From assembly GCA_903813345.2 (NCBI GenBank), contig CAIIXF020000010.1:5323169-5387168 (forward strand): DNA of 64,000 nt, given 5' to 3'. This DNA comes from Owenia fusiformis (lineage: Eukaryota; Annelida; Polychaeta; Sabellida; Oweniidae). The notes beneath the pieces were generated by a model. The model did no database searches. It was not told where the DNA came from and was given only the letters and a program-made list of their open reading frames with translations. This document shows, piece after piece, positions 1 through 64,000 of the stretch (position 1 is the stretch's first letter; the number at the start of each line of letters is the position of its first letter). Position numbers and translations under genes: made by a program.

Positions 1-25
1 TCAATGCTCTTTCAATTTCACTTAG

Positions 26-248
26 ATCGCAATCATAAAATTCACCGATGGTACAGCACGTGCAATTGAACCATCATCAGTGACAGGAGAGCCCTCAATC
101 AACAAGCGAGGATTGGACAATTCCGATCACGTGATATACCAGATTGACATAGCCAAACATGAGAAGTTGGTGGTTAGGCCAAAACGAGATGCAGACAAAG
201 ACAAAGTTCTACAAGATTCACAAGATCAACTTGTTACGAGCAAAGAAG
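26..248 (+). CDS. Copy A exon: end of M12B propeptide with furin site
   Basis: The acceptor ends at 25 and the donor GT is at 249. Frame 0 reads from IAIIKFTDG through HVIYQI to [12 protein letters not shown]. The order (STCGG in the preceding copy B exon, a ligand-like IEP motif, an HVIY motif, then RPKR) matches reprolysin-type propeptides. RPKR is a typical proprotein-convertase site and would free the PAN-kringle-lectin-protease chain. The exon ends in phase 1, the phase at which the accessory modules join. The copy B counterpart at 56582-56804 differs by one replacement (Asp to Tyr before HVIY) and one silent change. Confidence 0.85.
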
Positions 249-3200
249 GTAGATATACATGTGTAGCAGGGTCGCTGTCACGCCACTTTAGTTTAATGTA
301 ATTAAATATACCGACTGTTTTCCGAGTCTATGAATAAAAAAGTAATAAAAAAATATATATATATATATACCGACTCAGTGAATCTCATTAATTTTATGCA
401 AACCGTAAAAATTCAAAAGCCAACAATTTTAGATTCAGCTTTTTGATAATTGAAATGAATTATTCTAATCTTTTGATCATAACCTATTTTGAATCTTTTA
501 AAAGCGATTATGCATAAATGGGTCATATGTAATGCCTGGGTCACATTAAGTCCGATTCATCAGCCGGTGGCGGATCGATTTAGTATTTTGTTCAAAACTT
601 AAGACATTTTGAAAATACTCGTTACTCAAGCATAGAAGAGTCTGTAATGAATCCTTGTTTCAAAATTAAATATTCTATGATAAGTAAAAACGTGAAAGCG
701 TGATAATATCAGTTATGAACCGTATCCTTATATTTTAAGCCAAGTGTAGAACGGCAGTGCATGCATACACTGCTTCGCGTACTTGTGATATTAAAATATT
801 TTACAGTGTGTCTTGACAAAGTGTTTGAAAGCAAACCTGGGATTGTTCTAAAAGGACCAGTTCATAAAACAATCACGACATCCTCAACTGATGGCTGTAA
901 GGCAGCGTGCCTTAAAGAAACCACCTTTGTTTGCAAAGCTTGTGATTTTAACACAAACAGCAAACAGTGTAGACTGAGCAAAACCGATGTATCTGTAAGA
1001 AATGCTGGAAACGAAGTTATCAATTACTTCGAACTATCCTGTAGAACCGGTAAGCTTCGTCAATTTCCATTCTTCTCTTCACATTTAATGCACTTGTGAT
1101 ATAATTTCGATTGAACGTACATTTTGGAAAACTATACTCATTTTCATGACATTCAAATTATAAATTATATTTATGTTTGCTTATGTCATCAATATTACAA
1201 GATCATAAACAAGTTTTTGCTACTTTAATAATGGGAAACTAATCTACGTCAAAATAGGATAGTTTTTCCTCGAAACACAGGCCCGGGCGCACAGCTAAAA
1301 TTTCTTTACTGAAGAGGTTAAGCTAACATGTTTTTCACAACGTAACCGTGAACGCAAAGTACAAAAATTAACAAAGGAATGTTTCGAGCGCTCATAGTTT
1401 TATGCGCGCTTAGTCTACTTCAGATACTCGTTCAGCATCAGAGTTTCGGGTTTAGAACGGGATAATTTGAAATTTGACGTTGGGTCAACGGGAACCATTG
1501 TACTCGTGTCTATTGAACACTATGCTGTCAATTTTGATTTCGATGCACAGTAGAATTCTTGCTGAACACGATGATGTATGTCATGCATGATTTAGCGCCA
1601 AAAATCTTACGAAACGAGCTCGTTTAAAATATGTATTAGAAAACCAGCCATAAAACCGCATCAATGACATACTATAGAATCATTACACGCTATGGTGTAG
1701 TCTAAACAAACACTGGATTTGAACGGCTATTTATATAAGAAGGCTACATGAATTTGTATATGGTCGAGTGATACGTACAGGCTCAGTTTCGATTATATAT
1801 GCAAAGCTTAACCTCTCAAATTTCAGCCAAAACCTGCAAGGTCTCTAGGAAAGGCAAGGAATATTCAGGTACACTAAGTGAGACAGCAGATGGTTATACA
1901 TGCCAGAGATGGGACAGCAAAGAAACCTGGAGTCATGATATCGGCAGTTCACATAATAATGATTTTCCAAATAATGAAACCCTTTCCGAAGCATCCAATT
2001 ATTGTCGGTAAGTAAATTTTACAATTGTCATATAAAATTCGCTAATATAAGCAGATGGCAAATTCCCAGTTGTACAACATTTCTTTCCATGAAAAATGCA
2101 GGTCATTGCATTGATATCGCACCATCTTTTGAATGGCCTCCGTCTCTTTTATCTTGTATAGTAGTTGCAATCGTCCAAAACACTTTCCAAAATCCTTACA
2201 GCAATCCTGATGGGGAATCGGGTGGGCCATGGTGTTATACTACTAGTAAAGAACGTCGATGGAGTTACTGCGCTGTACCAACGTGTGCAGATGGTATGCA
2301 TATGATTTTTATAGCAAGTGTACACGTATTTTTGAAATATGATATTCTAAATTGCAAATTTAATATGATGAGATCCTAAAAATTATGAAATATTCTTGTC
2401 TGAGTATTAAAAAATATCCTAACGAATTTCGGATTTGTCCATTAGTTCAATCTCTAATAAATAGTGCAAAATTATGGTTTTCTATATACATGTCTTTCTG
2501 TAAGGTTCTCTAAGAGTATATACGATCTTTTTCAAAAATTCAGACATTTGATTCACTCGACCACAACATTATAGTATTGTATACAAGCTTAAACACCCCT
2601 ATTGCGTTTTTCCACCATTTGATACTCTCGTGCGTAATTCTACTGACAATTGCAATTTACAGATAAAGATTTTAATTAAAGCTCAGATATGGCAATTATA
2701 AAATATGTTCACTAGTTTTATATTTCATCTATATCTCGATTCCTTTTTCAGATTTTGCGGGTCTTCGAAACATGAGAGAAGATGGTAATGTTTTGCATTT
2801 ACGAGTTTTATATATTTATTAATGATACTTTTACTTTTCTAATTAATTAATTTCTTAATTCTACTTTTATTCGTCAATCTTGTTACGTCCCTCCTTGTTT
2901 TATTGTAGCCTGTTTGAAAGAGGGAGGCCATTACTTTGAAGAGCATTGTTATTGGATAAAATCCTCTGAAACGTATGGTAGTCATGTTGCTGCAGAAGAT
3001 GCATGCGAAGATTTGGGAGCAAGGTAAACATTGAAATCATCAATTTAAATAGAGCTATACTACATACAGTATCATATAATTTATGGCGAAATAAATTTAA
3101 AAAAATCTAGCACATACGGTTACTATCAAATTAGGTAACTGAATGACACATTGCTCAGCTTATAGGCGACATTCTCACTAGTGTAAATGTTATATACGTG

Positions 3201-6200
3201 TTGTGTTTTATTAGATTGGTCAGCATCGATTCCCAGAATGAGACCATATTTATTGAACAACTGTTGAAAAACAAGGGTACTCCTAGTGATGAATGGATGA
3301 CTAGTGGGACTGAGATAGGACAGGATATTCCCAGAAGATGGGGCTGGGATCTAGGGGCCTGGAACAAGGTAGCTAGATCCTATATCAAAAATATGTGACC
3401 TCCTTTTGCCAAATGCATGCCATCTGTATTGAGGGAACGCTCTCAAACTTTTTATCAGGCATATAATTAGGGGTTATTGAGAACATTTTTAGACAAATTG
3501 GGAATGTGTTATGTGTGGGGTCATTACAGCTGTTCGTATTGAGGATAAAATTAGGTTTCATTTAACATGAAATTATTTTATTATGATTGTAGCCTGCAAG
3601 ACTTGGAAGGATGGCTGGGGATATGAGTGATACATCTAAACGTTGTCTGAATTTGATCATATCAAATGGACAACTTATGTTCAATGCAGTACCATGTAAC
3701 GATTCTAGCAACACATTCAAACTTCTTTGTGAAGCAGGTAAAGATGATTCATGATACACTGTACCCATGAGTCTTAATTCTATTTTAATGAATTCGAAGT
3801 AAAAGTCCCACACCACCCAGCAACCATTTGGACATGTGCTACAGTTATACTATTAAGTCAGGGCCTCGGGTACATAAAGAAATGGCAAAATTAATGTGTG
3901 TCATATCAACTTAGATATTTATCCTGCGACGCATACAGTACTATTTCATGTTTCAGGCGCTGAATCAATGGAAGACAGACCAGTGAATTTTGAAACTGCA
4001 GTTTTTATTGCAAGCCGGACCACAGAAATGATAAGAGCAAAATACAACAATGACTTCTCACTTATGACAAGCTACATCATTGTACTATATAACTCGGTAT
4101 GGTAATCATATTTAATACTAACTAACTATATATTTTGTATTTCCAGTGTTGACTGATCCTGACTCAATGCATTGAGTCAGGATCAGTCAACACTGGAAAT
4201 ACAAAATATATCCAAATTTTCCTCAAAATTGGTGACGTGTTTCTTTAAAATTTTACATATTGCAACCTTTATGTTTTGCTGACATCTCTTAATCACGCAT
4301 TTCAGAAATACGTTAAAACGTAAATACGTACTTCTTAATGGAATCTATGATAAACATAATGTTCAATACAAATGGATTGGAACATTTCTCCCAGTTATTT
4401 TTTACTGACTGACAACTTGATGATAAAAGAAATGTCTAAAATCTAGACGTACATGTACATACTATCTTTATGAATTTCTAATGCGAACTAGTGCTATAAC
4501 TAGATGAAATGATTTATCTTTGGAACTATTATTTAATTAACTAACTTTATCTGCCACTATTTTAGGTTGGGGCGAGATGGAGAGACCCCAAGATGGTGCA
4601 TCCTGCTAAAGTGACAGTTACAAGAGTAGAGTTCTTCCAGACCACCCCGGTATTTATTTTTCTTTAAGTATTACTTATTCTACGGATGCGTCACATCAGC
4701 ATTTATGTCAAACATAGCATGGCACAAAATAAATTTTAATTCATGTGAGAAACATACACGTTATATTGTGCATGTACTTAAAATGTGTGATTTCAATTTG
4801 GGTTATGTTATTCTAATGGGCACGCTTTAACTATATTTTGCAGCAAGAGTTTCTTCGTAACTTTACGGATAGGTATAACTACACCGGGCAGTGTATGGAT
4901 TTAGGAGATTGTTCAACATGGATGCGAAAGCATCCAGACAGGAAAACGTGGGACATCGGGGCATTTCATGACACGTACGTTTTCTGATCTTACCGAATTC
5001 TGCCCTAATATTAACATTTGCTAAATTAAGTGAGATGCTTGGAAGAATTGAAGCTTATTCCTTCTATGATATATTTTTGAAATGACAGAGCGGTAACCTA
5101 GAACCTAATATGCAACTTTTTTAGTTAAATAATTTTGAAATGTTTACTTTGAAAAGGAGCACCTAGGTTATGCAAACAATTTCAAACGACTTTAACTTGA
5201 ATTATGAATATTTTCTTATCATGAACACGGGTGTATCTTTTCGATCCATTCATTATCTTCAAGAAATGGACCAATCAACATACTTTTTCAAAAATGTTGA
5301 CCTAATGTTCACCAAAAATGCAACATTTTATTATATTGTTGAATGCATAATTAGAATGTGCTTTGAGACATGTTCGATTTCCTAAAAGGAACAGTTGATT
5401 GCTCCAGCGACTTTAAAGATACAGAATTTGGATGACCAAAATTAACTGAAACCAATGGATAGCATGAGATTTTTCAATGGAGAAATACCATGGAGAACAG
5501 TTATCTTAAAGCAATCAAAATTAAATCAAAATAGAGAGTAGTAATGCATTAAACATTGTAAAAAATGATTGCATTTTTGGTGAAAATGGGGTCAACATCT
5601 TTGAAATAGTATGTTGATGGGTTGATTGCTAGTTAAATATCTCCGAGTTTGTTTGACTTTATTATTACTCTATATAATTTTCTTTGAGATAATGAATTGA
5701 TCTAAAAGAAAACCTGTCTTCATTGTCAGAAAATAGTCATAATCCAAGACATAACCTTCTGAAATTGTTTGCGATAACCTACGTGCTCCTTTCTTGGCAA
5801 TATCAGGAAGAAGAATCACAAAACTTTTTTCAAGAATTCACAGTTCTGATTTCTGTTCATTGAAAAAGTAATGTATACTGAACATTGTTAGAAACTTGCT
5901 TTAAGTTATTAGATTTTAATAGTGTGTGCTGTTAATTTAGCAACCGGTTCAAAAGCCCTACTTATTACATAAGCATATTTTTGAAGACTATTTCTAATTT
6001 GTAGGGTGATATGCGGGGCCTTGGGTTGGGCTTGGTCTGGTGGTTTGTGTGGTCTGGGAGGTTCAAGCTATGTCTGTGCCCTTGAGGCATTCTTCGAGCA
6101 CTATCAGGAGGTTCGTCATGAATTTGGACATCTGTAAGTATATAATATACAGGCCTAGGGTGATACAACACATAAGCCTAAATTTTGGAATTGCGTTTTT

Positions 6201-9200
6201 CTTCAAGCTAACATGGTAGACAATCAGTCACATGTCTATCGGTTTATTTGTCTAGTCTTCGGTCTGGCAGATGCTATTCCTGCATGAAAGATTGTCTATT
6301 AACGTGTAATCCAATGTAATTTTTTCCTCTTAAAAAGGTTCGATGCACATACAATCCTTCCATTATAATACTGAGAATACTTTGAAAGTTTATTGTATTT
6401 TTCCATTATAATTCAGGTTGCGTTTTGCTCATAACGATGGATACAAAGATAAAGATTGTCACGACAATAGGGGTCTACACGCATTGTTATCTAGATGCCA
6501 AGCTAAGGACTTTAAACAAAAAATGAGGTAGGTTTTGAAAACTAAAATCTTACACGGTCGGTCAACAATGCAACTCAGTGATATCACTGTTCCACAACTA
6601 GTTACTTTGACGGAACAAAATGGACGAACTTCCACTTTACGAGTGTAATGACCTTCGATAGCAAGTCGCTACTACAGTCTCAGATGTAGTGCCAGCCCTT
6701 ATGGCTCAGGAGTAGAGTGTCTGACTCGAGAGCGGAAGGTCCTTGGTTCGATTCCCGTACGGGGCATTGAATTTAGCACACTCTCTTTCGAGTCTAGTAT
6801 CTGGCTCGGTACACTACAGCTCCCCGACGGGCGTGCCCAAGGGTCGTTACATTGTTGTCAGAAGTTATGGTATTGCACTTGAGAATCAGTTACGACGGGA
6901 CGTCGTCTTCTAGAGGGATGGTGTAATGACCTTCGATATGTAGTAGCTAGCCCTTATGTCTCAGGGGTAGAGTGACTCGAGAGCGGAAGGTCCTGGGTTC
7001 GATCTCCGTACGGGGCATTGCATTTAGCACACTCTCTTTCGAGTCTAGTATCTGGCTCGGTACACTACAGCTCCCCGACGGGCGTGCCCAAGGATCGTTA
7101 CACAAGTTTTCTGTTTACTCGATTTAAACCTACTTATAAGTCAAGCTGCAAATTATAATTATTTTTATTTTATTTATTTATTGGAAATGCTTTTAATACA
7201 GTGGAACACAACTACAGTGTACACGATTCTTCCAGACATTTAACAACACAAAAGCATACATCAGTGAATAGTCATTAAATATAAGTACCTAGAACATGTT
7301 AATGGGTCTGGGGTTTATATATACATTTTAAAAGACCCTTTACACATTTATCGAACTTAAAAGCTTCTTCTTGTCCCGAAAATGTGAAAATGTCCTCTTC
7401 TTAACCCCAACATGTTTTAGTTTGCACACTGGTTGATAAAAGATCTGATGATAGTGCTGGATTACATTTTTCTATAACATTTTTATAAAAAGTATTTCTA
7501 TCATTACCAAAGAAAGGGCAAACAAAAAGTCTATGTCGGATGGTTTCTTTTACATTTTTATCACATAAAGTACACATTCCATTTCCCTGTCCCCATTTTT
7601 CGTATTCTGTTCTTAAGCCAAAACAACCTGATCTAGCTTTGAACTTAAGTTTTTGCCCACAGAAGTCAAAATCTGTGGTCAGGTAGTTTTTAAGAAGGGA
7701 TGGGGATTAAGACGTTGATACAGTGAGAGTGATGAGTTGTCCTTCAATGCAGATTGAAAATTATTAATCCTCTGATCTGACATCTTGATAAAAGCCTGAT
7801 ACCAGTCAATATCATCTCTGTAGATTACATTATTCAGTCCATTTTTATTATTTTATGTTTGAAAAGTAAGGGGATGCTTTGCTTTCATCATTAGTATGAA
7901 GCCATCAAACATAGACTTAAATATCTTTTCGTGTAATTAACCTTCTTTGATATTACATTTTCGTATATAAAGCAATCTATTTGTCTTTATTCAATGATAT
8001 CGACAAGAGGTCTCCAGCCTAAATCACCTAGAAGTGCCTCTCTGGCCAGACAACATCTAATTTGGAGAATTGATCTCCCAGTGTTATATTGCATTGATTT
8101 CATTTTATCTGTGTTAGTTTTGTTAAATGTGAAAATAGGACAGCCATGAAGAATGGCAGGGACAAACATTGAATCGTACACTTCCCCTCCAAATTTGGGA
8201 CGCATGACATTTCAGTGTTTTGTCAAAGTGGAGGCTATTGTGGCAAAGTTACCCCTGGCTGATGTCACCAAAAGACAAAAGAAAGTTTGAAGTTTGAACA
8301 GTATTTATTTTTAAATATTAAAACCAAATAATTCAAAATTAACTCGTCAAAATTCCAATGAAATTCCATAGACAGGATGTCTAAACTTGAAGATTCAAAG
8401 TGTATAAATGACGAATATATTTATGTTTCTAACATAATTTGAGATCCTAAGCAAAATACATCTTTATTAACTAATAACTGATCCAGGCTTAATATTTTTA
8501 TATTCAAAACCAAAGTGAAGTTCATTTAAAATTAAATTGTTTATGTGAAACTTGAAGTTAATTTCAGATGCTGAATGTATTTAACAATAATTTTTAAAAT
8601 CTTACAAGTACAGAAAACCGTCAAACTTCTTTTGCAGTATCAATATAACATAAGCAGAATATATGTTCTTATCAAATTATTTACAAATCTTTCAAAATGT
8701 AAATTTCACCGACAAAATACTGGTTTTTGGTCAATTTGTACATCATTGCCCATCAATTTATCATATCTTATTGTTTTACAAAAATGACATCATATACCAA
8801 TATGTTTATGAATCTATGGAAGCAAGACAAAACATCATTACTTGAATATGAGAGCTTCTTGGCTACATTCAAAGTTATACTGTCACTCAATAGATAAGAC
8901 TTCCCCCTTTCTTGGAACCACTTCTTGCCATTGGCTATGTGATTTACCTGTCAAATCTACCATCAGTCCTTACTATAAAACATGTTCAATTGAGTTCAAG
9001 ATATCTTTTTCTAAGTTTAACTTTGGCATTCTGCAACATCCATAGAAGTTTAAGATTGTGTAATTGTGTTCAAGGTAATATTGATAAATTACTAAATTAA
9101 TAACATTTTCCATTTTAGAAGCCTCAGTTAATTTTACAAAAATTAAATGGAAGTGAACAATTTCTTCTTGTTTTACATTATGATGTCTTATTCGAAAGTT

Positions 9201-12200
9201 GTTTATATTCACTTGCCAAGAAATGATGCATCTTCAACCTCTTCAGTAAACAAAGCTACCAGTTCCCAAAACATTCTGCTGTAATGATGATATCAGCACA
9301 ACAGAAGTATTTATCCTAAGATTTCTGTATTTGTAAGCAATATGTAGCATATTCAAGATTATTATGACCTAAGTTTCAAAACTCTATGACCTAAAAATAA
9401 ACTTTGTCACACTATCATACCTTGAATTCGTTTAGACTTTTCAGCAAGGAAGTCAATGTGACTGGAGTCTTTTAAAGAACGGTCAAAATGAAATAATAAC
9501 TAGACATGTAAATTGAACAAGTTCAATTTAAGACTCCAGATTTCTGACTTTTTTTTAAGCTAAATTCTTGTAAGCTGAGTCATTCAGAATAAGCTGAGTC
9601 AGCTAGAATATAGACATTTAGACAACTCTTAAGAATGTTATCTTCGACTCCATTGGCTTAACATGGGGATATCATCATATCGACTTTTCGAGACTTCAAA
9701 CCGCTATAACTATCTAATCAGAAGTTGGATCGAAATTTGGTTTAAAGATTCTGATTCCTGAGAAAATTCTACCCTTAATTCATAACTCATACGTTAAATT
9801 TGGAGAACTTTTCAGACACCATATCTCAAAAGTGGGTCAAAATACTTTCTGACGGCAGAAGGCTAACACTATAAGCACACTCTTTGCTACCTGTATCTGT
9901 ATACAAAATTTCGAAGCAAATCAATAAAGTGTAATGTCAGAATCGCAAAAATAAGGGAAAACTATGAATTTGACCTATATTTTGACCTAGGCATTTTGGT
10001 GTCCAAATTTTAAAGCTAGATAGCCTTCGAGGTTCCCTTCTTTTATAGGCTTTCAGAATGGTAAGCTGTACTCAGTTTATATCTGGTATTTTACACTTCA
10101 AAAAGTGTCTCATTGACATAACATAGGGCACCAAATTTAGTGATTTTTGAGCTTTCAAAACGCCATTTCTTCCGAACCGAAAGTCGGATTGAAATTTGGT
10201 TTGCAGATTCGGATTCCTGGGAAAATTCTACCCTTAATTCATAGCTCATATGTTAAATTTTGATAACTTTTTATTTTGACCTACTTTCCGGACACCATAT
10301 CTCAAAAGTGGGTCAAAATACTTCCTGACGGCAAAAGGCTAACACTATTAGCATACTTTTTGCTATCTGTATACCAAATTTCAAGGAATATTATTAAAGT
10401 GTAGTGTCAGATTCGCAAAGTTAAGGAAAAACTCAAACATTGACCTAGATTTTGACCTTGGCTTTTTAGTGTTCAAATTTTGAGACAAAGTAGATTTTGA
10501 GGTCAATTGTTCTTGTAGGCTTTCATTATGTTGGCTGCATTAAGTCTAAATACCGTGTTTTTCCAATTTATAATTTTCTTCAGCCCCATTGACTTCTCAA
10601 AAAGTCATTTAAAGATTATTACTGCAATCTATACTTGGAGGAGTAGTTCCTTGAACTACTGCACAATCTCATCAGATGTTATCATATCATAATATTTAAT
10701 AATGTAATTTTGATATTATATTTTCTCTTACTCTACACATTTTATTGTTGCACCTGTTATTGTAGAAGAGACCTTTAATCATTTTCATTAAATCACTTTA
10801 TTTTCTCAATTATGTACAAGATCATACTTTACAAAATAACATGTACACTTTTTATAATATTGAACAAATCATTGTAAATACCATTATGTGGCACCTAATA
10901 CTCCCTCTTGGGGGTCATAGCCACTAAAACCTGTAAATATGTTACATTGATTTTAATTTAAAAAAAAAAAAAAAAAAAAAACATGGGGCACCAAAAAAGC
11001 GATTTTTGAGACTTCAAACCGCCATAACTTTCGAACCGGAACTCGGATTGAAATTTGGTTTGCAGATTCAGATTCCTGAGAAAATCCTACATATATTTCA
11101 TAACTCACACCTTGAATTTTGAGAATTTTTTGTTTTGACCTACTTTCCGGACGCCATATTTAAAAATCGGTAAAAGTTATCAAAAATCTAATGTCATATC
11201 TTTGCTTCGGCTATTTCTTAACTACATAATGAAAAAAAGATGAAGGAGTTCCGATAATTATCGAAGAAGATAATTGAAAGAATGTTGAAAATGTAAGATT
11301 TGACCTAGTTCTTGACCTTTGACCTAGAAACAAATTTGACCTAATTTCCCAGAAAGCCAGAAACATTCCTTAGTTAACCATGTAAGTTGGTTTAAGTGAG
11401 ATGTTATAGTTGGTGAGAAAATCTGTATGGAGGATTTTCATCTGGAGTCTAATAATTTGGCACAAAGCTAGAAAATATAGTTTAGTTTTAACAAGTTTCT
11501 TCGATTTGGAATTTGTTTTGTAAATGAAGTTGCAATTCATATATTTAGCCCCTCGCTTTTGTTACATTGACGAAAGTCCGTTATATATCAATGTATGTTA
11601 CTTGGACGACTTACGTCAATGTAACAAAAGCGATGGTCTAAATGCATGCATTACAGCTTTATTAAAAAATCAAATTACAAACCAAGAGCATTTCTAAAAG
11701 CTAGACTATATTGTCTTTCAACTTTGTGCCAAATGATAATCCGCACGACTAAATTTGCTTTTTGCATTAAGTGATATATTGTGTTGGTAGTGTCAAATAA
11801 CCAGACTTCCCGGCTTTAATTCATATGCAATTCTATAATTATGTTATTCATTATCTAACTCATCAGAGACCTTGGCCCTGGTGCGTGTGTCTACGATGAT
11901 GTGTATGAATACTACCAAGAACCTTTGATGTTAGAAGATACTGATATGGAAGGACAACGATGGGACATGGATAAACAATGTGAGCTTCACCTCGGTAAAG
12001 GCTGGTCATTCTTTCAAGACGAAGGGGATCGCAAATTCGTATATGGAACGAGAAAGGTATTCAGTCGTTTGTTGTTCAATTTTGTTAAATTGAATTTAGT
12101 AACTCATCCTTTTCAAGCATAAAATACTAAGGTGGTTGCAACTGAACACAAAAAGAATGATGAAAATACAATGGACTAGAGATTCCATCTGGAGTATAAT

Positions 12201-15200
12201 AAACACATTACACCCGATTATTATCCTGTGGGACCTGGTCCAAGAGTGTTCTTGATCGCGGGCCGTAGTGACAAGCATAGCATAATGGATATACACCTTG
12301 CCGGTGTCAAAGAAATGATGGTCCCCCAGGGATTATGGTCCCCTTTCTTAACGGCCCTTCATCCTGGTCATTTCTGCCTTCGGTCCTCTTTCCAATATTT
12401 CACTATATTGCCCTGGAGTTATCGTCACATTTTGTACATTTTACACACCTTCTCAACTGTAATAGCGGTGTTTTAATTGTACTGAATTAGCTTTTGCATA
12501 AGTTGGATATACTTTCTATTGAAACTTTATGTACATCACCATACTCACAGATTCTGCTCCACTAGACTTTTATTTCTTTGGGGACCTTAATTGAGTTAAT
12601 CATGCTCAAAACAGCTGCATTTTTAAAATTTTAACAACGATAAGCAGGCCATGTGGTTGAAACAGAAGAGGCGTCATGCTGTTTGAAGGGAATCTCCAGA
12701 AGAAAGGATTTGGGAAGGTGTATAAGGAGTGGTTGATAAGGCACCAACAGATAATAGACAACCAGGGAAATTACTTTGAGGAGTGACTTTAGCTATACAT
12801 GTGTATGATATCATTAACTTATGTGCCAAAAAGCTAAACCAATACAATTAAAACACTGCTTTTACAGTTGTGAGGGTGTGTAAAATGAACAGCTATGAGG
12901 CCGAAATTGATGTCACTTATCATTCCTCAATGTTTGCTTAATAAGTGCTCCAAATTTGACAAAAAAACGTTGCTTTATATCTCCCTCAAAAATTCTAATG
13001 ACATCTGGAACACCTTTATATATGATATATATATATACTGTATATAATTTGATCGCCGATTTCAAAAGAATAAATAAAATGGATGGTAGGTAGACTGACT
13101 AGACATTTACATATCTTTCAAAAATTGTGAATTTACTGTAACTTAAATAATGTTAGTTGACTCCTTCCTTTGAGCTTTGATCACCATTCACAGGGAGGGC
13201 GTGTCTTGTCAAGACCTACAAGATTTGCTTGTGGGCAACATAATCTTGGTCCTCGGGCCAAGAATTCACTATCTTGCCCTTTGAAATATTGCTATATTCT
13301 TCGACTGAAACGTGAAATATAATTACTTTAGCCTATCGTTTATATTTTCCTAGGATATATGTTCATCTCGAACTCAACACTGTATCAACCTATCGACCTA
13401 CGAAATTAGGAAAGTGGAAAATATGCTGACTCTTCAAGGAACTTGGTGTGGAGGAAAAAAGGTATGATAATTAGGGCAACATCCTATTGAATCCGATTGA
13501 AAAACAACCTGTTTTGGTCTAGTGACACACATATTAAATTCACAGAGTTTAAAAGTTAATTTTCCAAGTCTTAGTCCATCGAATTTAGCTTGCGTCCATT
13601 AGAACCCTGTAAACGGCTGTCAACCAAATCATTTACTTTTGGTTTACATTGTGTTAACAATTTTAAAGCATTCAATTAGTTCCACGGGTCACCATGAGAA
13701 AGATAAGGGTACTTTAAGATAATGTACTAGCTCAATTTTCAACCTCCTTGAATAATCTGTTTTGTATCAGGTAGGAAGTGTGTGAACTATTTGAGTGACC
13801 AAATTGAATTAATGTTATAATATTGCAAGATGATGACGAAAAGTATGGATTTTAACATTTGATCTTTTAGCCACGCCCATTTTTTCACCCAGCTTCACCT
13901 TAAAGTGTGCGCCAAAGTTTAAAACTGCGCAGGCGCACCGCTCTCGCTAAACTATATAAAGAGATTGCCCGGTACACGATTCAGAGGTAAGCCAGGAAGG
14001 TGAACGATCTTCGTCTCGTGATGATTTCCCATATAATCTTAACCAGGGAAGTTTCAACATTGAAATTGAAAATTACTATTAGATATACTTTGTAAATGTT
14101 ATTTATGAAGCTATTTAGTGTTTGCATCAATCAAATGGCTCATTTTGAACATATAAAACGTATTTGTGTTTTGTTTCCCAGGGAATTGTATTGTATGTAG
14201 TACACACATAAATAGTGTACATTATACTTGAATAGCCTGGTTTACATAATATTGAAGGGCATGCTGATTACATGCACACGAGTACATGAATGAAGGCCTA
14301 ATATTGATATACGTAGCTTGCATACCTAAATAAAAAATAAACTCTTCTAATCCCCTAATGTAAACACGGCGGTATACGTAGCCCGATTTATCGGGGGCTT
14401 TTAAGCATTCTTTCTTTTTAGTCCACAGTTTGTAAGATTTAATTCAAGTATTGAACCATAAACAAATTTTCCCAAGCCATACTTTTTACAGTGACATAAA
14501 GTCTCAAAAAGTCCAGCATTACTAACTCTAATTGAACAATTAATGTGTGACTAAATCGATTACATGAGACCCCGTGGCACTGATTAATTAGACAAGTAGA
14601 CAATTTTGTAACAAATTCGGTTCCATAAGTAGGCCAGATGTTTCAAGATGAAACTCCTGTCACACTTTTAATGGAGTATTGGAACCCCAAAATATGTCAC
14701 TTATTTTCATAAAGAAACATACTAAATCTATGTAACTTTAGTTTGCTCAGTTTAAAGCAACTACATTATATTTTGAATCTCATGATAGTGGTGCAGAGGT
14801 GGTGCTGGTTGCATCGCCTGGGATAAGGACCCAAGCCATATCGCTTCTAACCTTGGACATCCTATGGTAGTCCCTGGAGGTTGGGGATCATGGGGCCCAT
14901 GGAGTGGCTGTTCACATACATGTGGTGGCGGAATCATGAAGCGATTGAGAAAATGCGATTCGCCAAAGTGAGTAGACTTGAAATCCAATGGTGTAAAATT
15001 GTATTGTATCCTTTATTACCACAAGTATATATTGTGAGTACATTTACAATTTTTGTTTTGCATTAACAATAAAATCACATTTGCATAAGCATGTTACGCT
15101 TTGCATACATTAGAAATACAGCTTTGGCTTTTAAAATCATTGCTTCATCATTGTCTGATTTGAAAGTTTGAAATATAATGTCATCATTACCAATTCTAAA

Positions 15201-18200
15201 TAAATTGAGAAGTGCAACTCTTTCCGCATCTATGGAATTGCAGAAACGTAAAAAGTGATCCAATGTTTCTATTTCGCCAGTATCACATATATTACATTTT
15301 CTGTCACCCCATTTTTTATTTCCATTGAGTGTTTGGTTCATAAGCAAATTGACCATTAATTTACAATATTTTAAATCTCTAGGGTATTTGAAACTGAGTG
15401 TCCACCATTTAAGTGGCTGAGCAAAGCATTTTACACTTACATACAAATGTGTTGCACTTTTTATAGCACATTTAATCATAAACGTTGCATTCTGGCTTTG
15501 ACGTAGCCTACCTAAAACTAATTTACGCCATATTCCCTTTGATGGGTAGACACCTGTGTTTATCATATTAGTTGCAGCATCTAAAATATTAAATCTGCTT
15601 AAAACATTCCATATTGTATTAAGTGGTGACGCAGCACCACCGTGACCATTATATTGGAATTCCGTAGCTCGATAAAGAAAGACCTGCTTATAAATATTTT
15701 TTACCGGTAGTGTTATCAACATAAGGAAGAACATTAATTTATCTAAGGCGATTTTATACTCGATGTCCATCCAGCCCAGTGGATCAGTTGAAAATACATT
15801 ATCAACAAATTTAGGAAGACATTGAATGCGTTTTCCAATCTGCCTATGGGCTGTTTGGATTAATTCAACATCATTATTCGAATAAGAAATGATTGAACTA
15901 CCGTATAGTATTGTAGGGATAGACAGCGTCCAATAAAGGCGTGATGCCGTTAGAGGATTGAGTCCACCACAAGTACTCCCTAGACCAAGTAGAGAGAAAT
16001 ATTTCCTTTTACCAGACGTAACCGCCTTCTCAACATATACGAAAACGCTTCCACTAGTTGATAAGGGTATACCTACATGGGTTTGATTTTGCACAATAGT
16101 CACCTGCTTGTCGCCAATTTTGAACGTAGGCTGTACAGCGTGGTGATTATTTCCGAAAATCATCACATTACATTTATCAGGATGGATAAAATTGTTGCTT
16201 TGAATAATATTCTGATATGGAAAGATTTATTTATCCCTCTTCGGGAACAAATGTAAAACTGGTTACTGCATATCCTACCAACATTTTTTTGAAATCCATG
16301 CGTTTTCAAAAAGGTTAAAGCGAAAATAAATATGAACGTTTTTTACCCCACTCTGTAATATGAGAACAATGAGAATCTTCCATGGGCTTTTTCATATGTT
16401 AATCATTTTTATTTGCATAGTATATTATATAAGTTTATGCAATGATTGTGGAGGACCGATGCTCATAGCATTATTGCCCCCTTCCGTGACCTATTATTTG
16501 TGAATATAACAATCCAAAAAATAAGAACATTTGCCATTTAGGTGTCCCGATCTCTCAAGAAGACGATCCCCTTTCAATTCTAATGAATGTTGTTCTACTC
16601 TTCTCTTCAATAACTTATATTATCAGATATCTTAACTCTTTTTTTCACAGAAAAATTAGTGCTGTAAATGAAAACATTGACATGATTTTTATTTACGATT
16701 GCTTCTATCATTAAACATCCATCATTAAACACTATTATTCCTTTAATTATGTATACTGTATATGTTATATATATATAGTACCCCACACACAATTTTGTCG
16801 CCTACTTTAATGTGTTGTAGAAAAAAATCCAATGAGAATTTTCTCATGAAATTTGGCATACATCAAATTGAAACAATTTGTGACACTCAATTTTTTTTGT
16901 TTGGGGTAATATGACTTCACCACAATTTGACATCGGTTTCTAAATTGCTACGTATTTACAGATTAGACCTAAATTAAGCAAAATTTGGAAACAATTTGTA
17001 ACAAATTGAATTACAAAAACAATTTAAATATTCTGGTCAATCCTATCCTATTTAACACCATTATAATCCACAGGTAAACACAGCAAAAAATGTGAATCAA
17101 ACCACTGAATCCTGGAGTCAGGATTCATACAGGATTCATATGCACATATGAATCCTGTATGAATCCTGCCTCCAGGATTCATACAGGATTCGCTGTTTAA
17201 ATAGTTTACAAATGAATCCTGCCTTCAGGAATCATACAGGATTCATATGCAATATAGTTTACAAATGAATCCAGCCTTCAGGATTCGTACAGGATTCATA
17301 TAGAAGGTAGTTTGCAAATGAATCCTGCCTTCAGGAATCATACAGGATTCATATGCAATATAGTTTACAAATGAATCCAGCCTTCGGGATTCGTACAGGA
17401 TTCATATAGAAGGTAGTTTGCAAATGAATCCTGCCTTCAGGAATCATACAGGATTCATATGCAATATAGTTTACAAATGAATCCAGCCTTCAGGATTCGT
17501 ACAGGATTCATATAGAAGGTAGTTTGCAAATGAATCCTGTAGCCAGGATTCAAGCAGGATTCATATGCAATATAGTTTACAAATGAATCCAGCCTTCAGG
17601 AATCATACAGGAATCAAACGAAAATTGGAATTGATGTGTATGTTTCTATTTTAACACTCACATTGGCGTATCGCATATATTACGCCAAATGCGCACAGGC
17701 GTACCAAATGAATTCGAAAAATTTAATAAAAATGTGTAATTATTTAAAAGTTGTTCTGTGTGCTAATTTAAAATACATTGTTTTATTTATATTGTCTTCC
17801 CCGAATGGGTATATAAACTTTAAATATACATGTAGCCATGTTTATTGAAAAAAGGACATTGGTTTTATTCGGTCCGTTTTATTCTTATTGGTATTAACTC
17901 GCAAATGTCACTACTGGAAATGGTTTTGTGTGGCCATGGCAGGGCAAGAAGGGCCCCCGAGGGTCAAAAGGGGCCGTTCTGTAAGATAACTTCTTCGGAC
18001 GGGAGGTTTTTTACCACAGACTTACAGAAGTGGTGCCGTTAAAAGAGTTTCTTCTTGGAGAAGGTGCCGCCTAAATGAAACAAAGTGCAATGGCCATTGA
18101 GATCGATGCTGTCCCTGTCAGGAGATAATATCAGGCGATGTATATTTGATGATAAACAAACTTGGTGGGCCATCTTGCCCAATGGTTCTTCTTATCCTGG

Positions 18201-21200
18201 GTCTCTTACCCCCCTATCACACCAAACTAGTTCTTACCCGTTCTTGCCAGTCCTACGAAAACGTCGTAAAACGGGCTCAATCTGGCTGTGGTCGGGAAAT
18301 ATGTCTGAAATAATTAGCTTCTTCGTTCTTAAACAGTCTTCAATACGTCCATCTCGTTCGCAGTTCGTTCAGGTCGCACCACGTCGGTGTGCAACGTCGT
18401 AGAACGCGTCCCTTAGTTCAGAAGGTCAACATGACCTGATTACAGAACGGTATGGTCGCCATCGAACTTTGAATCGATTCAAAATTCTAAAATCACATTC
18501 CCGTCTGAGAACGTTCATAAAGTTCGTAAATAGACCTTAGAAAGTTGCAGCTACGTTCATTCCGTTCGCACACAGTTTAAAACCAGTTTTGAAGAACGCA
18601 GTGGCAACTTGTTTGGTGTGATAGCTATATTTTTGCTAACTCTTTCATAAGCAGTGTTAAATACGTTCTTAATCAGTTTAAACCCGTTTGCAATTAGTTC
18701 TACGTCGTTCTCAACACGTCCTCAGACAGTTCGACTCGTTGTTAAAACGTCCCTAGTAGGATTGAAGTACGACGGTTCTGTTCGTAGTACGTCCAGCTCG
18801 TCGTTAGTACGTTGTCACTCGTTCTAATTGTAGAACGTGACGACCACGAGAAGATTTTGAGCATTGTCTAAGTTCTAGAGGACCTACCCGTTCGAGTACG
18901 TTCGATGAAGTTTGTAAATAGATCCCAAACGGTTCTTAGTAGGTCCAGTCCGTTCGTACACAGTTGAAGCCCGTTTTCGAGAACGTAGTGAGAACTAGTT
19001 TGGTGTGATAGTAGGGTTACTCCGCTCCTACGCCCATTTCTCATTTCTTAATGCTAATATAGAATGCGTCACGTGTTATGAAAGATTAGTAGGCCTCAAT
19101 ATTACAATTTGAACCCGATTTTGAAGCATCCTTCAAGATCGGTCCTTCACTGCTTTCATAGCAGCTCATGAATGTCACAATGCAATGAATTACTCTTGGG
19201 CCGCAGGGATGATTTTGAAGCACCCCTGTAAGCCTTTAAATTACATTGAAATGATAGGCCCTAGGATAGATACGATCAATAATTCATTGGGAGTTCGATT
19301 TGGTATCTTTGGTGTTTGCTTTGGAATAGCCTAATCCCGGGGGAATAATCACGAATCTCGCGAATCTACCCGGGGAATCTACCTTACGTGAAAGTTAGTT
19401 AGCCTACATTCTATTGACAACGTAACATTCATTTGTCATCGTGACCTGCAGGTCATGCGAACCATCAACATGCAATGGTGTATGTTTACAAAAAACTGGA
19501 AATCAGGAGTTTTATTAAGACGGGACTTCCCCTTTTTATGTCACCACCAAAAGTGGTCACATATTGTTAAAGTCTCCAACTTTTTTATGTACGGTGTTTA
19601 GCGTCTGGGGTCGGCGTTCAGCGTCTGTAACAAATGGCGGGTGGTGACATTTTTCATGTTTATGCCTTGTTTAATATTTAAGGCTCCAAATGAAATATGA
19701 TATCTGATATCATCATGATGTTATTCTTATTATATTATTCTGTTTTGCAGGTGCCAATGAGTATGACACACAAGCAGTGACAATTGAGTTATAGCCCAGG
19801 GAGTTCAAGTTTATGCATCTTGCCTCAAGTAAAGTGTTAGTCCTTAAAGACAGGACTGTTGGGGAAATGGCACAGTTGCTTGATGCAAGAGTAAAACTTT
19901 GAAATAACCATAGATAATATTACAATAGATAAAAGTTTGGCATGCATTATTTTTTTTCGTTTCATTATTAGATTTGAGAGCAGGTAGACGTATACAGCAG
20001 TGCAGTGAATTATGTTTGTATTTTAAGAAGTTGTTTTTCAGGTGTGACCAGCGATGATTGCAGGCATGAATACACTTTAAATATATTTCCTAACATATTC
20101 TTTCAGTAAATACACCCGTTTGCATGTTTTAAATAAGCCGTAAATAAAATGTTTAAACTTTGTTAGCATGGTCTATAATCTACAACGACCGTCAACCTGT
20201 TTAGGTTTTGATTTGTTTTGTTGAAATTAGATTAAGAAATTAGTCTTTCAAATGTCACCAGCATGGGCGTAGCCAGGGGGGGTGCGATGGGTGCGATCGC
20301 ACCCCCCCCCCCCATAACCTTTGAAAATATGACCATTGGATAGAGGTAGAAAAGAGCTTTAAAATGCTTTTTATTTGAAGCTTCTAGCTCAATTTTGAAG
20401 GAAGTTGCATCAATTTTTGTAAAATTCAAAAGAAAACTTAATTTTTTGTGTTGCTTATGGCAAAATCGCACCCCCCCCCCCTGACCGAAAACGAAAACTC
20501 TTTAGGGTTGAGGATTCACGTCGGTTTAAATTAGAATAATTCTTTACTATCTGGTTTTGTTTGCTTCATTGTGAAATGTTCATCGAATTGTTATTTTTCG
20601 AATCATTTCCATTTCGTTACATAAGTTATTTGGAATAAACTTAATTTCAGCTAAAATGCAGGGTAGTGCATGGCTGTTTTTGAAAATTTTTATTTTAACC
20701 TTTTGTTGCTTATCACCGTATTAATTATGAGCACAAGTTTTTATGTTTGTTTATTTGTTTTTATTTCTTATACAAGTACAAGTAAGTTATACATTGCAAG
20801 TCACACCCGTAGCAAACCCTACATTGCCTTACAAAGTTAACATGAGCAGTTTCGAGAAACATTAGAATATGGGAGGGGTTCAAGAAGAGACCCGGTGTAA
20901 AAGGGTAGGAGGTCAAGACAGTATCTGTTGGAATGTTATATATTTCCCTATCCATTATATGATAGGCGTATGCATGAGTGGAGGGTTGTGGAAATAGGGC
21001 CTCGTGAGAGATACATGTACTTGACAGTCAGTAATTGTTTACACCCCCCCCCCCTTCCTTGAAATGCTGAACTAATGTGCTTTTTGTTCATTGAAACAAT
21101 ACGAAATCAAAATTGATTAGTTTCCTAATTACAATAAAAACAAACGGCTGATTAGAAGATTACAGTGACTGTTTCCCGTCATTACATAACAATGTTGAAG

Positions 21201-24200
21201 GTGGGCAAAGGAAATCGAGTCTGTATTGATCTAGTTAATAAGCATGATACGTGATTATAAACGTAGAGTAAAGCATTCTCATTGTAATCAGAACTATGTG
21301 AATTTATACCATTCGCTTAGACATGGGCTAAAATTTTGATTCTTTTCAGCCTAATATTCTATCCAACATCATTAAATGATCAAACTCAATTATTTAGTAA
21401 AACTTCAATAAGGGATCACGTGAATTTCGATACAGCGGTAAATGAAAGTTTTATGCTTATTATGCGGGAACTATGAAATATTAGATTTAATTACCTAGGT
21501 ACCGTATTCGAGGGGACATTTTATCCTTTTTAGATTTTATATCGATTTTGACATTTTTGGCCTCTGGCTATGAAATATGTCTCTGATATTTATGTATTTC
21601 CCGAGAGAAAATTGGACATTTGCGGGGCCTGATGCAAGACTAGTTATCTGTTTTCCTGGCTTGTTTGAAATGGATAAACTTTGTCGTATGTTTCAATGAA
21701 GCCCATGTGGGACTGTAGACCTAGAAATTCATATTTCTATTCTAACTCACACTTAAGAAACATAACATTTACTAGCATGTGGCTCTGCGGCTGCGTGCTG
21801 CAGAAAAACCGAGTGTATTATTTGTACAATAATGTTATCGTATGTACATGCTGGTTGCCAAAATGTGGCTCTGCGGCTGCGTCGCCGCTGGAAAATATAC
21901 AAAAATGTTATTAATGGACAATTGATTAGCTTACTCGATAATGTAGTAATAACAAATCTCATTTTCAACCTTAAAAAATTTTCGACCACCTGTAAAACCT
22001 TTTCTATCTTTAGCATCACACACTCATTAATGCCCATTATTATTCTGTTGAGAACATGATGCTAAAAATCTTTGAAATCCTCAACAATTGAGGTTAAAGG
22101 AAAAAGGTTTGTCCGAAAAATTTTCATTACATTTTAAAGACATTTACTTAGTTTATCTCGCCGCTTAGAGCCGAAGTGATCTTATTCACGAATACATACA
22201 CCGTTCACTCAGTAATACTGCATTCACAATTACCGTTCTATTTTCATAACGTTAAACGACCAAATAGAAATCATTTTCTTGCTAATTCGTACTACGTGAC
22301 TCAAACGCAATAAAATACATTTCTATTCTAACTCACACTTAAGAAACATAACATTTACTAGCATGTGGCTCTGCGGCTGCGTGAAGTGTTAAAGTAAGCG
22401 AAAATTATATTGATTATTAAGCACAGACATTTACATAAACTGTTGAGTAAGATTCTTAAAATACAAAAATCTTTGAAACACTTTATCCTTTTTTACAACG
22501 TGTGCTGGATAAAACCATCTTTAACAGTCTCCTATCTGAAATGCCTTTCTTTGCGGCCATTGTTGCACCGCGGGGTCTTAAATATTGCGTTATAAACAAC
22601 GTACCATGTCACCACATGACTTAAATGCCTTTACAATAAATTATCTGCACCTTGTGTAGCTTATAGCTTTATCACTAAACTTTAACACATATGATTTGTG
22701 ATATAAAATTGCTCAAAAAACGAATTTTCATTGCTTATGTTTGCTTCTTTTAAACCATCTTATATTATAAAGTTACTGGACAAAAATCTGAGCATGTTGC
22801 TACAATGACGCACTTGCTACCTTCTTATATACTGTTTTTAAATATCTTATATTGATACAAATATTAGTGTCATAAAACAACAGTCTGAATTTCTAATATG
22901 ACAAATATCATCAAATCTGAGAAAACCTTGCTAAACCAAGAGCTATGATAAATGTAAACTCAAATTTTAAACAAATCTGAATTAACATGTGATCTGATAA
23001 AAAACTGTATCATTTATGTTGTAAATGTGTGTTTATTAGAAGTCGGTTTCGCTAGTGTTCGTTAGGCTGATTCCACTACTGTCTAATGTCAATGATTTTC
23101 AAAAATCATGTCTTAGCTGATAAAATACATACTTCGGGGCAATTGTTTACCCACGTTGACCGTCTGTCGAAAGCACTGCCGTATGACCCTATTGTGCTTG
23201 TGGCTTTGCTGCCTAAATCACACTCGGAAGCTTCTCTTTAAGCCGTCTTAAATCTCATTCTGGATGCTCAAGTTGTCGTTTTTCATTGAGTGATTTGGTA
23301 GCCACTGAAAACCAGTATCTGTACTTTTCAAACATATATACTCAATCTCATTTACAAAGACAACAAAACATGCATAGGCCAAATACAATATATGCCATTT
23401 AACAATGCGCAATCCAGATATCTGCTATGTTAGCTTATTTTCTACAATAAAAAAGAAAACAGTATCATTACTCCAGTGATTCACAGACATGTCTCCTTCC
23501 GACCTTTTGTACCTTAAACTCTCCCCAGCAAAAGTATATAACCTATAAATGTTTCTTATGAAATGAAAATACTTTTCTTGTGTAATTATTGTTATTTCGT
23601 GTATTACGCATAAAACTGCTTACCATTTTCTTCAATTCCTAATGCATGTATTCTAGATTTTCACTTGTGAAACCACAACTTACCACTATGACGAGTAATA
23701 CAATTTGCTTATAGTGAAAGCTTCGCTTTTCCTTATTACAGGTACTACAATTCCCCTCATCTCGGGTACTACAATTCCCCTCATCTCGGGTACTACAATT
23801 CCCCTCATCTCGGGTACTACAATTCCCCTCATCTCGGGTACTACAATTCCCCTCATCTCGGGTACTACAATTACCCTCATCTCGGGTACTACAATTACCC
23901 TCATCTCGGGTACTACAATTCCCATCATCTCGGGTACTACAATTCCCCTCATCTCGGGTACTACAAATTCCCCTCATCTCGGGTACTACAATTCCCCTCA
24001 TCTCGGGTACTACAATTCCCCTTATCTAAGGTACTACAATTCCCTTTATCATGAGTACTACAATCTTATCATGGGTACTATACAATTCCCCTTATCTTGG
24101 GTACTACAATTCCCCTTATCTTTGGTGCTACAATTCCCCTTATCTTTGGTACTACAATTCCCCTTATCATTTGCTTTATGATTCCCCTTATCATGGGTAT

Positions 24201-27200
24201 TACAATTCTCGAATACTACAGTTCCCCTTTTATCATGGGCAGTAAAAGTTACCTTTATGGGTTCTACAATTCCCTTCATATTGAGTTCTATAATTCTCCC
24301 TATCATAGGTACTATAAATCTACTTATCATGAATATACTACAATTCTCCTTATCATGTGTACTACAATTCCCCTCATCATAGGTACTACAATTCCCCTCA
24401 TCATGAAAATATAATTCCCTTTATCATGGGTCCCTTTATCATGGGTATTACAATTCCCCTTATCATGGGTATTACAATTCCCTTTATTGTGGGCACTACA
24501 AATGTTCTTACCATGGGTACTATAATTCCCCTGGTCATTTTATACTACAATTTCCCGTATCATGTTTAGTACTATTCCCCCTATCTTGGGCGCTTCAAAT
24601 TTTCTTTATCATTATGTTTTATAAATTTCACTTTTCATGAGTACTATAGTTCCATTTATCTTGGTCACTGCAATTCCCTTAAGATTTGCCTTTTTCTACA
24701 ATCTAAACAGCCTCTAATATTTTTCTCTCACATCTCTTCATTGTCAATTTAACATTTTGTAAAATTTCAGTCTTTCACTTACACCATATTTTCAATGCAA
24801 ATAATTCGTACCTCTGAAATGGGCTTCTTGAAATGTTGACTCCATTTTTAATCCCGGTTAAGTAATGAACCATTGTATTCAAGGACTTGTTTGATAAAGG
24901 GACGAAATGTTGTACCATTGTGTATACTTGGCCAAGAAATAGCTGATTGCCATTTTTGAAACTACCGACCGGTACCTGAACTTTTTGTGCATTGCATATC
25001 CATGTATTTGACTGCATTTCTTAAGTTTTACTGCTGAAAATACTCTGCTTAAATATGCGCCCCGGTTCTATGAGAATGCGTCGACAAAATTAATTTCTTT
25101 TTGTTTTGATTTTCAAAACGATCAACAGTGTGACCTGAGACTAACATAACTGACTGTATCTTATTTAAATTGTCAAAAAACGTTTGATTCCGCAGTCATC
25201 GTAATCTACTAATTTTCTAGCAGCTAGACTTTGCAAATGAGGTTTTGGGATACCCATATTCAATAATAATTTCAAAATATTTGTTATCCATAAACCATTT
25301 TAGAGACTCTCCTCTGAAACAAGTGCAAAAATGATTCTAACCACCATCAGAACACCCTTTTTAAGTTCGATCCACTCATTTTCATTAAGTTTCTGTCAAT
25401 GTTTGAAACAAATTTTTGATTCACATGTCACTGAATAACCGTCAACCTGAATCTCTAGCATCTGAAGATACCAAATACCTTTTTCTTGGAGACTCTGATA
25501 CGACCTTGCCGTTCAGTTTTGTCAAATTTTGAAACCAAAACTGTTGTATTTCTGCATTTTTAGACAGTTAAATATACATGTAGCAGTCCCAACTTTGAGT
25601 TTCTTTGATATCTATAGATAAACATTTTGTCATCAACCTGTCAACATTGCCGATAGCTGTTATCATTTATATAATCTTAACAAAGTATTATTGCTATTTT
25701 CTGAAAACCATTATAGCATTTAGATATATTCAAGGTCATTTAATATCAAACACAAAATACATATTATTACGGTTGTGTACTGAACATTTTAACAATCCAG
25801 TGCATCATTTCCACTATGCTCTGTGCAAACGGCAAGTCAATTTTACCAATGCCATCCTTCATATAGTATCCTTAAACGTATAGTATATAATTGGAAGGAG
25901 AATTACACTATCAATCTTTCATTATTTCTTTTGATTTACTGTCTCAATTCAGCCTTTTACTTAACATTCATATTTCGCTTCCTCCTTTAACTAATAGTAA
26001 ATATTTCTCTCAATAAAAATATATGAGTACTATATTATCATGTTTTGACTGTTTCGTGTAGTATGAATATTACCACACTCACCTTTACCAAGGTACCACT
26101 CTCAGGGGTCATTTATTCTAACTTGCCATTATATTGAGAGCTAAACTGTTACTTTTGTGCTTACTACAATACCCTCGATTATTGATACTAAATCTTTTCT
26201 AATCATGGGTACTACAATACCCCATCTACGGTACACTACGATTGCTTTCTCATAGGTAATCCCCCTTTATTATGGGTACTCCAATTCCCCCTTATCATGT
26301 ACAGCTGTATATAACAATCCCATCATTAGATCGTTCACGCTTTACCGTTTCCTATTATTGGTACTACGTTTTACATCCTTTAAGACAATTTTTACATTTT
26401 ACATCAATCATATATATTCTTCTTAAAATTACTTGATAGGTTTTTCCTTTTCAAAATCTTAACATATATACATGTTAAACTTAGTTATTTACATTTATCA
26501 TTTTCTTCTATTTAAAGCCAAAAACTAGCATGTTCTTCAAGACTATCCTCAACAGTTAACAAATTCCTTTTCAGGTATATTAGTACTTATCTTTTTAGTC
26601 TTTGGTGTGCCCCTAATTGTGCAGTTTTGGTTCTTGTAATACCCACTTAGCAGATTGTCTTTCTATAATTCCGCAGCCGTAATAAATCCCCTCTTTTTGT
26701 TGAACCATCGATGAACTTCTTTGTCTGCTTCATTTTCCCCATCATTGTTTGTGCGGTCATCTTGCCTGAAACCTTTTTCTAAACTATGCATGCCTCATAC
26801 AAATGGCCGTTTGTTCTGCAAATGCATGGTCCGCTTTCTCGTCAATTCCTTTGTTGTCTATGTACTGTTGTTTGTGCCCATTTTTCTTCCAAATTATGTT
26901 GTTGTTTTTTCTTTGAATTGATAGAAAGTTTTTCTGTTTAGAGTGATTATTCTTAGCTTCATTTTATTTTCCGTTTGTTGGGATTTGTTTCCGAGAATTC
27001 CTTCAGTAGGCTTGTGCCTGCATGGCCGTATTATTTCAAAGTGACGATTCTGAGTTGGTAGTAACTAACGTCCGTTTATCTCGCCGCTTAGAGCCGAAGT
27101 GATCTTATTCACGAATACATACACCGTTCACTCAGTAATACTGCATTCACAATTACCGTTCTATTTTCATAACGTTAAACGACCAAATAGAAATCATTTT

Positions 27201-30200
27201 CTTGCTAATTCGTACTACGTGACTCAAACGCAATAAAATACATTTATATACTATAGATCGAGATAGAATAGTAATACAAAATATAGTATTCCAATTTCCA
27301 GTATCATAATAGACACCAACTTTTAAATCCTAGTAACAGATTTAGAATTCCTATTTTAAAATCAAGAGTCAGTTTAATCAGGAATTCATTGATCAAATGC
27401 GATCGAGATAGACTGGCGGACAGGATGAGCTGGGATGCAATCAGGAAGGCGCTCAGTTGTTTATATTAATTATTGGGTCTTATAACACCTTAGTATAGTA
27501 TACCCCTCCCTCCCAAATCACAACTTTGCAACCACCGTCAATTTTATAATCAAATCCCTTTCCCTCACTAATGCAAATACATGAATAAATATAATATTGG
27601 AGTGAATTGCATGCGTTTCGAATGAAGTTATCTTTGTAGTACTAGTATTAATTTGTTCAAACAAGTTTACAGAAGATAAATGAAAGGGGACAAAGGGAAA
27701 CACAGGGGCGTAGTCAACTTTCAGTCAGGGGGGATGCGATTGCCCCTTAAAAATTCGATTTTCAGTCAGAATGGGGTGGGGGTGCGATTAGCAAGCCACA
27801 ATATTTTTTTAAATAATAAATCAAAACAAAGCTTTTTTTAAATTATGAATGTAACATTTAAAGATTAGACTGCAGCTTCTTGAAAAGAAAGCAGAACGTG
27901 TCATCACCGCCAACATAGAGAGCAACGTGTACTAATTATAAGTATCTGAAAGATAACGCAAAAAAACTTAATTATTAACTTTCAAGTCTTAACAATTTAA
28001 CATGTAACTGTAACATGTAACTGTAACATAACACATATATCGCCTCGAGGGGTCATTTAGCTTGATGAATAACCCCTCTGGTATTAGAGAGGTTTCGCAC
28101 AATGGATTAACCTCAACTCGTTTAAGTGCTGTACCCTACGCGCAGAGGCCTAGAAATAAACTACAGAAGATGAAGCTCTCTTTTAATTAAGAAGTGAAGT
28201 CGAATGTAAAGGGTAATAAATCTGGTGAACACAACACATTGAGCCAAAAACTTGCGAAACCTCTCTATAAACGCATTGTTGAACGCAAATGATCATGTGG
28301 ATTCACTTAAATTCTGAATTATATTCAACTGTTTCTGTAAACTTCAACGAATGCATTTAATCCCATGATGCGTTTCACTCCTATCTGGAGTCTGGGAGTG
28401 CAGACTTGCACCCCGGGACTTGCACCAACCCTTGCCCCTCTTCCACCCCGTGTCATCCTTGAGGTCCATGCATAGCCAAACACTTCACATGCCTGTATCA
28501 CCCCGTTAATGGAAACAACCTGTAAAAAATAAATATCATATTAAGCAAATGCCTTTTATGGCCAGGTGACCGAGACATCAAAGTGATATTGAGTAAGTTT
28601 CCTCCAACTCAAAACGTAATTATATAGATATAAATAACTCTCTTCATAAAATCTAAAGTTCACAATCCTTATCTAAATTGTGTATGGAACAAAACCAGAA
28701 GTCTGTTATATTATTAGTCTACAAAATGTCCGGTGACTTAGCTGTATGGAATTTTGAAATATAAAAATTTTATTGTAGATATACGTATAACATAAACACA
28801 TCAACATAGAAAAATTCAATACAGTTATATTGTAACAATATTCATATTATATTAATATTAGAGGGACCAAACACATTCGCTATTGCTAAGGTTTCTACGA
28901 CTTTAACTGTCTTATAAGCATCTTGATCCATCAAGGTATTACAATATTGTATGACTGAAGGAATACACTGGTATGCTATGTCAGAGCATGAAATTACAAT
29001 TACACTATGCTTAATAGGCGGCTTCATACTCCTTACGTCTCAAAATCTCTTAATTTTCAAATGGGAGTATATCATTTTCGTGAGCGGGATTTGGCGGGAC
29101 AATACGATTTTCTTTCAAAATCAAAAATATTCCAAGGTGTTATTCATCGGGAAGTAGTATCATGGGATAAATTTAGATATATCATTGCATCCCACGACCG
29201 GTTTGATTATCAATACGCAATCAGCCTGGTACTGGTCAACAGTAATAAATAACAGACGCTAATAAGACACAGGATCCAATCAGGTTAATTATCGTCTTTT
29301 ATTGTCTTAAGTCTCAGCGTACCTTGTAAGATAATCATTCCCGTTTGATTTTCGAAATTAAACAGAGGAGGGGGGGGGTGAACATTTAAATCTTAATTTT
29401 ATTCCTTACAATAGTTAAGAAAACAAACAAAAGACCATTCACTTATCCATCAATTTCCGTGCTCTGCGGATGTTTGGCTACTTTGATTACAGAAAAGTCT
29501 GAACATCATCCAGGACTCTGATTGCAGCAGAAGTCGTCTAGGACTCTGATTATAGAAAATATCGTCTTAGCCTTTGATTACAGAGATCGTCTAGGTTTTC
29601 ATCTTTAGACCCACCTTGTGGATTGAGTGTATCATGATCACTTCCAGAGTGATGGGGGCAGGGGGTTCACATTAAACAAAATTGGTCATCACTTAAGTTT
29701 AAAAAAAAGCTCAGAATGATGAAAAACTGCACGATTTTAAATAAATTTTGGAGAAAGGCGTTCTTGAACCCCCCCCCCCACCCCCTTCTCTGACTAGGGG
29801 TCTGACTTTGTCAAATGTCATGGAGGTCGCAATTATATTCATAGAAAAGCATAAATTAAATAACTTCCCCACATTTTTACGTCTTTGCCTCTCTATGTTT
29901 GATTTTTATTTTCTTATCCCTCAGGAAAAAAACTAAAAATAGAAGGACATGTGATTTGATCGTATATCCTATACCCCAAAGGTCTCAAAAGTTTTAAATT
30001 ATTTTTGAAAAACCTCTACCACAGAAATAACACCGGAGGAGATGGAAATGACTTTGAGCCTTGCAAGTTAATGTTTCAAAAGTACACAAGCGTTTGCGTG
30101 TATACTTCGCGTGGCTAAAGTTCTAAACTAACTGTCAAAACAAAACAAAGAATGCAATTTTATTGGCGATCATGCACATGCTCTCTTCGAGAGCTTTACC

Positions 30201-33200
30201 ATACTTAAGTCAATTATCAGCAAACTTTATGAATTAAAATCAATTGTAGGCTATATGGAATAAGCTAACTCCTGTTAAAGATTAGTATAGACAAAACACA
30301 TAGATAGAACAAAAAGTCCTTTGAAAAGTATATCAAAATGAAAAATGGATAATAAATATTTCAAACATATAAATCCGCTTATTAAAGAATAACAATTAAC
30401 ACAACTGGGAAAAATGTTCATGCCTTATAATCAGCCATATCGATGCAGATAAAACCGTCTAGATAGAACAAGTAACAATAACGAAAACAATTAGCAGATC
30501 CATGCCAATTAATTAATTATCGGACTTTGGATTTTTCTTAGTTTATACTCGCTTCAACAACTGCGCACCCCTCTCTTGTCAGTAAACACAGGTCGGAAGA
30601 AATCATCATGAGATTTTGACATTGTACTTTCATCAACTGTAACATATGAATGGCAGATACTGGCAGCAGTTCGTTATAGGGACCGTTGTCTATCTCTCGA
30701 CGAGACAAGGCTTACAAGGCGAGTGTATAATTGGAATTTATCCTTTGGAACTACTCGTAAACATAATAACTGGTTTTTTAACCTTAACAAAATATTAACT
30801 TCGGATTTAGCAGTACCATTTGACACTTCGAAGGACGAAATAGCTTCCCATCTACGGATAAAGGCTTCACAAGATTGGCACCGAAACATTTGGAATGATG
30901 GTCAACGCCCACCCGGCCAGAGAAACAAGCTTAGGACATACCGCACATTTAAACTTGATACAAAGCCCGAGGCTTATTTGAAGTCTGACATAACCCTTTC
31001 GTGTCGACGGGCATTTGCTTCAGTCAGATGCGGTGTGGCACCATTACGTATAGAGACTGGGCGCTTTGAAAGACTTCCAGAACATGAAAGACTGTGTGTT
31101 TTATGTGACACTGGCTCAGTGGAAAATAAAAAGCATTTTATGTTAGATTGTGCTTTTTATAATGACTTAAGGTCAGACTTGTTCAGAAAAATTGTATGTC
31201 GACTCCCTGCTTTTCTACACATGGACAGAGATTTGAAATTTTTTAACTTAATGAGCAACACCAGTATTTACCTATATGTTGCAAAGGCCTGTGGCCAAAT
31301 GCTTAAACTTCGTGAAAATTATCTATATAAATGATTTACATGTATTTATAGTGTCCTATAGGTCGTTGTCGGCCTGGGGTGTTTTAATTGTATTTTATAT
31401 GTTTTATGACTCATGACACTTTAATAAAATAAATAAATAAAAAACATAAAGACCGGCGTGTTATAATCTTGACGACTCATTTAACCTGCCATATATTGCC
31501 CGTGTTGTCGTAATTTTCAAATTTGATAAACAATTTTCGAAACCGTATTTTTAGATGTACTTTTTCATGTAGATTTCAAATTATGACATCACTTTGACTG
31601 AATTTTGAATATTTAATGACGTAAATCAAAATTATTTCTACTCGCATCTAGTCTACCTTGTATTTCAAGGGGAATCTGTGAAACAGAATACAAATATTAT
31701 ACGATATATTAAGAAGGGAATGATAAAGTATGTAAAATTCCTGCTGAATATACAGTATGCATGTATGAATCTGGGAAATCTCTCGGTGTATCGAATGTTA
31801 CGACGATCGGAACATTCACTGGTTTAATCCAGGAGGTTTAATCTCCCGACGTGATATACAGCAAGTACTCCCGGGCAAGTACAATCCTTTGGAATACCAA
31901 AGCGTTAGATAAAGTGAGACTCTAATAGATCAGAATGTCCCGACACGGAAATCAGAATGACAGAAATATAATTTTGAATAATTTTGGGAGGTAGGGAATC
32001 GCACAATTTTGTAATTCCAATGCTGCCCTTTGTGTTTTATCAACGTTATACAACGATGCAAACAAAACAGATCGTATTTAAATCTTATTCTAATTTTAAT
32101 TCCTACATGAAATCTCAGCCCCCCCCCCAAACACTAGTAACATTTTAAAGACTTTATCTAATTCAAACAATCAAATCAAATCAAATTTAAAACATGCAAA
32201 CAGGTATATCTGCTTATGGAGGAATATCCGAAGAAATGTGTGACGCTGGTTTTCAGTCCTTAATCGCCGCTTAATACCTGAAAAGCAACTTATCTGCTTA
32301 TTATAAGTTATCAAATAATTTAACAATTAAACAGAAACAATGCATGCCAAACATTTATCTATAATTGTTATATTATGGTTATTTTATAGTTTGCACTTGT
32401 ATCGAGCAACTGTGTATCGGGCTGTGTATACGGGCCCTTTCTCAAACCCAATATGGGATTTAACACGTCACTTGAGGCAAGATTCATAAACTATATCTCC
32501 ACGGGCTATAATTTGAAGAACGCCACTGACGGATCTGTCCCTTTTGGATGGGCCGTATTGTTCTTGTGTGTATCTTACCCACGGGAACCTACAAAACAGA
32601 TATAATTGCATTGTGAAAAGGAAGTCCCGTCTCTATAAAACTTCCTAGAATAAGATTCAAGCAGTGTAAACATCCATATTTGCAAAAATAACGATAAACC
32701 ACTGTCATTAAGTAGTTGTAGTACCATATTCGTATAGCTTTTGGGAAAGACGATAAAACGCAAAATATGATTGGAATATTTGCTGAAGTCTGGGATCGAT
32801 GATCTGACAGAAAATTTAAGGAAGGCGTTGATCATGACTGAGCAAAATGAAAGAGCAAAGTAATAATAATTGCAATTTATGTTTATCATTTCAACTATTC
32901 CGAGTCAGAGAAATCAAGAATAAAAATGAAACTTTCCTTAGATATCTGTCGTATTGGCTTTACCGGGAAGGCTAGTTCTGGGGGGGGGGGTAGCGCTTGT
33001 TTAAATTTTAAATTATTAAGATCAAAATAGTAAGGTCATATTGACGAATTTCCAAAATGACAAATTATTATGCAGTGCGTTAAATTGGAATATCTTTTGA
33101 TTCTTTTCCACTGGGGTACGCTAATATCCGATCTTAGTACTTCAATATTTTTGTTTGAAAGCAAGATCTTTAATGTAAACATCCGCATTTCAATATATCC

Positions 33201-36200
33201 TGAGACTATCATAGAATAATTCTGTGAATCCCAAGCACAACCCATTACAATATCAGTCTATAAGTCAATCTGTATTACAACAAATGAATAATAATCCCGA
33301 AAACAGTTCAACTATATTTGGCTTTGACTTATTTGTTTGAGAGGGATACGAAATCTAGGAATAAAAGTCACCGACGGTCCAACTTCAACGAACAATCTAC
33401 ATGTACAGACTTATCTTACTAATTTAAATAATTATTTGTCCTCATCGTGATTTGCCCGTCTGATTATACAGGTTTTACTTTCAATTTAGCCTCACTCAGA
33501 CACACAAATAAAATGTAAAATTATAACATCATATTATAAAAACATTATCCAACCTCGAATTAACACTAATGAACACGATGTGATGACTTTATTACTATCT
33601 ATGAGGAACCATTAAACAATTATGAACGAAATCCAGATACGTACAGTTTATTCATGAATTTGGAATATAATGTCGCAATTCATTCTAAATATCTGTTAAA
33701 TATCGAATCTCTTACATTACGAATCTCTTATTAAAATATATTCTATTTATACAATATTGTTTTTCCCGTCATCCGTGATTTCCACATGTTGATTGTATTC
33801 TATTTTATCAAATGATCGGAAAGTAATACCATGAAATGAGTAGCATTAGACATGTTAGATTATACGCCCTTGAATTACACTTATAAACACGATGTGATGA
33901 TTGTTTCATTTACTTAGAGGAACGCATTAACAGATTAATCAATTATGAACGAAATCCAGATACGTACGATGTAAGGATTCATATAGAAGGTAGTTTGCAA
34001 ATGAATCCTGCCTTCAGGAAGGCAGGATTCATTTGTAAACTATATTGCATATGAATCCTGTATGATTCCTGGAGGCTGGATTCATTTGTAAACTATATTG
34101 CATATGAATCCTGTATGATTCCTGAAGGCAGGATTCATTTGCAAACTACCTTCTATATGAATCCTGTACGAATCCTGAAGGCTGGATTCATTTGTAAACT
34201 ATATTGCATATGAATCCTGTATGATTCCTGAAGGCAGGATTCATTTGCAAACTACCTTCTATATGAATCCTGTACGAATCCTGAAGGCTGGATTCATTTG
34301 TAAACTATATTGCATATGAATCCTGTATGATTCCTGAAGGCAGGATTCATTTGTAAACTATTTAAACAGCGAATCCTGTATGAATCCTGGAGGCAGGATT
34401 CATACAGGATTCATATGTGCATATGAATCCTGTATGAATCCTGACTCCAGGATTCAGTGGTTTGATTCACATTTTTTGCTGTGAAAAGCAAAACTGAACC
34501 AAGCAGGAGTGACTGTTATAATGTTACAATGTTATGATGTTACCCCTGAAAGGTCACATGTTAAATCCTTGTGAATTTCATGTTGTCCAACAAAAGGTAA
34601 GTGATCGGTGGCCACCTGTGAGTCATTGGACGAATATGGTCTCCGAAATTTTTGAAGAGTGCAAGCTCACTGTTAATAATGCCTTACATGACTTAAACAA
34701 AATACAAGCATTTACTTGAGATTTTATGAGATGCGAGCTATTGGAAATGCTGTAGTGGTAGGATGGGATAGAAATCCACGCAGGGATGTCTCTAAGTGCA
34801 CTGATAAACCTTTTTAGACTTAAAGCCAACAAATCATATGATACATGCCCCTACCCATGTATTGAAAGTATTAATAGGGATCTTCACTCTTAAACAATAA
34901 TAAAACCACACTTACAATATTCCTATTTAGGAGTTAAATCTCTAACACATAGTAACAATATCTTAAGAGAACAGACGAACCATATGTAATGCAATAAGTT
35001 TGTAATCAAAATGTAATTAAAATGATTTAAACTCTTTTTGAAACTGCAAAACTGGAATTTTTCGTCGAATTTTGTTAAAACATGAATATTTTAAAATTGC
35101 TTGTTTTTCGTCAATATTACTTAAATTTTCAAATAAAAAAATTTGAGTGTCACAAAATGTTTCAAGTTAAAGTATGCCAAATTCCATAAGCAAACTCTTT
35201 TTGGATATTTTTCTACAATACATCAAAGTAGGCGACAAAATTGTGTGTGGGGTACTATATAATATATATCAGTATAGTCCATATAATATTTAACCAAACA
35301 TGTTATGCCTTTTTAATCAACCAATTCCAATTAAGTGGTATGTTTCCTTATTTTCCAGACCAAAGAACACTAAATGTGACGGAGATTACTTTGAAGCCAA
35401 ACTTTGTCAAACAGCGGTAAATACTGTATATATCGGGTGTCCCAAAAAAAACGTCCCGCTTTTTGAGCTCTTATAACTCTGCAAGATATTAACCAATTCA
35501 TTTGAAATTTATCAGGGAGTAAGAGAACGATATTATCTATAAGCTATAAAAATATTAAATTAATCGGATGTACATTATGTGAGTATCGCCAAATACAAGA
35601 TAGCATAGCAAGAAATGTAATATCAGAGGATAACTCAATTATTTCACCTTATAATGTAGATTGATGAGCATCGCCAAATACAAAAGTTAAACAGCATAAG
35701 ATAAAAAGTTGGTACAGCAAAAAATCGACAACCCACTTATCTAATAACTTGTGCTCAATGTGGCCTCCATCTTCCTTCACAACTAAACGAAGTCGTTTCT
35801 TCCATACATAGATACTGCTCTTGATTTCATTCTGTGATATCTCCTGCCATGACGCACTTATTCTCTCTTTTAATGTTTGTTCTGTAAAATTATCCCTCAT
35901 ACCACTGTTAACTTTTTGATTTAGAGGATCCCAAACAGAGTAATCCATTGGATTACAGTCTGGACTTTGTGGAGGCCATTCAACCTTTTTGATAAATGCT
36001 GTGGTGGATATCTCCAGATACGCATGAGTTACCCCACTTGTGTGGGAAGGGGCCCCATCTTGAAACACATAGTCATTTCTAGGGTAAATCCTCCTACAAT
36101 CAGGTAGCAGATTTTCATCTAATAACTTAATATAGCTTTCGCTGTTGACTTTGGCTTTGTCAGTATTAATGAAATAAATGTCCGTCTTCCCCTTCCAGGA

Positions 36201-39200
36201 TACTCCTGCAGAAACCATTATCTTTTTGGATAACGTGAAGTTTCATGGTAAAGACGTGATGGTTGAATTTGACGTTTACGCTTTCCATACAGCCGATCAT
36301 TTTGACGATTTTTGGGCACTTCAAGAGAAAAGTCCTTCTCATCAGTGAAAATGATCTTCTTGACATCTGCGGATGAATAACGATCATATAAATTGCGACA
36401 TCTTGTTTTTCTTTTTCCTTTAACATATAAGTGAGTTGTCGATCTTTTGCTGTACCAACTTTTTATCTTATGCTGTTAAACTTATGTATTTGGCGATGCT
36501 CATCAATCTACATTATAAGGTGAATTAAATGAGTTGTCCTCCGATATTACATTTCTTGCTATGCTATCTTGTATTTGGTAATACTCACATAATGTACATC
36601 CGATTAATTTAATATTTTGATAACTTATAGATAATATCCTTATCTTACTCCCTGATAAATTTCAAATGAATTGGTTAATATCTTGCAGAGTTATAAGAGC
36701 TCAAAAAGCGGGACGTTTTTTTTGGGACACCCGATATATATTTTATGCACAATCTTATCTTCTTTTAATGTTTTTTTGCCCAAAATATAATCAGTCTCTC
36801 TCCTTTTTTAAAAGTTAATTTCAAATTCCAGTTTTCCATTTATTTTTCGAAAAAGTAACCTGGTTCAGGGATGGAGGGGGAGTTGTTTGTAGAATGAATC
36901 GGGGGAGTTTTTCAAACATTCACTTATGTTTTACAAAAACATTTTATTGACTTTAAGATTGACCCTAAATCGCCAAAAATATTTCTCATTTTCAAGGATT
37001 AACTATGGATTAACACCCAGGTATTTTTATTATTATTTTTAACTTCAGAGGACTCGGAATCGTTGATCATATTCGCTTTTAATATTCGCAATAATAAATG
37101 CTGTTTTAAATAGGTTTCATGTATGCCAATAATTTCTCAAATTGTGTAATCCAATGGTACATTTCCAAGCAGATTTTGAGATAACAGGAAAGTAAATATT
37201 TAATACAGTACACCCTATTGGTGTTGTTTTGGTTTATATGGAAAGTCAATAAACTGTTTTTCTAGATGAAAACCCTGGTTCATTCTACATTCAACCCCCC
37301 CCCCTCCTTTCCCGTCATATTAATAGGGGACGGCTAGTCATATGATATTGTATTCCTTATTCCATTGATTTCCGTATATTAGGATTGCCAAAATGGACCA
37401 ACAACAGTTGACGAATTGGAACAACACGTCGTAGATATAGGGACGAAAATATGCAATAAATACCCTACAGATTTAACAGGAAACACCATATTTGCCGAGT
37501 ATATGTGGGCTGGATTCGGTGGGAAACGAACCAAATTTAATGACGGGCATCGTGGAGGTAAGCGTTAAGGTTGTTTCCCTTCGAGTTCAAAACGTATTTG
37601 TGAAAGTGACTAATGTCTATGCATCCGCATAAAATACTTTGAAGTCTTTTTGAAAAATAAGATTTTATGATGTTGCATATTTGTAATGTTTAAATAAATG
37701 CTTAACCTACTTTTTATATTGAAAGTATTCTCAAAATGTAATTATATATTATATTAATTAAACGGACTGTCTACCCAGTGAGTGACCATTTGCTGACGTA
37801 CCGACATATTTCGTCACTGGCGATGGGCCAGATAGAGAACCGACAAAATGTTGGTACGGAAGTGGCCCCTCCGTGGATTTTCTAGAGAGCCGAACTTTTC
37901 AAATATAAATCCAATACTTTTTCTTGTCATTGATGGTCTAGTGGCAAGATTAGCAAAGGCCCAAATTGTAACTCATAGATGGTGCGTTTCAGTAGTCTTT
38001 TTGGTGGGGAACATTGTGTGCCAAGATTTTGGAATAGTGTTTTTTAGACTCAAATAGTCTAAAAGATTAATATTAGTGTGGAATTTGTCATTCAATTCTA
38101 ATAGCGTTAGAAGTCTTTTTATCACACCATCGGTGGGATATAGTCGTCATACTGGTCGTGATCGTGGTCGTGATCGTGATCGTGGTCGTGATCGTGGTCG
38201 TGATCGTGATCGTGATCGTCCCGCTTTTTGTCATCGCCGTTTAAGGAAAACTGCTCATCAGATTTTCTCCAAATTCGCAGAGATGATAGAGCATATGAAG
38301 TACTAGAGCTGATTAACTTTTGGGTGGCCATCTTGTTTTCTGGCGGCCATTTTGAAGGTTTTTCAAAAAATCTTGTCATCGCCATTTCAGGAAAACCGCT
38401 CATTGGATTTCCTTCAAATTTACACAAATGATAGAGGATATCAAGTACTAGAGCTGATTAACATCTGGGCGGCCATCTTGTTTTCTGGCAGCCATTTTGA
38501 AGATTTTTCGAAAAATCTTGTCATCGCCATTTCAGAAAATCCGCTCATCGGATTTCCTTCAAATTTACACACATGATAGAGGATATCAAGTACTAGAGCT
38601 GATTAACTTTTTGGCGGCCATCTTGTTTTCTGGTGGCCATTTTGAAGGTTTTTCGAAAAATCTTGTCATCGCCATTTTAGGAAAACCGCTCATCGGATTT
38701 CCTTCAAATTTACACAAATGATAGAGGATATCAAGTACTAGAGCTGATTAACTTTTGGGCGGCCATCTTGTTTTCTAGCAGCCATTTTGAAGATTTTTCG
38801 AAAAATCTTGTCATCGCCATTTCAGAAAATCCGCTCATCGGATTTCCTTCAAATTTACACACATGATAGAGGATATCAAGTACTAGAGCTGATTAACTTT
38901 TGGGCGGCCATCTTGTTTTCTGGTGGCCATTTTGAAGGTTTTTCGAAAAATCTTGTCATCGCCATTTCAGGAAAACCGCTCCTCGGATTTCCTTCAAATT
39001 TACACAAATGATAGAGGATATCAAGTAGAGCTGATTAACTTTTGGGCGGCCATCTTGTTTTCTTGTTCTTGAAATTTGTAAACATAATAGGAGAACAGTT
39101 TTCCTGGTTCATAGTGTCTGCCTATTTGATGGTGTGATCTCGTTCACGTCCTGTGCCTTGTTGAACTTTGAAATACATCTTGTAGTACATTAACTTCATT

Positions 39201-41819
39201 GTTAACCTTTGTATTTTGTACTATATACAGCTTACTTTTAATTTTCTACTGTAGAATTCCATATACAACAGTTGTTTTATTCTTTTATTTTGAGGGGGAG
39301 GGGACGGAGGAGGGAGCAATGTCTATGAAGTAAACAACTTTTCATAAATTCTTGTATTTGAAAAATGAACTCAGTAAATAACTGGATCTTACATCTCTGA
39401 AGAATTGAAAATGGGGAAATTTGGAGTTATATGACTTAAAGTCAATTCACATATCTTATCATCTCTTATATACATTGCTCCCCCTCCGCCCCCCCCCCCT
39501 CCGTCCCATTTTAATCATTTTCGACTATTTTAGATAATGTTTGGAAACTTATTCTATAAAGTCAGCAATGACATTAATTTAGTTATGATAATGTTACTTA
39601 CACGTTTTTATTACAGGTCGTGTAGACCATTATTGCGTGATTTACAGCAAAAACATTAACTTGTGCACATTTGTGGCCCGTTTTATAGATCCCATATCTT
39701 AGAAGCGTATCGGTTCAAAAGAGATCGTAAAAGACCTAACATGTTTTATCATATCGTTTGCCTATTCATTCAGGAATTCAATTGTAAACTTTTTTTGAAA
39801 AAATAAATCTTCGAGATTTTTGAATGTTCCAGCAGAAATTGACTCCGCCAACCCTCAATCCCATTTTCACCGGGCGTGAAACCAAGGGTTTGATAAACCC
39901 TAGTCCAAGGATGCGCACATCGTATAATGTAATTTGCCACATGCCCATATTCTATATCTTTATACTATCATAATATTCTACCTAAAGGTGGTTGTTTGCC
40001 TGGAGTAAATGGCCTTGCTTATACTGGGAATAAAAGCAGGACATGGGGAAATGAAGAATGTGCTCGATGGGACAGTTTTGATAACTGGAAAAATGAAGAT
40101 TGGCGTTTCCCTTACGATGCAAATGTCTCAGCAGCCGAGAACCACTGCAGGTACCTATGAATTATTGTTATGATTATGTCAGGTATGATTTTAATTCGTT
40201 AAAATAAATGCATTCAAACCATGAAAGGTCAACATTATTTTATCTTTTACTTTTATAAGTGTTGATGTCCTATTTGTGAATTGTACATCTTTAGATATAT
40301 GATAAGTAAACTGGCAGTTTATCAGTGATGATTGGATATTGTAGTGAGATGTATACTGTATAAATGGTAATTTTGCCTAATCATTTAATTTGCCTATTTC
40401 CTAATTTTTGCCAGAAAATTAAATGTCGGAAATATTGTCGATGAGATTTGACCATTCGGAAAATTAACCACTCGGATTAAATACCACTACAGTATGAGAA
40501 GTTTCGCTCAACATATAGGCTTCATCTAAAACAATAAAGCATTGAGAGGATTTGTACATATAACGTCAGTCTGTATGTAAATGGCATACTACTATGTTTT
40601 TGGATATGAATTGGTTTATGTGTCTTCATATGGCGTGTTCAATTCGATAATATTTAACAGATAAGAGTGTCATCATTGAACGTTATTGAAATTCGGGAGA
40701 CCGACTCCATCCCATGTGTTTATTTCTCCCCTCCTTTACCACTGTCTCAATTTGCACTCTAGGTCGGCCATTTATATCTATCATTCCACTTATATTTCCA
40801 TTTACTAGACTATACTTCTGAAGCTTAAGGTTATAGCTATAAAATAATTTTGTTGACACAAAATGAATGGAACCCATAAATGTTCTTGTTTTTACTATAA
40901 CCGATAAGATAAATGTTTCACTTTTCATTCATAACAAGCTAAGGTGATGACAAATACGTAAGTCCTCAAGTTTTGGTCTTGTCATTCAAATTGTCCGTCT
41001 TTTATGGCCGTTCAAAAATGTCTCCGATATGACCACCTCGACGTCGCAGCCACTCCTGAATGCGATGCGCGAAGTTGTCAATTTCGTGAACACGCTACTC
41101 TTGGGATAGCTTTGATATTTGCGGTGATTTCTGATTTCGGGTGTCTGATTGTGTGTACGCAAAATTGCCAATAGCCATTTTGGGTCACCCTGTATTTTCC
41201 ATTTAGATACATGCAAGAAAGACACACTATATTTCGTATATGTATAGCCTATGGCAATTCATAGATATATTGTTCTCAGAAATTATCTCAAATCAGATTC
41301 TGTTGAAAAAGTATATCCTATTCATTGAACTGACCGTAATTATGTTAGACATAGATTAGTGATATTTTCAAATGTAAAACAAGATGTACGTGTTAAAAAG
41401 GTACTTTACTTAGATTGTGTCTCGTAATTCAATGTTTTAGAAATCCCCTTGGACGGGGGAGTCTATGGGGACTTGCGAGGTGTTTAAACAAGAAAGAAAA
41501 ATTAATACCATGCTGGATACCACAATGTGGGGGTAAGCTTCATATTTCTGATTCATTCCAATTCATGCAGTTGATTTATGATTTATCTTTATTTCTGTAC
41601 GTGTGTGATAATTTTTGATAAATTCAAATTGCCTCGCTGATGGTGTGATATATCTTTACAGGAGATGAGCTTTGTGACGTAAACTGTAACACCAATTACC
41701 GTCGGCGTTGGAGAGCTGCCTTATTCCCTGATGGAACCCCGTGTGGTTTCCATAAACAGAAAGGAATCAAATCAGTGTGTGTGGAAGGACTTTGCCGCAA
41801 ATTGACAGTAATAAAATGA
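26..41819 (+). CDS. Copy A: mosaic ADAMTS-like metalloprotease (5' partial, 21 exons)
   Basis: Secreted multidomain protein of the ADAMTS/M12B type. Exons read in one frame: 26-248, 807-1049, 1827-2007, 2202-2293, 2752-2784, 2909-3023, 3215-3368, 3593-3737, 3957-4096, 4566-4649, 4844-4974, 6005-6133, 6417-6527, 11867-12056, 13354-13461, 14789-14967, 35359-35416, 37383-37557, 39988-40150, 41441-41532, 41662-41819. All junctions are GT-AG and all phases agree, giving 967 codons and a TGA. Domain order: end of propeptide, PAN, kringle 1, C-type lectin-like, metalloprotease, disintegrin-like, TSP1, Cys-rich part, kringle 2, Cys-rich end. Exons 1-4 lie left of the window; their counterparts are visible in copy B. 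No exon carries a frameshift or internal stop, so the gene looks intact, although its zinc motif departs from the family. Substrate and biological role are not evident; an extracellular or immune role would be a guess. Confidence 0.9.
300..806. other. Intron between propeptide and PAN exons, copy A
   Basis: An AT microsatellite at 349-370 and a roughly 75-bp stretch near 556-632 are absent from copy B. Nothing else recognised. Confidence 0.6.
807..1049 (+). CDS. Copy A exon: PAN/apple domain
   Basis: A single 243-nt exon, phase 1 to phase 1. It starts at VCLDKVFES and ends at FELSCRT, with seven cysteines, including [14 protein letters not shown] and QCRLS. This spacing fits the PAN/apple fold, a protein- or carbohydrate-binding module of plasma kallikrein, plasminogen and many invertebrate secreted proteins. 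PAN is not part of the standard ADAMTS layout. The copy B exon (57224-57466) gives the same residues, with two silent changes. Confidence 0.8.
1309..1818. mobile_element. Inverted-end insertion before kringle 1 acceptor (copy A only)
   Basis: About 510 bp missing from copy B, where TTTCTTTAATTTCAG is continuous. Ends carry the inverted GAGGTTAAGCT (1314-1324) and AGCTTAACCTC (1805-1815). No coding capacity, so MITE-like. It replaces the sequence just upstream of the kringle 1 splice acceptor. Confidence 0.75.
1827..2293 (+). CDS. Copy A: kringle domain 1 (two exons)
   Basis: Exons 1827-2007 and 2202-2293. The split codon at the junction joins NYCR to [12 protein letters not shown]. Kringle hallmarks in order: KTCK, Y-G-L-ET-G, CQRW, NYCRNPDG, GPWCYT, W-YCAVPTC, with six cysteines. 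The module enters and leaves in phase 1 with an internal phase-2 intron. Kringles bind lysine-rich or other protein ligands. The first acceptor is immediately preceded by a copy A-specific inserted element (1309-1818). Residues are the same in copy B. Confidence 0.9.
2752..2784 (+). CDS. Copy A exon: 11-residue linker microexon
   Basis: A 33-nt exon, phase 1 to phase 1, encoding [11 protein letters not shown] and joining kringle 1 to the lectin-like module. Acceptor TTTTTCAG ends at 2751 and the donor GTAATG follows 2784. The sequence is unchanged in copy B (58662-58694). Because it is a multiple of three and symmetric, skipping it would keep the frame. Confidence 0.75.
2909..3737 (+). CDS. 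Copy A: C-type lectin-like domain (three exons)
   Basis: Exons 2909-3023, 3215-3368 and 3593-3737 encode about 137 residues. CTLD landmarks: [16 protein letters not shown] at the start, [16 protein letters not shown] (the C..LGA.LvsI motif), an NE..FIEQLL helix, W-M-T-S-G where WIGL is usual, a W-G-W segment, then RCLNL, PCND and FKLLCE. The usual calcium/sugar motifs (EPN or QPD, and WND) are absent, so calcium-dependent sugar binding is doubtful and protein binding is as likely. The module is again phase 1 to phase 1. Confidence 0.85.
3957..6527 (+). CDS. Copy A: M12B-type metalloprotease domain (five exons)
   Basis: Exons 3957-4096, 4566-4649, 4844-4974, 6005-6133, 6417-6527. It starts with [17 protein letters not shown], passes an IIVLYNS helix and WDIGAFHDT (the hD.A.L position), then [14 protein letters not shown], and reaches HEFGHLLRFAHND across the last junction. 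The three His ligands and the catalytic Glu of HExxHxxxxxH are present. The Gly normally at the eighth position is Arg, the residue after the third His is Asn where M12B has Asp, and the expected Met-turn Met is Leu (HALLSRC). The domain may be altered in activity or inactive. The intron after 4974 holds a copy A-only foldback element. Confidence 0.85.
4128..4211. repeat. 84-bp perfect palindrome (copy A only)
   Basis: Two 42-nt arms with no spacer, meeting at CAATG/CATTG between 4169 and 4170. Copy B (60030-60090) has only the right arm. It lies in the intron after the first metalloprotease exon. Confidence 0.9.
5156..5789. mobile_element. 634-bp foldback/MITE element (copy A only)
   Basis: Ends GGAGCACCTAGGTTAT and ATAACCTACGTGCTCC are inverted with one mismatch. 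The inner parts also pair in a degenerate way (ACCAATCAACATACT near 5271 with AGTATGTTGATGGGTTG near 5608). Copy B has an empty site (GAAAATTCCTTGGC near 60970). The 71-codon open frame inside is not a gene. Confidence 0.8.
6644..7102 (+). mobile_element. Inserted tRNA-derived SINE pair (copy A only)
   Basis: Starts TGTAATGACC and ends GATCGTTACA (inverted ends), flanked by CGAG and CAAG, which read as one site in copy B (ACGAGTTTTCTG near 63010). Inside are two related units (about 6692-6855 and 6946-7096), each with a Pol III A box (TGGCTCAGGAG at 6702) and B box (GGTTCGATTCC at 6745; an altered one near 6996) followed by a shared 3' part. Not a functional tRNA: the acceptor stem pairs only partly. 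Confidence 0.75.
7135..8217 (-). mobile_element. Non-LTR retrotransposon (LINE) 3' end, copy A
   Basis: Minus strand: a piece of the post-RT region ([20 protein letters not shown], then [15 protein letters not shown]), further down the zinc motif CTLC...HRLFVC, and an A/T-rich tail of TAAA-type repeats at 7153-7185. Frames are broken. The same insertion, at the same place relative to the metalloprotease exon, occurs in copy B at about 63050, so it predates the tandem duplication. Confidence 0.8.
8218..9660. other. AT-rich intron DNA without recognised features
   Basis: Short random open frames only. No domain, tail or terminal repeat was identified between the LINE fragment and the 9.66-kb repeat family. 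Confidence 0.5.
9661..11390. repeat. Three diverged direct copies of a roughly 460-bp repeat
   Basis: Units begin near 9661 (ACATGGGGAT), 10121 (ACATAGGGCA) and 10981 (ACATGGGGCA), and share GAAATTTGGTTTGCAGATTC, GATTCCTGAGAAAAT and GACCTACTTTCCGGAC. A run of 22 A at about 10960-10981 separates units 2 and 3 and may be the tail of a retroposed segment (10620-10981). Family unknown. Confidence 0.7.
11440..11745. mobile_element. Foldback/MITE-like inverted repeat before disintegrin exon
   Basis: Outer arms TTTGGCACAAAGCT (11457) and its complement near 11720; inner perfect 19-nt arms at 11554-11572 and 11614-11632. No coding. It ends about 120 bp before the exon at 11867. Confidence 0.65.
11867..13461 (+). 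CDS. Copy A: disintegrin-like region (two exons)
   Basis: Exons 11867-12056 (phase 2 to 0) and 13354-13461 (0 to 0). The first reads [17 protein letters not shown] and then [20 protein letters not shown], matching the ADAMTS LPG..YD...QC...FG block. The second gives [14 protein letters not shown] and [10 protein letters not shown], matching the C...LWC and GT.C motifs. This region normally follows the catalytic domain and shapes substrate access. It lies 5.3 kb from the previous exon because LINE and repeat DNA fill the intron. Confidence 0.85.
12057..13353. other. Intron between the two disintegrin-like exons
   Basis: About 1.3 kb of unremarkable AT-rich DNA with a short AT microsatellite near 13020-13045. 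No repeat or gene recognised. Confidence 0.5.
13866..13992 (+). promoter_or_regulatory. Possible internal promoter in copy A intron
   Basis: Within an AT-rich intron a short GC-rich patch holds CCACGCCC (GC-box-like, 13871), TGCGCAGGCGCA (13926-13937, an exact fit to the palindromic NRF-1 consensus) and TATATAAA (13953-13960). About 25 nt later comes AGAGGTAAGCC, which could be a splice donor. If used, it could drive a short transcript encoding the TSP1, kringle 2 and Cys-rich end, or it may belong to a transposon. No transcript evidence here. Confidence 0.35.
14789..14967 (+). CDS. Copy A exon: end of disintegrin-like region and start of TSP1
   Basis: Acceptor ATGATAG ends at 14788. Phase 0 reads WCRGGAGC, which completes GTWC..kkWC..g.C, then [19 protein letters not shown] and [24 protein letters not shown] is a near-consensus thrombospondin type-1 start (W..W..WS.CS.TCGGG), with the tryptophans that take C-mannose and the CSxTCG site for O-fucose. 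The donor GTGAGT follows 14967 and the exon ends in phase 2. The TSP1 repeat finishes in the exon at 35359, about 20.4 kb away. Confidence 0.9.
15063..16215 (-). mobile_element. LINE 3' part: 363-codon ORF of RT C-terminal region
   Basis: An open frame (16166-15075, minus) whose upstream flank reads [11 protein letters not shown], typical of the segment just after the YADD motif in LINE reverse transcriptases. It contains [33 protein letters not shown] and a terminal CNIC...HFLRFC zinc motif. The RT catalytic core and endonuclease are missing, so this is a 5'-truncated copy. The long intact frame suggests a fairly young insertion. It lies in the TSP1 intron of copy A. Confidence 0.85.
17084..17615 (+). 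repeat. GAATCCTG/CAGGATTC tandem array, left arm
   Basis: Units of about 57 bp alternate in two types: one with ATATGCAATATAGTTTACAA and one with ATATAGAAGGTAGTTTGCAA, giving a 114-bp higher-order period. Each unit carries the inverted words GAATCCTG and CAGGATTC, so each can form hairpins. Inverse twin of the array at 33974-34486. Confidence 0.85.
18214..19011. mobile_element. 798-bp foldback/MITE-like element
   Basis: Inverted ends CTATCACACCAAACTAG (18214) and its complement ending at 19011; a third related end near 18604-18624. The interior is rich in GTTCGT/ACGTTC words. The open frame across the left end (18085-18402) shows no domain and is not called as a gene. Confidence 0.7.
20270..20485. 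repeat. Dispersed repeat with C-rich ends
   Basis: GGGCGTAGCCAGGGGGG at 20267 and two poly-C stretches (20300, 20470) next to GCGATCGCACC and AAATCGCACC. A related piece occurs at 27705-27800 (GGGGCGTAGTCAACTTTC). The short open frame within is repeat-derived. Confidence 0.5.
21733..22383. repeat. 65-bp direct repeats (21733-21797 and 22319-22383)
   Basis: Identical by eye, both ending GGCTCTGCGGCTGCGTG; a short third piece lies near 21863. The second copy abuts the 172-bp repeat at 22151-22322. Confidence 0.85.
22151..22322. repeat. 172-bp direct repeat, copy 1
   Basis: Starts GTTTATCTCGCCGCTTAGAG and ends AAAATACATTT. The same sequence recurs at 27074-27245, 4.75 kb away in the same orientation. 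No TG...CA ends and no coding between them. Confidence 0.85.
23741..24665. repeat. 24-bp minisatellite, about 35 degenerate units
   Basis: Unit GGTACTACAATTCCCCTCAT plus CTCG. The first dozen are almost perfect and later ones decay. The 24-bp period keeps frames open, producing octapeptide repeats (TTIPLISG on plus, RGIVVPEM on minus) that are not evidence for genes. Related degenerate units reappear near 26165-26305. Confidence 0.9.
24666..28320. other. AT-rich intron DNA inside the 18.5-kb insert
   Basis: Apart from the degenerate minisatellite traces and the 172-bp repeat, no gene or family was recognised. Confidence 0.5.
27074..27245. repeat. 172-bp direct repeat, copy 2
   Basis: Second copy of the 22151-22322 repeat. 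The two appear identical by eye, which suggests recent duplication or conversion. Confidence 0.85.
28325..28518 (-). other. Possible minus-strand terminal exon, unknown
   Basis: Minus strand: a TTTTTTACAG acceptor ending near 28519, then an open frame of about 64 codons ([20 protein letters not shown]..., ...[18 protein letters not shown]) to a TGA at 28325. It is more GC-rich than its surroundings. No family recognised and no partner exon found upstream, so it may be a remnant. Confidence 0.25.
29490..29605. repeat. Short degenerate tandem repeat
   Basis: About four loose copies of a 30-35-bp unit built on AGGACTCTGATTACAGA and ATCGTCTAGG. Confidence 0.5.
30640..31443 (+). mobile_element. 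LINE 3' end (plus strand) with ATAA-type tail
   Basis: Plus strand encodes the C-terminal LINE region ([18 protein letters not shown], then the CVLC...HFMLDC zinc motif, [15 protein letters not shown] and a stop near 31334), followed by an AATAAAATAAATAAATAAA tail at 31424-31441. It is 5'-truncated. Same domain type as the fragments near 7.5 and 15.3 kb but clearly a different subfamily. Confidence 0.8.
31444..33973. other. AT-rich intron DNA, no gene recognised
   Basis: Scattered short open frames only. A poly-G run near 32980 and two related AACACGATGTGATGA strings (33577 and 33888) were noted. Confidence 0.5.
33974..34486 (-). repeat. GAATCCTG/CAGGATTC tandem array, right arm
   Basis: Reverse-complement copy of the left array, with the same order of unit types and the same flank (a TTTTTTGCTGTG string). 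At its inner edge a short piece is flipped again, forming a local palindrome near 34017 (CTGCCTTCAGGAAGGCAG). Confidence 0.85.
35359..35416 (+). CDS. Copy A exon: second part of TSP1 repeat
   Basis: A 58-nt exon that completes the split Lys codon and reads [19 protein letters not shown]. It supplies the C.G....... C cysteines that close the TSP1 fold, with the last Cys (DC) in the next exon. The acceptor TTTTCCAG is clear. The exon is squeezed between the right end of the 18.5-kb inverted-repeat insert (about 100 bp upstream) and a mariner element that starts 16 bp downstream of its donor. Confidence 0.85.
35433..36734 (-). mobile_element. Mariner-type (DD37D-like) transposon, frameshifted
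   Basis: A 1302-bp element with TA on both sides and long inverted ends of nearly 300 bp that begin TCGGGTGTCCC. It carries a minus-strand transposase in two overlapping frames (about 36426-36166 and 36218-35649). [17 protein letters not shown] and [13 protein letters not shown] are the three acidic motifs; 37 residues separate the second and third, as in maT-type mariners. The frame breaks at an A-run near 36223, so the copy is probably not autonomous. It sits 16 bp past the donor of the TSP1 exon. Confidence 0.88.
35649..36426 (-). pseudogene. Mariner transposase pseudogene
   Basis: DDE_3/IS630-Tc1-mariner transposase. The C-terminal 189 codons (36218-35649) hold the second and third catalytic Asp motifs; the first (FTDEKDF) lies upstream in another frame. 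A single-base loss in an A-run near 36223 explains the shift. It ends with the KEDGGHIEH motif typical of mariner C-termini. The DNA-binding N-terminus was not found intact inside the 1302-bp element. Confidence 0.8.
37383..37557 (+). CDS. Copy A exon: first part of Cys-rich region
   Basis: Phase 0 to 1. It begins [15 protein letters not shown] and continues through [12 protein letters not shown] to [14 protein letters not shown]. In ADAMTS proteins the segment after TSP1 is the Cys-rich domain, whose opening carries a FR..QC motif. The match here is by position and the single KICNKY stretch, so the family assignment of this exon is weaker than for its neighbours. Confidence 0.7.
38153..38220. 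repeat. Hexanucleotide array (TGGTCG/TGATCG)
   Basis: About eleven six-base units, mixing GGTCGT and GATCGT, which read as Asp-Arg/Gly-Arg or Asp-His repeats in different frames. Immediately upstream of the 145-bp array. Confidence 0.85.
38283..39061. repeat. 145-bp tandem array with 290-bp higher-order period
   Basis: Five full units plus part units, with starts (GATAGAGGATATCAAGTACT) near 38430, 38575, 38720, 38865 and 39010. Alternate units share variants (ACACATGATAG against ACAAATGATAG; TCAGAAAATCC against TCAGGAAAACC), so the true repeat is a 290-bp dimer. The 74-codon open frames inside are repeat shadows. Confidence 0.88.
39292..39507. mobile_element. Small MITE-like inverted repeat with G/C-rich ends
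   Basis: GGGGGAGGGGACGGAGGAGG followed by GAGCAATGT at the left is matched inversely by ACATTGCTCCCCCTCCG and a C-rich end at the right. About 216 bp, non-coding. Confidence 0.65.
39988..41532 (+). CDS. Copy A: kringle domain 2 (two exons)
   Basis: Exons 39988-40150 and 41441-41532. Landmarks: [52 protein letters not shown], giving the six kringle cysteines. NHCRNP spans the exon junction exactly as NYCRNP does in kringle 1, the second exon is again 92 nt, and the phases (1-2-1) are the same, so the two kringles are related modules. The NPDGE and GPWCY positions are degenerate (NPLGR, SLWG..RC), so lysine binding is unlikely. Confidence 0.8.
40930..41200 (-). mobile_element. Fragment of an IS630/Tc1-mariner-like transposon
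   Basis: Minus strand reads [20 protein letters not shown] then a stop, the typical C-terminal end of Tc1/mariner-family transposases. A GGGTCACCCTG string near 41186 could be the remaining terminus. No catalytic motifs are left. It lies in the intron between the two kringle 2 exons. Confidence 0.6.
41662..41819 (+). CDS. Copy A last exon: Cys-rich end and stop
   Basis: Reads DELCDVNC, then [19 protein letters not shown] and a TGA at 41817. C.l.C, DGTpC and vCv.G.C are the signature of the second half of the ADAMTS Cys-rich domain. It follows kringle 2 directly, so kringle 2 sits inside what is one continuous domain in ordinary ADAMTS proteins. There is no spacer domain or further TSP1 repeat. 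An AATAAA lies 41 nt after the stop. Confidence 0.85.
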
Positions 41820-41859
41820 CAAAACTGGACTAATGAAAATGTCTTGTAAAGCATATTTG

Positions 41860-41865
41860 AATAAA
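41860..41865 (+). terminator. Polyadenylation signal of copy A
   Basis: AATAAA about 41 nt after the copy A stop codon, which gives a very short 3' UTR. No competing in-frame continuation was seen downstream. Confidence 0.6.
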
Positions 41866-42069
41866 AGAACCATTGATTCGTCTCAAAATAGTGTTTTTCT
41901 TTGATATGTGAATTATTAACATAACTACTTAAATCTGCAACCTTATTTGGTCATGCATTTTTTTAGATTACTCGCCAACTTAGAAAAATAAGCTGGATAA
42001 TATTTAAAATGTCGCAGTTCCGCGGAGACCGACTTTCAAGTTGCTTCAAATTGACCATTTTTTAAAAAT

Positions 42070-43468
42070 CAGGGTTCATACACCCCGGGGAATGTCAGGG
42101 AAATTGATTTATTTTTCAAGGTGCTGGAAATGTCAGGGAATTTTAAAATTTGATCAAAAAGGGCCAAAAATGTCAGGGAATTTTGAAACATGAGATATGT
42201 CAGGCAAATGTCAGGGAATTTTGTTTCAGAAAAAATAATGTTCTAGCAAAATACATTTTGGGACTATGACAGGATATCAATGAAATCCAAAATTTAACAT
42301 TTAGTTGTTTCCACAAATTGGAAAACTTTTCATTGGGGTTGATTGAATGAGATTCTTACTGGTATTGTTTGTCTATTTATAAGAACAGTGTGAACATTGT
42401 TCTGAAACCGAACAATAAAGAATATAAATATATGTATAAATGTTTCAATACAATTATGCTTTTCCATGAAGTAAGGTAGTCTTGGGCCATAAAGTTAATT
42501 ACCAGTATATGTTTCATGTTTTGTTGAGGGGTTAATCTGAGGAGGATGGAAGGTGAAAATCAAAAAAAAAATCCGGGATTTCTCTTTTCGGTGTAAAACT
42601 ATTTATGTTAAGAAGCCGTCACTCTATTTTTCTGTCCATCTTTCATAACTCAAATATCAGTTGACAGATTTTGTTCATATTTTATATAGCAATGCTTTGG
42701 TTATAAAGGGCCTCTATAAAAGACGCTTTCACCATCTTTCGCCACAAAAAATGATTATTTAATTTGGCATCACAGTCCTGTGCCTTATAGTGACGCTACT
42801 CGAGAAGGAGTTTCTAATATGGTATATATTTTGGTGTAGATTTTCCCAAAAGGGAAAAGACAATAAAAATGCCAGGTTGCTATCAGATAATGTCCACAAT
42901 GATCAGTATTCGATAAGGTATGTTTCATAAGGTGGAAATTGCCCCTCTGCTCTCAAGGGAGTTGGTATTTTCTATTTTTGATCAAAATTTTGAAGTTTCA
43001 GTTGTCATTTGGATTCATTCCAAAACATTAACAAATTATAGTTTGAATTGCTTAGAATGGACCATATACAATGTAAATTTTCAAAAATTTCTGGGGGTGA
43101 ACCCCCCTATACTACTCCCTTTTGGGTTTCGCTTCGCTTGTGGTGGTGCAACCCCCAAATAGCACCCCCTTGACATTTGCTGGCTATGCCTTTGGTCTTA
43201 TAATGCAAAATACGATATGGTATGTAAAATAAAAAATATAATGTATCAGGAATAATTTGTGAATAAGGCGGCCTGTAGAAGTAAAGTTAAGTCATGAGAA
43301 ATGGTACTAAGGGAGAAACCAAAAATGTTTCATAATAGGTCTTGTCTTTCAAATAATACAGTTGTTCGAGACTTTTTAGTAGGCCGTGCACACAGAACTA
43401 GATCTGGAAATTTCATTTTTTCTGGAAATGTCAGGATATTTCATTTTGAAAAAGGTGTACGAACCCTG
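42070..43468. mobile_element. hAT-like non-autonomous element
   Basis: Ends CAGGGTTCATACACC and GGTGTACGAACCCTG are inverted with one mismatch. CAGGG termini and subterminal AATGTCAGGG(A/G)A words on both sides are hAT-like. No transposase frame. A clean 8-bp target duplication was not seen. Confidence 0.6.
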
Positions 43469-43923
43469 AAAATCTGACCTTAGATTAGTGAGATTTGGTT
43501 GACCTTCGATAGGTCAGAAAGCTGATTTTTCAAACTGACTTTTTTTATTCAAATTAGGTCAGCTTAATTACAACAGATCTACTGAGGTCTAAAATATAAT
43601 TTTTTAAGGTCAAGGTCATCAAAGAAGGTCAGTGTTTTAACTACAAATCAACCGTTTTGGTGAAATTCAGGATGTGCATTCCTCTAAAGGTCCTACAAAT
43701 ATTAGATGTAAACTATTTAGTAAAATGTAATACTAAATCGGAGTGGTAAACCTACCCCAACTTTGACATTTTTGTTGTCTGGAAATGATCTATCTAGTTG
43801 ATATCAAGGACGTCTATCTCTTGAAATAAAAGTTTAAGAAAAATGTGTATGTCCAGAAATATTGACATTATTATTCAAATAACATAACTGTATAAATCAA
43901 AGCAAATCGTCTATCATATCTTT

Positions 43924-44474
43924 TCACAGTTCATCTTTTTGTATCTGTTCTTTAGCTTTTAATATTTGCTTCTCTACACCTGCCATAAATTTTTTCCAAA
44001 ATAGGTATTTACTTTGGGAAAACCTTTGTGAACGAGACATCCTTGGTTTTAATATCGCAAATTCTTCTTCTTCCAAGTCATACTCCGGCCAGTGTGGAAG
44101 ATCCCCGCCATTTGGATTTCTAGAAGTGCAATACAAAAATATGATGAAATGCGCATGATGAGATAAATTGATGAAACATATGTTTTTCAGATGAATGAAA
44201 AAATCGTAAATCAATCACTAAGATTTCATGAATTAACAGCCGTACCCTGTTGCTGCAAAGTTGGCCCAGTATCGCATCATTTGTTTACTAAATTCCTGTT
44301 CAGCTTCGTTAAATACATAGCCCCTTTCTTCGTCTACCCAGATGTCCAAGAATCCAGTACCAAACATGAAGTAGACATCATCAAAGTGTGTGGACACAAC
44401 GCACTCTGGTCTTTTAGGCTGAATGAAACTTGGTTGGTGTGTGAAGACGTAAAAGTAAGTCTTACCACCATTTG
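43924..44474 (-). CDS. Carboxylesterase/cholinesterase-family 3' end with KDEL tail (partial)
   Basis: Two minus-strand exons, 44474-44246 and 44119-43924, joined in frame by a GT-AG intron with the junction in the FAATG/NPNGG motif. Residues include YFYVFTHQPSF, STHFDDVYFMFG (the His of the catalytic triad in the H..D..y.FG context), EFSKQMMRYWANFAATGNPN, LPHWPEYD, and the end QIQKDEL. YWANFA.TGNPN and WP.Y are signatures of the COesterase C-terminus. The KDEL tail is an ER-retrieval signal, so the enzyme should act in the ER lumen. No upstream exons (oxyanion GGAF, nucleophile GESAGG) were found before copy B begins at 49276, so this is either a gene with distant exons or a truncated remnant. 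Confidence 0.8.
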
Positions 44475-45432
44475 CTGTAGAAAACAAAACGTTATCATCA
44501 GAAAGGCACGACAGGGCACAGGAGACGTGATAAACATGAATACAGAACCAATGTGCTATATTGAACTTCATTCATCATATAGGGTGGGTCTTAAACAACG
44601 TCCATATTTGTTATTTTTGTGATAAAGGATGCAGATTTTATATTTTCGATGAATATGTAAGAATCGCTTCCGATGTTGTTCCTAAACGTAAAATGATATA
44701 AATAAATCTTAGGTTTTCTTCACTGTGAAACATATCAATCGGAAAGTATATACTTTATACCAGAGACCAAAAACAGACCCAGCCAAAACTGGAATAACTT
44801 CTGAAATGTGTCTCAATTGACCGCGTAGACCGCATCGTTTCACGTATACACGGGGTAAAGCAGACCCGATGATGCAATGAGCTTACTCGGCGGTATCATG
44901 ACTGTGTAACGGGCTTAATGTATAAGTGAGCTCGGCGGTAGGTTCAAACAACGTGGATCCTCAAAGCATGTGCTCGTGGTATCATCGTGGCTTAATACCC
45001 GTGTGTATAAAGACATAAAACATATCCGTGTATGTACCACGCGTCGTCGATCAGGAATATCGACATTTTGACAATATTAGCATCATAGTTTGATTACATT
45101 GAAAATACATTGCATGCAGAATTATTATTTTCCACTCCTAAAACAGCATATAGAATCTGATATATAGCCTACAGTGTAAGTCTAATGAACACCATGTGCT
45201 ACACTGTACATAGTAAAAATACGACTTAGGAAAGATTAGTACCATGATTTTAAGTCATATTTTTATAATATTTTATGTTTTTAGTCGTCGTGGCTCGTTT
45301 TTACCACTGCCATCCAAAATTGGTGCGATCACTACGAATAGGGTGATCTAGTATAATATGTAGGACGCAATCTTCTTTATGTTTCAGTTCGTCTTTATGG
45401 TACCAAAAAAGATGCAAATTACGTTCATTATT
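44475..45432. other. Region upstream of the carboxylesterase exons
   Basis: Searched on the minus strand for further esterase exons (GGAF, GESAGG or FLGIPYA-like motifs); none seen. A GC-richer stretch at 44820-45050 has no recognised content. Confidence 0.4.
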
Positions 45433-48245
45433 CACTGTGCCATGGATAATCCAAAATGTGCATACTTTTTCAATTTTGTCAACCAAATGCGTGAAGTGGG
45501 TAAAGATGGCTGCATATTGGTATTGGGATTGGGATTCAAAATGACCAGCAGCTAGTGAGCTTGAATGTCAATACCAATACAAATATGAAACCTAATATGA
45601 ATCAAAATATGGTTAAGTATATCATTATACCAATGAATGTTGATGTTTATGTATCAAATGTACTCGAATGTCAATACCAATACAAATATGAGCTCATATA
45701 AGGATTCGCCAACTATGTTTGAATCCTAATACGAATACTATGAATCCTAATATGGTTATCTATATCACAATAGCAAAGAAACAAGATTTTCCTATAGGAA
45801 ATGTGGTCGAATGTCAATACTAATACAAATATGAGCTCATATTAGCATTCACCAACTATGTTTGAATCCTAATACTAATATGAATCCTAATATGGCGGTT
45901 TATATAATTATAGCGAAGAAGGATGATTTTTCTGCAGCAAAGGTAATCGAATGTCAATACCAATACAAATGTGAGCTCGTATTAGCATTCACCAACTATG
46001 TTTGAATCCTAATACTAATATGAATCCTAATATGGTTGTTTATATAATTCTAGCGAAGAAGGATGATTTTTCTGCAGCAAATGTGGTCGAATGTCAATAC
46101 CAATACAAATATGAGCTCATATTAGCATTCGTCAACTATGTTTGAATCCTAATACGAATACTAATATGAATCCTAATATGGTTGTTTATATCATTCTCGC
46201 GAAGAAAGATGACTTTTCTGCTGCAAATGCGGTTGAATGTCAATACCAATACAAATATGAGCTAATATTAAGATTCGCTTACTCTGTTTGAATCCTAATG
46301 CGAATACTAAAATGAATCCTAATATGGTTGTTTATATAATTCTAGCGAAGAAGGATGATTTGTCTGTAGCAAATGTGGTCGAATGTCAATACCAATACAA
46401 ATACGAGCTCATATTGGGATTCACCAAGTATGTTTGAATCCTAATACGAATACTAATATGAATCCTAATATGGTTGTTTGTATAACTCTAGCGAATAAGG
46501 ATGATTTTTCTGCAGCAAAGGTGGTCGAATATCAATACCAATACAAATATGAGCTCAGAATAAGATTCGCTTACTGTTTGAATCCTAATGCGAATACTAA
46601 TATGAATCCTAATATGGTTGTTTATATAATTCTAGCGAAGGAGGATGACTTTTCTGCAGGAAATGTGGTCGAATGTCAATACCAATACAAATATGAGCTC
46701 AGATTAAGATTCGCTTACTCTGTTTAAATCCTAATGCGAATACTAATATGAATCCTAATATGGATCATATTATTCTAGCGAAGAAGGATGACTTTTCTGC
46801 TGCAAATGCGGTCGAATGTCAATACCAATACAAATATTAGCTCACCTAAGGATTCGCTTACTCTGTTTGAATCCTAATACGAATACTAATATGAATCCTA
46901 ATATGGTTGTTTATATAATTCTAGCGAATAAGGATGATTTTTCTACAGCAAATATGGTCGAATGTCAATACCAATACAAATATAAGTCATATTAGCATTC
47001 ACCAACTATGTCTGAATCCTAATACGAGTACTAATATGAATCCTAATATGGTTATCTATATCACAATACCAAAGAAGGATGATTTGTCTGCAGCAAATGT
47101 GGTCGAATATCAATACCAATACAAATACGAGCTCATATTGGGATTCACCAAGTATGTTTGAATCCTAATATGAATACTAATATCAATCCTAATATGGTTA
47201 TCTATATCACAATACCGAAGAAGGATAATTTATCTGCAGCAAATGTGGTCGAATGTCAATACCAATACAAATACGAGCTCATATTCGGATCCACCAAGTA
47301 TGTTTGAATCCTAATACGAATACTAATATGAATCCTAATATGGTTATCTATATCACAATACCGAAGAAGGATGATTTGTCTGCAGCAAATGTGGTCGAAT
47401 GTCAATACCAATACAAATACGAGCTCATATTGGGATTCACCAAGTATGTTTGAATCCTAATACGAATACTAATATGAATCCTAATATAGTTATCTATGCG
47501 AAGAAGTATGATTTTTCTGCAGCAAAGGTGGTCGAAAGTCAATACCAATACAAATATGAACTCACATTAGGATTTGATTACTCTGTTTGCAAATACTAAT
47601 ATGAATTCTAATATTGTTGTTTATATAATTCTAGCGAATAAGGATGATTTTTCTACAGCAAAGGTGTTCGAATGTCAATACCAATATAAGCTCATATTAA
47701 CATTCACCAACTATGTTTGAATCCTAATAAGAATACTAATATGAATCCTAATATGGTTATCTATATAACAAATTAACAATAGCGACGAAGTATGATTTTT
47801 CTGCAGCAAAGGTGGTCGAATGTCAATACCAATACAAATATAAGTCATATTAGCATTCACCAACTATGTCTGAATCCTAATACGAATACTAATATGAATC
47901 CTTATATGGTTATCTATATCACAATACCGAAGAAACACGATTTTTCTACAGCAAATGTGGTCGAATATCAATATCAATACAATTATGAGCTCGTATTAGG
48001 ATTCACCAACTATGTTTGAATCCTAATACGAATACTAATATGAATCCTAATATGGTTGTTTATATCATTCTAGCGAAGAAAGATGACTTTTCTGCTGCAA
48101 TTGCAGTCGAATGTCAATACCAATACAAATATGAGCTCATTTTGAATCTCAATCCCAATACCAATATGCAGCCAACTTTACCCACTTCACTCTGCCATAG
48201 ATAATCCAAAATGTGCATACTTTTTCAATTTTGTCAACCAAATGC
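45433..48245. mobile_element. 146-bp tandem-array element with inverted ends and 58-bp flanking repeats
   Basis: Core of about 18 units of 146 bp (GAATCCTAATACGAATACTA, then TTCTAGCGAAGAAGGATGA, then GAATGTCAATACCAATAC). Core ends form an inverted pair: GTGAAGTGGGTAAAG...GCATATTGGTATTGGGA at 45491 and its complement ending at 48190. Outside these, a 58-bp direct repeat (45433-45490 and 48188-48245) has two mismatches. Tandem-core elements of this general shape, such as pearl elements, are known from bivalves. Apparent frames repeat the array and shift each unit because 146 is not a multiple of three. Confidence 0.75.
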
Positions 48246-49275
48246 AATAAACTTGATCTGTTTGCCCTTCAACACCCCGCTAGCTAACTTTTGTGTCATC
48301 TTTGACACAGAACATTGTTTCCCAGGTGGTTGCTTGGTACTTCATCAAAAGAAATCCCACATGGTACATTTTAGGCTTTGTATAGAAATTCGTACCTCTT
48401 ACCCACGAAGCCACATTTGTGGCCCCCGAAACAGTCTTTGAAGGGTTCAACCTTTAAAATATTAATATTATTCAATCTCCGTCTATATGCTGTAAAGTAG
48501 ATGCATTTACGCACTCGTAGGCCTACATGCCTACATGTCTTCAAGATGTAACATTTGTATAGTCATTAAAAGGAGGCCATAATTGCACAATTGTTTATCT
48601 TTGCTATTTTTCTTTCATCAAAATTGCACAATTGAAATGCTTTTTCACTCTAGAAGAAGTACTCATGTTGTGATTAAATAAGATGAAACACAGAATTCAA
48701 TTTGGCAAACATGCTTAGATTTAATTTAGCGTAGGTTTTCCCTATTGAGCGGGCCTTTGAATAGCGCTTTTTGACAAACAATAAAAAACGCAAATGAACA
48801 ATACTGGCTTTATTTTATGACTCTATATTTATCTATCTTTGCCTAGACGAATTTTACATCATCTCGAAGACTAATTGACCAAGCTCAGTAATAAAAACAA
48901 TCTATTTGAGTTATATAATTCTAGTAGATCATTGAACCAAATACTAAACAGGACATGGCGTGATATTAATCGCCAATTCATCAGCCATTCAAAATATCAC
49001 AAGTATGATAAAACTATATAATAATCATAATGACAATAATTGGCCCCGCGTAATAAGGCAGAACATATTGTGAGTTTTTTTAATTTTTACTGTCATAACA
49101 GACGTGTACCCAGTATCTAAAGAAATATTAAAAAATATATAAAACTAATATCCTGCTATTTGTCAGTTCATCATGGGGGTTGGGCAATTAATTTCTCTTC
49201 CGATTGCTTTAAATAATGCATCTCCTAAATATTCATCCTATCCACGACTGACAGCAGCCAGGGTAGGTCTCCACG
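48246..49275. other. Intergenic region upstream of copy B
   Basis: Should contain the copy B promoter, but no convincing TATA, initiator or CpG-rich patch was found. No gene recognised. Confidence 0.4.
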
Positions 49276-49320
49276 ATGGGACTACAAGTACTAAACTTGG
49301 GAATTCTCTCCATTGCGCTG
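49276..49320 (+). CDS. Copy B exon 1: start codon and signal peptide
   Basis: ATG in a reasonable context (CCACGATGG) encodes MGLQVLNLGILSIAL and is followed by the donor GTAAGT. With the next exon (IITVAEC) this makes a hydrophobic signal peptide of roughly 20 residues, consistent with secretion. No strong TATA box was seen in the 150 bp upstream; only weak AT-rich strings such as TTTAAATAA near 49210. Confidence 0.75.
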
Positions 49321-52300
49321 GTAAGTAAACGTAAATAGTTTTTCAAAAGGATGGGATCGATATGGCGAACTTTTTGAACACACGTTTCTCTCAGTCATCT
49401 AACAATTCTGAAAAATTTACACATTGTCAATTTAATAGTTATCTTTTGAATGGTAACAATATAATTTGAAATGGATAATATATCCTCTTCTCTATATTGT
49501 TTTTAAAAAACACATCGGGCACTTCTTTTGTTCTTGGTATCATATGTTCGGAATGAAATGAAACATCAATCCGAACCTCATTGGAGCAAAATGACATATA
49601 CACAACGTGTTTATTACTCTCTATATTGTAATTATGCAAAAGAAAGTATGGTTGATTTAAAAAAGTATCTTGTTAATGAAATTAAAGGTATATCTTAGTT
49701 TTTATCTTTCGGGGTTTTTTGTTTTAATTTTTTAATACTTTTCGATAAATCAACCAAAATTTCCTTTGCACAACTATAATATTGGGAAGTCGAGGAAAAT
49801 GTTTTATATGCTATTTTGTTCAAACAAGCTTCGGAAAGATATTTCATTTCATTCTCAAAAAATGGTAAAAAGAAACAAAAAACAATTGCACTAAAAAACA
49901 AAAATGTTAACAGAAACAATTACATAAAATAGACTTTTTACAAACCGTACTTTGAATATGCATATATTTTTCTCATTAAGTTGTTGCTTTTGTCCAATTC
50001 AAATATTATATTGGACACAATATCTATAACAAGAAAACAGACACACTGAATTTTTAATTTCAGATTATCACAGTTGCGGAATGTGTTCAGTTCTATGATG
50101 CACATATAGAGTTCACTGACGAGGCTGGCAATCTGCTACATGATAATGTACATGCGTTCCATGAACAGCATAAACGAGATCTGGAATCAGGTAGCCTCAA
50201 CCAGAAAGTACCGGTGTTCCTGACAATTCGGGTACATACTTTTACTTGTCTCCCAGGATCCTTCTATTTAAACTAAGTAATTATATCAAAATAAAAATGA
50301 GAATAGCTTGAATTCGTATGATTCTTTGTACAGTTTGTCAAATAAATATATTCCCCTTGATTTCAGGAGTAAGAACTTTTGTGCACAAAATTGAACTAGT
50401 CATCTGACACTTCATGCAGAGTATCTCCATGGAGCCAAGTTTTAAGGTGCCAAAGAACAGTTCATGATCAGATATCATACAGAGAAAAAAAGTTAAGCAA
50501 CATTTTGTGGATGCTGAGGGGAAGTTGAGGGGAGAACATATTTATTTGACACCCTGTATATTACATGGAGTTGATTTATTCTTGGTTGTCATCTTCCACT
50601 TCATGTTATGTCATTTGTATCTAATATTTTTTAAGAAAATAAATTAATACTAATACGATGTATTTTTATCAGTCTGCTTCCGAGACTCATAAGATGGCTC
50701 TAAGACGTCGCAGTGCAGGGCAATCAACAAAAGTGATATACACGGCGGACAATGACACCGAATCCGTACAATTTACACTTGATACCGAAGCCTATTGCGT
50801 TGTTCTGGAAGGATCTTCCATATCTGCAACAGGTAACCACTTACTTGTTATCAATATGCTAGAAATTAATCTTCATTAGTGAACAACATTGAACAACATG
50901 AACTTTCAATAAGAGTTGGAAAATGGCTTTTGTGGTCTTCAAATAGGGCCTTTTAAACTGCTAGATCATGTGTGCACGGCGTGATATTTTCATCTTTGTG
51001 TTTGGATACCCTCATTTTAAGAATATTAACGAATGGATTGTTTTGCATTGAACAAAATACTGGCATGCACAGACAAGGTTTCACTATTGTCATACATTAG
51101 TGAAGAAGCGTGATATGTTCACGATCCCAAAGTTTGGGAATTTTACATTGTTTTTGAAATAAGAGATTCATTTCATGAATTAAAAATTTGAATACTTCTT
51201 AGAGGAAAGGTACTAAAAAAGTTGAACTTGTTGTCTTAACCATATGGAATTAAAATTTGTGGAACTTTTTTTGAAAAATGAAAATGATTTTTAATTGCAA
51301 TGCTACAGAAATATTTCAGGTTAAACGGCATTACACGTGTAACCATGGGGGAGTGGACGTGGGTTACATTACAAATCGAATTAACAGAATAAGAATATAA
51401 AATGTATTTAAAATGTATTCAACCCTATAATCAATCAAATGATCAAAATGTTATACAAAAAATGAGCTAAATCTCTCAACTGATCTTAATACTTGAGCTA
51501 CCTAAATCACTAACTGATCTTGTACTCAAGCTACCTAAATCACTAACTGATCTTGTATTCAAGCTACCTAAATCACTAACTGATCTTGTATTCAAGCTAC
51601 CTAAATCACTAACTCACTTAAGACCAAAACCACAAATGCTTAAGGCTGTGCACCTAGTTTGTACCCCAGAGCTGCAAATAAAAGTAATGTACAAATAGCT
51701 GTTTGTAAAGCAGGTAAAATACAATAATGAAACATACAGTTTTATGATAAACTTCTTAGTACTAAGGGCTATGGGACTTAAAGGGCCCTTATTCTGTTCC
51801 CAAGAAAACCCTTATACTGTGCTTGACGCACTACATACATTTCTCTATTGAAATTACCAAATATAAATATAATTCAGTTACTTTATGCAAAATGTACCAT
51901 GAAGGTTTACAATTGAGCAATATAAAATAAAATGTGGAATGTACCTTATAAAATAAGCTATACAGTCTCTGAGTGCTAGCCATACATCTTTAGTACGCAC
52001 ACAGTGTCTCCTGTAAAACGTGTGTACCAAGATAAGTCATATGAAATGACATAGATGGTGGTTTTAATTGTAAATGAATAACGCACAGGTGCATGAAATG
52101 AACATCACCTTATGGACAATTGTTCCAACACATTGTTCAAGTTTTACAAAGAAATTACTCAAAAGTATTTGAAATACAAAATAATATTTACATCAAATTG
52201 GAGATAAAGTTATGGAGAATAAAATGAATACAATTGGCATAATGTTGGCATATTCTAAAGGGTAAAAAGTGACAAAAATATATGAAAATTTCTTACCATG

Positions 52301-55300
52301 TCTTTACAGTTCAAAATCAAGGCTAGCACTGGTGATTTGGAAAGTAAATGCAATCAAGGTTAATCCCCTTGCATGTGCACACTGTGTGTAAATCAAAGCT
52401 ATTCTCCTAGCAGGGTTTGAAAATATAATTGAAATACATAAAAATATAACTCTCCACAGTAGGGTTTGACATCCTGTCACACACACGCGGACTCGTCATA
52501 ATTTGTCCCAAATTATCCTTGCTCTTGCTACCACAGGAATTATAAAATACATTAAATTCTAACAACAAAATGTCACACACACGTGGAACATAGAAAATAA
52601 CATTATGAAATACCATTATGAAGGATTATCCTCCCCTAATTAACATCCACTACCTTAAAATGGTAGTCAATAAAATTATGTTCTGTTAACAAAGTAACTT
52701 TTTATATATGTATTGTGTTTCTTTTATAGTATAAATAACAGTAACATATAACAGTAATTTGAATTATTAAAATAGAACAATAGTTAAGAAAATAACATTT
52801 ATTACAGAACGCTTATCGCAAATCACTAAACGCGATAAAATATATATCTAAATTTTTCTGACATCATGTCTGCATCATGGCATTCTGAGCTGCTAATCTT
52901 TTTGATCTCCTGATCGTCTCAGTTTCAGGCACATCTTCATGTTTGTTTTGTTTTATTCCTCTTACTTTCTGTGGAACTTCTTTTAAGTCTACTATGTTTA
53001 CAGCTTTTCTCGCTCCATACTTATTTTCTATCGTGTAAACATCATTTTTCCTTTGTACAACTGTATATATGTCTTCTTCAAAAGAATCTTGGATTTTATT
53101 TCTTCCTTGTATTCTCTTCCTGGTAAGAACTTTTGATCCTATTTCTATAGCAGTCTCTCTAGCTTTATTGTCAAAGATTTCTTTTCTTCTGTCTGCTTCT
53201 TTGTCTATTTTCATTGCTGCTTTTGTGTGTGCTTCTTTCAATATTCTTTCATGTTCTACTATCCAACTTTTGTTCTCTTTCTGAACATGTTCTTCTTTTT
53301 CTTTATCCTTGTCACAAGTATCAACATCGTCAACACCTAGCTGAATGGATATGGGAAGTCTCGGTTCTCGACCAAACATCAGAAAGAAGGGGGAGTATCC
53401 CGTAGAACTGTGTGGTGTTGTGTTATAACAGTAGGTCAGTTCTTTGATATAATCAGGCCATCTTCTCTTCTTGTCTTGTTCAAGAGATATCAGAAGGTTG
53501 TGAAGCGTCCTATTAAATCTTTCGCATTGGCCGTTTCCTGTGTTTCTTTAATTCTGTCCATGCATTGCATCAGAGATTGTGTGAACTGTGCTACGGATTC
53601 AGTTGCGTCTTGTTTCCTTGTGTAGAATTCAGTGTAGCTTTTGTGTGCTGAGGTTTGACGTCCAAAAACTCTCTTAAGTGTTTTGAAGATTTCATCTGGT
53701 GTTGTATTTGGGCCTAAGTATTTAGCTTCTCTCCGTGGTATTGGGTCAAGGTGATAAATTAAGAAGTCCACTCGGTCCCTCTCACGTATGTTCCTGATTG
53801 CAATATTCGCATCCTCGCACCAATCATAGATGTCTTGTCCCTTTGATCCATTGTATTTACACAGTTTTGGAAGTTTTGAGTTTCCTTGAAGACCTTTGTT
53901 TCTTGGTTCATTGTTGTCATTGTCTCGTCCAGTGTTGCTGTTATCACTGTCAGCTTCAGGTGGGTTGCCTAACAAATCGACATTGTATTTCTTTTGAAGT
54001 TCAGCTAGTTGTCTTTCCAGAGATATCATCTGTAGTAATCCAGCTTTCTCCTCCTTTTGTTCTTGTTCTAAGATTTCAGCCATTTCATCGATTTTCTTTT
54101 TCGCATCCTCTCCTATCGCATCCTTGGGTTTTGTTCCGCCAGTAGCCATTACGGTTTAAAAATATTTTATTTCGCGTACGTAATCGCGTAATTAATTGCG
54201 TAAGTAATCACGTGAGTAACCGCGTAATTAATTGTGTAAGTAATGACGTAAGTATAAAAAGCGTAGTGATTTGCGAATCGGCGCGTAAAATGTGAACCAA
54301 CACACTTAAAATTGGTGAAAAATTTATCACATTATAACATCCGAGCGTGCGATAAAAATATGTGATATTTTGTCGGGGATACTAAACAATTCACATCACA
54401 CACTAAACAATATATACACTTTATAGAATATTTTATAAACTCTGAGGTACTCTCTTAAAGTATAAGCTCTGGTTATAAATGAATGTTAAGGATATAAGAC
54501 ATCAAATATGGCAAGGCTATCAGAAAAATGTCCAGGCTACTAAACAAAATGATACTCATTTGCAAAAATGATTGTCCTGTGTCCTCCAATACTATTGGAC
54601 AAATCATATGAACCTGGTACTAGATAAAATGTATGTCCTGGTTTACTTTAGGTTCAGTGGAATTTGTAAAGACAAAATATAAAATATATGTCCAGGCTAC
54701 TAATCAAAAATATAAATGTACACTGACAAGGGTACAGAACAAATATGTGAGCTGGGCAACAAGCAAAATATGTGTACAAATTATTTGTCCTGGATACTGA
54801 CCCTAAATTTTAATCATGTTCATGGCTAAATCACCTGATGCATAATTGCATGTATTTAATATTGAACTGTGTGAGTCAACTTGTCAATAATGTTGGCATA
54901 TTCTAAAGGGTAAAAAGTGACAAAAATATATGACAATTTCTTACCATGTCTTTACAGTTCAAAATCAAGGCTAGCACTGGTGATTTGGAAAGTAAATGCA
55001 ATCAAGGTTAATCCCCTTGCATGTGCACACTGTGTGTAAATCAAAGCTATTCTCCTAGCAGGGTTTGAAAATATAATTGAAATACATAAAAATATAACTC
55101 TCCACAGTAGGGTTTGACATCCTGTCACACACGGAATAACTCCAATATATAACGTACCAATATATATATTATATGAACTATGAATGTACCAATGTCGTTG
55201 GCTTAACTCGTAGATGCTGGGGATTCTTTTTTCATAGATACTTTTTGTTCTGTCACTAATTTTCTATTTCTTGATCTAATCTAATGTATCGAATACATTT

Positions 55301-58300
55301 TATTTAGTGATAAATTTCATATATGAAGAATTATCCCACCCTAAGTGCTTTATATGATTGTATGATTTATATTGTATAACTGCAATATAAAACCAACACT
55401 CATCGTATACAACTCTTGAGAACGATATACTCCTGGATAACGTATACAACCCCTGGGCAGCGTATACAACTCTTCGACTTCGATATATGTACAACTGCTG
55501 AATTTCGATTAACCTTTTATTGATTAAAGATTAGGGTGGGATAATAATATCATATAATGGTTGATTCTGAATATCGTTATACTCTCGTGAGTATATGATA
55601 TATTCACTCGTTCCCTTCAGTCACTCGTGAATATATCATATACTCACTTGAGTATAAACACGATATACGGAATCAACCATGATATAACCTCATAATATAA
55701 AATAGATTAAAACCGTCAGGAGAAACCCAACGTTTCCGGACCATCATCTAAAAAAATACACGAGGGTATTGAGAATATTGCTACTGCGTAAAGTCATTGA
55801 CATTACATTCAAAGATCAACCATAGCGTCGATTAATTGATCTTTCGAAATAATAATTGTGATGGACTATATTTGTATGTCAATCGACTATATGAGTGATT
55901 TGTTCAATGTTCATCATTTTTGTTTCAGATAAAGGCACAGCTACTGGCACAGTAAGCATGTCTACATGCGGAGGAAAGACAGTAAGTGTATTTCACATAA
56001 TTTTGAATTATCACGAAAAGCTATGTAAAATAATTGTGAATGTCGATTTACCTTAATTTAATTCTATTTTTCTACTTTCAATGCAAAATGCCCGCTTAGA
56101 CAGTTTAATTTAGTATCAGGTATAGGAGAAAATGCCAGATATCATACTCAAAACATTACATGTATTTAGAGATAAGATACGTGGGAGTTCGGTTTTCAAA
56201 ACCTTTCAGAATAATTGGATCATTACATCCTCCTATACAAGCTTGCAAAAGGCTGCCATGACGGCCATTTTGAAATCATAAATTCAAAATGGCAGCCCTC
56301 ATTAACATTCTAAATATCATTTTAAAACAATTTAAAAACAAAAATATGTTTGACAGTACGTGAACTGTTTAAAGCAAGGCAAACAAGCCCAGATAAAATA
56401 TTAGGATGGGCTACTCTTCATCAATTTTTGACCAAAACGGATATAAAATATGGCTGTGTGTCAACTTCACGTAATTTAACTTAACTTAATATTACCCTTG
56501 CATTAGTTTTTTGTATTACTGAAATATCTATAGTGTTATTGTGGTCTATTGCTAAATCCATGCTCTTTCAATTTCACTTAGATCGCAATCATAAAATTCA
56601 CCGATGGTACAGCACGTGCAATTGAACCATCATCAGTGACAGGAGAGCCCTCAATCAACAAGCGAGGATTGGACAATTCCTATCACGTGATATACCAGAT
56701 TGACATAGCCAAACATGAGAAGTTGGTGGTTAGGCCTAAACGAGATGCAGACAAAGACAAAGTTCTACAAGATTCACAAGATCAACTTGTTACGAGCAAA
56801 GAAGGTAGATATACATGTGTAGCAGGGCCGCTGTCACGCCACTTTAGTTTAATTAAATATACCGACTTGAATCTCATTAATTTTATGCGAACCGTAAAAA
56901 TTCAATAGCCAACAATTTTAGATTCAGCTATTTGATAATTGAAATGAATTATTCTAATCTTTTGATCATAACCTATTTTGAATCTTTTAAAAACGAATGT
57001 GCATAAATGGGTCATAATATGTAATGCCTGGGTCACATTAAGTCAAGCATAAAAGAGTCTGTAATGAATCATTGTTTCAAAATAGAATATTCTATGATAA
57101 GTTAAAACGCGAAAGCGTGATAATATCAGTTATGAACCGTATCCTCATATTTTAAGCCAAATGTAGAACGGCAGTGCATGCATACCCTGCTTCGCGTACT
57201 AGTGATATTAACATATTTTACAGTATGTCTTGACAAAGTGTTTGAAAGCAAACCTGGGATTGTTCTAAAAGGACCAGTTCATAAAACAATCACGACATCC
57301 TCAACTGATGGCTGTAAGGCAGCGTGCCTTAAAGAAACCACCTTTGTTTGCAAAGCTTGTGATTTTAACACAAACAGCAAACAGTGTAGACTGAGCAAAA
57401 CCGATGTATCTGTAAGAAATGCTGGAAACGAAGTTATTAATTACTTCGAACTATCCTGTAGAACCGGTAAGCTTCATCAATTTCCATTCTTCTCTTCACA
57501 TTTAATGCACTTGTGATATAATTTTTTTAAATTTTTCGATTGAACGTACATTTTGGAAAACTATACTCATTTTCATGACATTCAAATTATAAATTATATT
57601 TATGTTTGCTTATGTCATCAATATTACAAAATCATAAACAAGTTTTTGCTACTTTTATAATGGGAAACTAATCTACGTCAAAATAGGATAGTTTTTCCTC
57701 GAAACACAGGCCCGGGCGCACAGCTAAAATTTCTTTAATTTCAGCCAAAACCTGCAAGGTCTCTAGGAAAGGCAAGGAATATTCAGGTACACTGAGTGAG
57801 ACAGCAGATGGTTATACATGCCAGAGATGGGACAGCAAAGAAACCTGGAGTCATGATATCGGCAGTTCACATAATAATGATTTTCCAAATAATGAAACCC
57901 TTTCCGAAGCATCCAATTACTGTCGGTAAGTAAATTTTACAATTGTCATATAAAATTCGCTAGTATAAGCAGATGGCAAATTCCCAGTTGTACAACATTT
58001 CTTTCCATGAAAAATGCGGGGGTCATTGCATTGATATCGCACCATCTTTTGAATGGTCTCCGTCTCTTTTATCTTGTATAGTAGTTGCAATCGTCCAAAA
58101 CACTTTCCAAAATCCTTACAGCAATCCTGATGGGGAATCGGGTGGGCCATGGTGTTATACTACTAGTAAAGAACGTCGATGGAGTTACTGCGCTGTACCA
58201 ACGTGTGCAGATGGTATGCATATGATTTTTATAGCAAGTGTACACGTATTTTTGAAATATGATATTCTAAATTGCAAATTTAATATGATGAGATCCTAAA

Positions 58301-61300
58301 AATTATGAAATATTCTTGTCTGCGTATTAAAAACGAATTTCGGATTTGTCCATTAGTTCAATCTCTAATAAATAGTGCAAAATTATGGTTTTCTATATAC
58401 ATGTCTTTCTGTAAGGTTCTCTAAGAGTATATACAATCTTTTTCAAAAATTAAGACATTTGATTCACTCGACCACAACATTATAGTATTGTATACAAGCT
58501 TAAACACCCTATTGCGTTTTTCCACCAGTTGATGCTCTCGTGCGTAATTCTACTGACAATTGCAATTTACAGATAAAGATTTTAATTAAAGCTCAGATAT
58601 GGCAATTATAAAATATGTTCACTAGTTTTATATTTCATCTATATCTCGATTCCTTTTTCAGATTTTGCGGGTCTTCGAAACATGAGAGAAGATGGTAATG
58701 TTTTGCATTTACGAGTTTTACATATTTATTAATGATACTTTTACTTTTCTAATTAATTAATTTCTTAATTCTACTTTTATTCGTCAATCGTGTTACGTCC
58801 CTCCTTGTTTTATTGTAGCCTGTTTGAAAGAGGGGGGTCATTACTTCGAAGAGCATTGTTATTGGATAAAATCCTCTGAAACGTATGGTAGTCATGTTGC
58901 TGCAGAAGATGCATGCGAAGATTTAGGAGCAAGGTAAACATTGAAATCATCAATTTTAATAGAGCTATACTACATACAGCATACAATTAATGGCGAAATA
59001 AATTTAAGATATCGTATTCAACACATACGGTTACTATCAAATTAGGTAACTGAATGACACATTGCTCAGCTTATAGGCGACATTCTCACTGGTGTAAATA
59101 TTACAGTATATACCTGTTGTGTTTTATTAGATTGGTCAGCATCGATTCCCAGAATGAGACTATATTTATTGAACAACTGTTGAAAAACAAGGGTACTCCT
59201 AGTGATGAATGGATGACTAGTGGGACTGAGATAGGACAGGATATTCCCAGAAGATGGGGCTGGGATCTAGGGGCCTGGAACAAGGTAGCTAGATCTTATA
59301 TAAAAAATATGTGACCTCCTTTTGCCAAATGCATGCCATCTGTATTGAGGGAATGCTCTCAGACTTTTTATCAGGCATATAATTAGGGGGTATTGAGAAC
59401 ATTTTTAGACAAATTGGGAATGTGTTATGTGTGGGGTCATTACAGCTGTTCGTATTGAGGATAAAATTAGGTTTCATTTAACATGAAATTATTTTATTAT
59501 GATTGTAGCCTGCAAGACTTGGTGCGATGGCTGGGGATATGAGCGATACATCTAAACGTTGTCTGAGTTTGATCATATCAAATGGACAACTTATGTTCAA
59601 TGCAGTACCATGTAACGATTCTAGCAACACATTCAAACTTCTTTGTGAAGCAGGTAAAGATGATTCATGATACACTGTACCCATGAGTCTTAATTCTATT
59701 TTAATGAATTCTAAGTAAGAGTCCCACACCACCCAGCAACCATTTGAACATGTGCTACAGTTATACTATTAAGTCAGGGCCTCGGGTACATAAAGAAATG
59801 GCAAAATTAATGTGTGTCATATCAACTTAGATATTTATCCTGCGACGCATACAGTGCTATTTCATGTTTCAGGCGCTGAATCAATGGAAGACAGACCAGT
59901 GAATTTTGAAACTGCAGTTTTTCTTGCAAGCCGGAGCACAGAAGTGATAAGAGCAAAGTACAACAATGACCTCTCACTTATGACAAGCTACATCCTTGTA
60001 CTATATAACTCGGTATGATAATCATATTTAATACTAACTAAACTATAAACATTGAGTCAGGATCAGTCAACATAAGAAATACAAAATATATCCAAAATTT
60101 CATCAAAATTGGTGACTCGATTCTTCAAAATTTTACATATTGCAACTTATATGTTTTGATTACATCTCTTAATCACGCATTTCAGAAATACGTTAAAACG
60201 TAAATACGTACTTCTTAATGGAATCTATAATATATATTCAATATAAATTGATTGAAACATTTCTCCCAGTTATTTTGTACTGACTGACAACTTGATGATA
60301 GACGCACATGTACATACTATCTTTATAAATTTCTGATGTGAACTAGTGCTAGAACTAGATGAAATGATCTATCTATGGAACTATTATTTAATTAACTTAC
60401 TTTATATGACACTATTTCAGATTGGGGCGAGATGGAGAGACCCCAAGATGGTGCATCCTGCTAAAGTGACAGTTACAAGAGTAGAGTTTTTCCAGACCAC
60501 CCCGGTATTTATTTTTATGCGTCACATCAGCATGTATGTCAAACATAGCACGGCACAAAATAAATTTTAATTCATGAGAAACATACATATTATATTGTGC
60601 ATGTACTTAAAATGTGTGATTTCAATTTGGGTTATGTTATTCTAATGGGCACGCTTTAACTATATTTTGCAGCCAGAGTTTCTTCGTGACGTTACGGATA
60701 GGTATAACTACACCTGGCAGTGTATGGATTTTGGAACTTCAAGATGGATGCGAAAGCATCCAGACAGGAAAACGTGGGACATCGGGGCATTTCATGACAC
60801 GTACGTTTTCTGATCTTACCCATTTCTGCCCTAATATTAACATTTGCTAAATTAAGTGAGATGCTTGGAAGTATTGAAGCTTATTCCTTCTATGATATAT
60901 TTTTGAAATGACAGAACCCAATATGCAACTTTTTTAGTTAAATAATTTTGAATTGTTTACTTACTTTTGAAAATTCCTTGGCAATATCAAGAAGAAGAAT
61001 CACAAAACTTTCAAGAATTCACAGTTCCGATTTATCTTCATTGAAAAAAATAATGTATACTGAACATTGTTAGAAACTTTCTTTAAGTTATTAGATTTTA
61101 TTATTGTGTGCTGTTAATTTAGCAACCGGTTCAATTGCCCTACTTGTTACATGAGCATATTTTTGGTCATTTTGATTGAAGACTCCTTTTAATTTGTAGT
61201 GTGATATGCGGGGCCTTGGGTTGGGCTTGGTCTGGTGGTTTGTGTGGTCTAGGAGCTTCAAGCTATATCTGTGTCCTTAAGGGATTCTTCGAGCACTATC

Positions 61301-62888
61301 AGGAGGTTCGTCATGAATTTGGACATCTGTAAGTATATAATATACAGGCCTAGGGTGATACAACACATACGCCTAAAGACCTTCTAATTTTGGAATTGCG
61401 TTCTTCTTTAAGGTAACATGGTAGACAATCAGTCACACGTTTGTCTATTTATCTGTCTAGTCTTCGGTCTGGCTGTCTTCCTCTCTGTCCGTCTGCCGTC
61501 CATCTGTCCGTCAACGATGGTGAACCGGCGTTTTAAAACCTCTGTCGATAAGATATTCCAGTTTATTGCTGAAAATTATGTTTCCAAAAATAATCCATTA
61601 ATCTGCTAGAAATTGTCAAGGTTCCCTTTTTAAATTACAGGTAGCTTAGTTTAGAGGTCAACTCAATGATTTTCAAAGGTTTTGTTTACAATTTCGAAAT
61701 GGCTTTCTCTTACTATTGTAAGAAAACATGTTTTTGCCCTTTATGGTTACAGTTTTTTACATCTTTAAGTTTAAAGATAACAATAATTTCTAAAAATGGT
61801 CACCTCTTTAACATGTCCAAATGTATTTCATCAATTTACCTTCACTTATAGATTAAAGATAATGTTCAGAAGTTTGGGTAATTGGCTTATTTTATTGGCC
61901 TTGTCCAAAAGTATTGCTTTTTTGTTTTGAATGAGTTCAATGACATCTAGAGGTTTTCTGCCAAATTTCGAAATGGCTCCTTCTTTAGTGGTTGAATTAT
62001 CACATTTATACCTATATGTCTAAAACATTTATTACGAATTTTGAAAAAGTTCAAAATATACACCAGCATATGTGAGCCATCTCTTAAACAGGAACTGGGG
62101 ATGCATCACTATAATGTAACCAATTGACCATTTTATAAATATTTATGGAAATATATATATGGCAGCAATGGTAGTTGCTAGGGTCAGAATACATGGAAGC
62201 GTATTACAAGAGTCTTTTGATATCATGATCTCACAAGTTCCATTTTGATCAACCTAAAACACTATTGTAATGTAACTTGATGAGCTTAATGACATGTGGA
62301 TTGTGTTAATATTAAAATTGTGATCCTTGTAAGAGCAAATGAACTTTCAAAGGTGTTTCAACATTTTGTCAATGGGGATCTAGCCCGATTTTTTCAGACA
62401 ACTTGAAAAACTAAAATTTGAAAAAGGTAAATAACTGTGCAAATCAAAAAGTTTTTTGATAGAAAATTTCACCTAGAATTCAAATATGCCATCAAATAAA
62501 ATAAACCATGGGTCTTTTATGGGTAAAAATGTAGAACTCATTAAAACGAGACTTCAAAACGAGATTTCAAAGCTATATTGAAGACTCTATTGGTCATATT
62601 TCTTGTACTTGTAGTAGACGAGTGATCTTTTTAAGTTCCTCGCAGTGGCAGATGTTGTTCCTATATGAAATATTGTCTATTAACGTGTAATCCAATGTAA
62701 TTTTTTCTCTTAAAATGGTTCATTATAATACTGAGAATACTTTGAAAGTTTATTGTATTTTTTCCAATATAATTCAGGTTGCGTTTTGGTCATAACAGTG
62801 GATACAAAGATAAAGATTGTCACGACGATAGGGGTTTAAACGCATTGTTATCTAGATGCCAGGCTAAGGAATTTGAACAAAAAATGAG
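49276..62888 (+). CDS. Copy B: mosaic ADAMTS-like metalloprotease (3' partial, 17 exons)
   Basis: Tandem paralogue of copy A, running off the right edge. Exons: 49276-49320, 50064-50231, 50673-50832, 55929-55981, 56582-56804, 57224-57466, 57745-57925, 58122-58213, 58662-58694, 58819-58933, 59131-59284, 59509-59653, 59873-60012, 60421-60504, 60673-60800, 61200-61328, 62778-62888. Phases agree throughout. The first five exons give a signal peptide and a complete propeptide; the rest repeat PAN, kringle 1, linker, lectin-like and metalloprotease. Accessory exons are almost identical in residues to copy A, while the metalloprotease exons differ at about 25 residues. The disintegrin, TSP1, kringle 2 and Cys-rich exons would lie beyond 64000. 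Confidence 0.9.
50064..56804 (+). CDS. Copy B: M12B propeptide (four exons)
   Basis: Exons 50064-50231, 50673-50832, 55929-55981 and 56582-56804. They read from CVQFYDAHIEFTDEAG through VPVFLTIR, VQFTLDTEAYCVVL, GTATGTVSMSTCGGKT and [14 protein letters not shown] to HVIYQI and RPKR. G..S.STCGG followed by IEP and HVIY is the typical layout of reprolysin propeptides, which keep the enzyme latent. The intron between 50832 and 55929 holds the Gypsy-type remnant and foldback repeats. Confidence 0.85.
51478..51612. repeat. Short tandem repeat, about 36 bp, four units
   Basis: Copies of AACTGATCTTGTATTCAAGC plus TACCTAAATCACT, the last two identical. In intron 3 of copy B, just outside the Gypsy-type element. 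Confidence 0.85.
52864..53560 (-). pseudogene. Integrase C-terminal fragment (Ty3/Gypsy type)
   Basis: Minus strand from about 53560 reads GNGQCERFNRTLHNLL, LTYCYNTTPHSSTGYSPFF and LMFGREPRLPIS, hallmarks of the Gypsy integrase catalytic-core end, followed by a charged C-terminal tail to the stop at 52864. The first catalytic residues are absent. Confidence 0.8.
53490..54149 (-). pseudogene. Retrotransposon gag-like ORF fused to integrase DNA
   Basis: Opens with Met and a glutamate/lysine-rich coiled-coil-like segment (about residues 10-55), then a capsid-like part with LPKLCKYNGSKGQDIYDW and TTPDEIFKTLKRVFGR. The last residues (about 53560 to 53490) are read from integrase DNA in the wrong frame. 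There is no CCHC knuckle because the deletion removed it. Confidence 0.7.
54170..54890 (-). other. Retroelement leader region with degenerate repeats
   Basis: Between the gag start and the right LTR. Contains about five ACGTAA/GCGTAA-type words at 54175-54250 and loose copies of GTCCAGGCTACTAA(A/T)CAAAA between 54380 and 54790. No clear tRNA primer-binding site seen next to the LTR. Confidence 0.5.
55317..55545. mobile_element. MITE-like element with TTATCCCACCCTAA ends
   Basis: Left GAATTATCCCACCCTAA (about 55329) is matched by TTAGGGTGGGATAAT (55531-55545). Inside are several CGTATACAACTCTT-like words about 30 bp apart. Confidence 0.6.
55549..55686. repeat. 138-bp imperfect palindrome
   Basis: ATCATATAATGGTTGATTC at the left pairs with GAATCAACCATGATAT at the right, and GAGTATATGATATATTCAC pairs with GTGAATATATCATATACTC across a short loop. 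Lies about 240 bp before copy B exon 4. Confidence 0.8.
57224..58694 (+). CDS. Copy B: PAN domain, kringle 1 and linker (four exons)
   Basis: Exons 57224-57466 (PAN), 57745-57925 and 58122-58213 (kringle 1), 58662-58694 (linker). Residues are the same as in copy A; the few nucleotide differences are silent. The intron before the kringle is about 500 bp shorter than in copy A because the inverted-repeat element at 1309-1818 is missing, which shows the original acceptor context (TTTAATTTCAG). Confidence 0.88.
58819..59653 (+). CDS. Copy B: C-type lectin-like domain (three exons)
   Basis: Exons 58819-58933, 59131-59284 and 59509-59653. Same CTLD landmarks as copy A. Only two residue differences were found, both in the third exon: Arg to Ala before MAGDM, and Asn to Ser after KRCL. 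Calcium/sugar motifs are missing here too. Confidence 0.85.
59873..62888 (+). CDS. Copy B: metalloprotease domain (five exons)
   Basis: Exons 59873-60012, 60421-60504, 60673-60800, 61200-61328, 62778-62888. The zinc motif reads HEFGHLLRFGHNS: His ligands and Glu kept, Arg for Gly at position eight, Asn after the third His, and Leu in place of the Met-turn Met (NALLSRC). Compared with copy A, changes pile up near the active site, including Ala/Gly and Asp/Ser flanking the third His. The third exon is one codon shorter (128 against 131 nt) and lacks the Cys of the copy A GDCST segment. Confidence 0.85.
61475..62642. mobile_element. Insertion in copy B intron, absent from copy A
   Basis: About 1.17 kb between GGTCTGGC and GGCAGATG, which are joined in copy A near 6265-6275 (GGTCTGGCAGATG). 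It starts with a TCTGTCCGTCTGCC-rich stretch. No terminal inverted repeat and no coding domain recognised. Confidence 0.65.
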
Positions 62889-63049
62889 GTAGGTTTTGAA
62901 AATAAAAATCTTACACGGTCAGTCAAAAATGCAACTCAGTGATATCACTGTTCCACTAGTTACTTTGACGGAACGTCAATGTAACAAAATGGATGAACTT
63001 CCACTTTACGAGTTTTCTGTTTTCTCGATTTAAACCTGCGTATAAGTCA

Positions 63050-64000
63050 AGCTGCAAATTATAATTATTTTTATTTTATTTATTTATTGGTAATGCTTTT
63101 AATACAGCGGAGCACAAATACAGTGTACAAAGTTATTCCAGACATTTGACAACACATTTAAAAGAATACATCAGTTAATAGGCATTATATATAAGTAACT
63201 AAAACATGTTAATGGGTCTGGGGTTTATATATAATTTTAAAAGACCCTAAATGTCCTCTTCTTAACCCCAACATGTTTTAGTTTGCACACTGGTTGATAA
63301 AAGATCTGATGATAGTGCTGGATTACATTTTTCTATAACATTTTTATAAAAAGTATTTCTATCATTACAAAAGAAAGGGCAAACAAAATGTCTATGTTGG
63401 ATGGTCTTTTACATTTTTATCACATAAAGTACACATTCCATTTCCCTATCCACATGTTTCGTAGTCTGTTCTTAAGCCAAAACAACCTGATCTAGGTTTG
63501 AACTTAAGTTTTTGCCCATAGGAGAAGTCAACATCTGTGGTCAGGTAGTTTTTTAAGAAGGGATGGGGATTTAGACTTTGATACAGTGAGAGTGATGAGT
63601 TGTCCTTCAATGCAGATTGAAAATTATTAACCCTCTGATCTGATATCTTGATAAAAGCCTGACACCAGTCAATATCATCTCTGTAGATTACATCATTCAG
63701 TCCATTTTTTATTAGGATGGATTTTATGTTTGAAAAGTAAGGGGATGCTTTGCTTTCATCATTAGTATGAAGGCATCAAACATAGACTTAAATATATTTT
63801 TGTGTAATTACCCTTCTTTGATATTACATTTTCGTATATAAAGCAATTTATTTGTCTTTATTCAATGATATCGACAAGAGGTCTCCAGCCTAAATCACCT
63901 AGAAGTGCCTCTCTGGCAGGACAACATCTTATTTGGAGAATTGATCTCCCAGTGTTATATTGCATTGATTTAATTTTATCTGTGTTAGTTTTGTTAAATG
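63050..64000 (-). mobile_element. Non-LTR retrotransposon (LINE) 3' end, copy B
   Basis: Counterpart of the copy A LINE fragment, with the same TAAA-type tail and the same CTLC zinc-motif region, running off the window. Small indels differ between copies. The shared position shows that both are copies of one ancestral insertion. Confidence 0.8.

Follow-up and report, generated by a model that had tools for sequence, protein, structure and literature searches.

The window analysed here, a 64,000-nt stretch of Owenia fusiformis DNA, contains two head-to-tail genes on the + strand, copy A and copy B (Table 1). The exons of copy A span 26–41819, with further 5′ exons outside the window, and copy B begins at 49276, with its 3′ end beyond the window end; the interval 26–62888 given in the initial annotation therefore holds two tandem genes rather than one. 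Splicing of the copy A exons from 26–248 to 6417–6527 yields 593 open codons, and the addition of eight further downstream exons extends the model to 967 open codons, followed by a TGA stop codon (41817–41819). The first 13 exons of copy A are repeated in copy B at 56582–62888, and signal-peptide (judged by eye) and propeptide exons are also present in copy B at 49276–55981. Every intron is of the GT-AG type (20 of 20 in copy A, 16 of 16 in copy B), and phases match between the copies. The copy A intron that precedes the second TSP1 exon (14968–35358) is 20 kb long and has repeats inside. The domain order is signal peptide–propeptide–RPKR–PAN–kringle–linker–C-type-lectin-like domain (CTLD)–M12B metalloprotease-like domain, followed by disintegrin-like/Cys-rich–TSP1–kringle–C-terminal half of the ADAMTS Cys-rich domain. 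The module order claimed initially is thus borne out by splicing, consistent phases and the Pfam domain search.

Table 1. Exons and domains of the two tandem genes in the window.
Feature	Position	Strand	Evidence
Copy A propeptide end with furin-type site RPKR	26–248	+	Spliced model; P0001 match
Copy A PAN exon, phase 1-1	807–1049	+	Pfam PAN_1 1e-10 on ORF 794–1096
Copy A kringle 1 first exon, phase 1-2	1827–2007	+	Pfam Kringle 3.9e-9
Copy A kringle 1 second exon, phase 2-1	2202–2293	+	Pfam Kringle 6.3e-8 on the ORF, 33.3 bits vs cut-off 34.3
Copy A linker exon, 33 nt, phase 1-1	2752–2784	+	Found in P0001; identical in copy B
Copy A CTLD exons	2909–3737	+	Lectin_C 1.2e-4, 23.2 bits vs 22.6; PDB lithostathine 5.8e-7
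Copy A metalloprotease-like domain, HEFGHLLRFAHN, without Met-turn Met	3957–6527	+	P0121/P0003/P0025 alignment; motif test
Copy A metalloprotease-like exons	3957–4096, 4566–4649, 4844–4974, 6005–6133, 6417–6527	+	
Copy A disintegrin-like/Cys-rich exons	11867–12056, 13354–13461	+	Pfam ADAMTS_CR_2 1.4e-6, 29.0 bits vs 27.3
Copy A disintegrin-like end and TSP1 exons	14789–14967, 35359–35416	+	Pfam TSP_1 8e-11; splice sites
Copy A TSP1-to-kringle 2 segment, no assigned domain	37383–37557	+	P0001 match
Copy A kringle 2, diverged, phase 1-2-1	39988–40150, 41441–41532	+	Two Kringle stretches in model
Copy A Cys-rich C-terminal half and stop codon	41662–41819	+	Adt-1-like 1.5e-6, 28.8 bits vs cut-off 31.8
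Copy B signal peptide and propeptide exons	49276–49320, 50064–50231, 50673–50832	+	P0001; splice sites
Copy B propeptide exons with RPKR	55929–55981, 56582–56804	+	P0001 match; spliced model
Copy B PAN exon, left out of deposited model P0001	57224–57466	+	Spliced model
Copy B kringle 1, linker and CTLD exons	57745–59653	+	Spliced model; P0001 match
Copy B metalloprotease-like exons	59873–60012, 60421–60504, 60673–60800, 61200–61328, 62778–62888	+	P0001 match

In the copy A model, Pfam detects Kringle (two stretches, 7e-24), TSP_1 (8e-11), PAN_1 (3e-9) and ADAMTS_CR_2 (1.4e-6). The two exons of kringle 1, when joined, match Kringle at 2.1e-20, and the first-exon ORF of kringle 2 alone falls below the cut-off (2.4e-4, 21.8 bits). 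ADAMTS_CR_2 and TSP_1, both above their cut-offs, identify ADAMTS-type disintegrin-like and TSP1 modules, with TSP1_ADAMTS below its own cut-off. Lectin_C (cut-off 22.6 bits) scores 23.2 bits in the 593-aa model, 22.2 in the 967-aa model, 24.1 in P0001, a deposited Owenia protein that is copy B itself minus PAN (0 mismatches over the first 653 residues), and 24.0 in the Owenia paralog P0003. Single CTLD exons of copy A on their own give no Pfam match, and Lectin_C is not listed at E 0.1 for the paralog P0121, the CTLD stretch of which is 41% identical to the CTLD of P0001. Ca-dependent C-type lectins carry EPN/QPD and WND motifs; the copy A residues aligned to EPN and WND of 3vyj differ, and the match is to the fold family only.

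Reprolysin_3 reaches only 0.06 in the 967-aa copy A model, so the metalloprotease label rests on homology to the Owenia paralogs, which exceed Reprolysin cut-offs; the M12B-like domains of P0001 and P0121 share 37% identity (8e-39). The propeptide is likewise a putative assignment by alignment, with Pep_M12B_propep meeting its cut-off in P0121 alone (23.7 bits), lying below it in P0003 (21.7) and not listed for P0001. Predicted furin-type sites (RPKR, RTKR or RIKR) close the propeptide. The 967-aa model has one R-x-K/R-R site, ahead of PAN; in P0003 and P0121 the stretch from PAN to the protease contains none. The trypsin-like family PF00089 has no match to E 0.1 in P0001, P0003, P0025, P0121 or the copy A model, and NCBIfam matched none of four proteins. 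AlphaFold models of P0001 and P0121, with pLDDT of 29.6 and 30.5, were discarded.

The final ‘Cys-rich’ module of the initial annotation holds in part: the segment behind kringle 2 matches the C-terminal half of the ADAMTS Cys-rich domain (shuffle p ≤3e-4 in three of three proteins, the P0001 equivalent being compared with ADAMTS6), but the rest of the domain does not match. Insertion of kringle 2 within an ADAMTS Cys-rich domain was considered and rejected, as just this half is demonstrated; the pre-kringle segment gives p values of 0.73, 0.89 and 0.13 against the N-terminal half. With kringle 2 cut out in silico, Pfam still gives no match to the Cys-rich N-terminal half.

The catalytic motifs of the window copies, HEFGHLLRFAHN and HEFGHLLRFGHN, fail the ADAMTS active-site rules. 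PMC4448532 gives the ADAMTS catalytic consensus as HEXXHXBG(/N/S)BXHD, with G/N/S and Met required, and predicts all human ADAMTSs to be active. In the window copies, N follows the third His, Arg occupies the G/N/S position, and HD is absent; the paralogs P0003, P0025 and P0121 (three of three) have G or N at that position, plus HD. Neither window copy has a Met 14–20 residues past the third His, the first Met being at 31 in both; the Met-turn is missing along with some seven residues of its loop. The Met-turn Met lies at 19 and 20 in P0003, P0025 and P0121, and at 17 or 18 in two of two ADAMTS proteins from outside Owenia. These motifs suggest that the P0003, P0121 and P0025 enzymes are probably active and that protease activity of the window pair is most likely lost or much reduced. 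Both copies retain the three His that bind zinc as well as the general-base Glu, and may therefore have residual activity.

Comparison of copy A with copy B reveals 26 nonsynonymous and 6 synonymous changes in the protease domain versus 3 and 11 in PAN, kringle and CTLD (Fisher p 2e-4), corresponding to omega values of 1.1 (0.49–2.9) and 0.075 (0.018–0.23). The 3 nonsynonymous among 14 changes indicate strong purifying selection on PAN/kringle/CTLD (p 6e-6 vs neutral), and the protease domain has no excess of nonsynonymous change over neutral (binomial p 1.0). Introns 9–11 have diverged more than introns 2–8, and the contrast is smaller when omega is scaled to introns (0.65 vs 0.19, leaving out introns 1 and 12, at 4.3% and 30%). 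The protease exons keep open frames, with a single in-frame 3-nt indel between the copies; their freedom from stops and frameshifts is not significant as constraint (neutral expectation 2.5 frameshifts, P0 0.08). The protease-like domain is under looser constraint than the PAN/kringle/lectin block. This weaker constraint, together with the missing G/N/S, HD and Met-turn, speaks against the initial view of the window copies as simply a protease with targeting modules; in our reading, the family includes proteases, but the window pair is more likely a pseudo-protease working through its binding modules. As proposed initially, the accessory modules may direct the protein to a matrix, particle or clot-like substrate.

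Alternatively, the window copies might still cleave, with both the S1′ loop and the specificity remodelled; the fast change would then reflect diversifying selection of the kind seen in certain venom and immune proteases. The whole set of zinc-binding His and Glu, the upper bound on omega and the open frames are compatible with a working protease, but the loss of the Met-turn and its loop in both copies, the G/N/S and Met required by the ADAMTS consensus (PMC4448532) and a nonsynonymous rate that does not exceed neutral expectation make it unlikely. Decay of both copies as pseudogenes without function would fit the loosely evolving domain and its lost motif, and is improbable given the strong purification of PAN, kringle and CTLD, the intact frames and splice sites, and the difference at just 12 of 375 residues between copy A and P0001 from the disintegrin-like domain to the C-terminus.

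The Owenia relatives bear on whether the chimaera is real. The N-terminal order, PAN included, recurs in P0003 and P0121, and four of the five Owenia family proteins found (P0001, P0003, P0121 and P0025) span the CTLD–protease junction; P0015 is uninformative on it because it starts after TSP1. Together with the CTLD-to-metalloprotease intron of 219 nt in both copies, this agrees with the initial claim of one gene, not two, at the junction. An annotation or assembly artefact, that is, read-through of two genes or of neighbouring genes’ exons, could accommodate the PAN exon skipped by P0001, the 20-kb repeat-bearing intron of copy A and the deposition of P0015 as a C-terminal part, but is highly improbable in view of the 219-nt intron and the paralogs, on which two-gene read-through was rejected, the recurrence of the N-terminal order on contigs of differing length, the union of protease, TSP1, kringle and Cys-rich end in both P0121 and P0025, the agreement of phases throughout, and the transcriptomic evidence that, according to PMC9977687, went into the published annotation. 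P0003 ends after TSP1, and P0015 (568 aa) comprises the pre-kringle 2 segment, four kringles and the Cys-rich end but lacks protease, CTLD and PAN; the contig listed for P0015 is as long as that of P0003, so each could be one half of a single gene.

Homology searches, the sensitivity of which was limited, did not find the module order outside Owenia; one of them overlooked the known relative P0001 despite its identity of about 40%, which limits the statement of absence elsewhere, one protein search covered the best 120 of 819 matches, and another used a length filter that excludes P0121. ADAMTS proteins normally have the protease directly behind the pro-region. As far as the protein searches and the literature available in part extend, they contain no described family with the same order, as the initial annotation had supposed, and no earlier description of a PAN–kringle–CTLD arm on an ADAMTS-like core.

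We consider the best explanation, with a probability of roughly 0.6, to be tandem Owenia ADAMTS-like genes with a shuffled-in PAN–kringle–linker–CTLD arm, the window pair serving mainly as binding, decoy or scaffold proteins. Each of the added blocks forms a symmetrical exon set of phase 1-1 (PAN 1-1, kringle 1 1-2-1, linker 1-1 and CTLD 1-1 as a block; kringle 2 1-2-1), which fits exon shuffling. Shuffling would have set the block behind the furin site and in front of the M12B domain, and kringle 2 would have been gained in the same way ahead of the Cys-rich C-terminal half; the order, the phases and the paralogs are observed. The proteins are predicted to be secreted, and a furin cut at RPKR would leave the arm on the mature N-terminus. 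A lysine-binding kringle pocket consists of an anionic pair with aromatic and cationic residues. Kringle 1 aligns with plasminogen kringles at the D..E, W, R and W positions, and, because it keeps lysine-pocket-like residues, the arm probably binds lysine-bearing partners, which may lie in mucus, matrix or cuticle. Since activity of the window pair is most likely lost or much reduced, the protein would work mainly through binding, as HGF relates to plasminogen. Against this explanation count the retained zinc-binding His and Glu, the protease exons free of stops and frameshifts (a weak point, as noted), the smaller contrast after intron scaling, the omission of PAN from P0001, and P0015 as a C-terminal part without protease. 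Because canonical and seemingly broken active sites coexist in the same genome, it becomes testable which portion has been retained for function, and the family would be a clean natural case of exon shuffling, datable by sampling other oweniids.

The Owenia proteins share with ADAMTS proteins (ADAMTS13 6qig, ADAMTS-5 2rjq, adt-1-like) the propeptide with furin site, M12B, disintegrin-like, TSP1 and part of the Cys-rich domain in the same relative order, but put PAN–kringle–CTLD between furin site and protease, have a kringle before half of the Cys-rich domain, lack the spacer and, in the window pair, lack the active-site consensus. Catalytically inactive ADAMs, as described in PMC11266112, likewise retain the M12B domain as a non-catalytic module; in those listed there, however, His/Glu are changed and the Met-turn is typically kept, the reverse of the window pair. 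According to PMC7333891, the limpet adhesive-mucus protein P-vulgata_14 combines a zinc metalloprotease with kringle and C-type-lectin-like modules, but is astacin-type (M12A) with CUB, SUSHI, ApeC and ShKT and differs in family and order, and the limpet reprolysin P-vulgata_8 lacks the HEXXH motif. Plasminogen and HGF (4a5t, 7mo7) have the same N-terminal arm of PAN then kringle, which aligns as a single stretch, whereas the Owenia C-terminal domain is metzincin-type, not trypsin-like, with CTLD and TSP1 added. We tentatively propose that an annelid ADAMTS lineage repeats the plasminogen/HGF pattern in metzincins, with tandem pseudo-proteases that have lost the Met-turn but not the zinc ligands and persist because of their binding arm.

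The top match of the spliced copy A protein among 5.8 billion proteins searched is the unnamed Owenia fusiformis protein P0001 (1026 aa), which aligns exon for exon with the window and whose residues 1–653 equal copy B minus its PAN exon, with no mismatches. The window therefore carries two head-to-tail oweniid genes, copy A lacking its 5′ exons and copy B running past the window end; the window's first 8.1 kb recurs in the second gene at 91–100% identity (blocks listed, 20 of 31 repeat families). Copy A was spliced by hand from the sequence, with eight downstream exons added using P0001 as guide: its first 13 exons, bounded by GT-AG introns, give 593 open codons, and the eight further exons extend the reading to 967. 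All 13 are present in copy B at equal lengths except for one 3-nt deletion, and a recount finds GT-AG borders at 20/20 introns of copy A and 16/16 of copy B, with agreeing phases. Four Pfam families pass their cut-offs in the copy A model, namely PAN_1, TSP_1, ADAMTS_CR_2 and, in two stretches, Kringle; Reprolysin_3 matches weakly, while Lectin_C scores 22.2 against a cut-off of 22.6 in the 967-codon model and exceeds it in the 593-aa model, P0001, and P0003, a further deposited family protein. Splicing of both copies and Pfam on the copy A model bear out the modules of the initial annotation, which had read propeptide, PAN, kringle, linker, C-type-lectin-like domain (CTLD), metalloprotease, disintegrin, TSP1, Cys-rich, kringle and Cys-rich segments as one ADAMTS-like protein.

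The locus is a single gene across the CTLD-protease junction, not two: the intervening intron is 219 nt in both copies and lacks AATAAA, and the junction is crossed by four of the five deposited Owenia family proteins (P0001, P0003, P0121, and partial P0025). The contigs listed for P0003, P0121 and P0025 differ in length from that of P0001, so the module order is independent of the window locus. P0121 runs propeptide, PAN, kringle, CTLD region, Reprolysin (1.2e-11), ADAMTS_CR_2, TSP_1, two kringles and Cys-rich end, its CTLD and Cys-rich end being assigned by alignment and a Lectin_C match being absent from its listing. P0003 ends shortly past TSP1, without the second kringle, and the fifth protein, P0015, comprises a pre-kringle segment, four kringles and a Cys-rich end, without a protease; their listed contigs are equally long. 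Annotation may have divided one gene into these two, P0015 then being the 3′ half that P0003 lacks, or P0015 may be a protein in its own right. PAN is missing from P0001, yet the corresponding copy B exon is present, open and symmetrical, so either the exon is skipped or the gene model leaves it out. For the published annotation of Owenia, ab initio models were combined with evidence from transcriptomes (PMC9977687, in excerpt). P0001 may stem from that gene set, and is a deposited model rather than transcript proof.

The searches for relatives have limited sensitivity: one with P0003 residues 385–840, which missed P0001, returned three proteins among 2579 candidates, all from Owenia. A profile search returned six among 4844, namely three from Owenia, a Lingula adt-1-like ADAMTS, a fish properdin-like protein and echidna ADAMTS6, the last three with no PAN, kringle or lectin domain listed. 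Among the best 120 of 819 copy A matches, ADAMTS-type Pfam domains occur in P0001, P0003 and P0025. When the CTLD, protease and disintegrin parts of P0121 were compared within a set of 124 proteins at E 1e-3, they matched only P0001, P0003 and P0025, apart from a match of the protease part to ADAMTS6. In a comparison with solved structures, ADAMTS13 and ADAMTS-5 match the profile from protease through TSP1. No description of this module order was found in the literature searched, mainly titles and abstract openings. We conclude that the architecture is genuine and is that of an unnamed protein family in Owenia, which is ADAMTS-like but departs from ADAMTSs in module order and, for the window pair, in the active site too.

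The blocks encoding PAN (phases 1-1), kringle 1 (1-2-1), linker (1-1), CTLD (1-2-0-1) and kringle 2 (1-2-1) can each be inserted or skipped with the frame kept; frame-neutral symmetrical blocks are the classical signature of exon shuffling. The copy A model has a single R-x-K/R-R site, RPKR, ahead of PAN; the final such sites in P0003 (RTKR) and P0121 (RIKR) also precede PAN, and neither protein has one between PAN and protease. Because these sites precede PAN, furin cleavage would leave a mature protein retaining PAN-kringle-CTLD ahead of the protease. PAN and kringle 1 form a single matching stretch with plasminogen and HGF. Kringle 1 aligns with plasminogen kringles, its D..E, W, R and W falling on presumed lysine-pocket positions; by eye, the second kringle of the window copies and the first of P0003 lack some of these residues. 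Lithostathine and CLEC4 sequences match the CTLD, which lacks the usual sugar-binding motifs, so "lectin" denotes the fold only.

Gene landmarks, repeats and mobile elements in the window
Feature	Position	Strand	Detail
Copy A	26 to TGA 41817-41819		from propeptide end
Copy A protease exon	6417-6527		missing loop lies inside it
Copy B	from 49276		signal peptide by eye; last exon in window 62778-62888
Repeat of first 8.1 kb	from 56557
Copy B PAN exon	57224-57466
Young LTR element	52239-55132	ORFs minus	copy B intron 50833-55928; two identical 246-nt direct repeats; gag-like (PNMA 1.9e-4, Retrotrans_gag 0.014) and integrase-like (rve_3 0.012) ORFs, all below cut-off
Mariner/Tc1-like element	35427-36740	ORF minus	copy A intron 35417-37382; 321-nt inverted repeats (95%); DDE_3-like transposase (2.7e-4, 21.3 bits; cut-off 28.6)
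53-nt satellite arrays	17079-17623, 33965-34483	opposite	copy A intron 14968-35358; 98% complementary over 461 nt
~145-nt units	38228-39107		copy A intron
~146-nt units	45576-48183		between copies
Long ORF	15075-16226	minus	like non-LTR reverse transcriptase C-terminal region (by eye); no Pfam match
Long ORF	30612-31334	plus	same likeness (by eye); zf-RVT 0.028, weak
24-nt tandem array	23683-24553		gives long, open, repetitive reading frame

The protease-like exons of the two copies differ by 26 nonsynonymous and 6 synonymous changes, against 3 and 11 in PAN, kringle and CTLD, a sum outside which the propeptide end (1 and 1) falls (Fisher p 2e-4 for the contrast). The protease exons do not differ from neutral (p 1.0), whereas the accessory block does (p 6e-6), with omega of 1.1 (0.49–2.9) and 0.075 (0.018–0.23), respectively. 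Intron divergence speaks against taking this contrast at face value: it is 8.5% in introns 9–11, near the protease, versus 2.0% in introns 2–8, a yardstick that omits intron 1 (4.3%) and intron 12 (30%), and the 5′ half may thus have been homogenised; intron-scaled values are 0.65 and 0.19, such that the contrast persists but is smaller. From disintegrin to end, copy A differs from P0001 at 12/375 residues.

Owenia inhabits a sand tube, so a role in mucus or tube secretion is at most a fair guess. In a flatworm, knockdown of a six-kringle protein gives a non-adhesive phenotype; the suggested task of this protein is to hold a glue protein rich in lysine (PMC9229212, in excerpt).

ADAMTSs, all predicted to be functional, share the signature HEXXHXBG(/N/S)BXHD plus a Met 14–20 residues past the third His (PMC4448532, in excerpt). 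The active-site motif is HEFGHLLRFAHN in copy A and HEFGHLLRFGHN in copy B, and in both the first Met lies 31 residues past the third His. The motif is HELGHVMNMNHD in P0003, HELGHTMGMRHD in P0025 and HELGHVMGMKHD in P0121, and all three place Met at 19 and 20, compared with 17 and 18 in two ADAMTSs from outside the family. The missing loop falls within a single exon and is thus not explained by splicing of known exons. As judged from sequence, the window pair are most likely secreted pseudo-proteases with a plasminogen-like arm, and their relatives are probably active. Inactive ADAMs, as described in the excerpted text of PMC11266112, have lost His or Glu and typically retain the Met-turn, whereas the window pair displays the reverse pattern, in which His and Glu are not the part that is lost.
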